A DNA stretch of 64,000 nt from Psococerastis gibbosa (lineage: Eukaryota; Arthropoda; Insecta; Psocodea; Psocidae): assembly GCA_963971405.1 (NCBI GenBank), contig OZ020485.1, positions 41,041,469 to 41,105,468 of the forward strand, in the 5' to 3' direction. The notes under the pieces are model-generated. The model ran no database searches and was not told where the DNA came from. It saw only the letters and a program-made list of their open reading frames with translations. This document shows, piece after piece, positions 1-64,000 of this stretch. Position 1 is the first letter of the stretch; each line of letters opens with the position of its first letter. Made by a program: the position numbers and the translations under genes.

Positions 1-609
1 CATACACTCGATAATTCTGTTGTCTACCTTGTGAACACAATATATTCAATCTTCTTTGCATTAAAGTGACTTCCATCATTAAAAACGGGCAGTAACTTCG
101 CAATATCACTCAGTTCAGAATTCCCTGTAAAAAAAATTGACCAGTCCACTCAAATCTTACCAAAACGGCTAAGTAAGTAGGCTTCATTAGGTGCATACTG
201 TGGTTTTCCAAAAAAAGCTACATAAATTATTTGTTTATTCCCAATTCGCTATCTTAAATATATTACCTACCCGTTTGAATGGTGATAAGAGTCAAAACAA
301 TACCTAATAAAGACATGCTTAACAATTCACGCATTGTAACTAATTCTACATGGGTGAATAGACCTCATTAATTGATGTTGAGAAACGCGTCACAAAAGTC
401 ACTACTAAGCAATGACACAACTGTTTTACATGTCCATATTCGACTGATGTTATATCCTGTACCTACCTAGTGTGCAGAACTGCAGGATTCGCACATGTGC
501 ATAGACGTTGCATATGATAGGCCCAGTGCCCAAAACAATTGCGTTAATATTACAGTATTAAGTTAACCTAGAGGAACCCTAATTATTGGCTTATTGCTTG
601 AACGCACCG
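1..609. other. AT-rich intergenic DNA, nothing recognised
   Basis: No coding frame, repeat family or RNA signature is visible. The stretch ends at the target site of the hAT element that starts at 618. Confidence 0.5.
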
Positions 610-617
610 CATATGGC

Positions 618-1371
618 CAGTGGCGTAGCCAGAAACATTTTTTTTGGGGGGGTCCAGTTTTCATGCAACATCAGTACATAAAGTTTGCCCTTATACGAAT
701 TACGATAGGTTTTCGAATGGGGTGGTGCTTCATTTACTGCCCCCCCCCCCCACCGTCTTTTCGTTAAATAGTAGAAAAATAGGAAACCTGTCCTCATGGA
801 CGTACGCATCTTTTAGTTAGGGACATGATCTTAATTTCCCCACCCGAAGGGTTGGGGGCCGAAGGGGGGACGGGGGGTCTCCCCCGGGGAAGGTTTTTTG
901 AAAAAAATATGCCTGGAATTGTGGAGTTTTACACATTTTGATGTATATACGTCCCATAACCTATTCTAATAACGCTTAGGTTTTACAGCCGAAGAATATT
1001 AGACCTACTACAAGAAAGGGGGCCCGGGGGCCACCCCCGGGTGAATTATTTTTAAAAAGAATAGGCCCAAAATAGTGGAATTTACGCACTTTGAAAGCAG
1101 TTATGCTCATATTTCACATATGAAGAATATTACAGCTAACAAGGGGGCCTGGGGGTCTCCCCCGGGGAAGGTTTTTGAAAAAAAAATAGGCCTGAAATAG
1201 TCGGCAAAAAATTTTGCAGACGATAACATTATTAACAAAACTGGAAACAGGGGGAACGGGGTCTCCCAGGGGCATTTTTTAAAAGGAATATCTGAAAAAT
1301 TTTCTGTTTTGCTAAATTTGGGGTGGGGTCCCGACCCCGCTGACCCCCCCCCCCTCTTAGCTACGCCACTG
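618..1371. mobile_element. Non-autonomous hAT-type DNA transposon (754 bp)
   Basis: The ends are inverted copies of CAGTGGCGTAGC (left) and GCTACGCCACTG (right). They are flanked by a perfect 8-bp target duplication, CATATGGC, at 610-617 and 1372-1379. An 8-bp duplication with CA..TG ends is the hAT hallmark. The interior holds runs of G or C and degenerate internal repeats around 840-900, 1015-1040 and 1140-1170, and no transposase. It lies downstream of the lipase gene. Confidence 0.88.
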
Positions 1372-1581
1372 CATATGGCGTCCATGAATTGATTATACTT
1401 TTATATCCACCCTAAAATAAAAATACCGCGTGAAAAATTCTACCAAAAGTCCCGACCCCGCTGACCCCCCCCCCCCCCCCCCTCTTAGCTACGCCACTGC
1501 ATATGGCGTTCATGAAGTGATTATACTTTTATATCCACCCTAAAATAAAAAAACCGCGTGAAAAATTCTACCAAAAGTCGG
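1330..1581. repeat. Tandem duplication spanning a hAT end and its flank
   Basis: About 120 bp, starting in the right end of the hAT element and running through its target duplication into flanking DNA, is repeated directly (roughly 1330-1452 and 1453-1581). The copies differ by a few substitutions and by C-run length. The second copy therefore carries a solitary hAT right end at about 1488-1500. Confidence 0.8.
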
Positions 1582-1778
1582 AAGCATATCCAAATATGTA
1601 GGCTACTCTTATCACAAAGAAGCTATTTCGTGTCATGCCTATGCATTGTCTGTAGCAGCGAGACTATAAGAAATGGTATTAGACTTCACACTTTATTTAC
1701 AATATCATGTCACTTTTGTAACATCAATAGTTTTCAATGGAATAAATGGAAATATCTAAGTTATGTTTGTTAAATATG

Positions 1779-1784
1779 TTTATT
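1779..1784 (-). terminator. Polyadenylation signal AATAAA of the lipase gene
   Basis: Read on the minus strand, AATAAA lies about 69 nt after the lipase stop codon (1853-1855), a normal distance for a short 3' UTR. The cleavage site itself cannot be identified. Confidence 0.55.
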
Positions 1785-1852
1785 AGACAATCAGCATGAG
1801 TTTCAGCAATATGTAGCCTAGGTATATATTAACAAAAATGCCAAATTTGTAG

Positions 1853-1898
1853 TTAGGGCACACCGTCAGATTCCACATACCAGACAGTACCGAGATCA
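1853..1898 (-). CDS. Lipase exon 7: C-terminus and stop
   Basis: The exon is 46 nt. Acceptor TTTTTCAG is followed in phase by DLGTVWYVESDGVP and TAA. The position and the aromatic beta strand fit the family's final G.YYL.T segment. There is no C-terminal PLAT domain, as is usual for short invertebrate members. Confidence 0.8.
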
Positions 1899-4800
1899 CT
1901 GAAAAATAAAATTTCAATACCATTAGGCCTACAACATAATTAAAACAATTATAAAGATATTACACTCTACGATATTTGTAGTCCTCATAATGGTATTTTT
2001 AAGCGAATATGTCATTTCCATATATAGTGTGTACCTAGTATTGTATAAAGTTATTAGAATATCTTTTGATTGGCAAGATATAACCTTTTAGCCTATCCAT
2101 ATTTTTGAAAATACCTTCGCTTTCCAGCAGCTTGAATAGCTTGAACAATAAGTAGATCTCGGTTGGGTCTGAACGAATCCGCATTAATTCCGGTTGAATG
2201 ATAAATTAAAATATTTAAAAAAAAAAAAACACCCACCAGTTGGTATCGGCGATTGCACCGAGGTATGCTCTTTTGGAAGTGTCACAATCAACAGGAGTTG
2301 AGCCGTCAAACCTACTGCATTTGTACCCTGAATACGCCTCCGGCTCGGTCATAGTCCGAATGTAGTAGCGGAATGAAGACAGATGGTCGCAAAGCCCTGA
2401 AAACCGAGTGTATCCAACAGATAGGACAGTTTTTTATAATTTCTAAGATCCTGTATTGTAATAAAATTAATACGCTACTTGACAATTTTTGAAAACCTAT
2501 TTCAATGCATTATTACGGTAGTATATTAATTTCATGCCCATTAAAATGATTTTTTCCTTTTAAAAAAAAAAAGTCCTTGCGGGACGTGCACCCCTAATTA
2601 GGCCTAATAGTCGCAGGCAACATTAGGACTGGAAATAGATTTCTCCTACTATTGTTCAATTTTGCAAACAAGATCAGGACTGGAAATCTATTTTCCTGCA
2701 ATTTTTAAATTATGCAAAAAAGAGCAGGACTGGAAATCTATTTCACCTGCAATTGTTAAATTATACAAGCAAGATCAGGACTGAAAATCGATTTCTCCTG
2801 CAATTGTTAAATTATGTAAGCAAGATCAGGATTGGAAAATGATTTCTCCTGCAATTGTTAAATTATGCAAGAGAACAAGACGATTAACAGTGAACTACGA
2901 ATAATTGTAGAATAATATATGGATATTATCAAGCAAATTTTCTCAGTTCAATTGCTAAAAGGTGATATGGATAGTTGGACACATACAGTATAGGCTCGCA
3001 AAGTAATTAGACTAAATAAGGAAATGTATGTAGTTTAAATCAAAGTGACATTTTATTGGCCAAGCAACCAATAAGAACAATAAGACATTGGTCCAATAAT
3101 TTGTTGATGGCAATAATGTTTTGTATTGGATCCACGGGGGGGGGGATGACCCCCTGACTCCCTAAATGGGTAAATTCATAAGATACCTAGTAAAAAAATG
3201 AATAAAACTCAACTTTTCAACAAAAAATTACCTTTTAAACTTACAAAAAACTAGTGCCCCCCCCCCTAAATTTTCCGCTGGATCCGCCCTTGGTGTTGAC
3301 CCTGATGATACACTCCAATATTAATTGATGAAGCAGTAGAATCCCGGCCTTGTTCAAATTCCCGTTGACCCATTCAATTGTGCTCACCTATAGCGTCATC
3401 ACATCCCGGTTGCTTTGAACCTCCGGCAGGATAGAAATTGCATCTGCAAATTGGTTTGTTGATGCCGAAGGTTGTACTGGTATGAATGCAATCTACGATG
3501 TCAGCATCACCTGGGCGGAGGACGTCCATTGTAGTTTCCGGGGGCAAATTGTTCCAGTTCGCCGGGTCAAGACCTGCAAACGGAATAGTAGCAGCATTGA
3601 TGGCAATAATTAATGACAAGTTGACGTTACCTTGGTATTTATTTCACAAGCCCAAGTTGGGGTATTGCTATAAGGTTTCTATACTAGCAATAATCGCACC
3701 TCAGTAAAACCCCATTGGTTCCGATAACACCGCTGCGCAAGGCAAATTTTTCTCTGAAGCATCAACATTGGAATTGTAAATGCTGATACAACATACCATG
3801 ACGTCATCATAATATTTCAATTTTATTTTTATTTTCCGAATTACTTAACTTACTTGGTTAAAAATTGTTTTATAAAAAATACACGGTTATTTATTAACTT
3901 GCCTAATATCAAGGCCGTAGCCAGGACTTTTTTTCGGGGGGGGGGGGGGGTTAGAAATTTTATAGGCTATTACATAGTGGTTTTTATTTTTCCTCTCAAA
4001 ATAAATTCTGTCTAGTATCAAGCCATTTCATTTCTGGGGGGGGGGGGGGTTGAACCCCCATGAACCCCCCCTTGGCTACGGCCTTGCCTAATATACACTT
4101 CGAAAAATTATGATGTATTCAAATGGTATGCCTCCCCCCCCCTCCCCCATTGCAGCAATCTATCAATCAAACGAATTATTATGCATTAAAATTATATTAT
4201 TTATTTATGTATCATATTACATTATATTATACATGCCTGTTAATCTGCTAACAGGGTGCTTGTTTCGTCGCAGACATTTTCCAGCCTCTCCAGCCACGTG
4301 ACAGCCGACGCTGTGGGCGACAATATGCAAGTTTTCGGCTTTCAGCCCCTGCTCATTGATTAGGAACAAAACAAAATCGCAGACATTGTTTCCGATATTC
4401 TGGTAAAAATCATAGATATCCCCGTCAGACGGACTGTAATTTATGTAGTTGACTACGAATACGTTCTGGTCGTAGTTCTTGACCCAATCTGCAGATAACA
4501 ATATTTATTTTAAGAGAAACTTATATAGGCCTAGGCTACTATAAAGAAATGATTCTCATCTGCCACCTAAGTTATGTGAGGCTTTGTTTCTATTTGATGC
4601 ATCCACATTTACTTACCTTTCAACAAGGTTCTGATGCTATAAATCAGGCAATGGTACAAGATAATAATTATAATATACCGGTACATGGCGTAAACAATCC
4701 AATTCTGATTTGGTTACATAACCATGTATTTACAGAATTTACCGATGAAAATAGTCTCCTAAAATAGCTGAGCATATTAGCTTGACTTAGGAGAGAACAG

Positions 4801-6251
4801 GGTATTAAGCCAAGAAAATACTTTACTTGCAAACTTCCTTTCAAAAATCTGTTGTGAAATAGAAGACATACAATGATAAAATGTGACGGTGATGGCCACG
4901 AAAGAAAGGAATGAACCGATGCATTCCTACCAATTTCAGTCTTGATCTAACTGTCCAATACGTCTTCGGTTTAGGAAGGTTCACCTACTTTGTCTGAAGT
5001 CAACAATATTGGGAAAGTTCATTGATTCCAGAAAGCCGTGTACGAGTAACATGGTAGGGAGGTTGCTGTCGTAACTGGTTCCATTCAAACTGTCCGAGTT
5101 GTTACGAACTTGAATTCCGGTCTCTTCATTTTTCCTAAAGACATTCAAAAAAATTAAGTGCATTTGAAATGTGGGTATATATATACCAATGCTGCGCGTC
5201 TCCTGGAGAGATTGTGTCCCTAATGCGGAATACAGAAGCCGAGTTACGGCTGACGGCTAAGAAACATGACATACTTCGGCCATATGATGAAAAACGAAAA
5301 GTGTCACTTCTGCATGTAATAATCCAGGGGAAGATAGAAGGACTGAAGGCTCCCGGCAAAAGAAGAAGGTCGTGGTTTGAAAAACCTGTGGCAGTTGTTT
5401 GGCACGACTTCCCTTATCAGAGCAGCAGTCCCCATTGAGGTCCTAACTGCCACGACGATAGCTTATCTTCTATAGAAGAGGCATTAAAAGAAGAAGAAGA
5501 AGAAGAAGAAGAAGAAGAAGAAGAAGAAGAAGAAGAAGAAGAAGCCTAAGTGGATAGATTTTTTTTTAAAACATTCAATGTTAGCAAATTGAAGGATTAT
5601 TGCATTGGCTATATTTTAACATTTGATCCTTGACGCATTTTATATTTTTTTATTCGATTATACTATAGACTAACTAACCTAACCAACACGTCAAACCGCA
5701 CCTTGCGGTATTTGTATTATTAGTATTAAATTGTTATTGCTGCTGGTATGAATATCTTCTTCTTCTTTCTTTTCCTTGTCCAGTATTCCCTGGACAAGGA
5801 GCATACATTACAAAAAATACAATACATAATAATACCATCCCGCATCCCCAAGTTAGCGCTTATTTGGGACAAAAGACTCATACAGTGCTGCTAAACAAGG
5901 CTTAACCATTTATTTTTGTTATTTATTTTTTAATGTTTATTTTATTTTTTTTATTTTTATTTGATTTTAACTTGTTATTTTAATGTCAGTTTTATTATTA
6001 TTATTAACTCCCATTGACCAGCCATCTTTTTATAGCTGTTTTAAGTCACCCATCTGTTTAAATTTTTTCATTTGTGGAGGAAGTTCATTAAATATCTTTG
6101 GTATAAGTACTTTGTTTAATCTCTCTCCGTATTTGTTATATGTTATCTCAAACTTAAGCTTTTTTGGGCTTCTTGTATTGTACTTCCCTTTATCATCTAT
6201 TTGGTATTCTTTTTTAAAATAGTTACCTCTTATTAATTTATACTTGAATAG

Positions 6252-6293
<42 letters not shown>

Positions 6294-8816
6294 TACTTAC
6301 TGCGAATAGTACCAATAAGTGATTTTTTCATCATCATCATCTGCGAAGTTTACATCAGTACTCTCCAGGCTAGAAAGACGCTCTTCAAAAGTTTGCGTCG
6401 CATCAAGACCAATTGAAGAGTCTGAAATTAATCAAAAAATATAATTATATAATGGGCTGGCTGCGCGACTTTAATTTATGCCTTATTTAATTTATTTCTT
6501 AATCTTGCAAATTGTTTTATTTATTGTATGCATCTACCAACATTATACATAATGTTGGTAGATGTATATATACTGTACATACATACATACAATACATATT
6601 CGCCTCCCGAACATAATATTAGAACTAAAAGGGCGTCGAATCCAATGGCTGGGTCATGCGCACCGTATGCAAGCGGATGAGAGGACACCGAAGCTGGTTT
6701 TCGAAGACACCTTCAACCACCCTAGGCGGCCCGGTAAGGCCAAGGCTCAGATGGATGGACCAAGTGCTCGAAGATGTGCACGCCACCGGCACCCGAGACT
6801 GGAAGCTAGCGGCGGAAGATTGTCCGAGATGGCGTGGCGTAGTGGCAGCGGCCAAAAGTCCCCCCGGGCTGGATGCGCCTACCTAAGTCAAGTAAGTCAT
6901 CCACCAACATGAACCCAAAGTTCATGCGGATGACTACACTCGAGCACAATTATTTACGGGCTGCTAAGGGAAAGGCCCAGCAATGATAATTTTATTGTAA
7001 TTTAATGTAACGTATTGTGCATTTTTTATTATATGAAATTGATTGATTGATTGAAATGAAATAAACCGAAATCTACCTAAAGTATGGCAAGGTAAGTGGC
7101 ATGGCCGTGCCCAAGGGGGTGGTCCAAGGGGTCCAGACCCCCCCCCCCGAAATATCTTTTTTTTAAAGTAAACCTGAATTGTTTGAATAATTTGAATAAA
7201 TTTATTTATTATTATTATCCAATGCCCACTCTTGGCATCTTTGCCATTCGGTGTCGCGCAAGCCAGTATAGATCAGCGAGGAGATATTCTCCTGTGTTCA
7301 CCGACGAGTCTCGAGCGTCTGCAAGCCCCGGGCATCCAAAGAGATGATCGGCCACCATTGAGGGGTGTCCACACAGGGGGCATGAGGACGAGTCGAATAC
7401 GCCTATCCTATGTAGGTGTGAAGCTAGGTAGTCGTGTCCAGTGAGGGCTCTGAAGGAGGCAACAAACACGTGGCGGGGGAGGTTTCGGTTGATTGGCCCG
7501 TCCTTTACTAGCCTCTCCCACTTCTTGCCCTGTGCAGCTGTGGCATGACGAGTTTTTACTTGATTAGCATATGTGCAGTTTATTAGTGATCTCGCAGAGG
7601 AGAGTGTAGTTTTCACTTTAACCTGCTGTAGTGATGCGCCAAGTTTAGCTAGGTGGTCTGCATTCTCATTTCCAGCCACACCTGTGACTCGGAATCCACT
7701 GAAGCGCAATTGTCCAGCCAACAGGGGGTGAAGTTGATCGCCTGCTCGTGGTGCCCCCTGCCTGAAATAACTAAACGATCAACCGAGGTACGCCTCAAAT
7801 CGTGCAAAGCTGTGTGTAAATTTATTTGAGTTTGAACACTGGATAAAATGGAATTTCATTAATAAATTACATTTAAAAAAATTTGGACCCCCCTCCCCCC
7901 CGAAATCAAAACCTGAGCACGGCCTTGGTAAGTGGTGTTTTCCCATATCATAGGTATCTAAGATTTCGAACTCTGTACAGTAGATACGGAGGTATAGTCT
8001 ACATACATGTTATGGTGTGCCCTATTGTTATTTGCCTATCTATCCGAAGTACTCGTATTTCAACAATTTATCAGGGCCATTTTTACATTGTAAGTCGAGT
8101 TTGAGTTAATCAGTCGTATTAACAAAATAACGTTTTGGGGGAGTGGGGCCAACCCAGATTGCATTTTTCTTTAAATTAATTCCTCTCCAGATGGAAGATT
8201 GGCGATCTTTCATGACAGTTTGGGCCTTGAAGACTGCTGCTTTGAAAAGGGAAGTCGCGGCCTTGCCAAACCAAGCTGCAACAGGTTTTTTTCAACCAGG
8301 ATGTTCTTCTTCTGTCGGGAGCCTTAAGTTCTTCTTTATCTTCCCATGGATTATTACATGCAGAAGACGATACTTTTCGTTCCTCATCGCATGGTCGAAG
8401 TATGTTGGTTTTTCTTAACCGTCAGCACTCAGCAGCAACTCGGCTTCTGTATCCATTCGCCTCAAGATTTCTGCATTAGGGGCGCGATCTCTCCATTGAG
8501 ATCTCTCCATCAACTTCTTGCCGCGAGCTAGACGACGATGTTGAATTCTACGAACCAAACCGCTTACCGCACTGCACTGTTCATCACCCAAACATCTATC
8601 AGATCTGGCAACTTATAAGCATTACAACAACTCACATTAGTTAATTACGTCTAATAACATTTTCCAATTTCGGAGGGGGGACTGCCCTCCTTATTTGCAT
8701 CACTGAGTTGATAAATAAAACCTTAGCCTCTAGCTGATATTCCATGTGTACTTACTGCAGCTTTCCTTACCGAACAAGAGACATATTGAAAGAATAAGAA
8801 GCGTATACCCCTTCAT
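1853..8816 (-). CDS. Secreted pancreatic-lipase-family hydrolase, complete gene, 7 exons
   Basis: Exons, in gene order: 8816-8756, 6421-6301, 5134-4989, 4488-4237, 3573-3388, 2396-2237, 1898-1853. Coding length is 972 nt (323 residues plus stop), and all junction phases agree. Residues 1 to about 16 form a signal peptide, so the product is probably secreted. Family landmarks in order are ITYW (near 55), LLVHGF (near 90), the nucleophile elbow AHSVG with Ser169, LDPA with Asp196, and CDH with His260. The first Gly of the usual GxSxG is Ala. The loop between GC and CDH, which is the lid in vertebrate pancreatic lipase, is only a few residues long. The Asp-to-His spacing is 64, as I recall for phospholipase-A1-like and insect short-lid members. 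The reaction is therefore probably ester hydrolysis of a neutral lipid or phospholipid; which one cannot be decided here. Introns hold LINE, hAT and minisatellite sequence. Confidence 0.9.
2237..2396 (-). CDS. Lipase exon 6 (catalytic histidine)
   Basis: The exon is 160 nt, with acceptor TTTTCAG and donor GTGGGT. It encodes residues 256-309 and begins LCDHLSSFRYYIRTM. This matches the C.H.R...Y..S block, with His260 as the catalytic histidine. It then reads YKCSRFDG and an S..RAYLGAIAD segment like the family's M-G-Y/H-AD block. It is a short exon found by its splice sites and frame. Confidence 0.9.
2618..2876. repeat. Minisatellite, about 51-bp unit, five copies
   Basis: Direct repeats begin with CAGGACTGGAAATC and end with AATTATGCAAGCAAGAT-like sequence. 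Copies are 50-52 bp and diverged by several bases. The array lies in lipase intron 5 (2397-3387). There are no spacers of unrelated sequence. Confidence 0.85.
3127..3293. mobile_element. Degenerate hAT-type MITE in lipase intron 5
   Basis: The right end reads GGATCCGCCCTTG, the reverse complement of CAAGGGCGGATCC. The left end keeps only GGATCCAC before a G-run. Internal G- and C-runs match the other hAT MITEs here. The outer left bases and the target duplication are lost. Confidence 0.55.
3388..3573 (-). CDS. Lipase exon 5 (catalytic aspartate, lid region)
   Basis: The exon is 186 nt, with acceptor TTTGCAG and donor GTGAGC. It encodes residues 194-256: LDPANW with the predicted catalytic Asp196, then LRPGDADIVDCIHTST, matching the conserved DA.FVDVIHT block. 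Next is FYPAGGSKQPGC, matching the FYPNGG..QPGC block. The lid loop that follows is nearly absent. Confidence 0.92.
3910..4086. mobile_element. hAT-type MITE (177 bp) in lipase intron 4
   Basis: The terminal inverted repeats are CAAGGCCGTAGCCA and TGGCTACGGCCTTG. The 8-bp target duplication CCTAATAT at 3902-3909 and 4087-4094 is perfect. The interior has two G-runs and a C-rich stretch. Confidence 0.9.
4237..4488 (-). CDS. Lipase exon 4 (catalytic serine)
   Basis: The exon is 252 nt and encodes residues 110-194. It contains VFVVNY (the VxVVDW strand) and the nucleophile elbow IVAHSVGCHVAGEAG, with Ser169 as the predicted nucleophile. It ends SRLTG. The only junction that keeps the frame and the family LTGLDPA sequence uses a GC donor (CAG then GCATGT), so the next intron is GC-AG rather than GT-AG. 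Confidence 0.9.
4989..5134 (-). CDS. Lipase exon 3 (LLVHGF strand)
   Basis: The exon is 146 nt, with acceptor CTTTAG and donor GTAGGT. It encodes residues 61-110 and contains TMLLVHGFLES, the conserved LxHGF segment that forms the oxyanion region. The better-looking donor three codons on would break the frame into exon 4. The GTAGGT donor keeps it and restores the family-like NW that begins exon 4. Confidence 0.88.
5175..5487 (+). pseudogene. 3' end of a non-LTR retrotransposon in lipase intron 2
   Basis: An open stretch reads NTEAELRLTAKKHDILRPYD and continues IIQGKIEG..APGKRRRSW, the usual C-terminal tail of a LINE reverse-transcriptase protein. A frameshift follows the RRRSW motif, and the rest (IRAAVPIEVLTATTIA) lies in another frame. 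It is antisense to the host gene. A second copy on the minus strand lies near 8208-8580. Confidence 0.7.
5488..5544 (+). repeat. (AAG)n microsatellite, probable LINE 3' tail
   Basis: About 18 uninterrupted AAG units follow directly after the LINE fragment's last coding bases. This suggests that the microsatellite grew from the element's 3' end. Confidence 0.9.
5545..6255. other. Lipase intron 2, AT-rich, nothing recognised
   Basis: This is T-rich intronic DNA. A short stretch at about 5775-5805 contains an imperfect inverted repeat of TGTCCAGTATTCCCTGGACA type. A related sequence lies near 43325-43350. Confidence 0.45.
6256..6291. repeat. (ATA)n microsatellite
   Basis: About a dozen ATA units end 9 bp from the donor of lipase exon 2 (gene on the minus strand). 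Confidence 0.9.
6301..6421 (-). CDS. Lipase exon 2
   Basis: The exon is 121 nt, with acceptor TTTCAG and donor GTAAGT. It encodes residues 21-61, ending in an acidic DDDDEKITYWYYSQ stretch. The ITYW..Y part matches the first beta strand of the lipase fold (the FxLYT region of family members). It lies directly beside the (ATA)n tract in intron 2. Confidence 0.85.
6612..6900 (+). pseudogene. Non-LTR retrotransposon C-terminal fragment
   Basis: Two overlapping frames together give the LINE tail RRIQWLGHAHRM, PRRPG, RWMDQVLEDV and DWKLAAEDCPRWR, split by a frameshift near 6740. This is the degraded end of a reverse-transcriptase protein. A minus-strand relative lies at 43670-43805. Confidence 0.7.
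7100..7927. mobile_element. hAT-type element interrupted by a LINE
   Basis: The ends are CATGGCCGTGCCCAAG and GAGCACGGCCTTG. The target duplication GTAAGTGG at 7092-7099 and 7928-7935 is a perfect 8 bp. The C-run arms (near 7138-7150 and 7889-7902) flank a nested minus-strand LINE fragment, so the LINE arrived later. Confidence 0.85.
7190..7775 (-). pseudogene. 5'-truncated LINE: RNase H and C-terminal zinc motif
   Basis: The minus strand encodes ALQWIPSH, then GVAGNENADHLAKLGAS, the RNase H domain end typical of I/Jockey-like LINEs. A CPLCG...DHLFGCPGL zinc-binding-like motif follows. A frameshift lies between IPSH and GVAGN near 7685, so the copy is dead. The 3' tail is AT-rich, (ATA/ATAA)n, at about 7195-7218. 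It sits inside the hAT element at 7100-7927. Confidence 0.75.
8208..8580 (-). pseudogene. LINE 3' fragment (minus copy of the 5175 element)
   Basis: Its reverse complement matches the 5175-5487 fragment, including the sequence coding for HAMRNEK, VIIHG and the RSW-type motif, with many changes and stops. It lies in lipase intron 1. Confidence 0.65.
8756..8816 (-). CDS. Lipase exon 1: start codon and signal peptide
   Basis: It encodes MKGYTLLILSICLLFG and a few more residues: a basic residue at position 2, then a hydrophobic core, as in a secretory signal. Two in-phase donors exist: GTAAGT after 8756 and GTAAGG after 8771. The second would give a product 5 residues shorter. Both leave phase 1, so the frame cannot choose between them. 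Confidence 0.82.
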
Positions 8817-8831
8817 TTTGGCACACAGTCA

Positions 8832-8862
8832 ACTGCGGTAGCTTCTACTCCGTCGATTTATA
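8832..8862 (-). promoter_or_regulatory. TATA box and initiator of the lipase gene
   Basis: On the minus strand, TATAAA (8862-8857) is followed about 28 nt later by an arthropod-like initiator, GCAGTT (A at 8834). This is the canonical spacing. Transcription from there would give a 5' UTR of about 18 nt before the ATG at 8816. Confidence 0.65.
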
Positions 8863-9168
8863 CCATACACTTGCGTACCGTATTGATACATTTGTATTGG
8901 GCAACAAATTCAAGAGCTTCGATAAGATTATGATACTCGTGATTTCGTGGTAGCCTATATTTCATTTTAAAGAACTAACAATAAATAAGTATATTTTTAA
9001 AACTTGTTATATACAGTATATGATAAACTAAGCTATTGTAGGAGTTGGTAAAACCCTACAGGCTACTCGACAGTTGTAACAGTAAAGTATAACATATGCG
9101 CTATAGATAAGGTTTTCTTCTTCTTCTGTGTTCTATGAACAAAAAAAGGTTAATCGCATACTTATACA
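8863..9168. other. Intergenic DNA upstream of the lipase gene
   Basis: No repeat or gene is recognised. Any proximal regulatory elements of the lipase gene would lie here, but I cannot name a site. Confidence 0.4.
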
Positions 9169-10040
9169 AAGAACCGGTCCTAGTTTACTCGAACATGCTT
9201 TCCAATTTATCAATTAGTAGATAGTAAATGAGTAATTTCGTGGTAAATAATTATCCTATGGTTAGATTTCGGATATCTCGGGTCGGGGGGGGGGGGGGGG
9301 GGTTTGTCCACCTGACGTCACTGGAGGTGTAGTAAATTCTAGATAGGTCAGACATTACCATACAGCAATAATGGCAGGGCACGCAATGCATTTCAGCGTG
9401 AATTTTCATTTTTTTTTTCACAAACCAACTAGTTTTTTGGGAAAGCAACCTGTCCGGTTTCGTTACTCAATTTAACACCTAAATCATGCCTGAAGGTAGA
9501 AATCATCGATCGAAAAGTTTAACAAAAAAATTATATTTTAGTCATTTTTCATTAAAAATTAGTTATTTTTATTTTTTAACCCCCAGAAGCAAACTATCAA
9601 GGGGAAAGCGAGCCCCCGCATTTTGTTAACATTAATAACGACTACATTTGTGAATTTAAAAGAAATCGTTGGAGCCGTTTTTGAGAAATAATTTTTTTAG
9701 ACGTTTTTTTTTTTAGTTTTGTGAGAATAAAACCCCCCAATTTGAGTTAGCCCAAAATAAAAAAAAAACTGTCTCGATGTATGATTTTTGTGAACCTGCA
9801 TGCCAAATTTCATCTAAATCGATCGAGTGGTTTGCCCGGAAATCGATGAACAGACAGACAGACAGACAGACAGACAGACTGACAGAGCGACAGACAGACA
9901 GAGCTACAGACAGACATTTCGTAAAAACCTTTTGGGTTCCTGGGACCTCAAAACGTGTAAATCCGTTGAAATCTCGTATTCGAAAATTTCGACCATTACA
10001 AAGCTTTCCTTATATAGTACTACGTATAAATTGGAAAGCA
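9169..10040 (+). mobile_element. F1 repeat, copy 1
   Basis: This is a full-length copy of the most abundant long repeat here. It begins AAGAACCGGTCCTAGTTTAC and ends ATAAATTGGAAAGCAA. The left-end TGCTTTCCAATTTAT is inverted at the right end. It carries a G-run (9285-9302) and a (CAGA)n tract (9850-9905). No protein is encoded. Confidence 0.8.
9850..9905 (+). repeat. (CAGA)n microsatellite inside F1
   Basis: About ten CAGA units with two GAGCGA/GAGCTA interruptions lie at the same internal position as the shorter tracts in the other F1 copies. Confidence 0.9.
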
Positions 10041-10476
10041 ACAATTAATTTAATGAATGTATCCCATTCAGCTCTTCAGTCGCCTCTGTAGGTTAGTAGG
10101 TACCCGTTTTCTGTTATAACACATCTTCGATCGCATGGCGTGAATAGTGACTCGCACATGTACAAATAACACGCTACCAACCTGGTCATAGCTTAGCTAT
10201 TAGGTGTTAATGACAATAACAATACCTACAATATGTTTTATTTCATGAGAATGGGAATTATTTAAAAGTAAATTAAGTGTTGATATTTTTAACTGTGGAT
10301 AATTAGAGCTAAAAAGCTGTCACATTCGTATTGGGTGTTAGTACTGGTGGCTACTCCGCCGCGTAACTAATGACGTCATATTCGGAAGCCATGTGACCCC
10401 CTTTTTAATCGTCAAACTTAAATTGATGGGGAAATATATTTTTCCCCCTACTAAATAACGATTTTTGGGAAAACAT
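10041..10476. other. Spacer, nothing recognised
   Basis: Unique-looking AT-rich DNA with no open frame or repeat match within the window. Confidence 0.4.
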
Positions 10477-10701
10477 GACATGTAGCGTAGTGGTACGGAC
10501 TCTGGCTTTCAACCGAAAGGTTGTTGGTTCGAGTCCCACACTGGCTACATTTTCTGGCCATGCTTCGGAGGGCATGTAAAGCAGGCGGTCCCGGGTCATC
10601 CTAGTTGAGTGTAAGAGAGGGCTTTATAGCCCTAACTCCGCTGGGTTGGCTTAGTAATAGAAACAATAAAAAGTCCTTATTTATTTATTTATTATTTATT
10701 T
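10477..10701 (+). mobile_element. tRNA-derived SINE, copy A
   Basis: It has a pol III A box, TAGCGTAGTGG, at 10483-10493 and a B box, GGTTCGAGTCC, at 10526-10536. A conserved body follows (CATGCTTCGGAGGGCATGTA, then GGGCTTTATAGCCCTAAC) and the tail is (TTTA)n. The head is tRNA-like but does not fold into a clean cloverleaf. This is the best reference copy in the window. Confidence 0.9.
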
Positions 10702-11436
10702 AAAACAATTTAATCAAGCAAACGGCATCCAGGATAACAGCGCGCAAGAGTTTAACTCTGTAATGGCGCCTTATTGGGCCTCGCGTGGGATGATTTAATA
10801 GAAACATGTGGTCTCAAACATTGACAAACGATTTTATCTCTAAAGACATCGCATTAATAATGCCTAAAACACATGACGTGATGCGTGATTTCCAAAGGGA
10901 TCTCTTACGATCAAAGAGAACGACAGACCCCTTCGGCTGATGACTGACTTTATAGCATTTCCGAACAAAAACTCTGATCTTGGGCCGTTTCATCACAAAT
11001 AACGTCTGCCCTACCAGGAATTGTGGATAGTGCCTTCCTGGAGTTATATGTTAAGAACATAGGCTATTTATGAGATTCCGGCACTGGAAACAAATTCGAA
11101 TAGGTTTTCTAGTAAACATCTACTTGATTAATTCAAGCTATAGGCGTTATAGCGTAAAATGTCTTGGTGGCAACTACTTAATTAATTTTATGAGTGGGTA
11201 TCAGATTTCAGTAGAGCCCTCAGCTGAGTGAATAACAATAATATATAGTAATCATCGTGCTTCTCGCCACCCTTCCGTGTACCGTATACCTCATGTTTCG
11301 GTGATTATGAGGAATTTTTAGATGGGGTGAAAAATTTGAAAACTATAAGTCGAGGTTGAACTTTTGGTCGTATTAGATTTGTTCAGGGGGTCGGAAATGG
11401 GGAGTTCGGAAATGGGGCTTGGGAGGGGAGGAGGTC
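10702..11436. other. Spacer, nothing recognised
   Basis: No coding or repeat signal was found. G-rich patches at 11385-11430 may be a decayed hAT arm. Confidence 0.4.
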
Positions 11437-11652
11437 ATAAATAAATATCGACTTTTTGTTCTATTACTAAGCCAACCTAGCGGAGTTAGGGCTATAAGCC
11501 CTCTCTTATACACTCAACTGGGAAAGCCCGGGACCGCCTGCTTTACATGCCCTCCGAAGCATGGCCAGAAAATGTAGCAAGTGTGGGACTTGAACCAACA
11601 ATCGGGTGAAAGTTGGAGTCCGTAGTCCGTTCCACTACTCTACATGTCCTGA
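11437..11652 (-). mobile_element. tRNA-derived SINE, copy B
   Basis: Minus-orientation copy. The tail is at the left, and the B box (reverse complement of GTTCAAGTCC) and head are at the right, ending TACATGTCCTGA. It has several substitutions. Confidence 0.85.
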
Positions 11653-11899
11653 CGATGGTATCTCGAAATGATCAAATGCAAAATCCAAGTCAAGTTACAC
11701 ATCACTTGAAAGCTCGTTTTGAGTCCTTTAATTTGGTGTGGTACCGGTATCTTTTGCTTTTCTTAATGAAGTTATATAAATGACGGATTGTAGACCTACC
11801 GTAAATTAGAGATTGTTTCATGAAGTTTCCGTGAGCCTGATCCGAACTCCATAAGTACCAGTAGACCTAGTATAGTATATTTTTCTATACCAGGCCAGT

Positions 11900-12059
11900 C
11901 AAGGGCGGATTTTAGGGGGGGGGGGGTCAGGGGGTCTGGACCCCCAAAATAAAATGAACATAAACAGGTTTACAGTGAGAATTAAACATAATAATGTTTT
12001 TTAATGTTATATGCCACTGAATCCCCCCCCCCCTAAATTGGAGGCAAAATCCACCCATG
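11900..12059. mobile_element. hAT-type MITE (160 bp)
   Basis: The ends are CAAGGGCGGATTTTA and TTTTGCCTCCAATTT in inverted relation (right end AAAATCCACCCATG). The 8-bp target duplication AGGCCAGT at 11892-11899 and 12060-12067 is perfect. Confidence 0.88.
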
Positions 12060-12067
12060 AGGCCAGT

Positions 12068-12585
12068 AACTGATATTATATGTCGGGGAGGGCTGCGATC
12101 CAATAGTACCTATGTAGTGGAAACGTGGAAAGTTCACTTCTATACAGTATAACGTCAAAAAATTGCGAGGTGGGGGCTGCAACCCAGCAGCCCTCTTCCT
12201 GTTATATATAGGTAGTATACACTTGTCCCATCGATCAATGTAGTGCATTAGGATAGAAAAATATTTAGGCAGCCGAAATTTTACTAGGCCAACGGGACAA
12301 TTATTTACCATGGACCTATTGTGGTACCTATGTACAGATACTGATAGATAAATGGGAATGTAGGCTATATAGGCTTATATATCCAGGTTCACTCGTACCG
12401 ATTCTATTAATGTTGACACAATAGGCATAGCATATACTGTATATTCACGGTAAGAAAAATTACTTTCACGAATTTTCATGAAGTACCTACAGTATGTAAA
12501 CAGAAACTGGAACAATTTCCCATCAAAGTTCCAGGGAATATCTTTGGGCAAGCATCACTTTATAAGCTAAACATGGATTGAAGCA
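12068..12585. other. Spacer, nothing recognised
   Basis: AT-rich DNA without a recognisable feature. Confidence 0.4.
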
Positions 12586-12589
12586 TACC

Positions 12590-12760
12590 GGTGAACGCAA
12601 TGGATCTTGCGCGACCTCTCGGTCGCTCGCCGCCATGTTTGTTAGTTGTGTTTTAACTTTGGAGGGAGGTTGTTGTGTCGATTGTCAAGCAGTGCGGTAT
12701 TTGTGTTTGTAATTGTTGTTGGATAATTTACATAATATACGTACAGAAATAGATGTAAGT
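12590..12760 (+). promoter_or_regulatory. Candidate CpG-rich promoter and non-coding first exon of the TRIM9 gene
   Basis: In an AT-rich, CpG-poor region, 12605-12635 holds at least six CpGs (GCGCGACC..CGGTCGCTCGCCGCC). It includes GCCGCCATGTT, which resembles a YY1/Pho site. A good donor, GTAAGT, stands at 12755-12760. The TRIM9 start exon at 21981 begins with a splice acceptor, so a non-coding upstream exon must exist. This is the best visible candidate on the plus strand. The link is inference. Confidence 0.3.
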
Positions 12761-12780
12761 GTTTATATTTTAACGTTCTG

Positions 12781-13348
12781 TATTGGATATTCAAATGGCG
12801 CCTATGCAAGATAATGCACAGTAACTCAGGTTGGTACCAACAGCAGTAGGTACAGTAGGCAAAATTTATGATTGGTAATGCATGCTAGCGCTCGCTGGAT
12901 AAAGTATCTAAAGAGCCGCTTAACATAATCCTGATTCCAGATTCCAAGATAGCCTCTACTTGTGTCTTGATGCACTTACTGTATGTAGTGTTTATGTATA
13001 TGCATGTATGCTAATGTCTTGTACAAGTCAAATTTACACAATCAATTGCAGCAAAATTCATAAAAACCAAATATTCACACCCAGTTCATACATACTATAC
13101 TAGGCAATATATACATTTTGCATGGCAATTGAAGTGGTAACAATTTTCAATAATAATAAAAAAAAACAATAAACAAAACTAGCATGAGTAGCTTTGGATA
13201 TTTAATTGTTTACATTGTTATTGTTTATTTATTTATGTTTTATCTGTAATTCAACGGCTCGACAGTACCACCTTACCATGTGATTTGTGGTACCCGTATT
13301 GTACGCGTCTTGCATTGTTTCAGATTCAGAAATGCATGAGTGGAGAGC
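12781..13348. other. Spacer, nothing recognised
   Basis: AT-rich DNA with no open frame or repeat match in the window. It would be intronic if the 12.7-kb donor is real. Confidence 0.4.
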
Positions 13349-13352
13349 TTAA

Positions 13353-13739
13353 GAGCCCTTAGGAAATTGGCAGCCCGAAATTTAATAATTTATTTATTTG
13401 TTTAATAAACTAATCATGTTATTGAAGATTTGGCTCATCAAAGTTGTAGAAGGCAAATTCATGCATCATATTACAATATAAGATATTTTTAATTTTCGAA
13501 ATTGCAGTTTTTTTTATAAACATACAAATATTTTATAAACAATAACTTTTCACGTATTAGCGATTTTATAAAAAAAAAAAACTACAATTTCGAATAATAA
13601 AAATACCTTATTATATGATTCATGAAGTAGTCTTCTACAACTTTGATGAGCCAAATCTTTAATAACATGCTTAGTTAATTAAATAAAAAATAAAAAGTCT
13701 TAAATTTCGGGCTGCCACTTTCCTACGGACTGTACACTC
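13353..13739. mobile_element. FB fold-back MITE with TTAA duplication, copy 1
   Basis: It is flanked by TTAA at 13349-13352 and 13740-13743. Arms of about 150 bp are inverted copies. They begin near AGGAAATTGGCAGCCCG and its complement and include the TTATATGATTCATGAAGTAG-type segment. No coding content. TTAA duplication occurs in piggyBac and Kolobok-type elements; the superfamily is not settled. Confidence 0.82.
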
Positions 13740-13743
13740 TTAA

Positions 13744-14070
13744 CCGGTCCCGCATTTGCTATTAAACCTGAGAGCATTATGTTATGAGAAATAATAGTGT
13801 GTTGTCGATGGGGGGGGGGGGGCGTAGGTTGCTGCGGGGATTACTTACTAAGTTGCTTATTTCTTCCCCTATTTTGGTGTCAAAGCATTCTAGGTACCGT
13901 ATATAAAGTTTAAGTTACTGTACATAATAGGGTCTCAGCCCAAGAGAGGGCTTTGAAATCCCCTGACTATTCAGATGCTACAACTGACAAAATCTGGCAA
14001 AGCGATTGTCATTTTAAGCTTTACACCTTTATTTACGGCATAGATTCAGCTTCTAAGCGGGACAATGAAT
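13744..14070. other. Spacer with a G-run
   Basis: A G-run at 13810-13822 resembles the arms of the local hAT MITEs, but no termini are visible. Nothing else was found. Confidence 0.4.
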
Positions 14071-14868
14071 AAGAACCGGTCCGAGTTTACTCGATTATGC
14101 ATTCCAATTTATCAATTAGTAGATAGATAATATGAGTAGTTTCATTGTAAATAATTTTCCAATGGTTAAATTTCGGATCCATCAATATACCTTATCCCAA
14201 AGCACTGAATTGATCGATGGGATTGTATATTCTAGAACGGGCAGGCCAACACAGTAATAATGACAGGGTACACAATGTATTAGAGCGTGAATTTTCAATA
14301 ATTTCTATTTAAAGATTTTTTTGCACAAAATCAAAATCTTTGTTTGGGAAAGCAACCTGTTCGGTTTTGTCCCTCTATTTAACACCTAAAACATACCTAA
14401 AGGTGGAAAGCATCGATAAAAAGGTTCCACAGAAAAATTATATTTTGGTCTGATTTCATGAAAATTGTGTCATTTTAATTTTTTTTTACCCCCAGAAGAA
14501 AACTATCTTGGGACAAGCGACCCATTGCCTTACATTAACATTAATAACGACTATAATATATGGGAATTTAAAATAAATCGTTGGAGCCGTTCTAGAGAAA
14601 TAATTTTTTAGCCCCCCCCCCCCCCCCCCCGAGTTACCCCGAGGTTTGATTTTACTGAACCTACAGTTCGTGCCAAATTTCATCAGAAGCCACCGAGTAG
14701 TTTGCCCCCAAACCAATGAACAAACAGACAGACATTTCGTAAAAACCCCTTTTTTTGGTACGTAGGACCTCAAAACGTGTAAATCCGTTGAAATCTCGGA
14801 ATCGAAAATTTCGACCATCACAATGCTGTATTCATATTACGTATAAATAGGTAAATAGGAGAGCAATA
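14071..14868 (+). mobile_element. F1 repeat, copy 2
   Basis: A diverged copy starting AAGAACCGGTCCGAGTTTAC. It has a different left segment (TTATCCCAAAGCACTGAATT) shared with the copies at 34862 and 26815. The CAGA tract is reduced to three units (ACAGACAGACA) and a C-run lies at 14612-14630. Confidence 0.78.
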
Positions 14869-15798
14869 AACAAATGAAAATATATATATAGGGTTGGGGA
14901 TGACTATTCATGGTTTCACAGCTGGCTCACCGATCCTGTTAAGCCCTAAAGGAACTAAGTCTCTTCGGACTCCACCGGAAATCTAATCTAGGTAATGCGA
15001 AATAATGGATATTAATAGATTAATAAAAAATAACTTAATAAAAATGAGCTTTCTGTTGTTATTTCAACTTGAATATGCGGACGTGTATACCGTTTTTCTA
15101 TACCCGGGTGTATTATGAAAATGTGATAGTTTTGGTCTGTTTTGACAAGTGTGATTCACATTTTATTTATTATTTATTTATTATTTATTTAATACATTTT
15201 TTTAAATTGTCATGTTATTTGCTTGTTTAAACGTGCTAGCACAGGAAAATAATATAGTGTATAATATTAAAAAAATATACTGTACGATATATATTGTACC
15301 GGTATTTTGTCTGTGGTGATAGAGCACTAGGGCCTTAGACTTTTTCATTTTTGAGATGTCTCGCCTGTAGTGCCAGTAAAGGGCCTCGTGCATGCGGACT
15401 CACCCCCCTCTGTGTCAACTGTCAGTCTCCCCCCCCCCCCCCCCCCGTGATAATATTTCAGGCATTGGGAAAGAGGGTATTGACCCCGTTATTGTTCTTT
15501 AATGAACAATAATTATCAATGAATTGACTCTATATTAAAATTAACGAGTTTTTTTATGGTCACATAAAATTTTATATCTTTTTTTTTCATGAGGAGTACC
15601 AGCTATGAGTGCCTGGCCATTTATAATATGTTTTATACAATAATACTATGTGATCAATGCTATAGTTGAGCGTTACAAGAATTAAAGAGATTAAAAAAAT
15701 AATAATATTAATAACTTATTTTTAATAATATTGTAGTATTGAAATCATAATTTTTTAGATTAAGCCTTAAGGTACCTGGTAATTTGACTGTCTTGGGA

Positions 15799-15802
<4 letters not shown>
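14869..15802. other. AT-rich spacer
   Basis: It contains short (ATTT)n stretches near 15160-15195 and a C-run at 15429-15446. No gene was found. Confidence 0.4.
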
Positions 15803-15831
<29 letters not shown>

Positions 15832-15845
15832 GTATATATATATAG
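15803..15845. repeat. (TA)n microsatellite
   Basis: A TATATA run with one ACAG interruption. Confidence 0.85.
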
Positions 15846-16197
15846 TATACAATACTATTGTATTTAACCGTACGGTACATACAGATAGTACATACGGCCC
15901 GCGCATTTTGCATCTGAACTGAACATGTTTTTATTAACTTTACTAATAAAGTTTTTCTTGTCTTAGTGGTATATTTAATTATTATCATCACTTAGCTAGA
16001 CAACGTGACGTCTTGTGCACTAACGCAACGCATTGCATTGCGGCCTTTTGGCGTCCACGCTGCAATATATAGTCCGTAATAAGTACAGTATGAAGTTCAC
16101 ATATTTGTATGTATTATCACATTCAATATTCACTGTAATTTATAGGCACATTTTTGGCACTGTCATAAACCATAAAAGACACCTAAAACAGTGTACT

Positions 16198-16392
16198 ATA
16201 AATAAATAAATAAATAAGGACTTTTTGTTCTATTACTAAGCCAACCTAGCTCTTACACTCAACTAGGAAGACCCGGGGCCGCCTGCTTTACATGCCCTCT
16301 GAATCATGACCAGAAAATGTAGGAAGTGTAGGACTCAAACCAACAACCTTTCGGGTGAAACAGAGTCCGTACCACTACTCTACATGTCCTGA
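16198..16392 (-). mobile_element. tRNA-derived SINE, copy C
   Basis: Minus orientation, (AAAT)n tail at the left. It has an internal deletion removing the GGAGTTAGGGCTATAAAGCC block. Confidence 0.85.
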
Positions 16393-16755
16393 CTACTAGT
16401 AGTTATCACACTCCATGAACTCGTAGGAGTAAGGACAACACGCAGATTTTTTTAATGCAATGTGCTATTCTGAAATTGTTTTATTTATATTTTATCCCAT
16501 GAATAAGTTAAATTAGTACCTTGCGCTACGCTACGGCTGCAGGACTCAGGAGTCACCAAAAACAGCATTTCACCTTGGTTTAATATGACTTACAGTAATA
16601 AGTTAACTGTCAGTCAGGGCGACAAGGCAACTGATTTGTTATGTAAAATACAAGGGATAGTTAATGCCAGAAAATGTTGCTAAAGTCCTGGGTCATTGGC
16701 CTAACTCTGACGCTTTTTTGGCAAGGGAGCAGCTTGGCTAGAGTATACAGACGTG
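16393..16755. other. Spacer, nothing recognised
   Basis: No feature is recognised between the SINE and the next hairpin MITE. Confidence 0.4.
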
Positions 16756-16758
16756 TTA

Positions 16759-17030
16759 GGCGACAATTCCACCGGCGATTTGACTTCTTTTGTGATTTGA
16801 GATTTTTTGTTTGTTTTGTTTTAAGGAGACTATTATGCAGATACTTAACTTATCTATTATAAATTAAGTTATAATATGGTGGAGACTTATTAATGATATC
16901 TGCTACCATATTATAACTTAATTTATAATAGAAAAGTTAAGTATCTACATAATAGTCTCCTTAAAACAAAACAAACAAAAAATCTCAAATCACAAATAAA
17001 TGAAGTAAAATCGCCGGTGGAATTGCCGCC
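16759..17030. mobile_element. Palindromic Harbinger/Tourist-like MITE H1
   Basis: It is a near-perfect hairpin of 272 bp with ends GGCGACAATTCCACCGG and CCGGTGGAATTGCCGCC and a TTA duplication at 16756-16758 and 17031-17033. The apex carries ATATCTGCTACCATAT. A 3-bp TWA duplication and GG-rich ends are typical of PIF/Harbinger elements. Confidence 0.85.
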
Positions 17031-17317
17031 TTATCGGGCAGAGTTCTTTCTGCCGCGAAATATATATTTCTGATCAATATCTTGTATAAGCTATTTGTAA
17101 GGTAGTCTGGGAGAGTTGTTTAGAGGGATTACGTACAGCGAGTATATACTGTATTTGGTACGATGTAGGGTCATTCTCATTGCTGAAGGACCGATGTTAT
17201 CCACAAGTAGCATATCCTGTGCGTTGTGTTGTGGACGCATATACTTTGTGCGATATGCGTTTTTACCTATAGCTGGACAAGCAATCAAGGCAATACTTGT
17301 CTTATTGACCATTTACA

Positions 17318-17539
17318 TAAATAAATAAATAGATAATGACTTTTTGTTCTATTACTAAGCCAACCTAGCTGAGTTAATGCTATAAAGCCCTCTACTACAC
17401 TCAACTAGGAAGGCCCAAGACCGCCTCCTTTACATGCCCTCCGAAGGATGGCCCGAATATGTAGCAATTGTGGGACTCGAACCAACAATCTTTCGGGTGA
17501 AAGTCAGAGTCCATACTACTACTGCTATACATGTCCTGA
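17318..17539 (-). mobile_element. tRNA-derived SINE, copy D
   Basis: A full-length minus copy. The bases CCATTT flank the head side, and a related ACCATTT lies before the tail, a probable short target duplication. Confidence 0.85.
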
Positions 17540-18392
17540 CCATTTGACCATTGGTGTCACAATCACCCAAAATCTCTTGGTAATATACCAGTTAGAATTG
17601 ATTTTGATTTCCAGATGAGTGACCTTTGGCTACATACTCTGGGATCGCACCCCCCCCCCCCAAACAATTCTCGTTACGCGCCTGTACTGATCATATACAG
17701 GTACCTGTTTGAGCCAGCTTGATCACTGTCTGAGTAGGCTACCTCAGTTCGATACTAATGGCAACTGTAACTTCTAAAATACGTTATGAATGGTAATTGG
17801 TCCTATGCATTGTGCGAGTCATGAGAAGCTATCCATAAACTCTATTATCCTACAAATTTCGTAGTCGACACGGTAGGCTACATGCCAGTCGTTATATCAC
17901 CGAGTCAAGGCCGGTCGGCCGACCTGTTTCCAGTGCAGTGCTGCCTGGAGTGGCCAAGCAAAGGGGCAGACCGATGCAGTTTGTACCTGGACTGGCCAGA
18001 CATGTCAGGTATTGTCCTCTTTTGTTGGGACCATGTTCTTGTCCCAATTCAAGGCACTGCTTTGTGCATTTAATTGGCTCTGTATGAACAAAGTAGAAAG
18101 CTTTCTACTAATGCAGATTACAACACATATCCGGCTGATTATTAGACTAGATTAATCTGTAAAACCTGTTTTAGAGGATATATTGGTATATACAGACTAG
18201 ACTTAGACTAGACTATTCTGTAAAACCTGTTTAAGAGGATTTAGATGTATTGGTCACCTCTGAATTATTCGCTTGTTATTTTTTATTTAATTTACTACGC
18301 TAGTTATAATGATTCGGTCTATGGAAGTTGTGGAGGACTGCTTTACGCAATGCATATTGGTAATTTTTGGCGTTGGAATTACTTAATGCACC
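17540..18392. other. Spacer with a C-run and a short tandem duplication
   Basis: A C-run lies at 17650-17661. About 50 bp around CTGTAAAACCTGTTT is duplicated at 18141-18186 and 18202-18253. No gene was found. Confidence 0.55.
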
Positions 18393-18395
18393 TTA

Positions 18396-18770
18396 GGCGG
18401 CTATTCCACTTGTCGCTTTTACTTCAAATTGGATTTGAGATTTTTTGATTGTTTTGTTTCAAGGAGACTATTATGAAGGTACTTAACCTATCTATTATAA
18501 ATTAAGTTATAATATGGTAGCAGGCGTCAAATGTGATTAAAAAGAGTCTGCTACCATATTATAATTCAATTTATAATATAACTGCAAAGGCTTTCACGGC
18601 CGGAGTCGAATGAGGAACCAGTAGAATCCGGGCTGATGGGCCGTGGTCGAAGTGAAAGTGAACTTCTCATTCAATTTATAATAGATAAGTTAAGTATCTA
18701 CATAATAGTCTCCTTAAAACAAAACAAACAAACAATTTCATATCAAATTTGAAATAGTGGAATAACCGCC
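18396..18770. mobile_element. Palindromic Harbinger/Tourist-like MITE H2, interrupted
   Basis: The ends are GGCGGCTATTCCACT and AGTGGAATAACCGCC, flanked by TTA and TAA. The arms match H1 (ACTATTATG..GATACTTAA-like sequence). The apex is GGTAGCAG..CTGCTACC. The right arm is split by a 91-bp insertion at 18578-18668. Confidence 0.83.
18578..18668. mobile_element. 91-bp insert with 15-bp target duplication
   Basis: It is bounded by ATTCAATTTATAATA at 18563-18577 and again at 18669-18683, a perfect 15-bp duplication. The insert starts TAACTGCAAAGGCTTTCACG, contains GTAGAATCCGGGCTGATGGG, and has a CTTTCAC..GTGAAAG inverted pair. No poly(A) tail and no tRNA boxes were found. A related snippet (AGTAGAATCCCGG) occurs near 3336-3350. 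Class unknown. Confidence 0.7.
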
Positions 18771-18957
18771 TAACGGAGGACTAACATTTTACGTATTGTA
18801 AAGTTTAATGCGTAAAATATGAAAGCTCCAAAAAGTAAAAATTCCCTATAATATTGTGTCCTTTATTACAACATCCATAGACCAATTTTTAAAATAGCTT
18901 ACGTATTAAATTAAATAAAACAATTGCGTGCCTGTATCAGTGTACGTACACGTAAGG

Positions 18958-20107
18958 AGTGAAACTTCTTAAATTCGAAGATCTACTATATTTACAACTT
19001 TACAGAAATTGGTTAATTAAAGCTAAATTAAATATAATTTAAGCAAAAGGCTTTTATTATTATAAATATGGATACAAATAAATCAATTATTTTACCTTAT
19101 TGTTGCTACGATTATAATAGCATTTCATTAATTATATTGGTTGTTTGTAAGTCGGTTTACAGACGATAGTTTAACGTGACAACGTCTAAATTACTAAATC
19201 TTACTTACATAATATATGGCTGGAAAGAGAAAGAAATGCGGAAAAGCCCTTAAGTAGTTTAAATTTTTTAAATAGATATAATAACGCGGCCGAAAGAGAC
19301 CTATTTTTGTTGAAAATCTTGCGCACCCCTTGACATTTCACACCCCCAAAGTCAAACCCCTTACTTGATCCATAAATATAGCATGGCCTGAAAGAGGAAA
19401 AATAGACGAAGACATGGGTATAATTTAAATTAAGATAGGTCTTCTACATATGCCCAAAAAATTGCTTTAAACCCGCCCATGCAATTGAAATGGGATTGCT
19501 CGAAATGAATTTTTTCCCGTCATTTTTTACTCGTGTTTAAGGGGTGATTTTGAAACTATGTATTTATATCTGTTTGAAACCTTAATTCATACTGCTTCTA
19601 TTGAGGCATTAAAAATTCATTTCGGTTGAAAATTGCAGGCTGTGGAATTTTTTTACTCTATGCATGTAATTGGAAAAGTACCCTTCAACCTGTTTTCCGC
19701 CGAATGACGGATGGCTTATACACTCACCTGAGCCTGAACGAAGAGACGGATAGTTAAACTGAATATATGTCTGGAAAGAAGAAGAAAGGTGGAAAAGAAC
19801 TAAACTAGTTTCAAGTTTTCAAACTGATATTAACATCCCCAAAAACGCTGCCGAAAAACGCACCTCCTCACGTTTCCTTCCCCCAAAGTCGAACCCTTTG
19901 CCCTATCACAACAAATATATATATATATATAATATAGCATGGCCTGAAAGAGGAAGAATAGACGAAGACATGGGTATAATTTAAATTGAGATAGGCCTTC
20001 TACATCTGTCCAGAAATGAGCGGTATTCATGAGTATAGAATTCAGGATGGTGCGTAACGCAAAAACATTACATACTATTTCTTCTACGTCGATTAAGAAG
20101 TTTCACT
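18958..20107. mobile_element. Putative 1.15-kb DNA element with 15-bp inverted ends
   Basis: AGTGAAACTTCTTAA at 18958-18972 is exactly inverted at 20093-20107. Inside, a segment of about 245 bp is repeated directly (about 19217-19460 and 19763-20012; both contain GCATGGCCTGAAAGAGGAA). No transposase frame survives. The short inverted repeat alone is modest evidence. Confidence 0.5.
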
Positions 20108-20904
20108 TCAAAAATATAAACTGACTGATTTCTGCGTAATCCAGGGGTAACCAATATCAACGTTCCATATCCTGTTAAGGCAATTTTATCCTGTTCTTCT
20201 ATAGTAATAATTTTTTTTGCCAGTTACATTTTTACTATTTTTACTACGAAAGCGTGTTTTTTTATGAGTTTTTCATAAGATCATTTTAATTTCTTTACGC
20301 CTGTTGCACGAGGAATTAATTTAGTAAAACAACTCAGTTATCCTTTATTTACAAAATATTATGGGAAAACTTTACCTTAATGGACCTTTATAAATACATA
20401 ATATCAAGAAATTAGTTACTGTAAAATAATAATCTACAAACAGGTCGGTTACGAGCAAAAATTCAAGAACTAAAGTTAGGCAGTGGACAGTAGGCATCTG
20501 ATATCCCTAGCTAGAGCATAGCATTAGAAATAATGGAAATGATTAAAGATAAATCCTTAAAATTTTAGCTTTCGGAATGCAGTGTGCTGTAAAGAATGGG
20601 AGAGACTCAATGGCTCATAATGACCCAGTAGTCGGCATTCCTCACATACCCCTATGTTCCCTTAATATTGTTATTGAACCCCAACCACATTGTGAGCCAG
20701 AGAATTCCCTCTATAGCGGTACCGTACCGTGTAATCATCCCGTATAATAAACTAAACCGTCTTGTATTATTTCGTCGTTTTCTCAAGAAAGCTTTCTCTA
20801 ATTTTGTCTTATTTATAGGCTATACTGTGACGTACATTTATTTAAGGGCTAGATTTTAAAATATTTTGTTGACGTATTTTTGACGAAATTAACTTTGTTC
20901 TCCA
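20108..20904. other. Spacer, nothing recognised
   Basis: AT-rich DNA without recognised features. Confidence 0.4.
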
Positions 20905-21270
20905 GCAGCCCTATTATGGCGAATCGGGATTGAAATAATACCGGGTTTATTTTTTAATACCGCATTAGTAAGGTGTCGCGCATGTTTATGCGCGGGAAAT
21001 TCAAATAAATAAATAAATGGAATACAAGTGTATTTTTATTGTTTCATAATAGAAGGAAATACTATTAAACATTAAAATGTATAGGTACTGTAGGTAGAAT
21101 TTTAATTAATGTGTCTACATCTAAGAGAGAAAAAATTGAAAACTCACCAAAAATATAGCTGACGATTAATTTATCTATTTGAATTTTCCGCGCATTTTGC
21201 ACTCATTTGTTTAAAACAATTGAATAAACTCCAGTATTATAATAATTCCGAATCGCCATAATAGGGCTGC
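20905..21270. mobile_element. MITE G, copy 1 (366 bp)
   Basis: Terminal inverted repeats of about 27 bp begin GCAGCCCTATTATGGCGAAT and end ATTCGCCATAATAGGGCTGC in inverted relation, with one mismatch class. A partial second copy starts at 49108. Confidence 0.82.
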
Positions 21271-21980
21271 AGGTATGATAGTGGTCAGACGAATAGTGAG
21301 TAAGGCATTCAAGCATTCCCAAAAATCAATTTCCCCGACTGATGTAAAACTATTCTATAAAATTGGTTTAATGCACTCTATCGGCGTTTTCAGAATTAAT
21401 AATATTTCAGACGATAAAATGTAAATAATATATTGTATTTTGTATGGATTTTTCATCTGACCGACCAGTGAATTTACATTTATTGGGGGTTAATTAGGAT
21501 ATTATACATTTTTCGAGGATGAGTTATTCTTTTCTGTTTTTTTTTTTTTACTGCTGGTTACAATCATTATTATTATTAATAGAAACTTAATACTATATTA
21601 TTTTGTTAGGTAGTTCCGGTGAAGTTCTATGACTTGCATAGCACTATAGCCTAATCTAAATTCAAAACGATGTGGTATAACGTTTATAAATTTTTTAAAG
21701 AGTAACTTATCAAAGCTGATTTACTGATTACATACTGGGCTTAAGTTGGCTACCGTAATTTCTCCATCTATGCTCTCTAAAACAAATCATCCTTATCAAT
21801 AATGAAAACCCATCACGGCTTACGGACAATCCCCACTTACCATAACGAATTCTTATCAATCTTTGGATTATAACCTATACTTCACTGTTCTGTAGATTTC
21901 ATATTGCATGGAATTTCCTATTTGATATTGCTTTGATTTTTTAAATAATTTTTCTCATTGACTTCATGTTTTTCTTCCAG
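21271..21980 (+). other. Intron or upstream region ending in a splice acceptor
   Basis: Only the 3' end can be read: TTTTTCTTCCAG, a strong pyrimidine-rich acceptor, finishes at 21980 directly before the TRIM9 start exon. Confidence 0.6.
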
Positions 21981-24900
21981 AGTAAAGATACAGACAGGTG
22001 AGGCATGGAGGAAGAGCTGCGCTGTCCGGCGTGCTGCCAGCTCTTCAATAACCCCGTTCTGCTGCCCTGCTGCCATGCCCTTTGCCTCCACTGCGCGGTC
22101 CATCTTCAACAGCCTGCGACGCGGGATGCGCCCGACAGAGATGAGTCCTCTGCAGGAAGCGAGCCGAGCTCAGACTTGTACCAAGAAGTCGACAAATTGT
22201 CCATCCTCAGCGAAACTGACAGCGGCGTTGTCTGCACAAGCCGACCCAATAGCTATGTTGGCACCCCTAATATACAAGGCATCGTCTCCGTCACCTGCCC
22301 CGTCTGCCAAAAACTTGTATACTTTGACGAGAATGGCGCGCAAAACTTGCCCAAATACAGAGCGATGGCCGGTATCGTGGACAAAATCACAGAAGCGAAA
22401 CATTTGTCGGTTAAATGTCAGCTCTGTGAAACAGACCCAGCGCCAGCGACCGTTATGTGTGAGCAGTGCGAAGTGCTATACTGTGACTCTTGCCGGGACA
22501 CTTGCCACCCTGCGCGTGGCCCCCTCGCTAAGCACAGCCTGGTGGAACCTGCGGTAGGTAGGGCTTCGCTGAGGGCACGAGGTCGGGCCCTCGACACCAA
22601 TTGCTTAGAACACGACCCCGAACCTCTCACCCTGTACTGCCTCGTGTGCAAACTCGCTGTATGCCCGCTCTGTCTCGACGCACGGCACACAGGACACGAT
22701 GTCCAACCGATCAACGTCATTTCGAAAGCGCAGAAGGTAAGAGTTGTTTGCCAACTTTATTTCCAAATTTCCATGACAAATCTTGGCACGAGTTAATGAT
22801 TAGACGTCCTTTCTTATGATTTGGAATTACGGTCACTTGGAAGCTTCTATATCATCTGAGCTTAGACGCAGCACTTACCTATAGAAAATGAAGTGAAACT
22901 GTGTTTATTGATATTCAGGTATCGCTTTATATGTTCGTAGTTAAATGGTAATTTAAAATATTCCACTGGGCAGAAAAAGAACTGGTCATTTAATGTACAG
23001 GTCGACAGGTCAATTATTTTACTTACCAATATTTGGCCACGTCAACGGCAGCCTGATTGCCCTGCCAGAGGTCGTCGGCGGTCACTGTTGTCGAGCGATT
23101 AAATCCATATTCCACCTATGTTAAATGTAATTATTCGGTACGAAAAAAACCTAATAGAACAGTCATTTTCGTGTAATTGAGCAAACTAAATTTAAAAAAT
23201 TAAAACAAGAATTTGTATTAATATTAATATTTCTGTGATAGTGATACTGATATTGACGTGGTAGCAGACATTAAAGACAGCCTAAAAATGTCTGCTGACA
23301 CGTCAATATCAGCATCACTATCACTATCGAGGTCGGTGGAATATGCGCCTTATCGTAAAATTAGCATTGTTAATAGAAAGTGCTGGTTACTTGAATCGGA
23401 CTTTTTAATATTTTCTATTTTAATAATAATAATAATAATAACAATAATAAACGTTTTATATTTACGGGGCGAGACTTAAGACTTTTTTACTGTCTAACAC
23501 ACGTCCAAAAACAATTCAATTTCCATAATACATATAAGATGGCAGTTCCATTTACTAGCCCTTGATTTAATTGAGAGGGGTTTCAATGATCACCATTCCA
23601 TTCCGGAGGGCAAATCGGCTTTGACAATGTGGTAGCGTGCTTGCACATTTACGACTCTTTACAAGCCATGCGATCGGAGGCGTGTCGTAACTCAACACGG
23701 GTACTAACTGACCCGAGGCAGCCGGCCGCCTTACCAAGTTGAATCCAGCGGACCAGAGCAGGTTCAAAGATGCAGATAACTTGGTAGTGTACACAGTGCC
23801 GGTAGGGAAACATGGTAGGACTTGTCCTGGTCACCTCCGAACTAATCGTGTAACTTCACTGTGTTTCCCACGTGGTTCGGAATCCACTATAATCAGGAGG
23901 TCCCCTGTCCTATGGGCCCACACGGTGGCCTGGGACTGTGTCCAACCATACTACTACTAACCGACAGAGGCAACTGAAGAGGTCAATCGGATGTATTCAT
24001 TGGATTGTTTGTATGCTATTAACTTTTTTTTAAATTCCGTAAATCACATTTAAATGTTTCCATTTCCCGCATTTTCCTATGCACACTCAATTTTAAATAT
24101 ACGCTGACATAAAAGGAAATAGCCTACGCTACAAAAAATATAAATTTAATTACTTTGTAGGTAATATACTGCTATTCGTAAATTGACCTGCCTCTTAATC
24201 GGCTATTTTGTATTGGTTAGCCGCAGGGTAACGGGTAACGCTGTTGCGCATGGCTCCTTTGTATCCAATTTGCCTTGTGTTCATTTCGCCATTATATCCT
24301 CAAAATTTCGTGGGAAATACGCCAGACTAGAATTACAGCAAGGCTTATTTAATATGACGAGGGTCAACATGTTCTTGAATTTACGTTAGGTCCCAGGATT
24401 CTCCACAGAAAAAGGGGAATGGGGATTCAGCTTTGCTTGCGAAAAGTTGCTGACATGGCTTGACAGGGTAATGGAAGTTGGCAGCGATTGTAATTAGTTT
24501 TGTACGTGAAAGTTTGGAGAGGTTTTTCTGATTATATTAGTAATTGGTAAAGTTTAAAATGATATGCAGGATAGAGTGAGTGATGCGCATGCATACTGCT
24601 TTGAAAAGTGAAGCCCTGCCGTATCCGCCTTTTAATGGAAATCAGCCTTAGTTAACTTCAATCCAAAATAAATCCAAATCCTTCAACGAAGAAACTAGGC
24701 TACTATACATATTATTTGTGTAAATAAATGAATGACAAACATAATCTATGTTATTCACAAATGATTGATAAAATTTAAAATGTATCCCTGTAATACGAAA
24801 TAACAATTATTTTTTTATTATTGAAAAACCTAATGTTTTGGTCTGGGGGCTAGTAAAGGATCCTCTTTCTGGATCACTGATATTATAGGGATGTTGTGGT

Positions 24901-27900
24901 GGGCAGCCCCCCCCCCCCCCAGATGAAGGTAAGGCACAACATGTGACTATTATTATTTTACCCGTCATCGCAACTAATTAAACATTTGAAAATAAAAATA
25001 ACAATAATATATTAAATACTATAATTATATTTTGTAATTCAATGTAGAATGGGGGTTTGTATAGGCAACAGCCTAATTGCAATAATATTATAAATGTTAT
25101 GACAAAATTAAATTAAATTTCTCTATCGTCAACCCCCCCCCCCCTTGAAAACCTATCGTTACGCCACTGTGTACACGTTTTCTGTCCAAAAATACTAGTT
25201 ATACTGATACTTCGCTTCTTCAGCTACAATCAACTCTACGTGCAGACTTGGGAGACATCTATTAATGATACACCGCCCCCTCCCCTCAAAAACCTATCGT
25301 TACGCCACTGTATAGCCATTTTCTGTCCAAAAATACTGATACTTCGCTCCTCGGAATCAGCTACAATCAACTCTTTACGTGCAGACATGGGAGACATCCA
25401 TTCCAATACTCAGCTCGGCAAACGTGACTTAAAACCAGCCATTGACAAAACGACCTGGTATTGTGGTGGTAACACGATATATTCCTCTCCTCCATGTATA
25501 CGAAATACGTGTAATGATCACGTGCAGTGAGGCCTCCCTACGTGAGTACGTGCTGACTGCTGACTCTGTAAATGTTGATATTTCTGAAGCCTTTGACATT
25601 CAAATTCGATTTTGAGCTATAGCTGGAAGGGTGTCGTCGTTAGCTGCACTTGCCTGGAAATGAATCAGCCTGCTGGAAAATCTTTTTATCTCCCGTGAAA
25701 ATATACATTATCTTTGAGAATGGTCTGAAGTGCGTCTGGGGAGTATTCACATTAATAACATCCCTATGCTCTTCGTTTTTACTTAGTCGGCGGGAATATT
25801 TCAATATTCACCTTATGGCATTGAATATTCATTTATAAGAAATGCGATTCAATATGCAAAACAAACTAAGGGATATTTTTGTTATTTTGTTATTATTTTT
25901 GCTTTTCTATGTATAAAGAACCGGTCCGAGTTTACTCGAACATGCTTTGCAATTTATCAAAATTAGTAGATAGAGAAAATGAGTACTTTCATGGTAAATA
26001 ATTTTCCTATAGTTAAATTTCTGATATCTCGGGGGGGGGGGGGGGAGGAGGTTGTCCATCTAACGTCACTGGAGGGGAGATAAATTCTTGATAGGTCAGA
26101 CCAACACATTACCACACAGCAATAATGGCAGAGCACGCAATGCATTTGAGCGTGAATTTTCTATCATTTTTTCAAAAAAACATTTCTTGCACAAAACCCA
26201 ATACTCTTTTGGGAAAGTAACCTGTTCCGTTTCGATACACAATTTAACACCTAAAACATGCCTGAAGGTAGAAATCATCGATAGAAAGGTTTCGCAGAAA
26301 AATTATTTTATAGTCATTTTTCATTAAAATTTAGTTATTTTTATTTTTTTACCCCCAGAACCAAACTATCAAGGGGCAAGCGACCCCCGCATTTTATCAA
26401 CATTAATCACGACTACAATATTTGTGAATTTAAGAGAAATCGTTCGAGCCGTTTTTGAGAAATAATTTTTTTATAGGTTTTTTTTGGAAATAAACCCCCC
26501 CCCCCCAAATTGAGTTAGCCCAAAAAATAAAAATTATCCCGAGGTATGATTTTTGTGAACCTACATGCAGAATTTCATCATAATCGACCGAGTAGTTTGC
26601 CCGGAAATCGATGAACAGACAGACAGCCAGACATTTCGTAAAAAACACTTTTTTTGGGTTCCTGGTACCTCAAAACGTGTAATTCCGTTGAAATCTCGGA
26701 ATCGAAAATTTGGACCGTCACAAAGCTTTCCTTATACTACGTATAAATTGGAAAGCAATTATTATATAAAGAAAGCTTATTGATTTCGAAATTCCAACTG
26801 ATTTCTACTAACCAAAAAAATTGTCTTTACGAAATGTCTGTCTGTAGTTGGGAACGAACTACTGGTTAGAATTCGACATTTTCGTTTCAAAAAATGTTGT
26901 CTTGAGATATACCCCTAAACCCACAAAAACTATTAAAAACGTTTTTGTCAAAAACGGCTCCAATTATTTCTTTTAAATTCACGTATATTGTAGCACTTAT
27001 TAATGTAAACAAAAAAAGTTAGGCACCCTCCTTAATTTTTTGGTTCAGGGAGTAAAAAAATAAAAAAGGCTCATTAAATTATTTAAAAAAATAATTTTTC
27101 TGAGGAATCATTCTGTCAATGCTTTCTAACTTCATTACATTTTGTGCCATTATTATTGTGAAGTATTATATTGGTCTGCCCATTTTATACTATACCATTG
27201 TCCCATCGACAATCCCTTTCTTTAGGATAGGGAAAATCTATAGGCAGCCGATATTACAATATTAAACACATACTTTATTTTTATACAATTGTATTAAATA
27301 AAAAGTGCGAACTCATTTATTTCTTTTCAAAATTTAGGTGGTCGTTGTATCTCATGGCTCTTGGCCACTTTGAGTACGGACATACATACATCTACATACA
27401 TCTAGCATAATGAAGCTAAAAATTGAAAACAATTTGCCCGCGTTCTTATTATTTTTTCCAGCCATTTTCAACTATCTTCAATTATTAAAGAAGTAAGCAT
27501 TGCTAAAAAGTAAAAAAACTCGTGGGACTCGAACCAGTCACCTTCTGGATGATAGTCCGAGTCGTTACCTCTACGCCATTCTGACTACGTAAGCATTGCT
27601 GATAACTGATGGTAACAGCAATGAAGTACCTCTAGGTAGTGGTGTTCATGTCCAAGTTTGGTGGAATTATCTCTAATAGTTCCGGAGGAAATAGGGAAAA
27701 GGTCCGCGATATTATTATTTTTTCCATGACTGTATATGACAAACTGTACCATAAATACAATAATAGAGTCATTAGTATAGCACTATATTATTTAACGTTG
27801 AGCTGCTCGAATAGTTCTGTTGTCTGGGAAATTACGGGGTACATCAGTAGTATGGCCTGATTATTATAGAAAAACCACTAATGACTGAAAAGGGACGTCC

Positions 27901-30900
27901 CTATCAACATTTCAATCACGAATGAAAGGCCCATAAAAAATGAACGCTCTATGGAACGAAATGCGTTACAGCTAAAATTATTTCACTCTTTTATGCGGTG
28001 TACAAAGACTTGTTTGTACTGCTGAGAATTGACAGGATGGGATAGGGAATCATTAAGACTACTCCCCCACTAATGTCAGTTTAATGGGCCATCAAGGCGC
28101 GCACCCCGGCAACCAGATAAAAACATACTACCTCTAAATTCGTGAGACCCTTTCCAATTTTAGTTTATTTTTCAATTTCCTCTTTTGCATAAGCGTTGCA
28201 CAGATCTTAATGGCTTCCTAAATTAACCCGCACGACACACCTTATACTACTCAGTACAGATGTAGTGTAAATTAGAATCGACTAAAATGTACAGTGTGTA
28301 CCAAACTTACATGTAAATATACCATTGGGGGATATACTAAGTTGAATCCACCTGAACAGAGCCTGTTCAAAACTGCAGCAAATTATTTGGTGCCCATTCC
28401 ACCGACCGGCTAGGGCTATTTACAAAAACGGTGACGTAGTAGCAGACATCCAAGACTTAGGCGTCGTTTCCACCGACCTCGCATTGCAGAATGCAAATGA
28501 CATTGACGGAAATTAGAATTTTTCTTTTTATAGAAATCTATTAAAATGTTTGTACTTAACATATCCCATGACGCCATTTTTTAATTTTAGTTTGTTTGTT
28601 TGTGATTTTACTGTATGATCATTGATCAATTTTAACTATGGCATAGAGGAAAATAAACATTTCCGTCAATTCTGCAATTGGAAACCCCGCCTAAGTCTTG
28701 AATGTCTGCTACCACGTCACTGTTTTTGTAAATAGCCCTAGCGGCCTAGCCGGTCGGGGGAATGGGCGCCTTTGGTAGTGTGCACAGAGTTGGCATGTGG
28801 GACATGATAAGGCGCTGATACTACCGATCAGCCTGAGTGCGTGTCGAGTCCCGGTCACCTTCGAATTATTCGTGTGACTTTACTATGTTCCCCAAATGGT
28901 TCAGAATCCACTATAATCAGGAGATCCGCCCTAGCTGTCAGTCTACTTCCATTCTCCCTGAGGTGAAAGAGTCGGCCCCTAGGGTGCCTCAAGGTAATAG
29001 ACAGACTCACTCACCTCCGCCAGGCTGACAGGGTTGCTTAAGAGGACATGCTACGTAGAAAATGAGCACCCCAAAATTTGTTGTTTTTATGGACTTTTTA
29101 TTTTTTATTTAATTAACAAAGCAAGTCAATAAATATTTGGCTCATAGAAGTTGTAGAGGACTACTTCGTGCATCATATAATCGGGTATTTTTACTTTTCA
29201 GTTTTTTAGTTCTTCCAAAAATCCCAGAATACACATAATTTTAGTCCGTTCTGGTATTTATGAAAGAACTAAGGTACCAAAAATTTAATGTTTCCGATTA
29301 CATGATGCATGAAGCCGTCTTCTACAACTTCCATGAGCCAAATTTTTAATGACTTGCTTGGTTAATTAAATAAAAAATAAAAAGTCAATAAAAACAACAA
29401 ATTTTGGTGTGCTCATTTTCTACGTAGCATGTCGCCTTAATGCAGATATTTTTAAAGCAAGCGTTGGAATAACAAAGCAAAAACCATTGGTGGATCCCGA
29501 GGCCGTAACCAGAAATTGTTGAGGTAACCTCAATATTTTTAAAACTCCATTCTATATCTAGTATACACTGCAAATATTTCAGGTGTCTACACCCCCTGGA
29601 CCCTTCCTCTGGCTACGGTCTTGGTGGATCCTAAATATGGTCTTGGAGGCATCGAAACAGGTGTCTTTGTCGGGTCGTGTGCGGAATTATTGTTAATTGT
29701 ATTATTTCGCCCTAAGTTCAGCCTGGATATAATACTAAATTAGAAAGAGAGAAGACTTGAAATAATTCTTGCAACTGTATGTATAGCTTACCGATTTGAA
29801 GAAAAATTGTTCATAGCCAAGTACCGCGTTCAAAAGCAGATTTTCGGGAAAAGTATCGGCTTACATGAATGTTCTGATAGTTTACCGGTAAAGCAAAGAG
29901 ATGGTAAAACTGAGAGATTAGGAAATGAATATCGAGTTGGGAAATCCCGATTTATTTGTTTTTACAAATTTGATTCAATCGTAAGATAATGTTCTCCCTT
30001 CTAATGCATCGGGGTATTACTGACTACATTTCTCAACAACTCTTCAACATAATACCTCCCACCCCTACACACTTCTTGTACTTCAAACTTTGATAATGGC
30101 CCGCACAGAGCTCTCCCTAGTACTAGATGCAAGGTTCCATTCCCCCGTTTTGAATGGGCCAATTAAAACAACATCCGGTTTTCAACAGAATAAACAAAAC
30201 CTACCTCCCGTCTGAGTTGATTCCCCTCCTAATTTCCCCCTCATAAATTTTCATCTGTTGGAAACTTCCGTTATTGACTGGTTTTAATTTTCTTAAGCAT
30301 CATCGTAGAGAAATCGGCTATCAACTATAAGGCGCTTATTCCACCGACCGGCTAGGGCTAAATACAAATACGGTGACGTGCTAACAGACATTCAAGACAC
30401 CGACCTCGCATTGCAGAATACAAATGACATTGACGGAAATGTTTGTTTTCCTCTATGCCATAGTTAAAATTGATCAATGATCATACAGTAAAATCACAAA
30501 CAAACAAACTAAAATTAAAAAATGGCGTCATGGGATATGTTAAGTACAAACATTTTAATAGATTTCTACCATAAGAAAAATTCTAATTTCCGTCTATGTC
30601 ATTTGCATTCTGCAATGCGAGGTCGGTGGAAACCCCGCCTAATTGAGGGGAAACTAGATCAGGAGTGTGATTTGGACCGATATTGTGATTAGGCAGGACT
30701 GAGAGAGCTGGATGATGATGTGCAGGGAGTTGCTGCCAACCAATCGTACTTCACTTCTTTGCCTTTTTTATTGTAGTAATTGATCTTTGGAAGTTTAACA
30801 AGCCTTAGATGGACTATTGCCTGTGCTTCGTGAGACTTCACATTTAGCTTTCATCTGCTTAATTCACCATGAAGTACAGTATTTAATTATGAATTATGAA

Positions 30901-33900
30901 AGAAGAAGTAAATAAATAAATATTGGCTTTTTTTGTTCTATAACTAAGTCAACCTAGCGGAGTTAGGGCTATCCCTGTCTTACACTCAACTAAGAAGACT
31001 CGGGACCGCCAGCTGTACATGCCCTCCGAAGCATGGCCAGAAAATGTAGCAAGTGTGGGACTCGAACCAACAACCTTTCGGGTGAAAGTTGGAGTCTGTA
31101 CCACTACTCTACATGTCCTGAAGTCAACCATGGCATGGAATAAGACAAACGTAAATTGGTGGCAATGAACGCCGTTAGCATTGGTTCGTTGACTGAAACT
31201 AATACCGTACGTAAGTAGTACCGTCAACCGCGAAGACAGCTTTAAGTGTCCTTATTGAATTACATGCTGTGTCCATAAACGGGTATGTAGGAATAGCAAC
31301 ATTTTTTTTTTCGGTTTTCAATGGTGGCAAAATTAACACCTCATCGTCAATATTTTTCAGCCGTCCTAATCTAAATTTATTTTTAGTAAGGTACATGTGT
31401 GAAAGCTATTAGGCGCTTATTCCGTCAACATCAATAGTGATAGTAAATGTAGTATTGACGTGGTAGCAGACATTTTTAGACTGTCTTTAATGTCTGCTAC
31501 CACGTCAACACTACATTTACTATCACTATTGACGTTGGTGGAATAGACGCCTTAAGAGTATATGCATGTATACTCGTATATGCTACGTAGAAAATTGGCA
31601 CCCCAAAAATTAAATACATTTCATTATATATTTCATTAACTCAGCAATTTATTAAACATTTGGCACATTTAAGTTGTAGAAGACTACTTCGTGCATAATA
31701 TAAACAGGTATTTTTAATTTTCGGTTTCGTAGTTTTTCCAAAAATTTAATTTCACGCGAAATTTTAGCCCCCAGTGGCATTTATGAAAGAACTAAGGGAC
31801 CAAAAATTTAAATATTTCCTATTATATGATGCATGAAGTAGTCTTCTACGACTTTCATGAGCCAAATATTTAATAAGTTGCTTTGTTAATTAAATAAAAA
31901 CAATTAATTTTGGGGTGCTAATTTTCTACGTAGTATGTCCTCTCAAGAGCTAAGAAAATTCAATACACCAAAGCTATGAAATCATTCAATTGTCAGGCTA
32001 TTTAAAAAACTCCTCATTTTATGTTCCATTCATGGGCTTAGATCAGCAGAAATTGCGATTGGAATTTTTGAATTTTGCCCTAATACTATTGAAGTAAAAT
32101 TGGGAATTGTCACCCCTTGAAAGATTACGAAAGAAGCAAATTTCTTAGTCTGCAGCAGCTTTCAGGTGATTTTTCCAGTTGGGATGAGAAGGGGGACGGT
32201 AATAGAAGACCCAAAGAGGGTTATGACGGCATTAAGGAATGTTCTGCTCTGATAAGGGTTTATGGGAACACAAACCCTCGCCCCTTCCAACTGCTTTACT
32301 TCGCCTCAGCTTCGTCAGTATTTACCTTTACCATAGATTACCGATTACTAAGGGCGTGGATCTTGAGAGAAGGGGGAGGCCGGGGGGGGGGGGGCAAGCA
32401 CCCCCAATGTGTCCTACGTGAAATGTTGGGAATCTTGCTATCGTGCATGCCCAATTTAATATGGAAGAAATCGTTTTGTCACAGAGAAGTCATTTTGGCT
32501 TTGGCTACTCTTCAATTGTCTTTTGTCAATTATTGCAACGAACGTCTGAAAACCACCCTTCCAGTCATTCAGGCTCTTGGCTCCCTCACGTGGTGAAGGG
32601 CGACTTCGACTCCTAAATTTGAAGGACAATTAAAGTTGTCCCTAGCCATTGAATATATAACACTATAGAATGGTCACGACGGTCAAATATTGCAAACAGG
32701 CTTTTCTGGTGAAAAACCTACAAACTAGAAAAAAGGTCGGACGTCCCGCTGGTGTCAGCCCATTGTGCAATTCGTCAGGGTCCAACTCGTCACATCTTTA
32801 CCAGGGACGGTCTAAATACCCTCACTATGCAATACGCTCAATTTCTTCCTGCCCCTTCAATTGGCTGCCTACTTTAATAATGGTCAGTGGTATATACTGT
32901 ATATATTTTATTGCTTTCCAATTTATACGTAGTAAAAGGAAAGCTTTGTGATGGTCGAAATTTTCGATTCCGAGATTTCAACGGATTTACACGTTTTCAG
33001 GTCCCAGCAGGAACCCAAAAAAGTGGTTTTTACGAAATGTCTGTCTGTCTGTCTGTCTGTCTGCCTGTGCATCGATGCAACTAAGCGGTCGATTTTGATG
33101 AAATTTAGCATGTAGGTTTACAAAAGTCATACCTCGGGTTGTTTTTTTTTATTTTGGGCCAATTCAATTTGCGGTGGTTTTATTCACAAAAAACGTCTAA
33201 AAAAATTATTTCTCAAAAACGGCTGCAACAAGTTCTTTTAAATTCTCATATATTGTAGTTGTTGTTAATGCTGACAAATTGCGGGGGGTCGCTTACCCCT
33301 TGATAGTTTGCTTCTGGGGGTAAAAAAATAAAAATAACTAAATTTTAATGAGAAATGACTAAAAAATAATTTTTCTGCGAAACCTTTCTATCGATGATTT
33401 CTACCTTCAGGCATGTTTTAGCTGTTAAATTGAGTAACTAAACCGGATAGGTTGCTCTCCCAAAAAAATGTTTAATTTTGCAAAAAAAAATATTTTTTGA
33501 AAAAATGATAGAAAATTCGCGCTCAAATGCCTTGCGTGTCCTGCCATTATTGCTGTGTGGTAATTAATGTGTTGGTCTGACCTATCTAGAATTTATCTCA
33601 CTTCCAGTGACGTCAGGTGGACAACCCCCCCCCCCCCCCCGAGATATCGGAAATTTTACAACTGGAAAATCATTTACCATGAAATTACTCATATTCCCTA
33701 TCTACAAATGTTGATAAATTGGAAAGCATGTTCGAGTAAACTCGGACCGGTTCTTTTATTTGACCTAGCATTGTACTTCTGCTTTCCAACAATAGCTTAT
33801 TTTAGAATTGCAGATGATTTAATTAGACTTAATGGATCTACTCTAAAATACTAAATCTACCTATTATTATTTTGAAGCCGTATATGAGAGCTTCTTCAAA

Positions 33901-36900
33901 TTCAAATTGGAATAATGCTAAGGCGGCTATTCCACTGGTCAATTATACTTCAAATTTGATTTTGTCATTGACGGAAAATCATCAATGATGCTTTATTTAT
34001 TTTTACACCACATTCCACTGGTTTTCAACAATTGATCATTTTTGTTTTCAATTTTTTCCAAATTTGTAAGTTTGCCCGCAGTCTTTCTCAAAAAACTAAA
34101 AAAAACGTTTAAAAAAATTATTTCTCAAAAGCGGCTCCAACGATTTCCTTTAAATTCATATATATTGTAGTCAATATTAACGTTAATAAAATGCGGGAGG
34201 TCGCTTGCCGCAAGATAGTTTGCTTCTGGGGGTAAAAAATATAAAAAAAAATTAAGGAAAAATGACTATAACAAATAATTTTCGATGATTTCTACTTTCA
34301 GACATGTTTAAGGTGTTAAATTGAGTAACGAAACCGGACAGGCTGCTTTCCCAAAAAAAATATTTATTTTTGTGCAAAAAATTATTTTTTTTAAAGATGA
34401 TAGAAAAAAACGGTCACGAGGTATGATTTTTGTGAACCTACATGCTAAATTTCTTTTAAGTTAACCGAGTAGTTTGCCCAGAAATCGATGAACAGACAGA
34501 GTGGCAGACAGGCGGACAGAGCGATAGACAGACGTTTTGTAAAAACCACTTTTTTGGGTTCCTGGGACCTCAAAACGTGTAAATCTGTTGAAATTTCGGA
34601 ATCGAAAATTTCGACCATGACAAAGCTTTCCTTATATAGGTACTACGTTTAAATTGGAGAGCAATAAATAAAGACTTTTGTTGTTGTTTCTATGACTAAA
34701 CCAACCTAGCGGAGTTAGGGCTATAAAGCCCTCTCTTACAATCCACTCATTACATCACCTTTCAATTACCAACAGATTTTTAGCAATTATGAGTTAAACC
34801 AAAAAATATATATATACAAATATACAACCAAATAATTCTATTGTAAGTAATGACAATTCAAAAAGAACCGGTCCGAGATTACTCGAACATGCTTTCCCAT
34901 TTATCAGCTACTTAGTAGATAGAGAAAATAAGTAATTTCATGGTAAATAATTTTCTTTTGGTTTAATGTCGCATATCTCGGGGGGGGGGGGGGGGGGGTT
35001 CACCTGACGTCAAAGGAGGTGAGGTAACCTCAATAAATTTTGAAATCTATAAAACTCCATTCTATCTAGTGTACGCTGTAACCATTTGGGAAGGGGGGGG
35101 GGGGGTCCGGAACCCAAGGACCCCCTCTGGCAATCGCCTAGGATATCACACCTATCCCAAAGCACTGAATTAATCGATGGCATTGCATATTCTAGACCGG
35201 TCAGACAACACATTACCCCACAGGAATAATGGCAGGGCACGCAATGCATTTGACCGTGAATTTTCAATCATTTTTTCAAAAAAACATTTTTTTGCCCAAA
35301 AAAAAATACTTTTTTGGGAAAGCAATCTTTCCGGTTTTCTTTACTCTTTTTAACACCTAAAACATGCCTGAAGGTAGAAATCATCGATAGAAAGGTTTAG
35401 CAGATTTTTTTTTTTTTTTTTAGTCATTTTTCATTAAAATTTAGATATTTTTATTTTTTTACCCCCCGAAGCGAACAATCAAGGGGCAAGCGAACCCCCA
35501 CATTTTATTAACATTAATAAGGGCTACAATATATGTGAACTTAAAAGAAATCGTTGGAGCCGTTTTTTAGAAATAATTTTTTAGACATTCTTTTCGGAGT
35601 TTTTTGAGAATAAAACCCCCCAAATTGAGTTAGCCCAAAATAAAAAAAAATCGTCCCGAGGTGTGATATTTATACGTAGTTTAAGGAAAGCTTTGTGATG
35701 GTTGAAATTTTCGATTCCGAGATTTCAACGGATTTACACGTTTTGAGGTCCCAGGAAGTAGGAACCAAAAAAGTGGTTTTTACGAAATGTGTCTGTCGCT
35801 CTGTCTGTATGTCTGTTCATCGATTTCCGGGCAAACTATTCGGCCGATTTTGAAGACATTTTGCATGTAGGTTCACACAAATCATACCTCGAGACCATTT
35901 TTTTTTATTTCGGGCTAACTCAATTTGGGGGGGTTTCATTCTCAAAAAACTCCAAAAAACGTCTAAAAAATGATTTCGCCAAAACGGCTCCAACAATTTC
36001 TTTTAAATTCACATATCTTGTAGTCGTTATTAATGTTAAAATGCATGGGGTCGCTTGCCCCTTGATAGTTTGCTTCTGGGGGTAAAAAAATAAAAATAAC
36101 TCAATTTTCATGAAAAATTATTAAAAAATAATTTTTCTGCGAAACCTTTCTATCGATTATTTCTACCTTCAGGCATGTTTTAGGTGTTAAATTGATTAAC
36201 GAAATCGGACAGGTTGCTTTCCCAAAAAACCATTTGGTTTTGAGCAAATCTTTTGTTTTTTGAAAAAAATGATAGAAAATTTACGCTTAACTGCATTGCG
36301 TGCCCTGCCATTATTGCTGTGTGGTATTGTGTTGGTCTGACCTATCTAGAATTTAACTCATCTCCAGTGACATCAGGTGCTACAACCCCTCCCCCCCCCC
36401 CCCCGAAATATCGGAAATGTAACTATAGGAAAATTATTTACCATGAAATTATTCATTTTCTCTATCTCCTAATTTTGATAAATTGGAAAGCATGTTCGAA
36501 TAAACTCGGACCGGTTCTTAGAGATGTAAAGAAAAAAACACACACAGTAATGCACGTATTGGACTTATAATTATCTTGAAACATTTAAGTATAAATGAAC
36601 GAGGCCCGTGATCTCCTCAGTGCTTTCTAAATGAGTAAATGCTGTACCTGGCCCTGTTCTGAAACAGGGATAAGGAAGTGTACAATGTGACTTGCAACCC
36701 CTAGCTGGACCCAGGTATGAAGCTCCGCGGGTGGTGCTTGCGTTGAGCAACAGTTCGCTGCCAAGTATCATCTTAGTTCGCGTTTCTATAGAATGGAATC
36801 GTAAATGCAGGGGCCTTTCTATAGTGTTATATATTCAATGCCCTAGCTTTGGGAAATGTGGGAGCAGACACATTGTCCTCCACATGTCTGGCAGCTGGTT

Positions 36901-39900
36901 GGAGTCACGCTAAAGAAAAAGATACACTATGTTCGCTAAAACCGGTCTATCTGTTGTTTTATCGGTTCTTAGAGAAAGCAGGGTGAATGGAAAATTATGA
37001 GCGGCCGATGGCAAACAAAAGTTTCATTGCGTCAATGGTAAGCTTGTCTCAGGTTGTCCATTATCGCTTGCCGCCGGTGTAGGTTGACATCGAGGACATT
37101 TACCCGGTTTCCAACGGAAAAAAGTTCATTTGGAAATAATACAAATAATGCCCGAAATCCATGAGGTCGTTGGCATTGGAAGAGAGACCAATGGGTGCCC
37201 AGGAAATACAATTTATTTATTTATGAGCATTTGAACAAAATGAATGGAGGAACACGCTTCGATGGGTCATGGGTCCTACAGTATATCTCTTAGGTACATT
37301 ACTGCTTGGAGTAGTTGCTTGTTCAGTTGTTCTTGACCCTTGAAGAACCGAGAAGTAAAATGGCCAGGAAGTAAGGTGGCTTTTATCAGCTGTAGATGAG
37401 TAAGACGTTCTATTTAGGTCTGTCAGCCGTTCGGAAATGACGCAATGGCTATTGGCTTGACTAATGCCAACTTATCTCAGTTCTCAGTTGGTTACAAAAT
37501 CCATTTTATTGGCTGTAGGAAAGCGAGTTTGACTGAAAATAAATGCGATAGCAATATATTCAGTATAACGAATACGTGGTTTCGTCTACTTGATCTCTTC
37601 AAAAAAACACTTTATATACTGCAATTTTTCTCTTTAGGCGCTTATTCCACCTGCCTCTAAGTGCAAGATACACATACGGTGACGTGGTAGCAGATATCAT
37701 TAATAAAGGCGGGGTTTCCACCGACCTCTAATTGCAGAATGCAAATGACATAGACGGAAATTAGAATTTTTCTTTTTATAGAAATCTATTAAAATGTTTG
37801 TACTTAACATATCCCAAGACGCCATTTTTTTAATTTTAGTTTGTTTGTGGTTTTACTCAATTACATCAATTTTAACTATGACATAGAGTAAAACAAAAAT
37901 TTCCGTCAATGTCATTTCCATTTTGCAATGAGAGGTCGGTGGAAACCCCGCCTTTATTAATGATATCTGCTACCACGTCACCGTATGTGTATTTTGCACT
38001 TAGAGGTAGGTGAAATAAGCGCCTTAACGAAAGAAATGACAATACATGCGTAGAATGTAAAAAAGGCTTTTGACATAGATGAGCGTCTAATGCATAATAT
38101 AATACTGTTAGTGTTAATGCAATAATTAATGATATTGATTATGACCCTAGTGCAAAGAAATAAATTTAGAATCTGAAAGGTCCCTCCTACACTTAACGTG
38201 TACTTGTGAATTTTGCAACGCTCTATCGTAAAATAAAATGAACATGGAGGTGCAAAATCTCTCAGCATGCAGCGGCAAATCCCGGTTTATTCGTTTTTAC
38301 AAATTTGATTCTAACATAAGATGATTTTCTCCTTTATAATGCATCGGGATGTTACCTATCGTACTACAGTACTACATTTCTTTCAGCTAAGGATGTTTCA
38401 CGGTCTTTCACTTAGGCCTCGTCTTTTGTCATTTAAATAACGCATTTGTCACTGAAATAACGCGTATCTTGTTATTATTTTTATTACAAATTATTATGGA
38501 ATCACAATAAGGCTAGTAAGGCTAGTAAGAAGAGCGTCACTTAATATTTTAAGTGGCTGTCGTCGGATCGGGCCTTACTCGTTCAAAAACGTCAAAAAAA
38601 TCATTGATATCCGATTCAATAAACCAATGAAAGGATATTTTTCCTCATAAATTGGCTAGCCTTGTGTTATTTTAAGACATGTTGTTAGCCGCAAACAGTA
38701 GGCCTACCTAATTGCACCCAAAACAACAAAGCCCAAAGCCGTCGCAAAAGGTATTAAGGTATTTTTTTATTAATAAAAAACGCAATACAATTAATAAATA
38801 TCCAAGGGCCACATTAAGTGCACCATGCGAAGGGGACTTGCGTCGTTACCCTTATAACAATTATAAAACAACAACATTACAAAACAATAATTATAAATAA
38901 TGGTCTAAAACACTAACAAATCTTAGAATGTGTTATCTATTTATTTATATTTATGTTGTATTTTATTTTTACATTATCTCTTTAAAATATGTAAGTTCAG
39001 TAAAAGGCATATTATAATTTTTTTTTTGTGAAGGTTCTAAATTTAAAAAAAACTGTCAGTATAATACCGTACTTTAATTTCCTTAGCAAAGCATTAAAAA
39101 CCTTGACGGCTCTGAAATTTGGCGGTGCAGGGGGAGTCTAAAAAAAGTACATGAATTAACTTGAAACACAGGAGATGTTAGGTTTATTTGCGCTTTTTAT
39201 TTAGATATCTACTTTTCCCGCTTTAACGCATCTACATATGTGAGTACCCTTTATCCCTATTGGTTGAAACCGGTCGGCTTTAGCAGCTCTTACTGCAGCA
39301 TTTGGCTTATTGTAACCAGGTCCGTAGCTTCTTTTTTGTAACTTGAGGTTTCACTTTGGGTTCGCCTCTGGACTAAGTCCTGTTTTTGCTTCGCTATAGT
39401 CTGGGTATCATTCGCTCCTGTGGCGTAGCCATTCAATGACTGTCTCACAAGCTTACCAATTCCAAAAAGAACTGCAAGTGTTTTGTATATTCTGACAGTT
39501 TTTTGGTAGTCTCTATCATGTACTATACATTGTAGTATTACTTATATGGTATATATAACACTGACATTAAATTAACTTTGGTTGAAGTTACCTCTTCGTT
39601 ATAACCGAAATTAGTGCCCCCCCCCCTCCCGCCAAGCCTAGTTTTTTCCATATCCTCTAATTTCGGTTCTATCATGTACATCGTACATCATGTACACGGC
39701 TTAGACAATTGAACATAGAAGTAGCAGGATACAGTGTCCAGATTGTTTGTTTTGACAACTTGCAGCAACATGAAAACAATCTGAATCCTGTGCATCCTGC
39801 AGCTGCTGCTATATTCAATGGTCTCAATAACCGTGAACATGACAGACATCCCTCATTAACATTTTATTTAGGTACAATGTTTATAGCTATTGTTAAAGCA

Positions 39901-42900
39901 TTTTAACCATTTTAAGAAAAGAGAGTAATATCCTGCAGTTTACCCATTACACGTCGTATATCCCATTGGTAATTTATTTGAAAAATGTTGCTTCACCTGC
40001 CCCTTTTCTCATAAATTTTCATTGGAACCCCTAGACGGGAAAATTTACCTGGTCCCAGGGGGGAAGACAAATAGTGCGTCTGTTTTTAATTTTCGAAAAG
40101 ATGAGAGCGTAGATTGGCCCGGGGCGTGAGGGTTGATACCCCTCCCCCAGCTGACAGGGTCGCATGGCAACGGTGTGCTCATTGCTTAAAATAAGGTCCC
40201 CTTGCTACTACGGTCTCCCCAATTTCAGATAACGTCCGATCTCCAACCAGAATTTGTCATGACGTCTTAGCACAATGGTCATTGTGAAATTTGACATCTC
40301 CCCGCCCGATAATACTCGTATACTCATTTTGCAAGTACTTGACGCGAACTGGTAAGCCTCTAGGTTCCTAAGACAAATTTTGGTATTCCTTGAATGCTTA
40401 TAGAGTAAATGAACCTGAAATGGGCTTCAAAAAGCTAGCATTTTTTATGAATTTATATTGTATTTATATATTTATGTATGGTGGCCTTAGCCCCTCAGGC
40501 TGGGCCTACGGTTGTCAAGGGACTATTCAGAGCTATTCCCCGCCTATTTACATACATATGTATATAAAAAGAGGCACTTCAGCTTTTGTTCACTTGTGCA
40601 AAAAAAATAAGAAAATAATGATAATAATTATTTTTTCTAATATTTTCGCCCGGGGGAGACGCCCAACCTCTTTGCGGTTTTATTACTAAGTTTTCGTAAA
40701 ATGCCACTACTATTTGGCACTTAAATGGGGGAGTTCAAATGAATATAACCCTAAAATTGCACAAATATTCTTATATTATTATAGTCTTAGAAAAACATCG
40801 AATCCAACTATTTATATTGTACTTAGGAACAGTGTTATGTGTTATGTGCATGTTTTATAGTGACAGTTATCGTGAATAGAAGACATGACTGATATTACGT
40901 ATGAATGTAGTTTATAATTATGAAAATATTTCAATTAAACTATTGTTGATATGGACTCGTATCTGTACTTGTACATCACAATACAATGGTAAGCGTGTCT
41001 CAGCTTGTTCATTATGGCTTGTAGCCGGTGTAGGTTGACATCGAGAACGTATACCAGTTTGGCAATGGCCAAAAATTCAAACAATGCAAACAATGTCCGA
41101 AATCCATGGGGGTCGTTGGCATTGGGCAAGAGACTTATGGGCCACTATAAGTAGGCCTGGGTCCATAAATAGTCCTTCAAAAATTACAATAACAATCACA
41201 TTCGTTGATATATACAGTTAGGTATAAGTGAGGGCCATAGGCCTTATTCTCACTGTATCTATATATATATTTTTCAATAAAGACTTTATTATTATTATAA
41301 TCATCACAAGTTATTTTTCTTGTTAATAACTATGGAAGTTCTCATAACAGCTTTTTCATGGTGAAGTATAGGCAGGTAATAGTTTGAAGTATTGTAAACT
41401 GCCAGTGAGTCTTGAATGCAGTTCAGGTCAGCGAATCCTTCAACTGGATATCTGACTTATAAGGTCAGTAATAAGTAGAACAAGTTGTAACAAAATGGTC
41501 AAAATCAACTTTTCTACTACACCTTAACCTTTATACGTACTATACAAAAGTTACTAGCCTACTCAAATGGTGTCATTATTTAACAAATTCGTATGATAAC
41601 GTACAAGAAAATATTTGATTATTATCATACAATTCCGGGTTCGTACAAAAACCTTGTGTGTACAGCCCGTAGGAAATTGGCAGCCCGAAATTTATATTTT
41701 ATTTTTTATTTAATTAACTAAGCAAGTTATTAATGATTTGGCTCATTTAAGTTGCAGAAGACTACTTTATGCATCATATAATAAGGTATTTTTAATTTTC
41801 GAAATTGTAGTTTTTTCATAAACACGATAATAATTTATAAATAATAACTTTTCGAGTAAAATCGTGTTTATGAAAAAACTACAATTTCGAAAGTTAAAAA
41901 TACCTTATTATATGATGCATAAAGTAGTCTTCTACTACTTAAATGTGCCGAATCTTTAATAACTTGCTTAGTTAATTAAATAAAAAATACAAAGTACTAA
42001 ATTTCGGGCTGCCAATTTCCTACTCTTATAAGGCGGCTATTCCACCGGCGATTTTACTTCATATTTGATTTTGTGAATTTCGTCATTGACGTTTGTTTTG
42101 TTTCAAGGAGACTATTATGTAGATACTTAACTTATCTATTATAAATTAAGTTATAATAAGTCTTTACCATATTATAACTTAAAACTTATAACTTAAAATG
42201 ACAAAATTCACAAAATCAAAAATGAAGTAAAATCGCCGGTGGAATAGCCGCCTAAATCAAATTTAATTTTGATAGGAATACGAGTATAGACTACCTGGAT
42301 TGGGTCTTAGTACCTCTTAATTTTTTATTTTAATTTCCATGTATTTCAATTCAATTCAACCTAAATCAATCAAATTAAGTTTCATATTATTGCTGACTTG
42401 TTTTTCAAATCATAGATTTCCAATTCGAAATAATTTGTATCTGTATAAAGGAAGTAATTGAGGTGGGGCTTTGCCGCGCCACGGGAGGGGGGGGGGGGTA
42501 GTAAGAGGGTTGGAGCTCTTTAAACCCCACGAGGTGGAAAAGTTTAATGATGGCGCACTCAGTGGAGCTTTTCCGAGAAATAAGGAAAACAATGAAACCA
42601 ACGGCAAAAGCTGAAGCCATTATACTTACCGCTGCGTGCTGCTTCTGCTGCCACTACTCCACTTAGGCCTTTAAATTTGTTGATTTTCTCTGATGTGTCC
42701 GTGGAAAAATTAAATGTCTACATAGAGAGACGATTTTCTTTTAATTTTCCTTTTATTTGTCATTATAGATTACGTATTGCCAGTACAGTAGGCAGATTGC
42801 ATTCAACATAATAACATTATAAATTACAATGCATAATGACAAATATTTTATCCATTACTTGGCATGAAATCGACGTGGACAAGTGACAAAAGTCAGAGGC

Positions 42901-45900
42901 TAATGCAACAGTGTCAAGGACGTAGATCTATGTTCATAAAACCGTTCTTCAGGGCTTTATTATTATTATTATTTAACTAACTTTATAACTGTATTATTAT
43001 TATTTTATTTACTTTTTTAATAATGTAGTTCGTACCATAATAACTGTTTGTAGTCTTTTGGCGAATCCTGCCAGAAGCTTCCCTTATGGGGCTTACATGC
43101 AGTATTCCGGTAAAAACCATTACTTTCTTTAATTTTGTATTGTATTCTGTCTATTAAATGCTCCCAGTGCTGGGGGTACCGGCTGGAAAAAAAAAATATT
43201 ATTGTTATTATTATGTAACTTATAATATTAAAAATATATATAGGCTATATATATATTTATAAGGGGGTTTTTGGTACCCAAAAATTGTATGCTTGTAAGC
43301 TGTTGTATTGTTGTAATATATGCTCCTTGTCCAGGGAGTACTGGACAAGGAAAAAAAAGATATATATTATGGGGCGGTGCGCTTAAGTTTGAGTGCACGT
43401 CAGGACATGTAGCGTAGTGGTACGGACTCTGACTTTCACACGAAAGGTTGTTGGTTCGAGTCCCACACTGGCTACATTTTCTGGCCATGCTTCGAAGGGC
43501 ATGTAAAGCTGGTGGTCCCGGGCCTTCCTAGTTGAGTGTAAGAGAGGGCTTTATAGCCCTAACTCCCAGGTTGGCTTAGTAATAGAAACAATAAAAAGTC
43601 CTTATTTATTTATTTATTTAATAGGCACTGGGGTCAGTTAGGATTTGGCTTGGTAGGTACTAATAATAATAGCCCGGGGGGACTTTTGGCCGCTGCCACT
43701 ACACCACCCCATCTCGGACGATCTTCCGCCGCTAGCTTACAGTCTCGGGTGCCGGTGGCTTGCACGTCTTCGAGCACTTGATATATCCATCTCAGTCTTG
43801 GCCTACCAATAATACGTGTATCCTATAAAATGTACATTGTATATGTATTATATTATATATTTTATATTATATAATTATAACTGTAATATGCATATATATA
43901 TATGATTTGTCTCCTGAAGAAAACATTTTATACAACATAATGATTTTATGCGGACGATATTGCTTTGCTGGCGGAAAGTGAGGAAGAGCTTAGAGAGGCT
44001 CCAAACGCCATGGAGAACGTTCTTCTAACATATAACATGAAGATAAATAAATCCAAAACCAAAGTGATGGTAGTAAGCACTGACGAGACAAAGAGCACAA
44101 ACATACAACTGAATGGCACTCCACTCAGCAATATTAATACCTTCACATACCTAGGTAGCAAAATTACCTCTCACGGCAGGTTAATCCAAGAAATTGAGTA
44201 TACATTGCACCGGGCATGAGTCGCTTTCAATAAAAAGTCGAAAATTTTTCAGTCTAACAATATAAATCAGACTCAGGAAAAGAATGCTTAAGTCTCTTGT
44301 GTGGAGCATTCTACTATATGGATGTGAAACATGGTGCATAAGCGAAAAATATGTCAAGCAACTAGAAGCATTCGAATTGTGGTGTTATCGCCGCATTTTG
44401 AGGATACCTTGGCAAGACCATGTAACTGATGAGGAAGTCCTAACCCAAATAAATGAAAAAAGGACCCTTGTTGCATCCATATCCACTATAGGAGGGCACG
44501 CTGGATCGGACACCAACTTCGGCATGATAACTTAGTCAGCTGCATCATTGAAGGGACCATGGAAGGCGTGAATCGACGGGGACGGCCACGAAACCAATAT
44601 CCCCAACAAGTTAAAAATGATTTGGGGATAACGTCCTATGTGGAGCTGAAGAGGACATGTCAAAATCGCGGAGACTGGAGACATCGCTGCAATATGTTGC
44701 TGCCAACCAGCCATCATCCGGCTGTAACTTGAAGAGAGAGAATGATTTTGGACCTACAATTTTATAAACAACAATTTACGTTTAAAAAAAACGCCGTTGC
44801 TGACAATCTATTAATTTTTTAAACCTGGGGACCGGTAGAGGATCTTTTACTTGACCACAATTTATATAATCGTGAACCCCAAAATGCTTCAGTAAATTAA
44901 GGTACATGACTGTTCAGCTACAGCATTTCATGTCCAAACTGTTCTCATTAGTGAAATTACGATATTAAAAGGCCGGGAAACGCGCGCTCTTTTGCTGAAA
45001 AACTCTGCTCGTTAGCCCTTTCATTGGCTTTCCCCAATGGCAGATTACTAAAAAAAAGTACTTCCGCCAAACTTTGACTCGTTAAAAGAGATAAACACAA
45101 TATATACTGTACTGTACTTACCCTTACTAGAAATAAGTATTTTCTTTTATCTCTTTGGAGTAATATATTTCGTTTATATTGTTTGAAATAATGAACATCT
45201 TCAGTTTGAATAGTCAGTTAATTACTGAATGAATAAGTAACTGCGTAGGAGTCTTCTTCTCTAAAAGCAAGCTATCGATTGGTTTGCAGCAAATCTTCCT
45301 TCTCCATTCTCCTCTGTCTTGTCTATTGAAGCGTATGTAGGGATACATCAGGATAAATAAAGACTTTGTTTTACGTATTACTGTTACTAAACCAACCTAG
45401 TGGAGTTATAACTATACCCTTCTCCCTTACATTCATCTTAAATAAATAAAATAAATAAATAAGGACTTTTTTGTTCGATAACAAAGCCAACCTAGCGGAG
45501 TTAGGGCTATAAAGCCCTCTCTTACACTCAACTAGGAAGGCCCGGGACCGCCTGCTTTACATGCCCTCCGAAGCATGGCCCGAATATGTAGGTAATGTGG
45601 GACTCGAACGAACAACCTTTCGGGTGAAAGTCCGTACCACTAATCTACATGATATCTTGGTACCAACTTCTTTCCATGCCCTCTGAAGCATGACCAACAG
45701 AAAATCCACTAAGTGTGGGACTCTAACCGACAATCATTCGGGATATAGTCCTCACCACTCACTACACTACATGTTCAAAGGTAGGAGAGTAGAAATCAGA
45801 AAAAATTAATTGAGAGATACTAAAAAACATATAATTTAGCACTAAACCTCGGGAGAATTTTAACATTCTATTCGTATTCCCATACCAAGCCTGCTGGAGT

Positions 45901-48900
45901 GCTGGCAAGTTCTTTTACAGTTTCCGAATTGCGACAGCCAAACGCTGCCGCCAAATACATCAGCATCAGCTTAGAGGATGCTTCATTCGACCGTACTTTA
46001 AAGTGCCTCTTTTTGTGGGGTATGTCGTCAGCCATGTATTGCAGTTAATGAGGAAAGGCCGCAAGGGCAGGGGGGTTAGAGCTTCAAATTGGACGTTTGG
46101 GGTGGAAGATGCTGAAGTCGTTAGGAAGGCAGTGAACCCCGTCGTATTCACGGCCATTTGGGGAATTCCATCACAAATCTCACCGTTATTACATCCCTGT
46201 GGTCCTTTCGTACGGAGGGGTCATTTCTAGCTTTCAAAGCAGACTGGACTGTGCTGCGCCTGTTTGCTCGAATTATTCTGTGGGCAATTGTAGACATTTT
46301 CCAACGCCTTGCTTTTTTAACTTAACCCTACTGTTTGTCAGCCTACGAAAAGCAATCGATTTTCTCAGCAGCACACAACAGGTCTAGTACCAACGGGAAA
46401 GAATAACTAATCCGAGAATAAGTAAAAATCAGTCTAAATATAAATCCCAATATGCTTGCATAAGTCTCCTTTATATACACGCCTGCCTTGTAAGAAACAG
46501 CCAATGGCCATACCAAGTTGTATCCACAAGAACAGAGCCTGTTCCAAACTGCGGCAAACTTGGTAGTGTGTACAGCGTTGGCAGGGGCACATGGTGGGAC
46601 ATGATAACGCGTTGTTACTATACCAGCCAGTCTACGTGCGTGTCGCGTCCTGGATACCTCCGAATTAATCGTGTGACTTCACTATGTTCCCCAAGTGGTT
46701 CGGAATCCACTATAATCAGGAGGTCCACACTGTCAGTCAACTCCCCTTCTCCCCGAGGTGAAGGAGTCTGCTTTTAGGGTGCTTCAAGTTAATAAACAGA
46801 CTCACGCCCCCCGCCAGGCTGACAGGGTTGCTTAAAAGCAGAAATGCTCAAAGCAGGCGTTGGAAAACAAAAACAAAAATTTTGAAACTAACGAATTATG
46901 AAACTGGTGGTAATAATTCCCCTGCTAAGTTATTCTTTACAGTTTTTCGTTGTTGCATAATTTCTGCTAAATCAGGATGGTATTTAAAAAGTAAATACCA
47001 GTATACCTATATATACCTAGTCGGTTACAAAGTTCTGTCCCCCACATTTCAAACTGAAAATTTAAAAATTAAATCTGACTTATTTCCCCCGGAAATTCGT
47101 GTGTGCAATGCGTCAGACCAATGCAATTTAAGAATACTGAGGTGAGGAAAATTGTAATTTGAACATGAGAGAACGCGGGAAGTCAAACAGTTTGAAGGCC
47201 TCATTATTGAACTATCGTGCCACAAAGCCTCTTTCCCCAAGCCCTTAATCTACATTAACTAGTCATAATCCTCTCATCACATTTATGCACAAGCCTCTTC
47301 TTCCCTTTCTCATTTCCAAATATGGCTACATTACTTGCACTCCCTTATCTTAGACTAGTTCTTCATTTTGAGGTTGAATAGGCTAATGCCGTATTATCAG
47401 TATAATAATATTTCATTTAAATATTAAAATAAATAAATAAATAAATATTGACTTTTTTTGTTCTATTACTAAGCCAACCTAGCGGAGTTAGGGCTATAAA
47501 GCCCTCTCTTACACTCAACTAGCAAGGCCCGGGACCGCCTGCTTTACATGGCCTCCGAAGCATGGCCAGAATATGTAGTAAGTGTAGGACTCGAACCAAC
47601 AACCTTTCGGGGGAAAGTCAGAGTCCGTACCACCACTCTACATGTCCTGACATTACGTATATATATATATATTATTAGAACATTTAGCTGGATTCACATA
47701 GACAAAACTTATAGTAAAAACTAAAAAAAACTAGATCATAGTAAAGGTTATCACAACATTACGTATATACTTGTACATAAAATTTTTAAGATTTTCATTT
47801 TATTGGACCTTTAGACTTGTTTGCAAATAAATGTTATTCATTAATTTATGTTGATCCATTAATTAAAGATAACTAAACACTTTTCTTCCATCACTTGCAT
47901 AAATATGTATTTATAAAATTGAAGAAACTCAGTGTTATGTTACTATTAATTCCTGGTCGCACTGTACAGTATATTTTCGATTCACTAAGGCGGGGTTTCC
48001 ACGTACGTCAATGGTCAATGAGAAATATGGTTTTGGCGTGGTAGCAGACATTTTTAGTATGTCTTTATTGTCTGCTAAAACGCCAATTTCATATTTCTCA
48101 TTGACCATTGACGTATGTGGAAACCCCACCTAACGCATTCAAAACAATGGAACAAGTTTCAAAGACTTATAGCAAAAAAAGTACACACGTTCAATAGTAG
48201 GCAGACGTTTTGTGTTAATCCTTTTTAAAAGTCCGTCCCCCAAATTTACATTTCTCGCTTTTCCATTATAATTTTTTTCTCGCGCCATTCCGCAACCACT
48301 GGACTGTGACCTTTACCAGACCGATCCGCTCAAAATGAGTTTAACGGATATTAAAAACGGAAGGGGCCTCGAGGGTTGTCGAAAATCAATACGAAGAACG
48401 GCGTACCCCCAGTTATATGGGGTCACGGTCCCCCGGGGCGCCAAAACACATAAACAGGCTGCTTTGTTTCTCCCGTGATGGGAACTGCCATTTTCCGAAA
48501 GAGAATTCCCCAGTGGCATAGGCGTGTTTGCTGGAGGGGGATAAATTGGGAGCGGGATTGCAACACTATTCCCTATTCGTTTAGAATCTGCTACGGGGCT
48601 GTTATCATTGTGGTTTTGTAATTTCAAGTGATAGAGGCAGGTGCTTTGTGAGAGAGGCTTGAGCTGGATGGGAGGAAAATCTTCAATTAATCTAAGCCTT
48701 TGAGGGGAAACTCAAACCCGAAATCTTGTGATATTGTTACTGGTGCGTTGATTAAGCAAGTTAAGAAAATGAGGTTCTGAGTACATATTATGACAAAATT
48801 TTGTTCTCTGGTAGGCATTTAATAGATCTACAATGCTTTGTAAAAAGAGATCTAACTAGAAAATTTTATTGTTGAAGTGGATTATACTTCGAGAAAAAGA

Positions 48901-51900
48901 AAACTTTCAAATTATTTTTTAATCGATAAACGATGCCCTTTATACTTTTGTATAAATACAAATTTTTAATAATATTAAATTAGATATTAGTTTAACTTGA
49001 AAGTTTCCTCTATTTTCATTTACAATCGTCTAAGCCAATAAACCGGAACACATTTTCCAAAAGTCGTTAGAACTCTATTAGGTGAGTCTAGTTGCTGGCC
49101 CATCAGCAGCCCCATTATGGCAATTCGGGATTACCCTAACACTGGGGTTTATTTTTTAATACCGCATTAGTAAGGTGCCACGTGATGGTAGTCAATACCC
49201 CCAGGTGTCTGCTAATGATTCAATTGTTTTAAACAAAAGAGTGCAGAATGTGCGGGAAATTCAAATTAATAAATTATTGGAATACAAGAGAATGGTTGCG
49301 TTTTTTTATAATTGAAGGAAATAATAATAAACATTCAAATGTACAGGTAGAACTTTGGAATATATTAAGAAGGGTTGAAATTGGTTGGTCGTTATTGGAT
49401 GAAATAAATAGTAAGGATGTAAGCCAAATTTCCTAAAATAGAGATAACGCAAAAAACGTTTATGTACTTCTTCTATTGGGGCAGAATAAATGGACCTTTC
49501 CAAATTAAATGGCCTCTGAGGGTTAAGGGCTGCCTTTTGACGATGCGTTGGTGCGCGTATAAAATTATTGTGCAATACTATACCTACTGTTGTTATAACT
49601 TAGGTGTAGGGTGAATCGTAACCCCATCAGACTCAGTTGAGTGGTTTAGTATTAAAATGAAATACTGGCATAGCCCTGAGCAAAAGGGAAGGAAGCTTAA
49701 GGTAAAAAAGAATATAATCTCATTTGTTTACTCCCTTTACTTTCTCTGAAAGAAAGGAAATTTATGGAAGGAAAATAAATGTAGAATTTTTTTCTGACAC
49801 CCAAGTTGAGTAATTTACTTCCTTATAATTTATGAACATTGATTTCTCATGTAAGTAATGCCTTCCCAAATTGTATTTATCTAACAATTCCTTTTTCCAG
49901 TTCTCTATATATTTATTGCTTTCCAATTTATATGTAGTATAAGGAAAGCTTTGTGATGGTCCAAATTTTCGATTCCGAGATTTCAACGGATTTACACGTT
50001 TTCAGGTCCCAGGAACCCAAAAAAGCGGTTTTTACGAAATGTCTGTCTGTCGCTCTGTCTGTCGCTCTGTCGCTCGTGCGTCGATTTCCGGGCAAATTGT
50101 TCGGTCGATTTTGATGAAATTTGGCATGTAGGTTCACAAAAATCATACCTCGGAACCATTTTTTTTGTTTGGGGCTAACTCAATTTGGGTGGTTTTATTC
50201 TCAAAAACTCCAAAAAAACGTCTAAAAAAATTATTTCCCAAAAACGGCTCCAACGATTTCTTTTAAATTCACATATATTGTAGTTGTTATTAATGTTGAT
50301 AAAATGCGGGGGGTCGCTTGCCCCTTGATAGATTGCTTCTGGGGGTAAAAAAATAAAAATAACTAAATTTTAATGAAAAATGACTGAAAAATAATTTTTC
50401 TACGAAACCTTTATATCGATTATTTCTAATTTCAGGTATGTTTTAGGTGTTAAATTGAGTAACGAAACCGGACAGGTTGCTTTCCCGAAAAGTATTTTGT
50501 TTTGTACAAAAAAACGTTTTATTTTTGAAAAAATGTTAGAAAATTCACGCTCAAATGCATTGCGTGCCCTGCCAGTATTGCTGTGTGGTAATGTGTTGGT
50601 CTGACCTATCTAGAATTTACCTCACCTCCAGTGACGTCAGGTGGACAACCCCCCCCCCCCCCCCCGAGATATCGGAAATTTAACCATAGGAAAATTATTT
50701 ACCATGAAATTACTCATTTTCTCTATCTACTAATTTTGATAAATTGGAAAGCATGTTCGAGTAAACTCGGACCGGTTCTTTATCTCAGGGGAGGCCGGCC
50801 GCCATACTAAGTTGAATCCAGCGGACCAGAGCAGGTTCAAAGATGCAGATTACTTGGTAGTGTGCACAGTGCCGGTAGGGAAACATGTTAGGACTTGTCC
50901 TGGTCACCTCCGAACTAATCGTGTGACTTCACTGTGTTTCCCAAGTGGTTCGGAATCCACTATAATCAGGAGGTCCCCTGTCCTATGGGCCCACACCGTG
51001 GCCTGGGACTGTGTCCAACCATACTACTACTATCTCAGGGGAGTTTTTCACTATTATCTTATTACTCGACAGTAATGTTAATTACTAAAAAAGGGGTTGA
51101 AGTTAATACAGTATTATAAGAATGATTTTCTGTCCCTCTCTAGCAGGCCTCATTCGTTCGTTCTTTTTTAGCATGGCCGCGTTGACTCGGGTTACAACAC
51201 ACGAGGCAACATCTGTCAGCTCTTACTCGTCCCTTCCTTCCTCTCGCTATTGAATATGGTGCTCCGGTAATTCTGTGTAGATTGTTTAAGAAAGTGTCGT
51301 CTCGCTCGTCTCACAGACATCAAATCTCATTTAACAAAGGGTTAGTTGGACTTACAGTGCCTGCTGTGTTAATAGTCATTAGAGGCATGGGCCTCATAGT
51401 CATCAAACAAATGAGGGTGGAGCCCATTGTCAGAGGAAGGGGGTGACGTGAAGTTCAAGTAGAAGTTTTAAACTAGAATACTCTGGTGAGGGCTGTGGTT
51501 GAGTCGTAAGAGACGTTGCATTTCAATCGGGTGAACAGTAGTTCAAATTCTCAATGGGATCGGATTTATTCATTAATTCAGAGTAGAATACAAGAGCAAT
51601 GAGTCAATCGTCCAGAAAACATTAGTCCTTATCAGGACTTACGATCAACTAAATGAGGCCCCTGTGTCTAATGACTATTAACACGGCGGACAATGTAAGT
51701 CCAACTAACCCTTTGTTAAATAGTATTGCACCATTGCCATTAACCTTTAGTAATATATCATGTCTCATGTCGCAAAGAGCGACTCGTCTCGTCACGTCAC
51801 TTGCATGTATAATCTCGGGGACAACCTTACTAAGCACCAAAGCAAATTTATAAGAAGGCCATGTCATGAGCGAATTCAACTGTAACGAGTATTTAAATGC

Positions 51901-54900
51901 CGGGTTTAATCGGAAGTCTTTGAAGATTTCGAGCTTAATTATTCTGTGCTAGATACTAACTAATCAGCAGGTACCCCCTCACAACGTATTGATTAAGGGG
52001 GGGGGGGGCTACACTAACGTAAAAAATATAAAAATACGTGAATTAATTATTATTAACTTGTGCCATAAAGTTTGGCGTTTGGGCTTAAGAGAAAGGAATA
52101 CCGATAGGAAGGTCGGAAGGTGCGTTTGATAAGGTGCAGGACACGCAATCTGCGGTATCGGGTCTGAAACAATCCGGAAATCCCCTGCGTTATTCAAAGG
52201 ATTCGCAATGCATGTTTGCACTCCTCAAAAGAGGTCTTTCCCACGCTTTTCAAGCGTTACGTTCCATTCTTCGGATAGCACATTTACGAGTGCTGCCTTA
52301 TTATATACCGTAAACGTAAATTAAACTCTGGTTTACCATATAGATTCTCAAATACGGGAAACTGGTATCTCTATATATAAAAATGAATTCCTATTTCCCT
52401 TGGCCACGCCATCACGCGTGAACGGCTGGGCCGATTTCACTATTTTCTGTTGTTGTTGTGTTTGTTATTGTCAGGAGAAGGTTCTTATGACAGAAAAAAA
52501 TTTAAAAAATTGCGCGGAACATTAGAAAATTCTGGAAATTGAAATTGTGTCATGTGAGCCCCGAGGGGCCGAGCTGCGTAATGCCCAATGCGAGGTCCCG
52601 AAGGGGCGAGCTGCGTAATGCCCAATGTGAGGTCCCGAAGGGGCGAGCTGCCGCCCGCCGCTGGCGCAAGGGGGGCGTGGCCGCGAAGCTGTCCCAAGCC
52701 CTGCTTGTAGTTGATAAAAATCGATCCCCATTTCAGCGACTGGTAGGATACGATTACATAACCTCACGTTTTCTTGACGGTTGCTGACGAGGTCACATCT
52801 TCACATCTAAAGCTGACGGGGGTAATTTTTGGTTTCAAATATTTGTTCTGCCGCTAGACGACGTTATCACTTAAAGTAATTTATCGAATATTATTACATT
52901 ATTATTTTTATTATTATTATTATTACATTTAAAAATTGTATTTTACGCGGGAAGTTACTGGCTTCACATTTATTTCCGGACTGAGTGCGGAGCATTGTTA
53001 TGATTCACCTTCGACCCGCAACAATCCTGTTGACAAGACGTATATTTTGCGGTAGATGATGATAATTTATATTTATATGTATTATCTTTAACCTGGAAAA
53101 TATACTGAAATGCACTGACATATTTTTCAATTGCCATTTTAGTTCGTCCCATGAGACAATATGAAATCTTGACATCAGCTGGCACAGATATCTTGAACGC
53201 CTTCAAAAACAATTACAGTAAAACCATATTTCATGTCGATTATGTAATATCAATTGAAAACTTTATTTTTGTCTGTTGATGGGGTTTGTATATTTTGATT
53301 GCCGACACAATGCATAGGATTACGTGGGTGGGTCAAGGAAGCCGACAAAATTCGCTGACGCAGTGTCACAAACCATTGCTAATGTTTGTTTTGCAGCCAA
53401 GTTTATTTGATAATGTACATTATCTTCTTTCAACGATTTACGTAAGAAAGGATGAAAACTTTTCGTCATCTTGGCGTACAGTATTTGTCAATGATGTCTT
53501 TGACAGTAATTTGTGCCTGCTGGTGAATAGACAGTATATTCCTTTCATCGTAGGAAGGTGCGTTCGGGGTACTGCTAAACCGCATGAAAAATTTATCTGT
53601 AAGAAAAGCATCCTTCGCAAATCCCAGAATTTTTGGCAAGACAATCTCTGAAGCTATGTCTGCAAATGATCTGCCAATAATATTATTGTATTTCAACATT
53701 GGTGTTACCATGAAAGTTATCGCCAAATTCTGCCTCATATCCGAGTCTCTGACTTGTCCTGTAGAACGTTTGAAATTTGTTTAAAATTAGCTGTGTCTGA
53801 TTAAATGTGGGTTGGCCCCTTTGATTCCACGGGTCACTTAAAACTGTTGATGAGTGGTGACTCGGCTCCGCATGCCCAACCCAACTACCGTCTTCATTAA
53901 TCCCAAATTAACTGACATACTCGAAGACCTTGTGTTGGGAAATAAGAGACATAAATTAAGCACCATAATGAGCCATAAATAAATAAGCTCAATTCCTACT
54001 CTGTTGTTGAAATCACACTATTCGTTCTCCCCATTACATTCAGTTGATTGCAGGGTAAATTGAACAAGGGAAATTTTAGTAACTAGGGAGATTCATCTAC
54101 CTAATGAGATGGCGACCAATGTTCGACTTTAGGGAAATTTCTTCACAACTTTTCATTTCATGAGCCTAAGCCTAAATCCACCCTCCGTTCAAAATGTTAT
54201 TTACTGTATATATGTATATATAAATACATACATACAAATGTCTTGATCGAGTTCGTTAACCAGCTAGATCCACTATTTAGTTGCAAGATGGCGGCTGATT
54301 TAAACCTTACATAATTCATATCTCAGTTAATATTGGTCGCAGAGGAATGAATTAAAATCTGACTGAAAGCCCGTATTATTATCTACGATAATGGTTTCTA
54401 ACACTTTTTACGACAAATCAACGATTTCGAGATGGCGTCCAGTTTAATGGGGTCTGGTGTAAGAAGGTCTCATTTTTTAAACCCCACAGATTTAATGGTG
54501 TTATTTTTGGCATATATACTATATTTGAATAGCACAAATGCATATGGAAAAAAGTATTATTTGAAACACATTCCTTCCATGATAAAATCTTTTATTGCAA
54601 CTTCTTCCACGGTTATTTCCGTTAGTATTGAAATTGAAATTTTCAAATATACTCTTCCCATAAGGACGTCTCTAAGGTGGATAATCTCTCTTGAGCAAAG
54701 TTGTACTCCATCCTATAAAGGATATTAATAAACTATTTATCTATTATTATTATTTAAATTTACTTCGGGATATCAATTTCAGGTTATCGGTCAGGTTCTG
54801 CATAAGTATTCAGTTGCGAAGTATATAAATGGTTGATGAAGAAAATGAGCAAGGGGGAATTTGACCTAGTAAACTTGAGTTTACCCCTCTTGTATATATA

Positions 54901-57900
54901 CTCGTATGTTGACGTAGCTTTCGTGTTTATAGCTGCTTTAATTTGCCGCTGTAAAATGTGATCCACATCAATCAATAATGCTAAGTCCTCGGCGGTACTT
55001 AGTCATTAGGGGGTTAACGTTATAATATTTAGAATATATTAATTCTCAGCCACAAGCCTTAAGAGAAAAATTAAGTAGAAAATTGGCATCCCAAAATTAA
55101 ATACTTTTCATTTTTTATTTAATTAACTCAGCAAGTAATTAAAAATTTGGCTCATCTAAGTTGTATAGAAGACTACTTTGTGCATCATATAATCGGGTAT
55201 TTTTATTTTTCGGTTTTGTAGTTCCAGAAATCCCAGAATACGCGAAATTGTAGTCCATTCTGGTATTTATGAAAGAACTAAGGTACCAAAAATTTAATTT
55301 TTTCTATTAAATGATGCATGAAGTAGTCTTCTGCGACTTCCATCAGCCAAATCTTTAATGACTAGCTTTGTTAATTAAATAAAAAAATAAAAAGTCAATA
55401 AAAACAACAAATTTAATGCAATACGCATAAACATGCCCTAAAATAGGAGAATAGTTAAAACTTGTTTCCTAGAGCATTCGAAGTATTTACGTGTAGAAAC
55501 TTATTACCAGTACCATAATACAGGAAGAAAAAACTTACGCTAGTGATTCACAATACGAGTATATGCTGATATCAGACTACAATAATTCTCAGCCACAAGC
55601 CTTACGTGCCCAAAAATAGGAAAATCGTTAAAAATTGGTTTCCTGAAGCATTCGATATTCGAAGTTTTTCCGTGTAGAGACTTATATTAATATTATACTT
55701 ATTATTACCAGCGCAATAATACAGGAAGAAAGGACTTTAGCTGGTGATTCACAATACGAGTATATGCTCATCTATGATTTTATTTATAATTCTTGAAATG
55801 AAGAAAGGGGTGGCTTGGAAACAACATTAATCTTTGAGAGGTTTAGCTGGAAGCATGAATGTGGCGAGATATGCTAGGATGTCAAAGTGTTCCGTGACTA
55901 TGTGGCAGCTTTGACAAACATAGACGTGTCACGCACTCCGATGCTTCACTACTGCTTAAAATTTTATCACACTGACTCGCAAGCTGTATTTTCATGCTTA
56001 CTAGTAAATGCATAAAAAAACAATACACTATTACATTTCTCAGTGTTACCAACAGTAAATGTGATAGACAAATTGCTTGTTGATTAATGGGGTTCTGTTC
56101 TGTAAGGTTTTGCCTGGAATTTTTTAATGTCAATTCTGCCCGTAGACGTTTGTCAGCACCCCTACATCGTCTTTAAACTTGACCCTTTTTGTTTATTAGT
56201 GGAGAGGGGAGTCAACCGTCTTGTTCCTCATCTTGGAAGTAATTGTATGTAAAGTATCTATGGTTTTAGGTTGCTCGATAGAACCTACCTTATGTTGTTT
56301 CTGACGCCTGCTTTCAGCATTTCTACTTTAAGAGGATATGTCACGTAGAAAATTGGCACCCCAAAATTAAATACTTTTCACATTTTATTTCATTAACTCA
56401 GCAAGTTATTAAAAATTTGGCTCATGTAAGTTGTAGAAGACTACTTCGTGCATCATATAATCAGGTATTTTTACTTTTCGGTTTTGTAGTTCTTCCAAAA
56501 ATCCCAGAATACGCGAAATTTTAGTCCTGTCTGTTCTGGTATTTATGGAAAAACTAAGGTACCAAAAATTTAATATTTTCTATTGTATGATGCATGAAGT
56601 AGTCTTCTACAACTTCTATCAGCCAAATATTTAATGACTTGCTGAGTTAATTAAATAAAAAAATAAAAAGTCAATAAAAACAACAAATTTTGGGGTGCTC
56701 ATTTTCTACGTAGCCTGACGGGGGGAGTGAGTCTGTTTGTTGACTTGAGGCACCCTAAGGGCAGACTCTTTCACGTTGGCACCTCACCTTTTGGCACATT
56801 GGAGCATACATAGAAGTACTTAGACATTGCGAATCTGACTCATACTAGCTAATTCATTTCGTTGGTAAAACTGAGTTCTACTAAAAAAAATAGTTTTTTG
56901 TCATGTTTGGCTTGTCCAAGTTTTATTTTTTAGCTTGGCTTGAAGCTTAGTTTGGAAATAGCTTGGCTAAAAGTAGTTTCAAAATAAAACTCCAAAACAA
57001 AGCTTTTGCTTGGGCTTGGGTCCATGAAGAAATTTAGACTAAGTATTGTACATTACGACCATGAGTTGAAACAAATCGAAATTTTTCTTTGATTTCATTC
57101 ACGTGTATACTGCGCATGTGCATGTATTGGAATAAACACAGTGTGTCGTTTCTATTGTTTCCTGGTTAGACAGTGTGCGATGTTCTCAAACTGGCTTAAA
57201 ATAATAAAATTTAAAAATGTGGCAGCATCAATCTCGTTGGACATTGAGGGCGGGGCGGGGCGCGTTAACAAAGCTTTCACCTTGGCTCCGAGCCGAGACG
57301 AAAAACTCTCGCTTCAAAACATCAATACTTGTACAAAGTTTTTAAAATTTTCTATGACGGACGACATTGCAGTTGTACTTTAATGGTGCAGCTATTTGTT
57401 GTAATGCATTATATATCGGTATATTATAACATTATTGTGGAATATACGAATTTACTACCCGACCACTATAAGATGGCATTTGGAAAACTCTGTTTATTCG
57501 GAAATTTGCATAAGCGGAACACCGAGTTTATTCGATTTTTATAAGAGTTCCAAGTGCCAACCTATCGTGGTCAGGTAGTAGGTACGTATAATACGTAAAA
57601 TTAGCTAAAACACCTTGCGTAAGTTCTTCCTATTTCTAGTATCTTAAATATCTTAAATTGGAATACTGAAGGATTGCTGGTTTCTAAACATTCTTCCAAC
57701 ATTCGATCCAATACAAGAAAAAATCGAAAGTGTAATACCAGTATTGGGTTGAATAAATATTCGAGTGTGTAATCAGTGCCATTGGAACAATATTCGAGTG
57801 TGTATGGGGGGGGGGGGGGGGAATCAGCCTATAATTATATTAATTTGATATGGTAGGTACACAGTATACCGTATACTTTACCAAGGGGAAAACCATGTTA

Positions 57901-60900
57901 TGTAACTTCAATTGTTCTGCTACAATATAATTCTAATTTTAACTTTAATTAAAAGCTCCTTACAGCACTGATGTTACACTAGTAAAATACCTATTTTTAA
58001 CGCTTTTATAATGACGTTAATGCCTGAGAAATATTGTAAATACATGACTTCCCAATAAGCTGGGTACTACCGTTGGGTTAGTTTTACCCTCCATTTATCT
58101 ATTCAATAGTCCCAAAGCAAGTAAACTCTCAACTCTAATAAATCAATGTTAAGTTCTGCTTCCGTGAGCTGTGACAAATGCCAATGAAACACGAATTCAG
58201 CCAATTTCATTACATTCAATATTTAGTTCACTTTAATTGTCTTGGAGGAAGTTTTGGTTCAATTTATTTAATTTATTTATTTAATAAAATTCTTAAATTA
58301 CTATATACTGTATATCTATGGGAACACTATTACCACGTGACTGGATCCAGCGCTGCCTACAGTTGCTGATTATACTGTCTTTATATATTAAGTAAAACCC
58401 GAAAAAACCTATTATGTGGGATGATAACCGAAAATGTCCGAAAGCTGTCTTTAACAGCCTTCACCCATAGCCAATTAACGCTTCCACTTAATATTTTTTT
58501 TGTCAAAATGCGATCGGAATCTGTATTCCGATCATCGGAGTTCTGATAGTTGAAGTTCTAGCATACTGAATATATTTGTTACATTCAGTAGGCTAGCATG
58601 TATGTACTTGTACTGTATGAATAGCACTGTACGCATTATAGTACGGCAATAGTGTAATATAGTTTTTACATGCATTCATACATACATATATGCAGTTACC
58701 GCGCCACTACTGTATCGTTTCTTATACAGTTGTACAATGGAAAATAAAAGAAACATGTAAGAATTGTAACTTAGTACTACAGTATATACTGTATATTGTT
58801 GTATCTAAATTTAATTCAGTCAAAAAAAGTTGTGAAACATTTGCTAAATATATTTTAGGCCAATGTTTAAAAAAAAAAAATTGCTTGGAACTTTCTGTTT
58901 TCCGCTCATATGAAATTTGAAGAGGTTGCCGTACACCGCGTCCTCAGGGCGTCTCCATGGCAACAGGCATCTCAGTCCTTGTTTCATTTTAACTTCCCCT
59001 ATTCTGTGTAAGTCATTTGTGCCGCGGTTTTTCTAGAGTTAGGATGATGATTTTCTAACGGGCCTCTCTCACCTTTTGCCTCCTTTCCCTACCCCCGTTA
59101 CTCCCCAGGGTATTATGATTTTTTCACCTCCCCTAGCTCAATCATCTTTTTACTGATAGTATTTACAACTAGCATAGTGAAGGGGGTTATGCTCCTATGA
59201 GTCCTTTCCAAACACATACCAGTAAGGCATTTTTATTACAGTTGTATGCATGGATAAGGTTGTAAATATTCTAAAACTGTAAGCAACACGTACTGGGTAT
59301 GCTAGGCATTAAGAAATAGGGACCTCCAATGACTAAGGCGGCTCTCACACTGCAAAAAGCAACGGGCAATAGGCAATACACACCTGCACAGTGAGAGTTG
59401 TTTCAATGTGAGAGAGCGTCAAAATAATATTGCGTATTTGTATTGCCTCAGCGTGAGAGCCGCTTAAGTCACCATAAGTGAGGAGCTTGGTTACAAACGT
59501 GGCCAACTCCATTTTTTCACACAATTGGGTTTTGATCCGACCTTGCAGAAAATTTTAATGTCCACCTGCACGTTGTAAAATAAAGTGATAAAAGCAGCCA
59601 GATTGCGCACAGCAGCGCTGAGAAGTTTGGGGTTAGCTATAAACGTAATGCAATTTTCAACAGAAAATCCGCTCTCCTGAAAAATTCTAAACTTGGAGTT
59701 GGCCATGTTTGTAAACAGCCTACTCAATTATATCGCCATGAAATGGTTACACTTTCATTACGTCGTTAACCCTATTTTACGTCATTTCAGCAGTCCGTTT
59801 TATTAGCTTTTGAAACTGATAGGCCAGAGGGAAGTAGAAGCTTGTGGGTTGCGTTGCCAATTTACAACTATACAAGCATACAAATGCGATCTAGTGTGAA
59901 GCGATTTCGCATGAAAAGTATTAGTTGGATGAAACCTGGGTGCTGTTTTTCTTCTGTCAGGGAGACAAAGAAACCGTAGCTTGTGAATAGTAAATAGGTT
60001 TCAATCTCTCTCTTCTATTTTCCTTCTTATTTTTCTCTGCTTTTGAAACCAACACGAACAGCTGTCTTATCTCCTTAGTATGAGAGTGTTGCTCCGATGA
60101 ATTTTTACACTGTAGATACTGGTGAGGAATTCGCAGCTTAATCTTGACTTTTGTTAGCGCAACAGTTACGTTGTTTGCTTCTGGATTGACGATTTTAATA
60201 TTAAATTGACTTAGATTGAACCTCATCAGGACATTATATCCGAACATAGGGAATTTAGAAAAATCTGTGAGAGAAGTAATTGGCGTCACTAAGCGCCAAC
60301 CACGTTATACGAACACTCAAATTTTCCTCGTGAGGAACTACATCCACTGCACTTCAAAGCTCGTTCACGAGATTAGCTGTCTCATGTCGATTCGATAGAT
60401 GCTCTTATGTACATTGTACATGCGTGTTTGTATAGTACTTACATCATTTTGTTTAAAATTTAGTACAATAAAACAAGATAAAGCGGAATTTTTCATTTCC
60501 TATTTTCATCTGAGTTTGCCCTTTGTTTAGCCTCTGCTGTGTTATCTGACACCCTCAGCAAATGTTGGAATTAGTTTTTGTCGAGAGAATTCGAAAGTTT
60601 TAAAACTCTTTGTCCTCAAATTTGAAGCTTTTTAGAAGTTCCCCATACTGATTGTGTCGCATCTGTCTGGTAATTGTAATAGTTTTCTCTGACTTCGTAT
60701 GTATTTAATTTGTATTATTTCTCAACTTTATAAGATCTTGTTCTTTTATTTCAGACGGAGCTATCCCTTAACCTTCAGCAGTTGTCTGAAAAAGCTCGCT
60801 CGACTACTGAATTTATACAAAGACTCAAAACTATGGCTGATCAAGTGACCGTAAGTATATCAATTTTTAATTTCCTCAACAGATATCATCTATTCTACTG

Positions 60901-63086
60901 TAGGTAGGTTCTGAAATCAATAGATACGGTACCCAACTCCTGGAAAATTTTCTCATGTACCTACCACGCTATCAAAATGCAATGTGCCACCATCTGTGCT
61001 GCTACAGTGCCGGATATTACTTTACGGTTAAGGATATTCTCAATTGAAAAGTATTGTCTTGGTTGTCAGTCCATCAGCTTGCAGGTAACTCCTCCAAATT
61101 GAGAAGTTATTGGCGTAGGTGATTAAGACACAGTAGTCTCCAAATTATAGTTGCAAGATTCTAGCGTGTCGGTGGCAGTGACGAAGGTTGCCAAGAGCGC
61201 TTTAACCATTTCGCAGAGTTCCTCGAATATTTATGAAAGCCCGGATGTTAATCTAATTGTGGTGTGTCACCCCCTGCTCAAGACTTTGGCACCCTCCCGG
61301 AAGGATGTCCAGCTGGCTCTGACCTTATTATTCTCCGCTTCTCATGTTACAAGGGCGGCTGCCCGCGTTTCCATACCCTTTAGCACATTTTCACGCGACG
61401 TTTACAGCCACTCGGTTTTGACATTGTAAGGCAAAAATGTTCCGGGGAAACGTGAACACCCTGTCACATGTAGTTCGCTGGCTTTGGGTTTTACAATTGG
61501 AAAAGGAACTCCTCATCTCGATCCATTGTACAGTACAGGAGTATTGGATGTGGTGCGTGGAACGATTGATTTTGAAAATGTACTTTCTGAGAACCCATGC
61601 ACGACCTTTTTCGGCATTTTTCATATTATCTTCAAAACTCAGTATCTACAAAGGTCGCATTAATGAACCCTTATTGAGGATTTTGCCATGAGTTGTTACA
61701 TGCTGGATTGGCTCGAACCAGGAAATAGGCAACAAGAATAACATACAGTGTATAATAACAAGAGTCTTGTAAACTTTAAACATCGACATACAGCCACATG
61801 CTTGCATAAAGTAGTTGTAATTGCTCAAATTGAGACGAATTTCCTGGTACTCGTATTAATATAAGCCCAGAGTGCGATATTAAACGAAAAATATAAATGT
61901 CGAATGGAAGACATGATGGTCGTAAATCTCGGGGGAGTAACATGTGTGGTCCCATTTCAGTTTCTCCAGCGTATCCTACACTTACGCACGCTTACTTAGC
62001 TGAATTTATTGAAGTTTTGAGAGTTATAAAATCTTTTGTTGTTTCGGCCATCGTCTTGTCCCCAAGTCGATTGGAAATACAATGCTATAATAACGTTAAT
62101 GAATCGGTTCACAGTCTTGTGTGTTGCGTTGTAGGATTTACTGCAAGTATGGTGGACATTGATTAATTTTTCATTTTTTGCTTTAAATAACTTAAGGGGA
62201 ATGTGGTAAATTGCTGGGATTGAGCTACGATAAATCACCAAGCAGTATCGACTTCGATGGCAAGGCGGTGCTTGAACTTGTGCGAGTCTTTACACGCCAT
62301 GCGATCGGAGACGTGTCGTAACTCAACGCGGGTACTAACCTAAAATTGTCTTTATTTTCCATATGGGGGAATTTTGGTGTTTCACTCTTACCATTAAGAG
62401 GTCAATCGGATACGGTCATTAAATTGTATGTATGTGATTAACCTTATAAAAATGTATTTTTAATTTTTTTTTGTTTGTTGAATAAAATACGTTATAATGT
62501 TAATAGTAAAACAACTTGACTGCTGATTCCAAATCTAAAAAATAGTTTTTCTGTTATACTTACGGTTAGCTTCTTTGGTGGACTATGGGTGTATATTTCT
62601 TTGCAATCAAAGATTTGTGGTACCTACAGCCAGTAATACCATTTACATTTCATTACAGTTCAGAACTTCAGATATTGCCGTATGATACTCAGCGCCCTTT
62701 TCAACAGATATTTTACATTTGTCGTAAATAATCTTACTTCGTAGTAACTACATAAAAGCACCATCCAGCAATACCTGAATGATTGTATAAAAACTAAGAA
62801 GCTCTTAAATTTCTACAGGGACATTACCGAGATGTTTTCGTTTGGTTGACAGGAAAATTGTGAAGAATTTTCTGAAAGTGTATCCCTCCAGTGCGACCTG
62901 TTAGTGCAAGCTCTGCTGGAGCGAAAGCAAGACTTACTGGACTTTATTCGGCAAGAAAAAGATGAGAAATTGAGGTCGCTCAAGGATCAAGTTACGTCGT
63001 GCACGTGTAAGCTACAGCAGACGACGGGGCTGCTGCAGTTCTGCATAGAAGCTCTCAAGGAAACTGATGCTGCTGCTTTTCTGCAG
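21981..63086 (+). CDS. Trim9: TRIM9/TRIM67-type RING E3 ubiquitin ligase, 5' part of the gene
   Basis: Exons seen: 21981-22736 (coding from 22005), 60755-60850 and 62853-63086. All junctions are phase 0, giving 354 residues in frame. The order is a split RING (7-101), B-box 1 (138-168), B-box 2 (200-231) and a coiled coil (about 245-354). The long RING insert and the sequence MEEELRCPAC..LPCCHALC are characteristic of TRIM9 and TRIM67, which act in neurons on netrin/DCC-dependent axon guidance and vesicle fusion. Arthropods normally have one such gene (Trim9; MADD-2 in nematodes). The COS box, FN3 and SPRY domains must lie beyond the window. The first coding intron is 38,018 bp and the second is 2,002 bp. 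Confidence 0.92.
22005..22736 (+). CDS. Trim9: TRIM9 first coding exon: RING and two B-boxes
   Basis: It encodes 244 residues. RING zinc ligands are C7, C10, C22, H24, C27 and C30, then C98 and C101 after an acidic, serine-rich insert of about 67 residues. B-box 1 ligands include C138, C141, C152, C155, C160 and C163. B-box 2 has C200, H203, C212, C215, C220, C223, H228 and H231. The start is fixed by an in-frame TGA two codons upstream (21999-22001) within the same exon. The exon ends AAG before GTAAGA. GC content is well above the surrounding DNA, as expected of coding sequence here. Confidence 0.95.
22797..23235. other. Intron start, nothing recognised
   Basis: Unique-looking AT-rich intronic DNA. 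Confidence 0.4.
23236..23349. mobile_element. Palindromic Harbinger-like MITE H6, left end missing
   Basis: It is a hairpin whose right end reads GGTGGAATATGCGCC followed by TTA. The apex is GTGGTAGCAGACATTAAAG. The outer left arm (about 25 bp) is lost. Confidence 0.75.
23605..23715 (+). repeat. Dispersed repeat R1, copy 1
   Basis: CATGCGATCGGAGGCGTGTC and following bases recur at about 62298-62340. The rest of the repeat (AGAGGTCAATCGGAT) continues at about 23972 after an inserted retroposon X copy, and at 62398 in the other copy. Confidence 0.7.
23721..23957 (+). mobile_element. Retroposon X, copy 1
   Basis: It begins GCCGGCCGCCTTACCAAG and ends CCAACCATACTACTACT. It matches the 50794 copy almost base for base. 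An imperfect duplication (ACCCGAGGCA / ACCGACAGAGGCA) flanks it. It splits dispersed repeat R1. Confidence 0.78.
24020..25130. other. Intronic DNA, no gene
   Basis: Nothing is recognised except a C-run at 24909-24922, like those of the local hAT MITEs but without clear ends. Confidence 0.4.
25131..25405. repeat. Tandem duplication carrying a hAT right end
   Basis: Two adjacent copies of about 135 bp (25131-25265 and 25266-25405) share CTATCGTTACGCCACTG, then TTTTCTGTCCAAAAATACT and GCTACAATCAACTCT. As at 1330-1581, the duplicated unit begins inside a hAT-like terminus. Confidence 0.78.
25406..25915. other. Intronic DNA, nothing recognised
   Basis: No repeat match or open frame of interest. 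Confidence 0.4.
25916..26759 (+). mobile_element. F1 repeat, copy 3
   Basis: A full-length copy from AAGAACCGGTCCGAGTTTAC to ATAAATTGGAAAGCAATT. It has a G-run at 26031-26045 and a short CAGA tract at 26615-26632. Confidence 0.85.
26815..27250 (-). mobile_element. F1 repeat fragment
   Basis: A diverged inverted fragment containing TACGAAATGTCTGTCTG, AAAACGGCTCCAATTATTTC and a changed left segment (TTTCTTTAGGATAGGG), as in copy 2. Confidence 0.65.
27505..27588 (-). mobile_element. 84-bp tRNA-derived retroposon (solo tRNA head)
   Basis: On the minus strand it has A box TGGCGTAGAGG and B box GGTTCGAGTCC, followed by a T-rich pol III stop-like run. It is flanked by a perfect 12-bp duplication, GTAAGCATTGCT, at 27493-27504 and 27589-27600. 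The T arm and anticodon stem do not pair well, so a working tRNA gene is unlikely. Confidence 0.82.
27640..28325. other. Intronic DNA, nothing recognised
   Basis: Of mixed composition and not matching any repeat in the window. Confidence 0.4.
28389..28770. mobile_element. Composite palindromic MITE (hairpin within hairpin)
   Basis: The outer hairpin has ends GGTGCCCATTCCACCGACC and its complement, flanked by TTT at 28386-28388 and 28771-28773. The apex reads GTAGTAGCAGACATCC. In its loop sits an inner palindrome, 28460-28691, with ends GGCGTCGTTTCCACCGACC and GGAAACCCCGCC flanked by TTA and TAA. Confidence 0.82.
29042..29436. mobile_element. FB fold-back MITE with TTAA duplication, copy 2
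   Basis: TTAA at 29038-29041 and 29437-29440. The ends are GAGGACATGCTACGTAG and CTACGTAGCATGTCGCC. The arms contain AAATTTGTTGTTTTTAT, inverted at the right. The empty site exists in retroposon X at 46830. Confidence 0.88.
29498..29623. mobile_element. hAT-type MITE (126 bp)
   Basis: The ends are CGAGGCCGTAACCAG and CTGGCTACGGTCTTG. The 8-bp duplication GTGGATCC at 29490-29497 and 29624-29631 is perfect. Confidence 0.88.
29632..30327. other. Low-repeat intronic DNA, partly duplicated at 38277
   Basis: 29940-30045 resembles 38277-38385 (both hold TTTTTACAAATTTGATTC and AATGCATCGGG). The rest matches nothing in the window and is less AT-rich than its surroundings. Function unknown. Confidence 0.5.
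30331..30639. mobile_element. Palindromic MITE, composite derivative
   Basis: The left end is GGCGCTTATTCCACCGACC and the right end GGTCGGTGGAAACCCCGCC, with TAA at 30328-30330 and 30640-30642. The left outer arm (GGCTAGGGCTAAATAC..GACGTGCTAACAGACATTC) is joined to the inner palindrome, but the right outer arm is missing. Confidence 0.8.
30909..31121 (-). mobile_element. tRNA-derived SINE, copy E
   Basis: Minus copy. Tail (AAAT)n at the left; B-box complement GGACTCGAACC at about 31057-31067; head ends TACATGTCCTGA. Confidence 0.87.
31412..31551. mobile_element. Palindromic Harbinger-like MITE H7 (140 bp)
   Basis: The ends are GGCGCTTATTCCGTCAA and TTGGTGGAATAGACGCC. TTA at 31409-31411 and 31552-31554 is perfect. 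The apex is GTGGTAGCAGACATTTTTAG. This is the cleanest small member. Confidence 0.88.
31556..31942. mobile_element. FB fold-back MITE, copy 3
   Basis: The left TTAA (31552-31555) overlaps the target duplication of the preceding MITE. The right flank is TCAA. The arms hold TACGTAGAAAATTGGCACCC and its inverse. Confidence 0.8.
31947..32910. other. Intronic DNA with a G-rich patch
   Basis: A 159-codon open frame starts at 32117 but has no family features. A G-run at 32371-32392 resembles a hAT arm. TTGAATATATAACACTATAG at 32650-32669 is inverted at 36820-36839. Confidence 0.4.
32911..33755 (-). mobile_element. F1 repeat, copy 4
   Basis: Minus full-length copy from TTGCTTTCCAATTTATACG to CTCGGACCGGTTCTT. 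It has a (TGTC)n tract at 33040-33064 and a C-run at 33625-33639. Confidence 0.85.
33922..34080. mobile_element. Harbinger-like MITE fragment
   Basis: The left end GGCGGCTATTCCACTGG is preceded by TAA. The arm resembles H1-H3 (CTTCAAATTTGATTTTGT) with an inverted CCAAATTTG further on. The right end is missing at the junction with F1 sequence. Confidence 0.6.
34081..34664. mobile_element. Rearranged F1 fragments, head to head
   Basis: 34081-34405 is minus-orientation F1 (AAAGCGGCTCCAACGATTTC..ACCGGACAGGCTGC). 34406-34664 switches to plus orientation (GAGGTATGATTTTTGTGAAC..TTTAAATTGGAGAGCAA). Confidence 0.75.
34667..34748 (-). mobile_element. tRNA-derived SINE, copy F, 3' end only
   Basis: The tail and AACCAACCTAGCGGAGTTAG block are present. 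The tRNA-like head is absent, so the copy is 5'-truncated. Confidence 0.75.
34862..35668 (+). mobile_element. F1 repeat, copy 5, with a hAT-like insert
   Basis: Plus copy from AGAACCGGTCCGAGATTAC. A segment at about 35018-35150 matches the hAT-type MITE at 29498 (GAGGTAACCTCAATAAATTT..ACTCCATTCTATC) and adds a second G-run. It lacks the right terminus and abuts copy 6 head to tail. Confidence 0.78.
35669..36520 (-). mobile_element. F1 repeat, copy 6
   Basis: Minus copy ending ACTCGGACCGGTTCTTA. With copy 5 it forms a large inverted pair of about 1.65 kb. Confidence 0.83.
36521..37029. other. Intronic DNA, nothing recognised
   Basis: Moderate GC and no repeat match, apart from the short inverted copy of 32650-32669 at 36820-36839. 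Confidence 0.4.
37030..37200 (+). repeat. Dispersed repeat R2, copy 1
   Basis: TCAATGGTAAGCTTGTCTCA, GGTGTAGGTTGACATCGAG and GTCGTTGGCATTGG recur in the same order at 40983-41145. Class unknown. Confidence 0.72.
37201..37636. other. Intronic DNA, nothing recognised
   Basis: No feature was found. Confidence 0.4.
37637..38023. mobile_element. Composite palindromic MITE H5
   Basis: The outer ends are GGCGCTTATTCCACCTGCC and GGTAGGTGAAATAAGCGCC, with TTA at 37634-37636 and 38024-38026. The apex is GTGGTAGCAGATATCATTAA. An inner palindrome, 37708-37952, with ends GGCGGGGTTTCCACCGACC and GGTCGGTGGAAACCCCGCC, sits exactly in the loop. Confidence 0.85.
38277..38385 (+). repeat. Second copy of the 29940-30045 segment
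   Basis: It shares TTTTTACAAATTTGATTC, then TTCTCC..AATGCATCGGG and ACTACATTTCT in order, with several indels. Confidence 0.65.
38386..40982. other. Intronic DNA, 2.6 kb, no recognised element
   Basis: It contains an AT-rich block (38900-39060), a C-run at 39617-39626, and a less AT-rich part at 40000-40330. No gene or repeat family was found. Confidence 0.4.
40983..41145 (+). repeat. Dispersed repeat R2, copy 2
   Basis: It pairs with 37030-37200. The minus strand has an open frame including PNANDPHGFRTLFALFEFL, partly kept in the other copy (PNANDLMDFGHYLYYF), so this may be a fragment of a retroelement protein. Confidence 0.7.
41655..42025. mobile_element. FB fold-back MITE, copy 4 (AGGAAATTGGCAGCCCG type)
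   Basis: Long inverted arms begin GTACAGCCCGTAGGAAATTG and end GGGCTGCCAATTTCCTAC. The TTAA flanks are degraded (TTGT and TTAT). Confidence 0.8.
42032..42252. mobile_element. Palindromic Harbinger-like MITE H3 (221 bp)
   Basis: The ends are GGCGGCTATTCCACCGGCG and CGCCGGTGGAATAGCCGCC. TAA at 42029-42031 and 42253-42255 is perfect. The right arm is shortened. It adjoins the FB element. Confidence 0.87.
42256..43400. other. Intronic DNA with G-run and AT-rich tracts
   Basis: A G-run lies at 42488-42497. There are (TTA)n-like stretches near 42957-43010 and 43195-43215. Near 43325-43350 there is a short inverted repeat, GTCCAGGGAGTACTGGAC, like that near 5785. No gene was found. Confidence 0.45.
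43401..43620 (+). mobile_element. tRNA-derived SINE, copy G
   Basis: Full-length plus copy. A box TAGCGTAGTGG, B box GGTTCGAGTCC, tail (TTTA)n. Confidence 0.9.
43670..43805 (-). pseudogene. LINE C-terminal fragment (relative of 6612)
   Basis: Its reverse complement matches 6720-6880 closely: it encodes the RWIYQVLEDVQATGTRD..LAAEDRPRWGGVV type tail with stops. Confidence 0.68.
43930..44745 (+). pseudogene. Non-LTR reverse transcriptase, C-terminal half, broken
   Basis: The catalytic box YADDIALLAESEEELR is at 43947-43994. KINKSKTKVM, TYLGSKITSHG, SLVWSILLYGCETW and CYRRILRIPW follow, then in a third frame GRPRNQYPQQVKNDLG and WRHRC. A stop (44217) and at least two frameshifts split it. This is the common LINE RT end (RTE/CR1-like; clade undecided). 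Its N-terminal endonuclease is absent. Confidence 0.85.
45355..45435 (-). mobile_element. tRNA-derived SINE, copy H, 3' end only
   Basis: It has the ACTAAACCAACCTAGTGGAG block and tail only. It lies directly before copy I. Confidence 0.7.
45440..45655 (-). mobile_element. tRNA-derived SINE, copy I
   Basis: Near full-length minus copy with tail (AAAT)n. Body GGGCTATAAAGCCCTCTC. The head ends at ATCTACATG. Confidence 0.86.
45675..45775 (-). mobile_element. tRNA-derived SINE head, second unit
   Basis: ATGCCCTCTGAAGCATGACC, AAGTGTGGGACTCTAACC and CTACACTACATGTTC repeat the head half of the SINE just beside copy I, so these form a dimer or nested pair. Confidence 0.72.
45776..46501. other. Intronic DNA, nothing recognised
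   Basis: Mixed composition, with no match to the repeat families named here. Confidence 0.4.
46502..46890 (+). mobile_element. Retroposon X, copy 3 (long form)
   Basis: It starts ATACCAAGTTGTATCCAC, passes through CGGAATCCACTATAATCAGG and GCTGACAGGGTTGCTTAAAA, and ends in an A-rich tail (AAAACAAAAACAAAAA). It carries the intact TTAA at about 46831 that is filled by FB elements in copies 2 and 5. Confidence 0.8.
47428..47650 (-). mobile_element. tRNA-derived SINE, copy J
   Basis: Full-length minus copy with few differences from copies A and G. Confidence 0.88.
47989..48130. mobile_element. Palindromic Harbinger-like MITE H8 (142 bp)
   Basis: The ends are GGCGGGGTTTCCACGTACG and GTGGAAACCCCACC. 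TAA at 47986-47988 and 48131-48133. The apex is GTGGTAGCAGACATTTTTAG, shared with H7, although the arms (GGTCAATGAGAAATATG) differ. Confidence 0.86.
48134..49107. other. Low-repeat intronic DNA
   Basis: 48230-48640 is less AT-rich than the rest of the intron and matches nothing else in the window. It could be a conserved non-coding element, but nothing in the sequence proves that. Confidence 0.4.
49108..49372 (+). mobile_element. MITE G, copy 2 (right end missing)
   Basis: It begins GCAGCCCCATTATGGCAATT and follows copy 1 (20905) through TTTTTTAATACCGCATTAGT and GCGGGAAATTCAAAT. It has a 60-bp insertion and no right terminal repeat. Confidence 0.75.
49373..49914. other. Intronic DNA, nothing recognised
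   Basis: No feature was found. Confidence 0.4.
49915..50780 (-). mobile_element. F1 repeat, copy 7
   Basis: Full-length minus copy from ATTGCTTTCCAATTTATATG to AACTCGGACCGGTTCTT. It has a TGTC/CGCT tract at 50041-50074 and a C-run at 50649-50665. Confidence 0.86.
50794..51030 (+). mobile_element. Retroposon X, copy 4, with perfect target duplication
   Basis: The element is 237 bp. TATCTCAGGGGAG is found at 50781-50793 and 51031-51043. It starts GCCGGCCGCCATACTAAG and ends in ACTACTAC. A 13-bp duplication plus a simple-sequence 3' end indicates retroposition. No tRNA boxes were found; it may be a SINE of another origin or a 5'-truncated LINE. Confidence 0.85.
51329..51721. repeat. Inverted repeat with 70-bp arms
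   Basis: 51329-51398 and 51652-51721 are inverted copies of about 90 percent identity (shared core TTAACAAAGGGTTAGTTGGA). The loop of about 250 bp contains a degenerate tRNA-like SINE head (GTGGTTGAGTCG..AGTTCAAATTC, 51497-51556). Confidence 0.75.
51722..52370. other. Intronic DNA with a G-run
   Basis: A G-run at 51998-52008. Nothing else was recognised. Confidence 0.4.
52371..52800 (+). repeat. Interspersed element with internal GC-rich tandem repeats
   Basis: It begins TCTCTATATATAAAAATGAA and contains GTGAACGGCTGGGCCGATTT, a motif seen at the ends of many arthropod transposons (Helitron-like or other; not decided). At 52556-52650 a 35-36-bp unit (GAGGTCCCGAAGGGGCGAGC..) is repeated about three times. 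Confidence 0.55.
52801..55040. other. Intronic DNA, 2.2 kb, no recognised element
   Basis: It contains (TTA)n near 52905-52925, overlapping short open frames on both strands at 53286-53784 without a recognisable family, and GCAAGATGGCGGC (a YY1/Pho-like site) near 54284-54296. Confidence 0.4.
55041..55770. repeat. Tandem duplication, one copy interrupted by an FB MITE
   Basis: TTCTCAGCCACAAGCCTTA appears at 55043-55061 and 55584-55602. The following sequence (ATAGG.GAAT/ATCGTTAAAA .. AATACAGGAAGAAA .. CACAATACGAGTATATGCT) is repeated at 55438-55568 and 55612-55770. The first copy is opened by the MITE at 55063. Confidence 0.8.
55063..55418. mobile_element. FB fold-back MITE, copy 5
   Basis: The left TTAA is at 55059-55062. 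The arms start AAGTAGAAAATTGGCATCCC. The outer right arm is lost (ends near CAACAAATTTAATG). Confidence 0.78.
55771..56299. other. Intronic DNA, nothing recognised
   Basis: No feature was found. Confidence 0.4.
56300..56790 (-). mobile_element. Retroposon X, copy 5 (fragment), opened by an FB MITE
   Basis: GACGCCTGCTTTCAGCATTT (56303-56322) and, after the MITE, CCTGACGGGGGGAGTGAGTC and CTTGAGGCACCCTAAGGGCA match the reverse complement of the 46740-46865 part of copy 3. About 12 bp (GCAACCCTGTCA) are missing at the right junction. Confidence 0.75.
56332..56714. mobile_element. FB fold-back MITE, copy 6
   Basis: TTAA at 56328-56331. It starts GAGGATATGTCACGTAG and ends TTTTCTACGTAGC. It is inserted at the TTAA of retroposon X used by copy 2, in a host copy of opposite orientation. 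Confidence 0.82.
56791..57453. other. Intronic DNA, nothing recognised
   Basis: No repeat match. The GC-rich part near 57245-57300 has no open family frame. Confidence 0.4.
57454..57580. mobile_element. Small imperfect hairpin MITE
   Basis: ACTACCCGACCACTATA at the left pairs with TATCGTGGTCAGGTAGT at the right, and TGGCATTTGGAA pairs with TTCCAAGTGCCA. Only one copy is in the window, so the family is unproven. Confidence 0.5.
57581..59333. other. Intronic DNA, 1.75 kb, nothing recognised
   Basis: A G-run at 57806-57823. 58920-59160 is less AT-rich. No gene was found. Confidence 0.4.
59337..59463. mobile_element. Palindromic Harbinger-like MITE H9
   Basis: The ends are GGCGGCTCTCACACTG and CAGCGTGAGAGCCGC, preceded by TAA and followed by TTAA. 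It has the GGCGGC terminus of the group but CTCACAC in place of TTCCACC, and no GGTAGCAG apex. Confidence 0.75.
59491..59714. mobile_element. MITE with 21-bp terminal inverted repeats
   Basis: TTACAAACGTGGCCAACTCC and its near-perfect inverse GGAGTTGGCCATGTTTGTAA bound 224 bp. No second copy is in the window. Confidence 0.7.
59715..60720. other. 3' part of the giant intron
   Basis: A 110-codon minus-strand frame at 59957-60289 has no family features. The branch point and acceptor region of TRIM9 exon 2 follow. Confidence 0.45.
60755..60850 (+). CDS. Trim9: TRIM9 second coding exon (coiled coil start)
   Basis: 32 codons, acceptor TTTTATTTCAG, donor GTAAGT, phase 0 at both ends. It encodes TELSLNLQQLSEKARSTTEF followed by IQRLKTMADQVT, the TRIM9-family segment just after B-box 2, with heptad-like leucines. 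Confidence 0.92.
60851..62852 (+). other. TRIM9 intron (2,002 bp)
   Basis: GTAAGT..TTGACAG. It contains dispersed repeat R1 (62270-62450) and otherwise unique DNA. Confidence 0.88.
62270..62450 (+). repeat. Dispersed repeat R1, copy 2
   Basis: CATGCGATCGGAGACGTGTC..GGGTACTAAC, then AGAGGTCAATCGGATACGG, match 23660-24015 without the retroposon that splits that copy. Confidence 0.7.
62853..63086 (+). CDS. Trim9: TRIM9 third coding exon (coiled coil)
   Basis: 78 codons, phase 0, donor GTAAGG. The segment begins ENCEEFSESVSLQCDLLVQA and continues through the RKQDLLDFIRQEKDEK helix to KLQQTTGLLQFCIEALKETD and AAAFLQ. It matches the coiled-coil end of vertebrate TRIM9/67, with the QTTGL..C.E..KE.D pattern just before the COS box. 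Confidence 0.95.
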
Positions 63087-64000
63087 GTAAGGTCTTCTAA
63101 CTCTTCTTAATGCAATGCTTGCTACAGCTTACTAGAAAGAGCGTTTGATACTAATAAAATAAGCTTTTTCCATTTTAATTTTGATGTTACCCCCATGATA
63201 ATACAATTTGCAAGCGTTTGATGCGGCATGCAATGATAGCGGGTGTAACCATATACATTATACATAAATCAGACTGGTGGCATGAGAAATTGGCGGCAGG
63301 GAAAATTTGCTGTGCATTAATTTGTCAGATTTGCGATCGGTATTCTTGATAATGAAGTGAGTTTGTCAACGCCCCATTGTTCGCGCACGTCCTTGTCTCG
63401 CCCCTCCTTGTATTTCTTCTCACTTCATCTGCATTTTACCTTCTTTGATGAGACCACGGTGCAGCATCGGAATGGAATATCATCAGGCTCCAACTTTCCA
63501 TTTTTTAATATAAGTTACTTACAACGAGTAGGTCTGCAGTTTGGTTTGTTTGCGTTCTTTTGTTCTTTTTTTTTGTTCTATATAAAAAAGAACAAAAGAA
63601 CGTAAATATCATCGTAAATACCATCGGGATTAAACATCATCAGGCTCCGACTTCCAATTTTTCAATGTAAGTTAAAAAACCTAACAAACCATTGCACTCT
63701 TCCGCAGTATCGAAATATTAGGTCTTGCAACAATCTGAATCTGACTTTAACTACTCGTTGATTCTTACTAGGGGGAAGTATCCTGACAAAAACTCACAAT
63801 TTTTCTCATCACCGATTGAAATAAAATTAGAGTCTGTGCTCTAACCACGGAGGGGGTTTTTGCCCCTCTGCGTTAACCAATATTAACTATTATTTTTGAC
63901 CAAACCTCACCCTTCGGAAAGGAGTAACAGCTGGATTTGTGCTATGAAATAGATCAATCTTGGTTTGAATTCCATCTGTAGAAATTCATTAATTTCATGT
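63087..64000 (+). other. TRIM9 intron, truncated by the window
   Basis: A perfect hairpin of GTTCTTTTGTTCTT-type arms lies at 63551-63601. The segment TATCATCAGGCTCC..TAAGTTA (63478-63519) is repeated diverged at 63633-63676. No exon was found before 64000. Confidence 0.6.

Follow-up and report, generated by a model that had tools for sequence, protein, structure and literature searches.

The window, by which we mean the whole stretch of 64,000 nt of Psococerastis gibbosa DNA that was analysed, reads as eukaryotic by its ORF content. It holds one ORF of at least 200 aa that begins with a start codon. The ORF at 22005-22796 has a B-box match together with a RING match that falls under the Pfam cut-off, and it can be read as TRIM-like. 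The Pfam scan also gives a lipase match at 4217-4504, and no Pfam match to a transposase was found in 11 of the 40 stop-to-stop ORFs of at least 95 aa in the window.

The features described here are small, non-coding hairpin MITEs with GGCG-type tips, and all results on them are drawn from this one window, with three S, three C and four B copies. BLAST places 31412, 47989 and 23236 in group S, 28389, 30331 and 37637 in group C, and 16759, 18396, 42032 and 33922 in group B, with 59337 as an outlier. The elements, named by their start positions and listed with their target site duplications (TSDs) or flanks, are as follows.

16759..17030, unstranded: B hairpin MITE of 272 bp, TSD TTA/TTA, with a loop of <40 nt that carries the uninterrupted sequence AGAC-TTA-TTAATGATATC
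18396..18770, unstranded: B hairpin MITE flanked by TTA/TAA, with about 90 bp extra in one arm and a 40-nt apex at 18516-18555
23236..23349, unstranded: S hairpin MITE in reverse orientation, lacking the left tip and the outer part of the left arm, its 40-nt apex (23260-23299) having one half with two mismatches
28389..28770, + strand: C composite flanked by TTT/TTT, an outer hairpin whose loop carries MITE I, with ..CAAGACTTA read towards I in each of the two I flanks
28460..28691, + strand: MITE I nested within 28389, flanks TTA/TAA, mirror images with no direct duplication
30331..30639, - strand: one-armed C composite with TSD TAA/TAA, an outer tip at one end and an I tip at the other, second I tip deleted
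31412..31551, unstranded: S hairpin MITE of 140 bp, TSD TTA/TTA, 40-nt apex at 31462-31501
33922..33965, + strand: B left-end fragment, found by its tip site and by BLAST and absent from the list of the sequence-only reading
37637..38023, + strand: C composite with MITE I, TSD TTA/TTA, both I flanks reading ..CATTAATAAA towards I
37708..37952, + strand: MITE I nested within 37637, flanks AAA/TTT, mirror images
42032..42252, unstranded: B hairpin MITE, TSD TAA/TAA, arms 96% complementary over their outer 57 bp, inner right arm lost
47989..48130, unstranded: S hairpin MITE of 142 bp, TSD TAA/TAA, with a GGCGGGG tip and a 40-nt apex (48040-48079), one half of which has two mismatches
59337..59464, unstranded: outlier MITE with a GGCGGCTC tip, flanks TAA/TAA if the end is placed at 59464, with TTGACG at nt 43 in the right end alone

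The tip sequence GGCGSNNATTCCACC occurs at 21 sites in the window when up to two mismatches are allowed (six sites are exact), compared to a mean of 1.14 and a maximum of 5 in 100 shuffles. Twenty of these sites are ends of GGCG elements or of the MITE nested within them, and the site at 28811 is the single one that is not at an element end. The GGCG-type tip described in an earlier reading of the sequence is confirmed for the most part. The accompanying claim of 3-bp TWA duplications holds for seven of the ten named elements (16759, 30331, 31412, 37637, 42032, 47989 and 59337, the last only with its end at 59464 and not 59463) but not universally: 28389 is flanked by TTT/TTT, the flanks of 18396 are TTA/TAA, which form no direct repeat, and the left end of 23236 is missing.

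Tips of PIF elements start with GG. Duplication of 3 bp at TWA sites, seen here in seven of ten named elements, is a mark of PIF/Harbinger (Tourist-like) MITEs, and so are short TIRs of about 15 nt that start with GG, which these elements also have. A TIR length of about 15 bp is given for PIF in the available text of PMC9710019. The 7-8 bp TSD of Galileo and the P superfamily differs from the 3-bp flanks found here. Judged from TSD and tip only, the GGCG hairpin MITEs are probably PIF/Harbinger-like.

At the other end of the arms, the apex motif GGTAGCAGACAT is found at nine sites in the window with at most one mismatch, all of them within GGCG elements. With at most two mismatches there are 15 sites, 13 within elements, against 3.3 expected and a largest shuffle count of 10. 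The earlier reading had likewise noted an apical motif in many of the elements. The apex takes the form GGTAGCAG-N24-CTGCTACC and spans 40 nt in four elements. Its half-sites are exact in 31412 and 18396, and in 47989 and 23236 the span was placed through ungapped alignment with 31412, with two mismatches in one half of each. The loops of 16759 and 42032 are shorter than 40 nt, and the 40-nt span is not universal.

The loop reported as common to 31412 and 47989 is real. That of 23236 is flipped relative to 31412, as stated, but it is not the loop alone that is flipped: the whole element is reversed, with an identity to 31412 of 0.807 when flipped and 0.702 when not. An inversion of the loop was rejected in favour of the orientation of the entire element. 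The identity of 0.807 between these two elements is about equal to the identities within them (0.814 and 0.773), a point against the arm-copying explanation given below.

The apex of the B element 16759 and the apex halves of the C element 37637 contain an identical run of 22 nt. The arms that carry this run are unrelated and differ in length. Such a distribution fits a reading of the apex as machinery, whereby the short inverted repeat GGTAGCAG..CTGCTACC which recurs in families whose arms are unrelated, would serve as a snap-back primer or switch point, and a hairpin that is broken or being replicated would copy a new arm and tip from its own other side or from another family. If this reading, which we consider quite unlikely, were true, exchange of arms around a conserved apex would make the elements modular hairpins.

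The arms between tip and apex had been sorted into at least four unrelated sets. Our comparison gives three arm families, plus the nested I and the outlier 59337, and the part of the claim that holds best concerns the B arms, which truly differ in sequence and length. The outer arms of 42032 include a segment that differs from 16759 on both sides. Derivation of the B arms from the I core was considered and rejected, given that 12 to 157 of 500 shuffles reach the best local scores in six comparisons. I and 33922 share only the short stretch CATTGACGGAAA.

In the S and C arms, the spacer from the 15-nt tip to the xTGACGT at the apex start is 27-29 nt long in nine of ten cases; the tenth, 28389R, measures 35 nt and has an 8-nt insertion. 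The sequence similarity of S and C spacers is weak (nine pairs, z 0.3 to 2.5), and their homology therefore rests on position and length. Among the C elements, the arm of 30331 is intermediate, matching 28389 at 24 of 28 positions and 37637 at 20 of 28, compared to 16 of 28 between those two. Because the spacer length is constant and C aligns through 30331, the S and C arms are unlike arbitrary replacements. They had been called unrelated, which is correct insofar as spacer sequence is not kept but does not extend to spacer length. Unrelated replacement of the S and C arms is not favoured given this constant length.

Of the 15 arms of S, C and I, 13 have an xTGACG-like motif at nt 43-45, in the variants TTGACG (five), GTGACG (four), TTGGCG (two) and TAGACG (two). 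This count is descriptive, as S had already been inspected when the pattern with its variants was defined. The exact TTGACG has a frequency of 0.0009 at nt 43-45 of a random start. Four of the five I ends have TTGACG or TAGACG at nt 44 and the fifth has a deletion; the I arms are otherwise different. For the B elements, the motif is found at nt 47 in 33922 and nt 55 in 42032L, and is absent from both arms of 16759, both arms of 18396 and 42032R. A Myb-like protein of the zebrafish element Harbinger3_DR binds a 9-bp subterminal motif (PMC9710019, available text), and by analogy the xTGACG-like motif is a plausible candidate for a subterminal protein site.

This binding also lends some precedent to the view that the cluster reflects ordinary MITE diversity, with one transposase, shared tips, arms unrelated by origin, and an apex that is a second protein site under selection. 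Likewise, four silkworm MITE families with 8-bp TSDs are described as having similar TIRs and dissimilar interiors (PMC2997013, available text). For tips and apex, such a view is compatible with the arm-copying explanation given below. However, it leaves unexplained three observations to which we now turn, namely the mirror-image I flanks, the concerted arm changes and the joined-apex match, and as a full account it seems very improbable.

Inside each of the elements 28389, 30331 and 37637 lies another MITE with GGCG tips, I, a nesting that the sequence-only reading omitted. The inverted repeats of I measure about 54 bp, and its core is not palindromic. Most of I is present in 30331, where one I tip is deleted, and the TAA/TAA duplication around the outer tip and the I tip of this element suggests that both tip types can end one mobile unit. 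In 28389 and 37637, I has the same orientation and each I flank measures 22 nt from the outer apex end. The inner junctions, TTA/TAA in 28389 and AAA/TTT in 37637, are mirror images without direct duplication, and on this ground plain nested insertion was rejected for both. One half-loop type flanks I on both sides in 28389, and the other type does so on both sides in 37637.

The core and the arms of these composites have diverged to different extents. Between 28389 and 37637, the I core is identical at 118 of 129 positions (91%) and the I ends at 49 of 54 and 37 of 40, compared to 16 of 28 in the outer arms on each side and 3 of 10 and 3 of 11 in the stretches of 10-11 nt that flank I. Fisher tests, in which columns are treated as independent and gaps are left out, yield p 3e-8 for arm plus flank versus core and p 4e-5 for the arm alone. 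Between 28389 and 30331, the core matches at 134 of 137 positions and the right flank at 6 of 6, and the arm differs at 4 of 28 positions versus 3 of 137 in the core (p 0.016). With 37637 as the outgroup, the changes derived in 28389 over 61 arm columns comprise five on both arms, two on the left only and two on the right only. In the core, none of 129 columns has a change of its own in 28389 (Fisher p 0.003 versus the 5 of 61 both-arm columns). If the ancestor was one-armed, these five both-arm changes need not have been copied.

We defined a concerted column as one that differs between two elements and agrees between the arms of each, and an arm-specific column as one in which left arms are alike and right arms are alike. 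With I flanks included, the two arms are identical at 64 of 69 positions within 28389 and at 68 of 71 within 37637, compared to 45-47 of 69-71 between the two elements. For this pair, there are 13 concerted versus 6 one-arm columns out of 61 without I flanks, 20 versus 7 out of 71 with them, and no arm-specific columns. The S pairs give 11 concerted versus 9 one-arm columns out of 63 (31412-47989), 5 versus 3 (31412-23236) and 8 versus 6 (47989-23236), such that concerted columns make up roughly half of all S columns that differ (11 of 24, 5 of 9 and 8 of 16). Simulations in which the arms change independently (2000 runs with equal total change) reach maxima of only 4, 4, 2 and 3 for 28389-37637 with flanks and the three S pairs. 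The signal in the B pairs is weak, at 4, 8 and 6 concerted versus 19, 19 and 20 one-arm columns, with simulated maxima of 3, 6 and 4. Mirror-image I flanks and concerted changes would both fit a Foldback-like element with TIR-to-TIR transfer, and a change would then have reached both arms by copying.

A separate palindrome family in the same window (13354, 29038, 31580, 41669, 55103 and 56343) served as the control. In the six pairs of its close group, formed by 29038, 31580, 55103 and 56343, there are 0-5 concerted, 16-30 one-arm and 10-18 arm-specific columns, which is the pattern expected without recent homogenisation. Between the control subfamilies, concerted columns number up to 21 versus 39 one-arm columns, and concerted change is therefore not unique to the GGCG elements.

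The control bears on the possibility of repeated birth, in which single-armed progenitors drift, a palindrome is remade by inverted duplication of one end, and the arms are independent from then on. Such a history would yield concerted differences between families without continuing homogenisation, and the close group of the control palindromes looks as if produced in this manner. Moreover, 30331 has a single arm, and mirror-image I flanks would likewise arise if an ancestor with one arm had undergone duplication twice. On the other hand, the S members share an asymmetric 40-nt loop, so that their palindromes look older than their divergence, and yet about half of their differing columns are concerted. 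We view repeated birth as quite unlikely.

The two half-loop types can be joined into a single sequence. When the 28389 flank is followed by the right flank of 37637, minus one TTA and one extra T, the result is 40 nt, which equals the apex span in 31412, 47989, 23236 and 18396. The joined apex matches the loop of 16759 at 25 of 25 nt across the junction, a score reached by 0 of 1000 shuffles of the middle, and the loop of 42032 at 11 of 11 nt across the junction, a score reached by 4 of 1000 shuffles. Left of the TTA, on the 28389 side, only 4 nt (AGAC) of 16759 and 5 nt (AAGAC) of 42032 match, with chances by base frequencies of 0.003 and 0.001, respectively. Against the S apices, the join agrees at 30-32 of 40 positions in one orientation and 24-27 in the other. 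The 40-nt apex of 18396 has no match to the join past its ends, and its centre scores are reached by 90 and 221 of 1000 shuffles.

The join drops 4 nt from the right flank, a number picked among 0 to 4; three of these nucleotides are the duplication and one T is unexplained. If 1 nt is dropped instead, the join is 43 nt long and has a 12-nt match to 42032. All four flanks were joined with all four, with 0 to 4 nt dropped, and only the order 28389-then-37637 gives a match of at least 11 nt across the junction; neither the same-element joins (28389 with 28389, 37637 with 37637) nor the reverse join does so. In the simplest history, I would have inserted once, at a TTA of an asymmetric loop, and one half with its arm would afterwards have been copied over the other in one lineage and the other way round in the second. 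This single-insertion history is weakest in the unexplained T, in the brevity of the match on the left and in the low copy number.

The same structures could result from two independent insertions of I into the loops of outer hairpins that already differed, with no arm replacement in the composite. This would explain at once the difference between core and arm divergence, and I has its own tips, one of which serves as an end of 30331. However, the inner copies lack a direct TWA duplication (TTA/TAA and AAA/TTT), and copying of the flanks would thus still be needed. Two separate events would also have had to strike a site 22 nt from the apex ends in the same orientation, and the two flank types join into a sequence that is uninterrupted in 16759 and partly so in 42032. 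Furthermore, 30331 and 28389, which most simply go back to one insertion, still differ more in the arm (4 of 28) than in the core (3 of 137). We consider two insertions unlikely.

The explanation that we favour, and hold to be somewhat probable, is that the GGCG elements are non-autonomous hairpin MITEs whose arms have been recopied from each other, and that one I insertion has been copied in opposite directions. A common transposase, probably PIF/Harbinger-like to judge from the TWA sites and the GG..G tips, would move these hairpins. The fixed points would be the 15-nt tip, the xTGACG-like motif that S, C and I have some 44 nt from the end, and the apex GGTAGCAG-N24-CTGCTACC, with a spacer between tip and motif whose length, but not sequence, is kept. 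Presumably, the arms have repeatedly been made alike by copying one from the other, and changes would therefore appear on both arms at once while lineages diverge between the fixed points. The copying may have gone by template switching between inverted repeats, by snap-back repair (after excision) or by gene conversion in the hairpin, and the data from the window fit all three.

For the C lineage, the history would begin with a single insertion of I into a TTA at the centre of the asymmetric 40-nt apex. One half and its arm would then have been copied over the other in the lineage of 28389 and 30331, and copying would have run in the opposite direction in the lineage of 37637. Subsequently, 30331 may have moved by using one outer tip and one I tip. 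Of this account, the anatomy of the elements, their common tips, the apex length in four of them, the concerted differences and the match across the junction are observed, and the class of transposase, the single insertion, the direction of copying and its molecular route are interpretation. The original proposal of arm replacement between conserved ends survives in this form, in that arms appear to be replaced or homogenised on both sides together as tips and apex persist: concerted columns exceed the independent-arm simulations, and the pair of 28389 and 37637 is open to a reading in which one nested insertion was followed by arm copying each way. It does not extend to the S and C arms as arbitrary replacements, given their constant spacer length and the intermediate 30331.

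Searches beyond the window returned no related element. The apex pattern has one match in viral_contigs and one in genome_contigs among the public collections, neither in an element, and the tip pattern occurs in 112 stretches of viral_contigs, again with no element. A BLAST comparison of 11 window elements with 114 loci (E up to 0.01) gave matches of 18-31 nt only, and no hairpin was present at the match site in the two loci inspected around it (L001 and L114). A limited literature collection, covered by title and the start of each abstract, contained nothing on these tips or on opposite arm copying marked by a nested element. The 12-mer apex string was found in four papers, all unrelated by title.

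Several known systems resemble this cluster in part. One is Galileo, a P superfamily element with Foldback-like TIRs that are long and restructuring; in Drosophila willistoni, insertions in one TIR are reported to have become part of both, and template switching is among the named causes of defective copies (PMC4168063, available text). Galileo has a 7-bp TSD and its own transposase, whereas the elements described here are hairpins of 140-390 bp at TWA sites, from which we infer two copying directions on the basis of one nested insertion. The coral CMITE elements likewise keep an internal region across families with different TIRs, but they have piggyBac-like ends and a kept interior with variable TIRs, in contrast to the kept tips and apex and variable arms seen here (PMC2872659, available text).

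TWA duplications are also reported for Lepidoptera Tourist-like or PIF-Harbinger MITEs, and two of the three TWA families listed for silkworm have TIRs that start with GGG (PMC2997013, PMC9033116). The listed silkworm TWA TIRs differ from the GGCG tips, and these three families are said to have neither TIR nor interior in common (PMC2997013); the words palindrom* and hairpin are absent from the texts of both papers as available. Inverted-repeat template switching, in which one arm templates the other, homogenises arms and can invert spacers (PMC8604942, PMC8794818). According to the available text of these two papers, it is known from RNA genes and yeast coding DNA, and the term transpos* is absent from that of PMC8604942. 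Transfer from TIR to TIR is thus already known from Galileo, and what the literature covered weakly suggests to be new is the pair of opposite copying directions marked by a nested insertion.

The palindromy of diverging hairpin MITEs seems to be little documented in the literature covered, and the cluster would offer a remarkably clear example of a process that is known in part. With one nested insertion as a marker, the direction of copying can be deduced for both descendants, and the core of that insertion, which is not palindromic, acts as an internal clock. If the same holds genome-wide, arm-to-arm copying rates and tract lengths would be measurable in an animal genome, and the arm sequence of a MITE would be a poor guide to its ancestry.

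The apex, the conserved centre between the two arms of a hairpin, is shared in part by a B and a C element, which are GGCG-tipped MITEs of different arm families. Over 22 bases, the apex of a B element (16887-16908) is identical to the apex halves (37685-37706 and 37954-37975) of the C element 37637..38023, which lie on either side of a nested MITE. The arms around these shared bases are unrelated and of unequal length in the two elements. In self-comparison, the palindrome of the C element spans 37624-38037, reaching about 14 bp past the element on either side. The B element at 18396 carries about 90 bp (18579-18672) confined to one of its halves, with no mirrored copy in the other arm; the GC content of this stretch is 52%, compared to 37.5% for the window.

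As a control for the GGCG-tipped elements we used a second family in the window, consisting of near-complete palindromes of about 290-400 bp with different tips. These look like two subfamilies, and the B element at 42032 starts 8 bp past the end of one of them.

Control-family palindromes: 13354-13731, 29038-29440, 31580-31936, 41669-42023, 55103-55395, 56343-56711

Among 11 window ORFs scanned, Pfam matches were found only in the two stretches below.

22005-22796: B-box ORF (Pfam match), also with a RING match below cut-off
4217-4504: lipase-domain stretch (Pfam match)

Two further repeats are present. Copies of the longer, an interspersed repeat of about 800-880 bp, are 71-88% alike, and more of its fragments, at 34085 to 35671, adjoin the B fragment at 33922. 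The shorter (about 220 bp), with at least eight copies in the window, is possibly a SINE.

About 800-880 bp repeat: 9168-10044, 14071-14854, 25913-26773, 32908-33756, 35668-36519, 49910-50781
About 220-bp repeat, both strands: 10474-10693; related places at 11437, 16201, 17320, 30909, 43401, 45438, 47416
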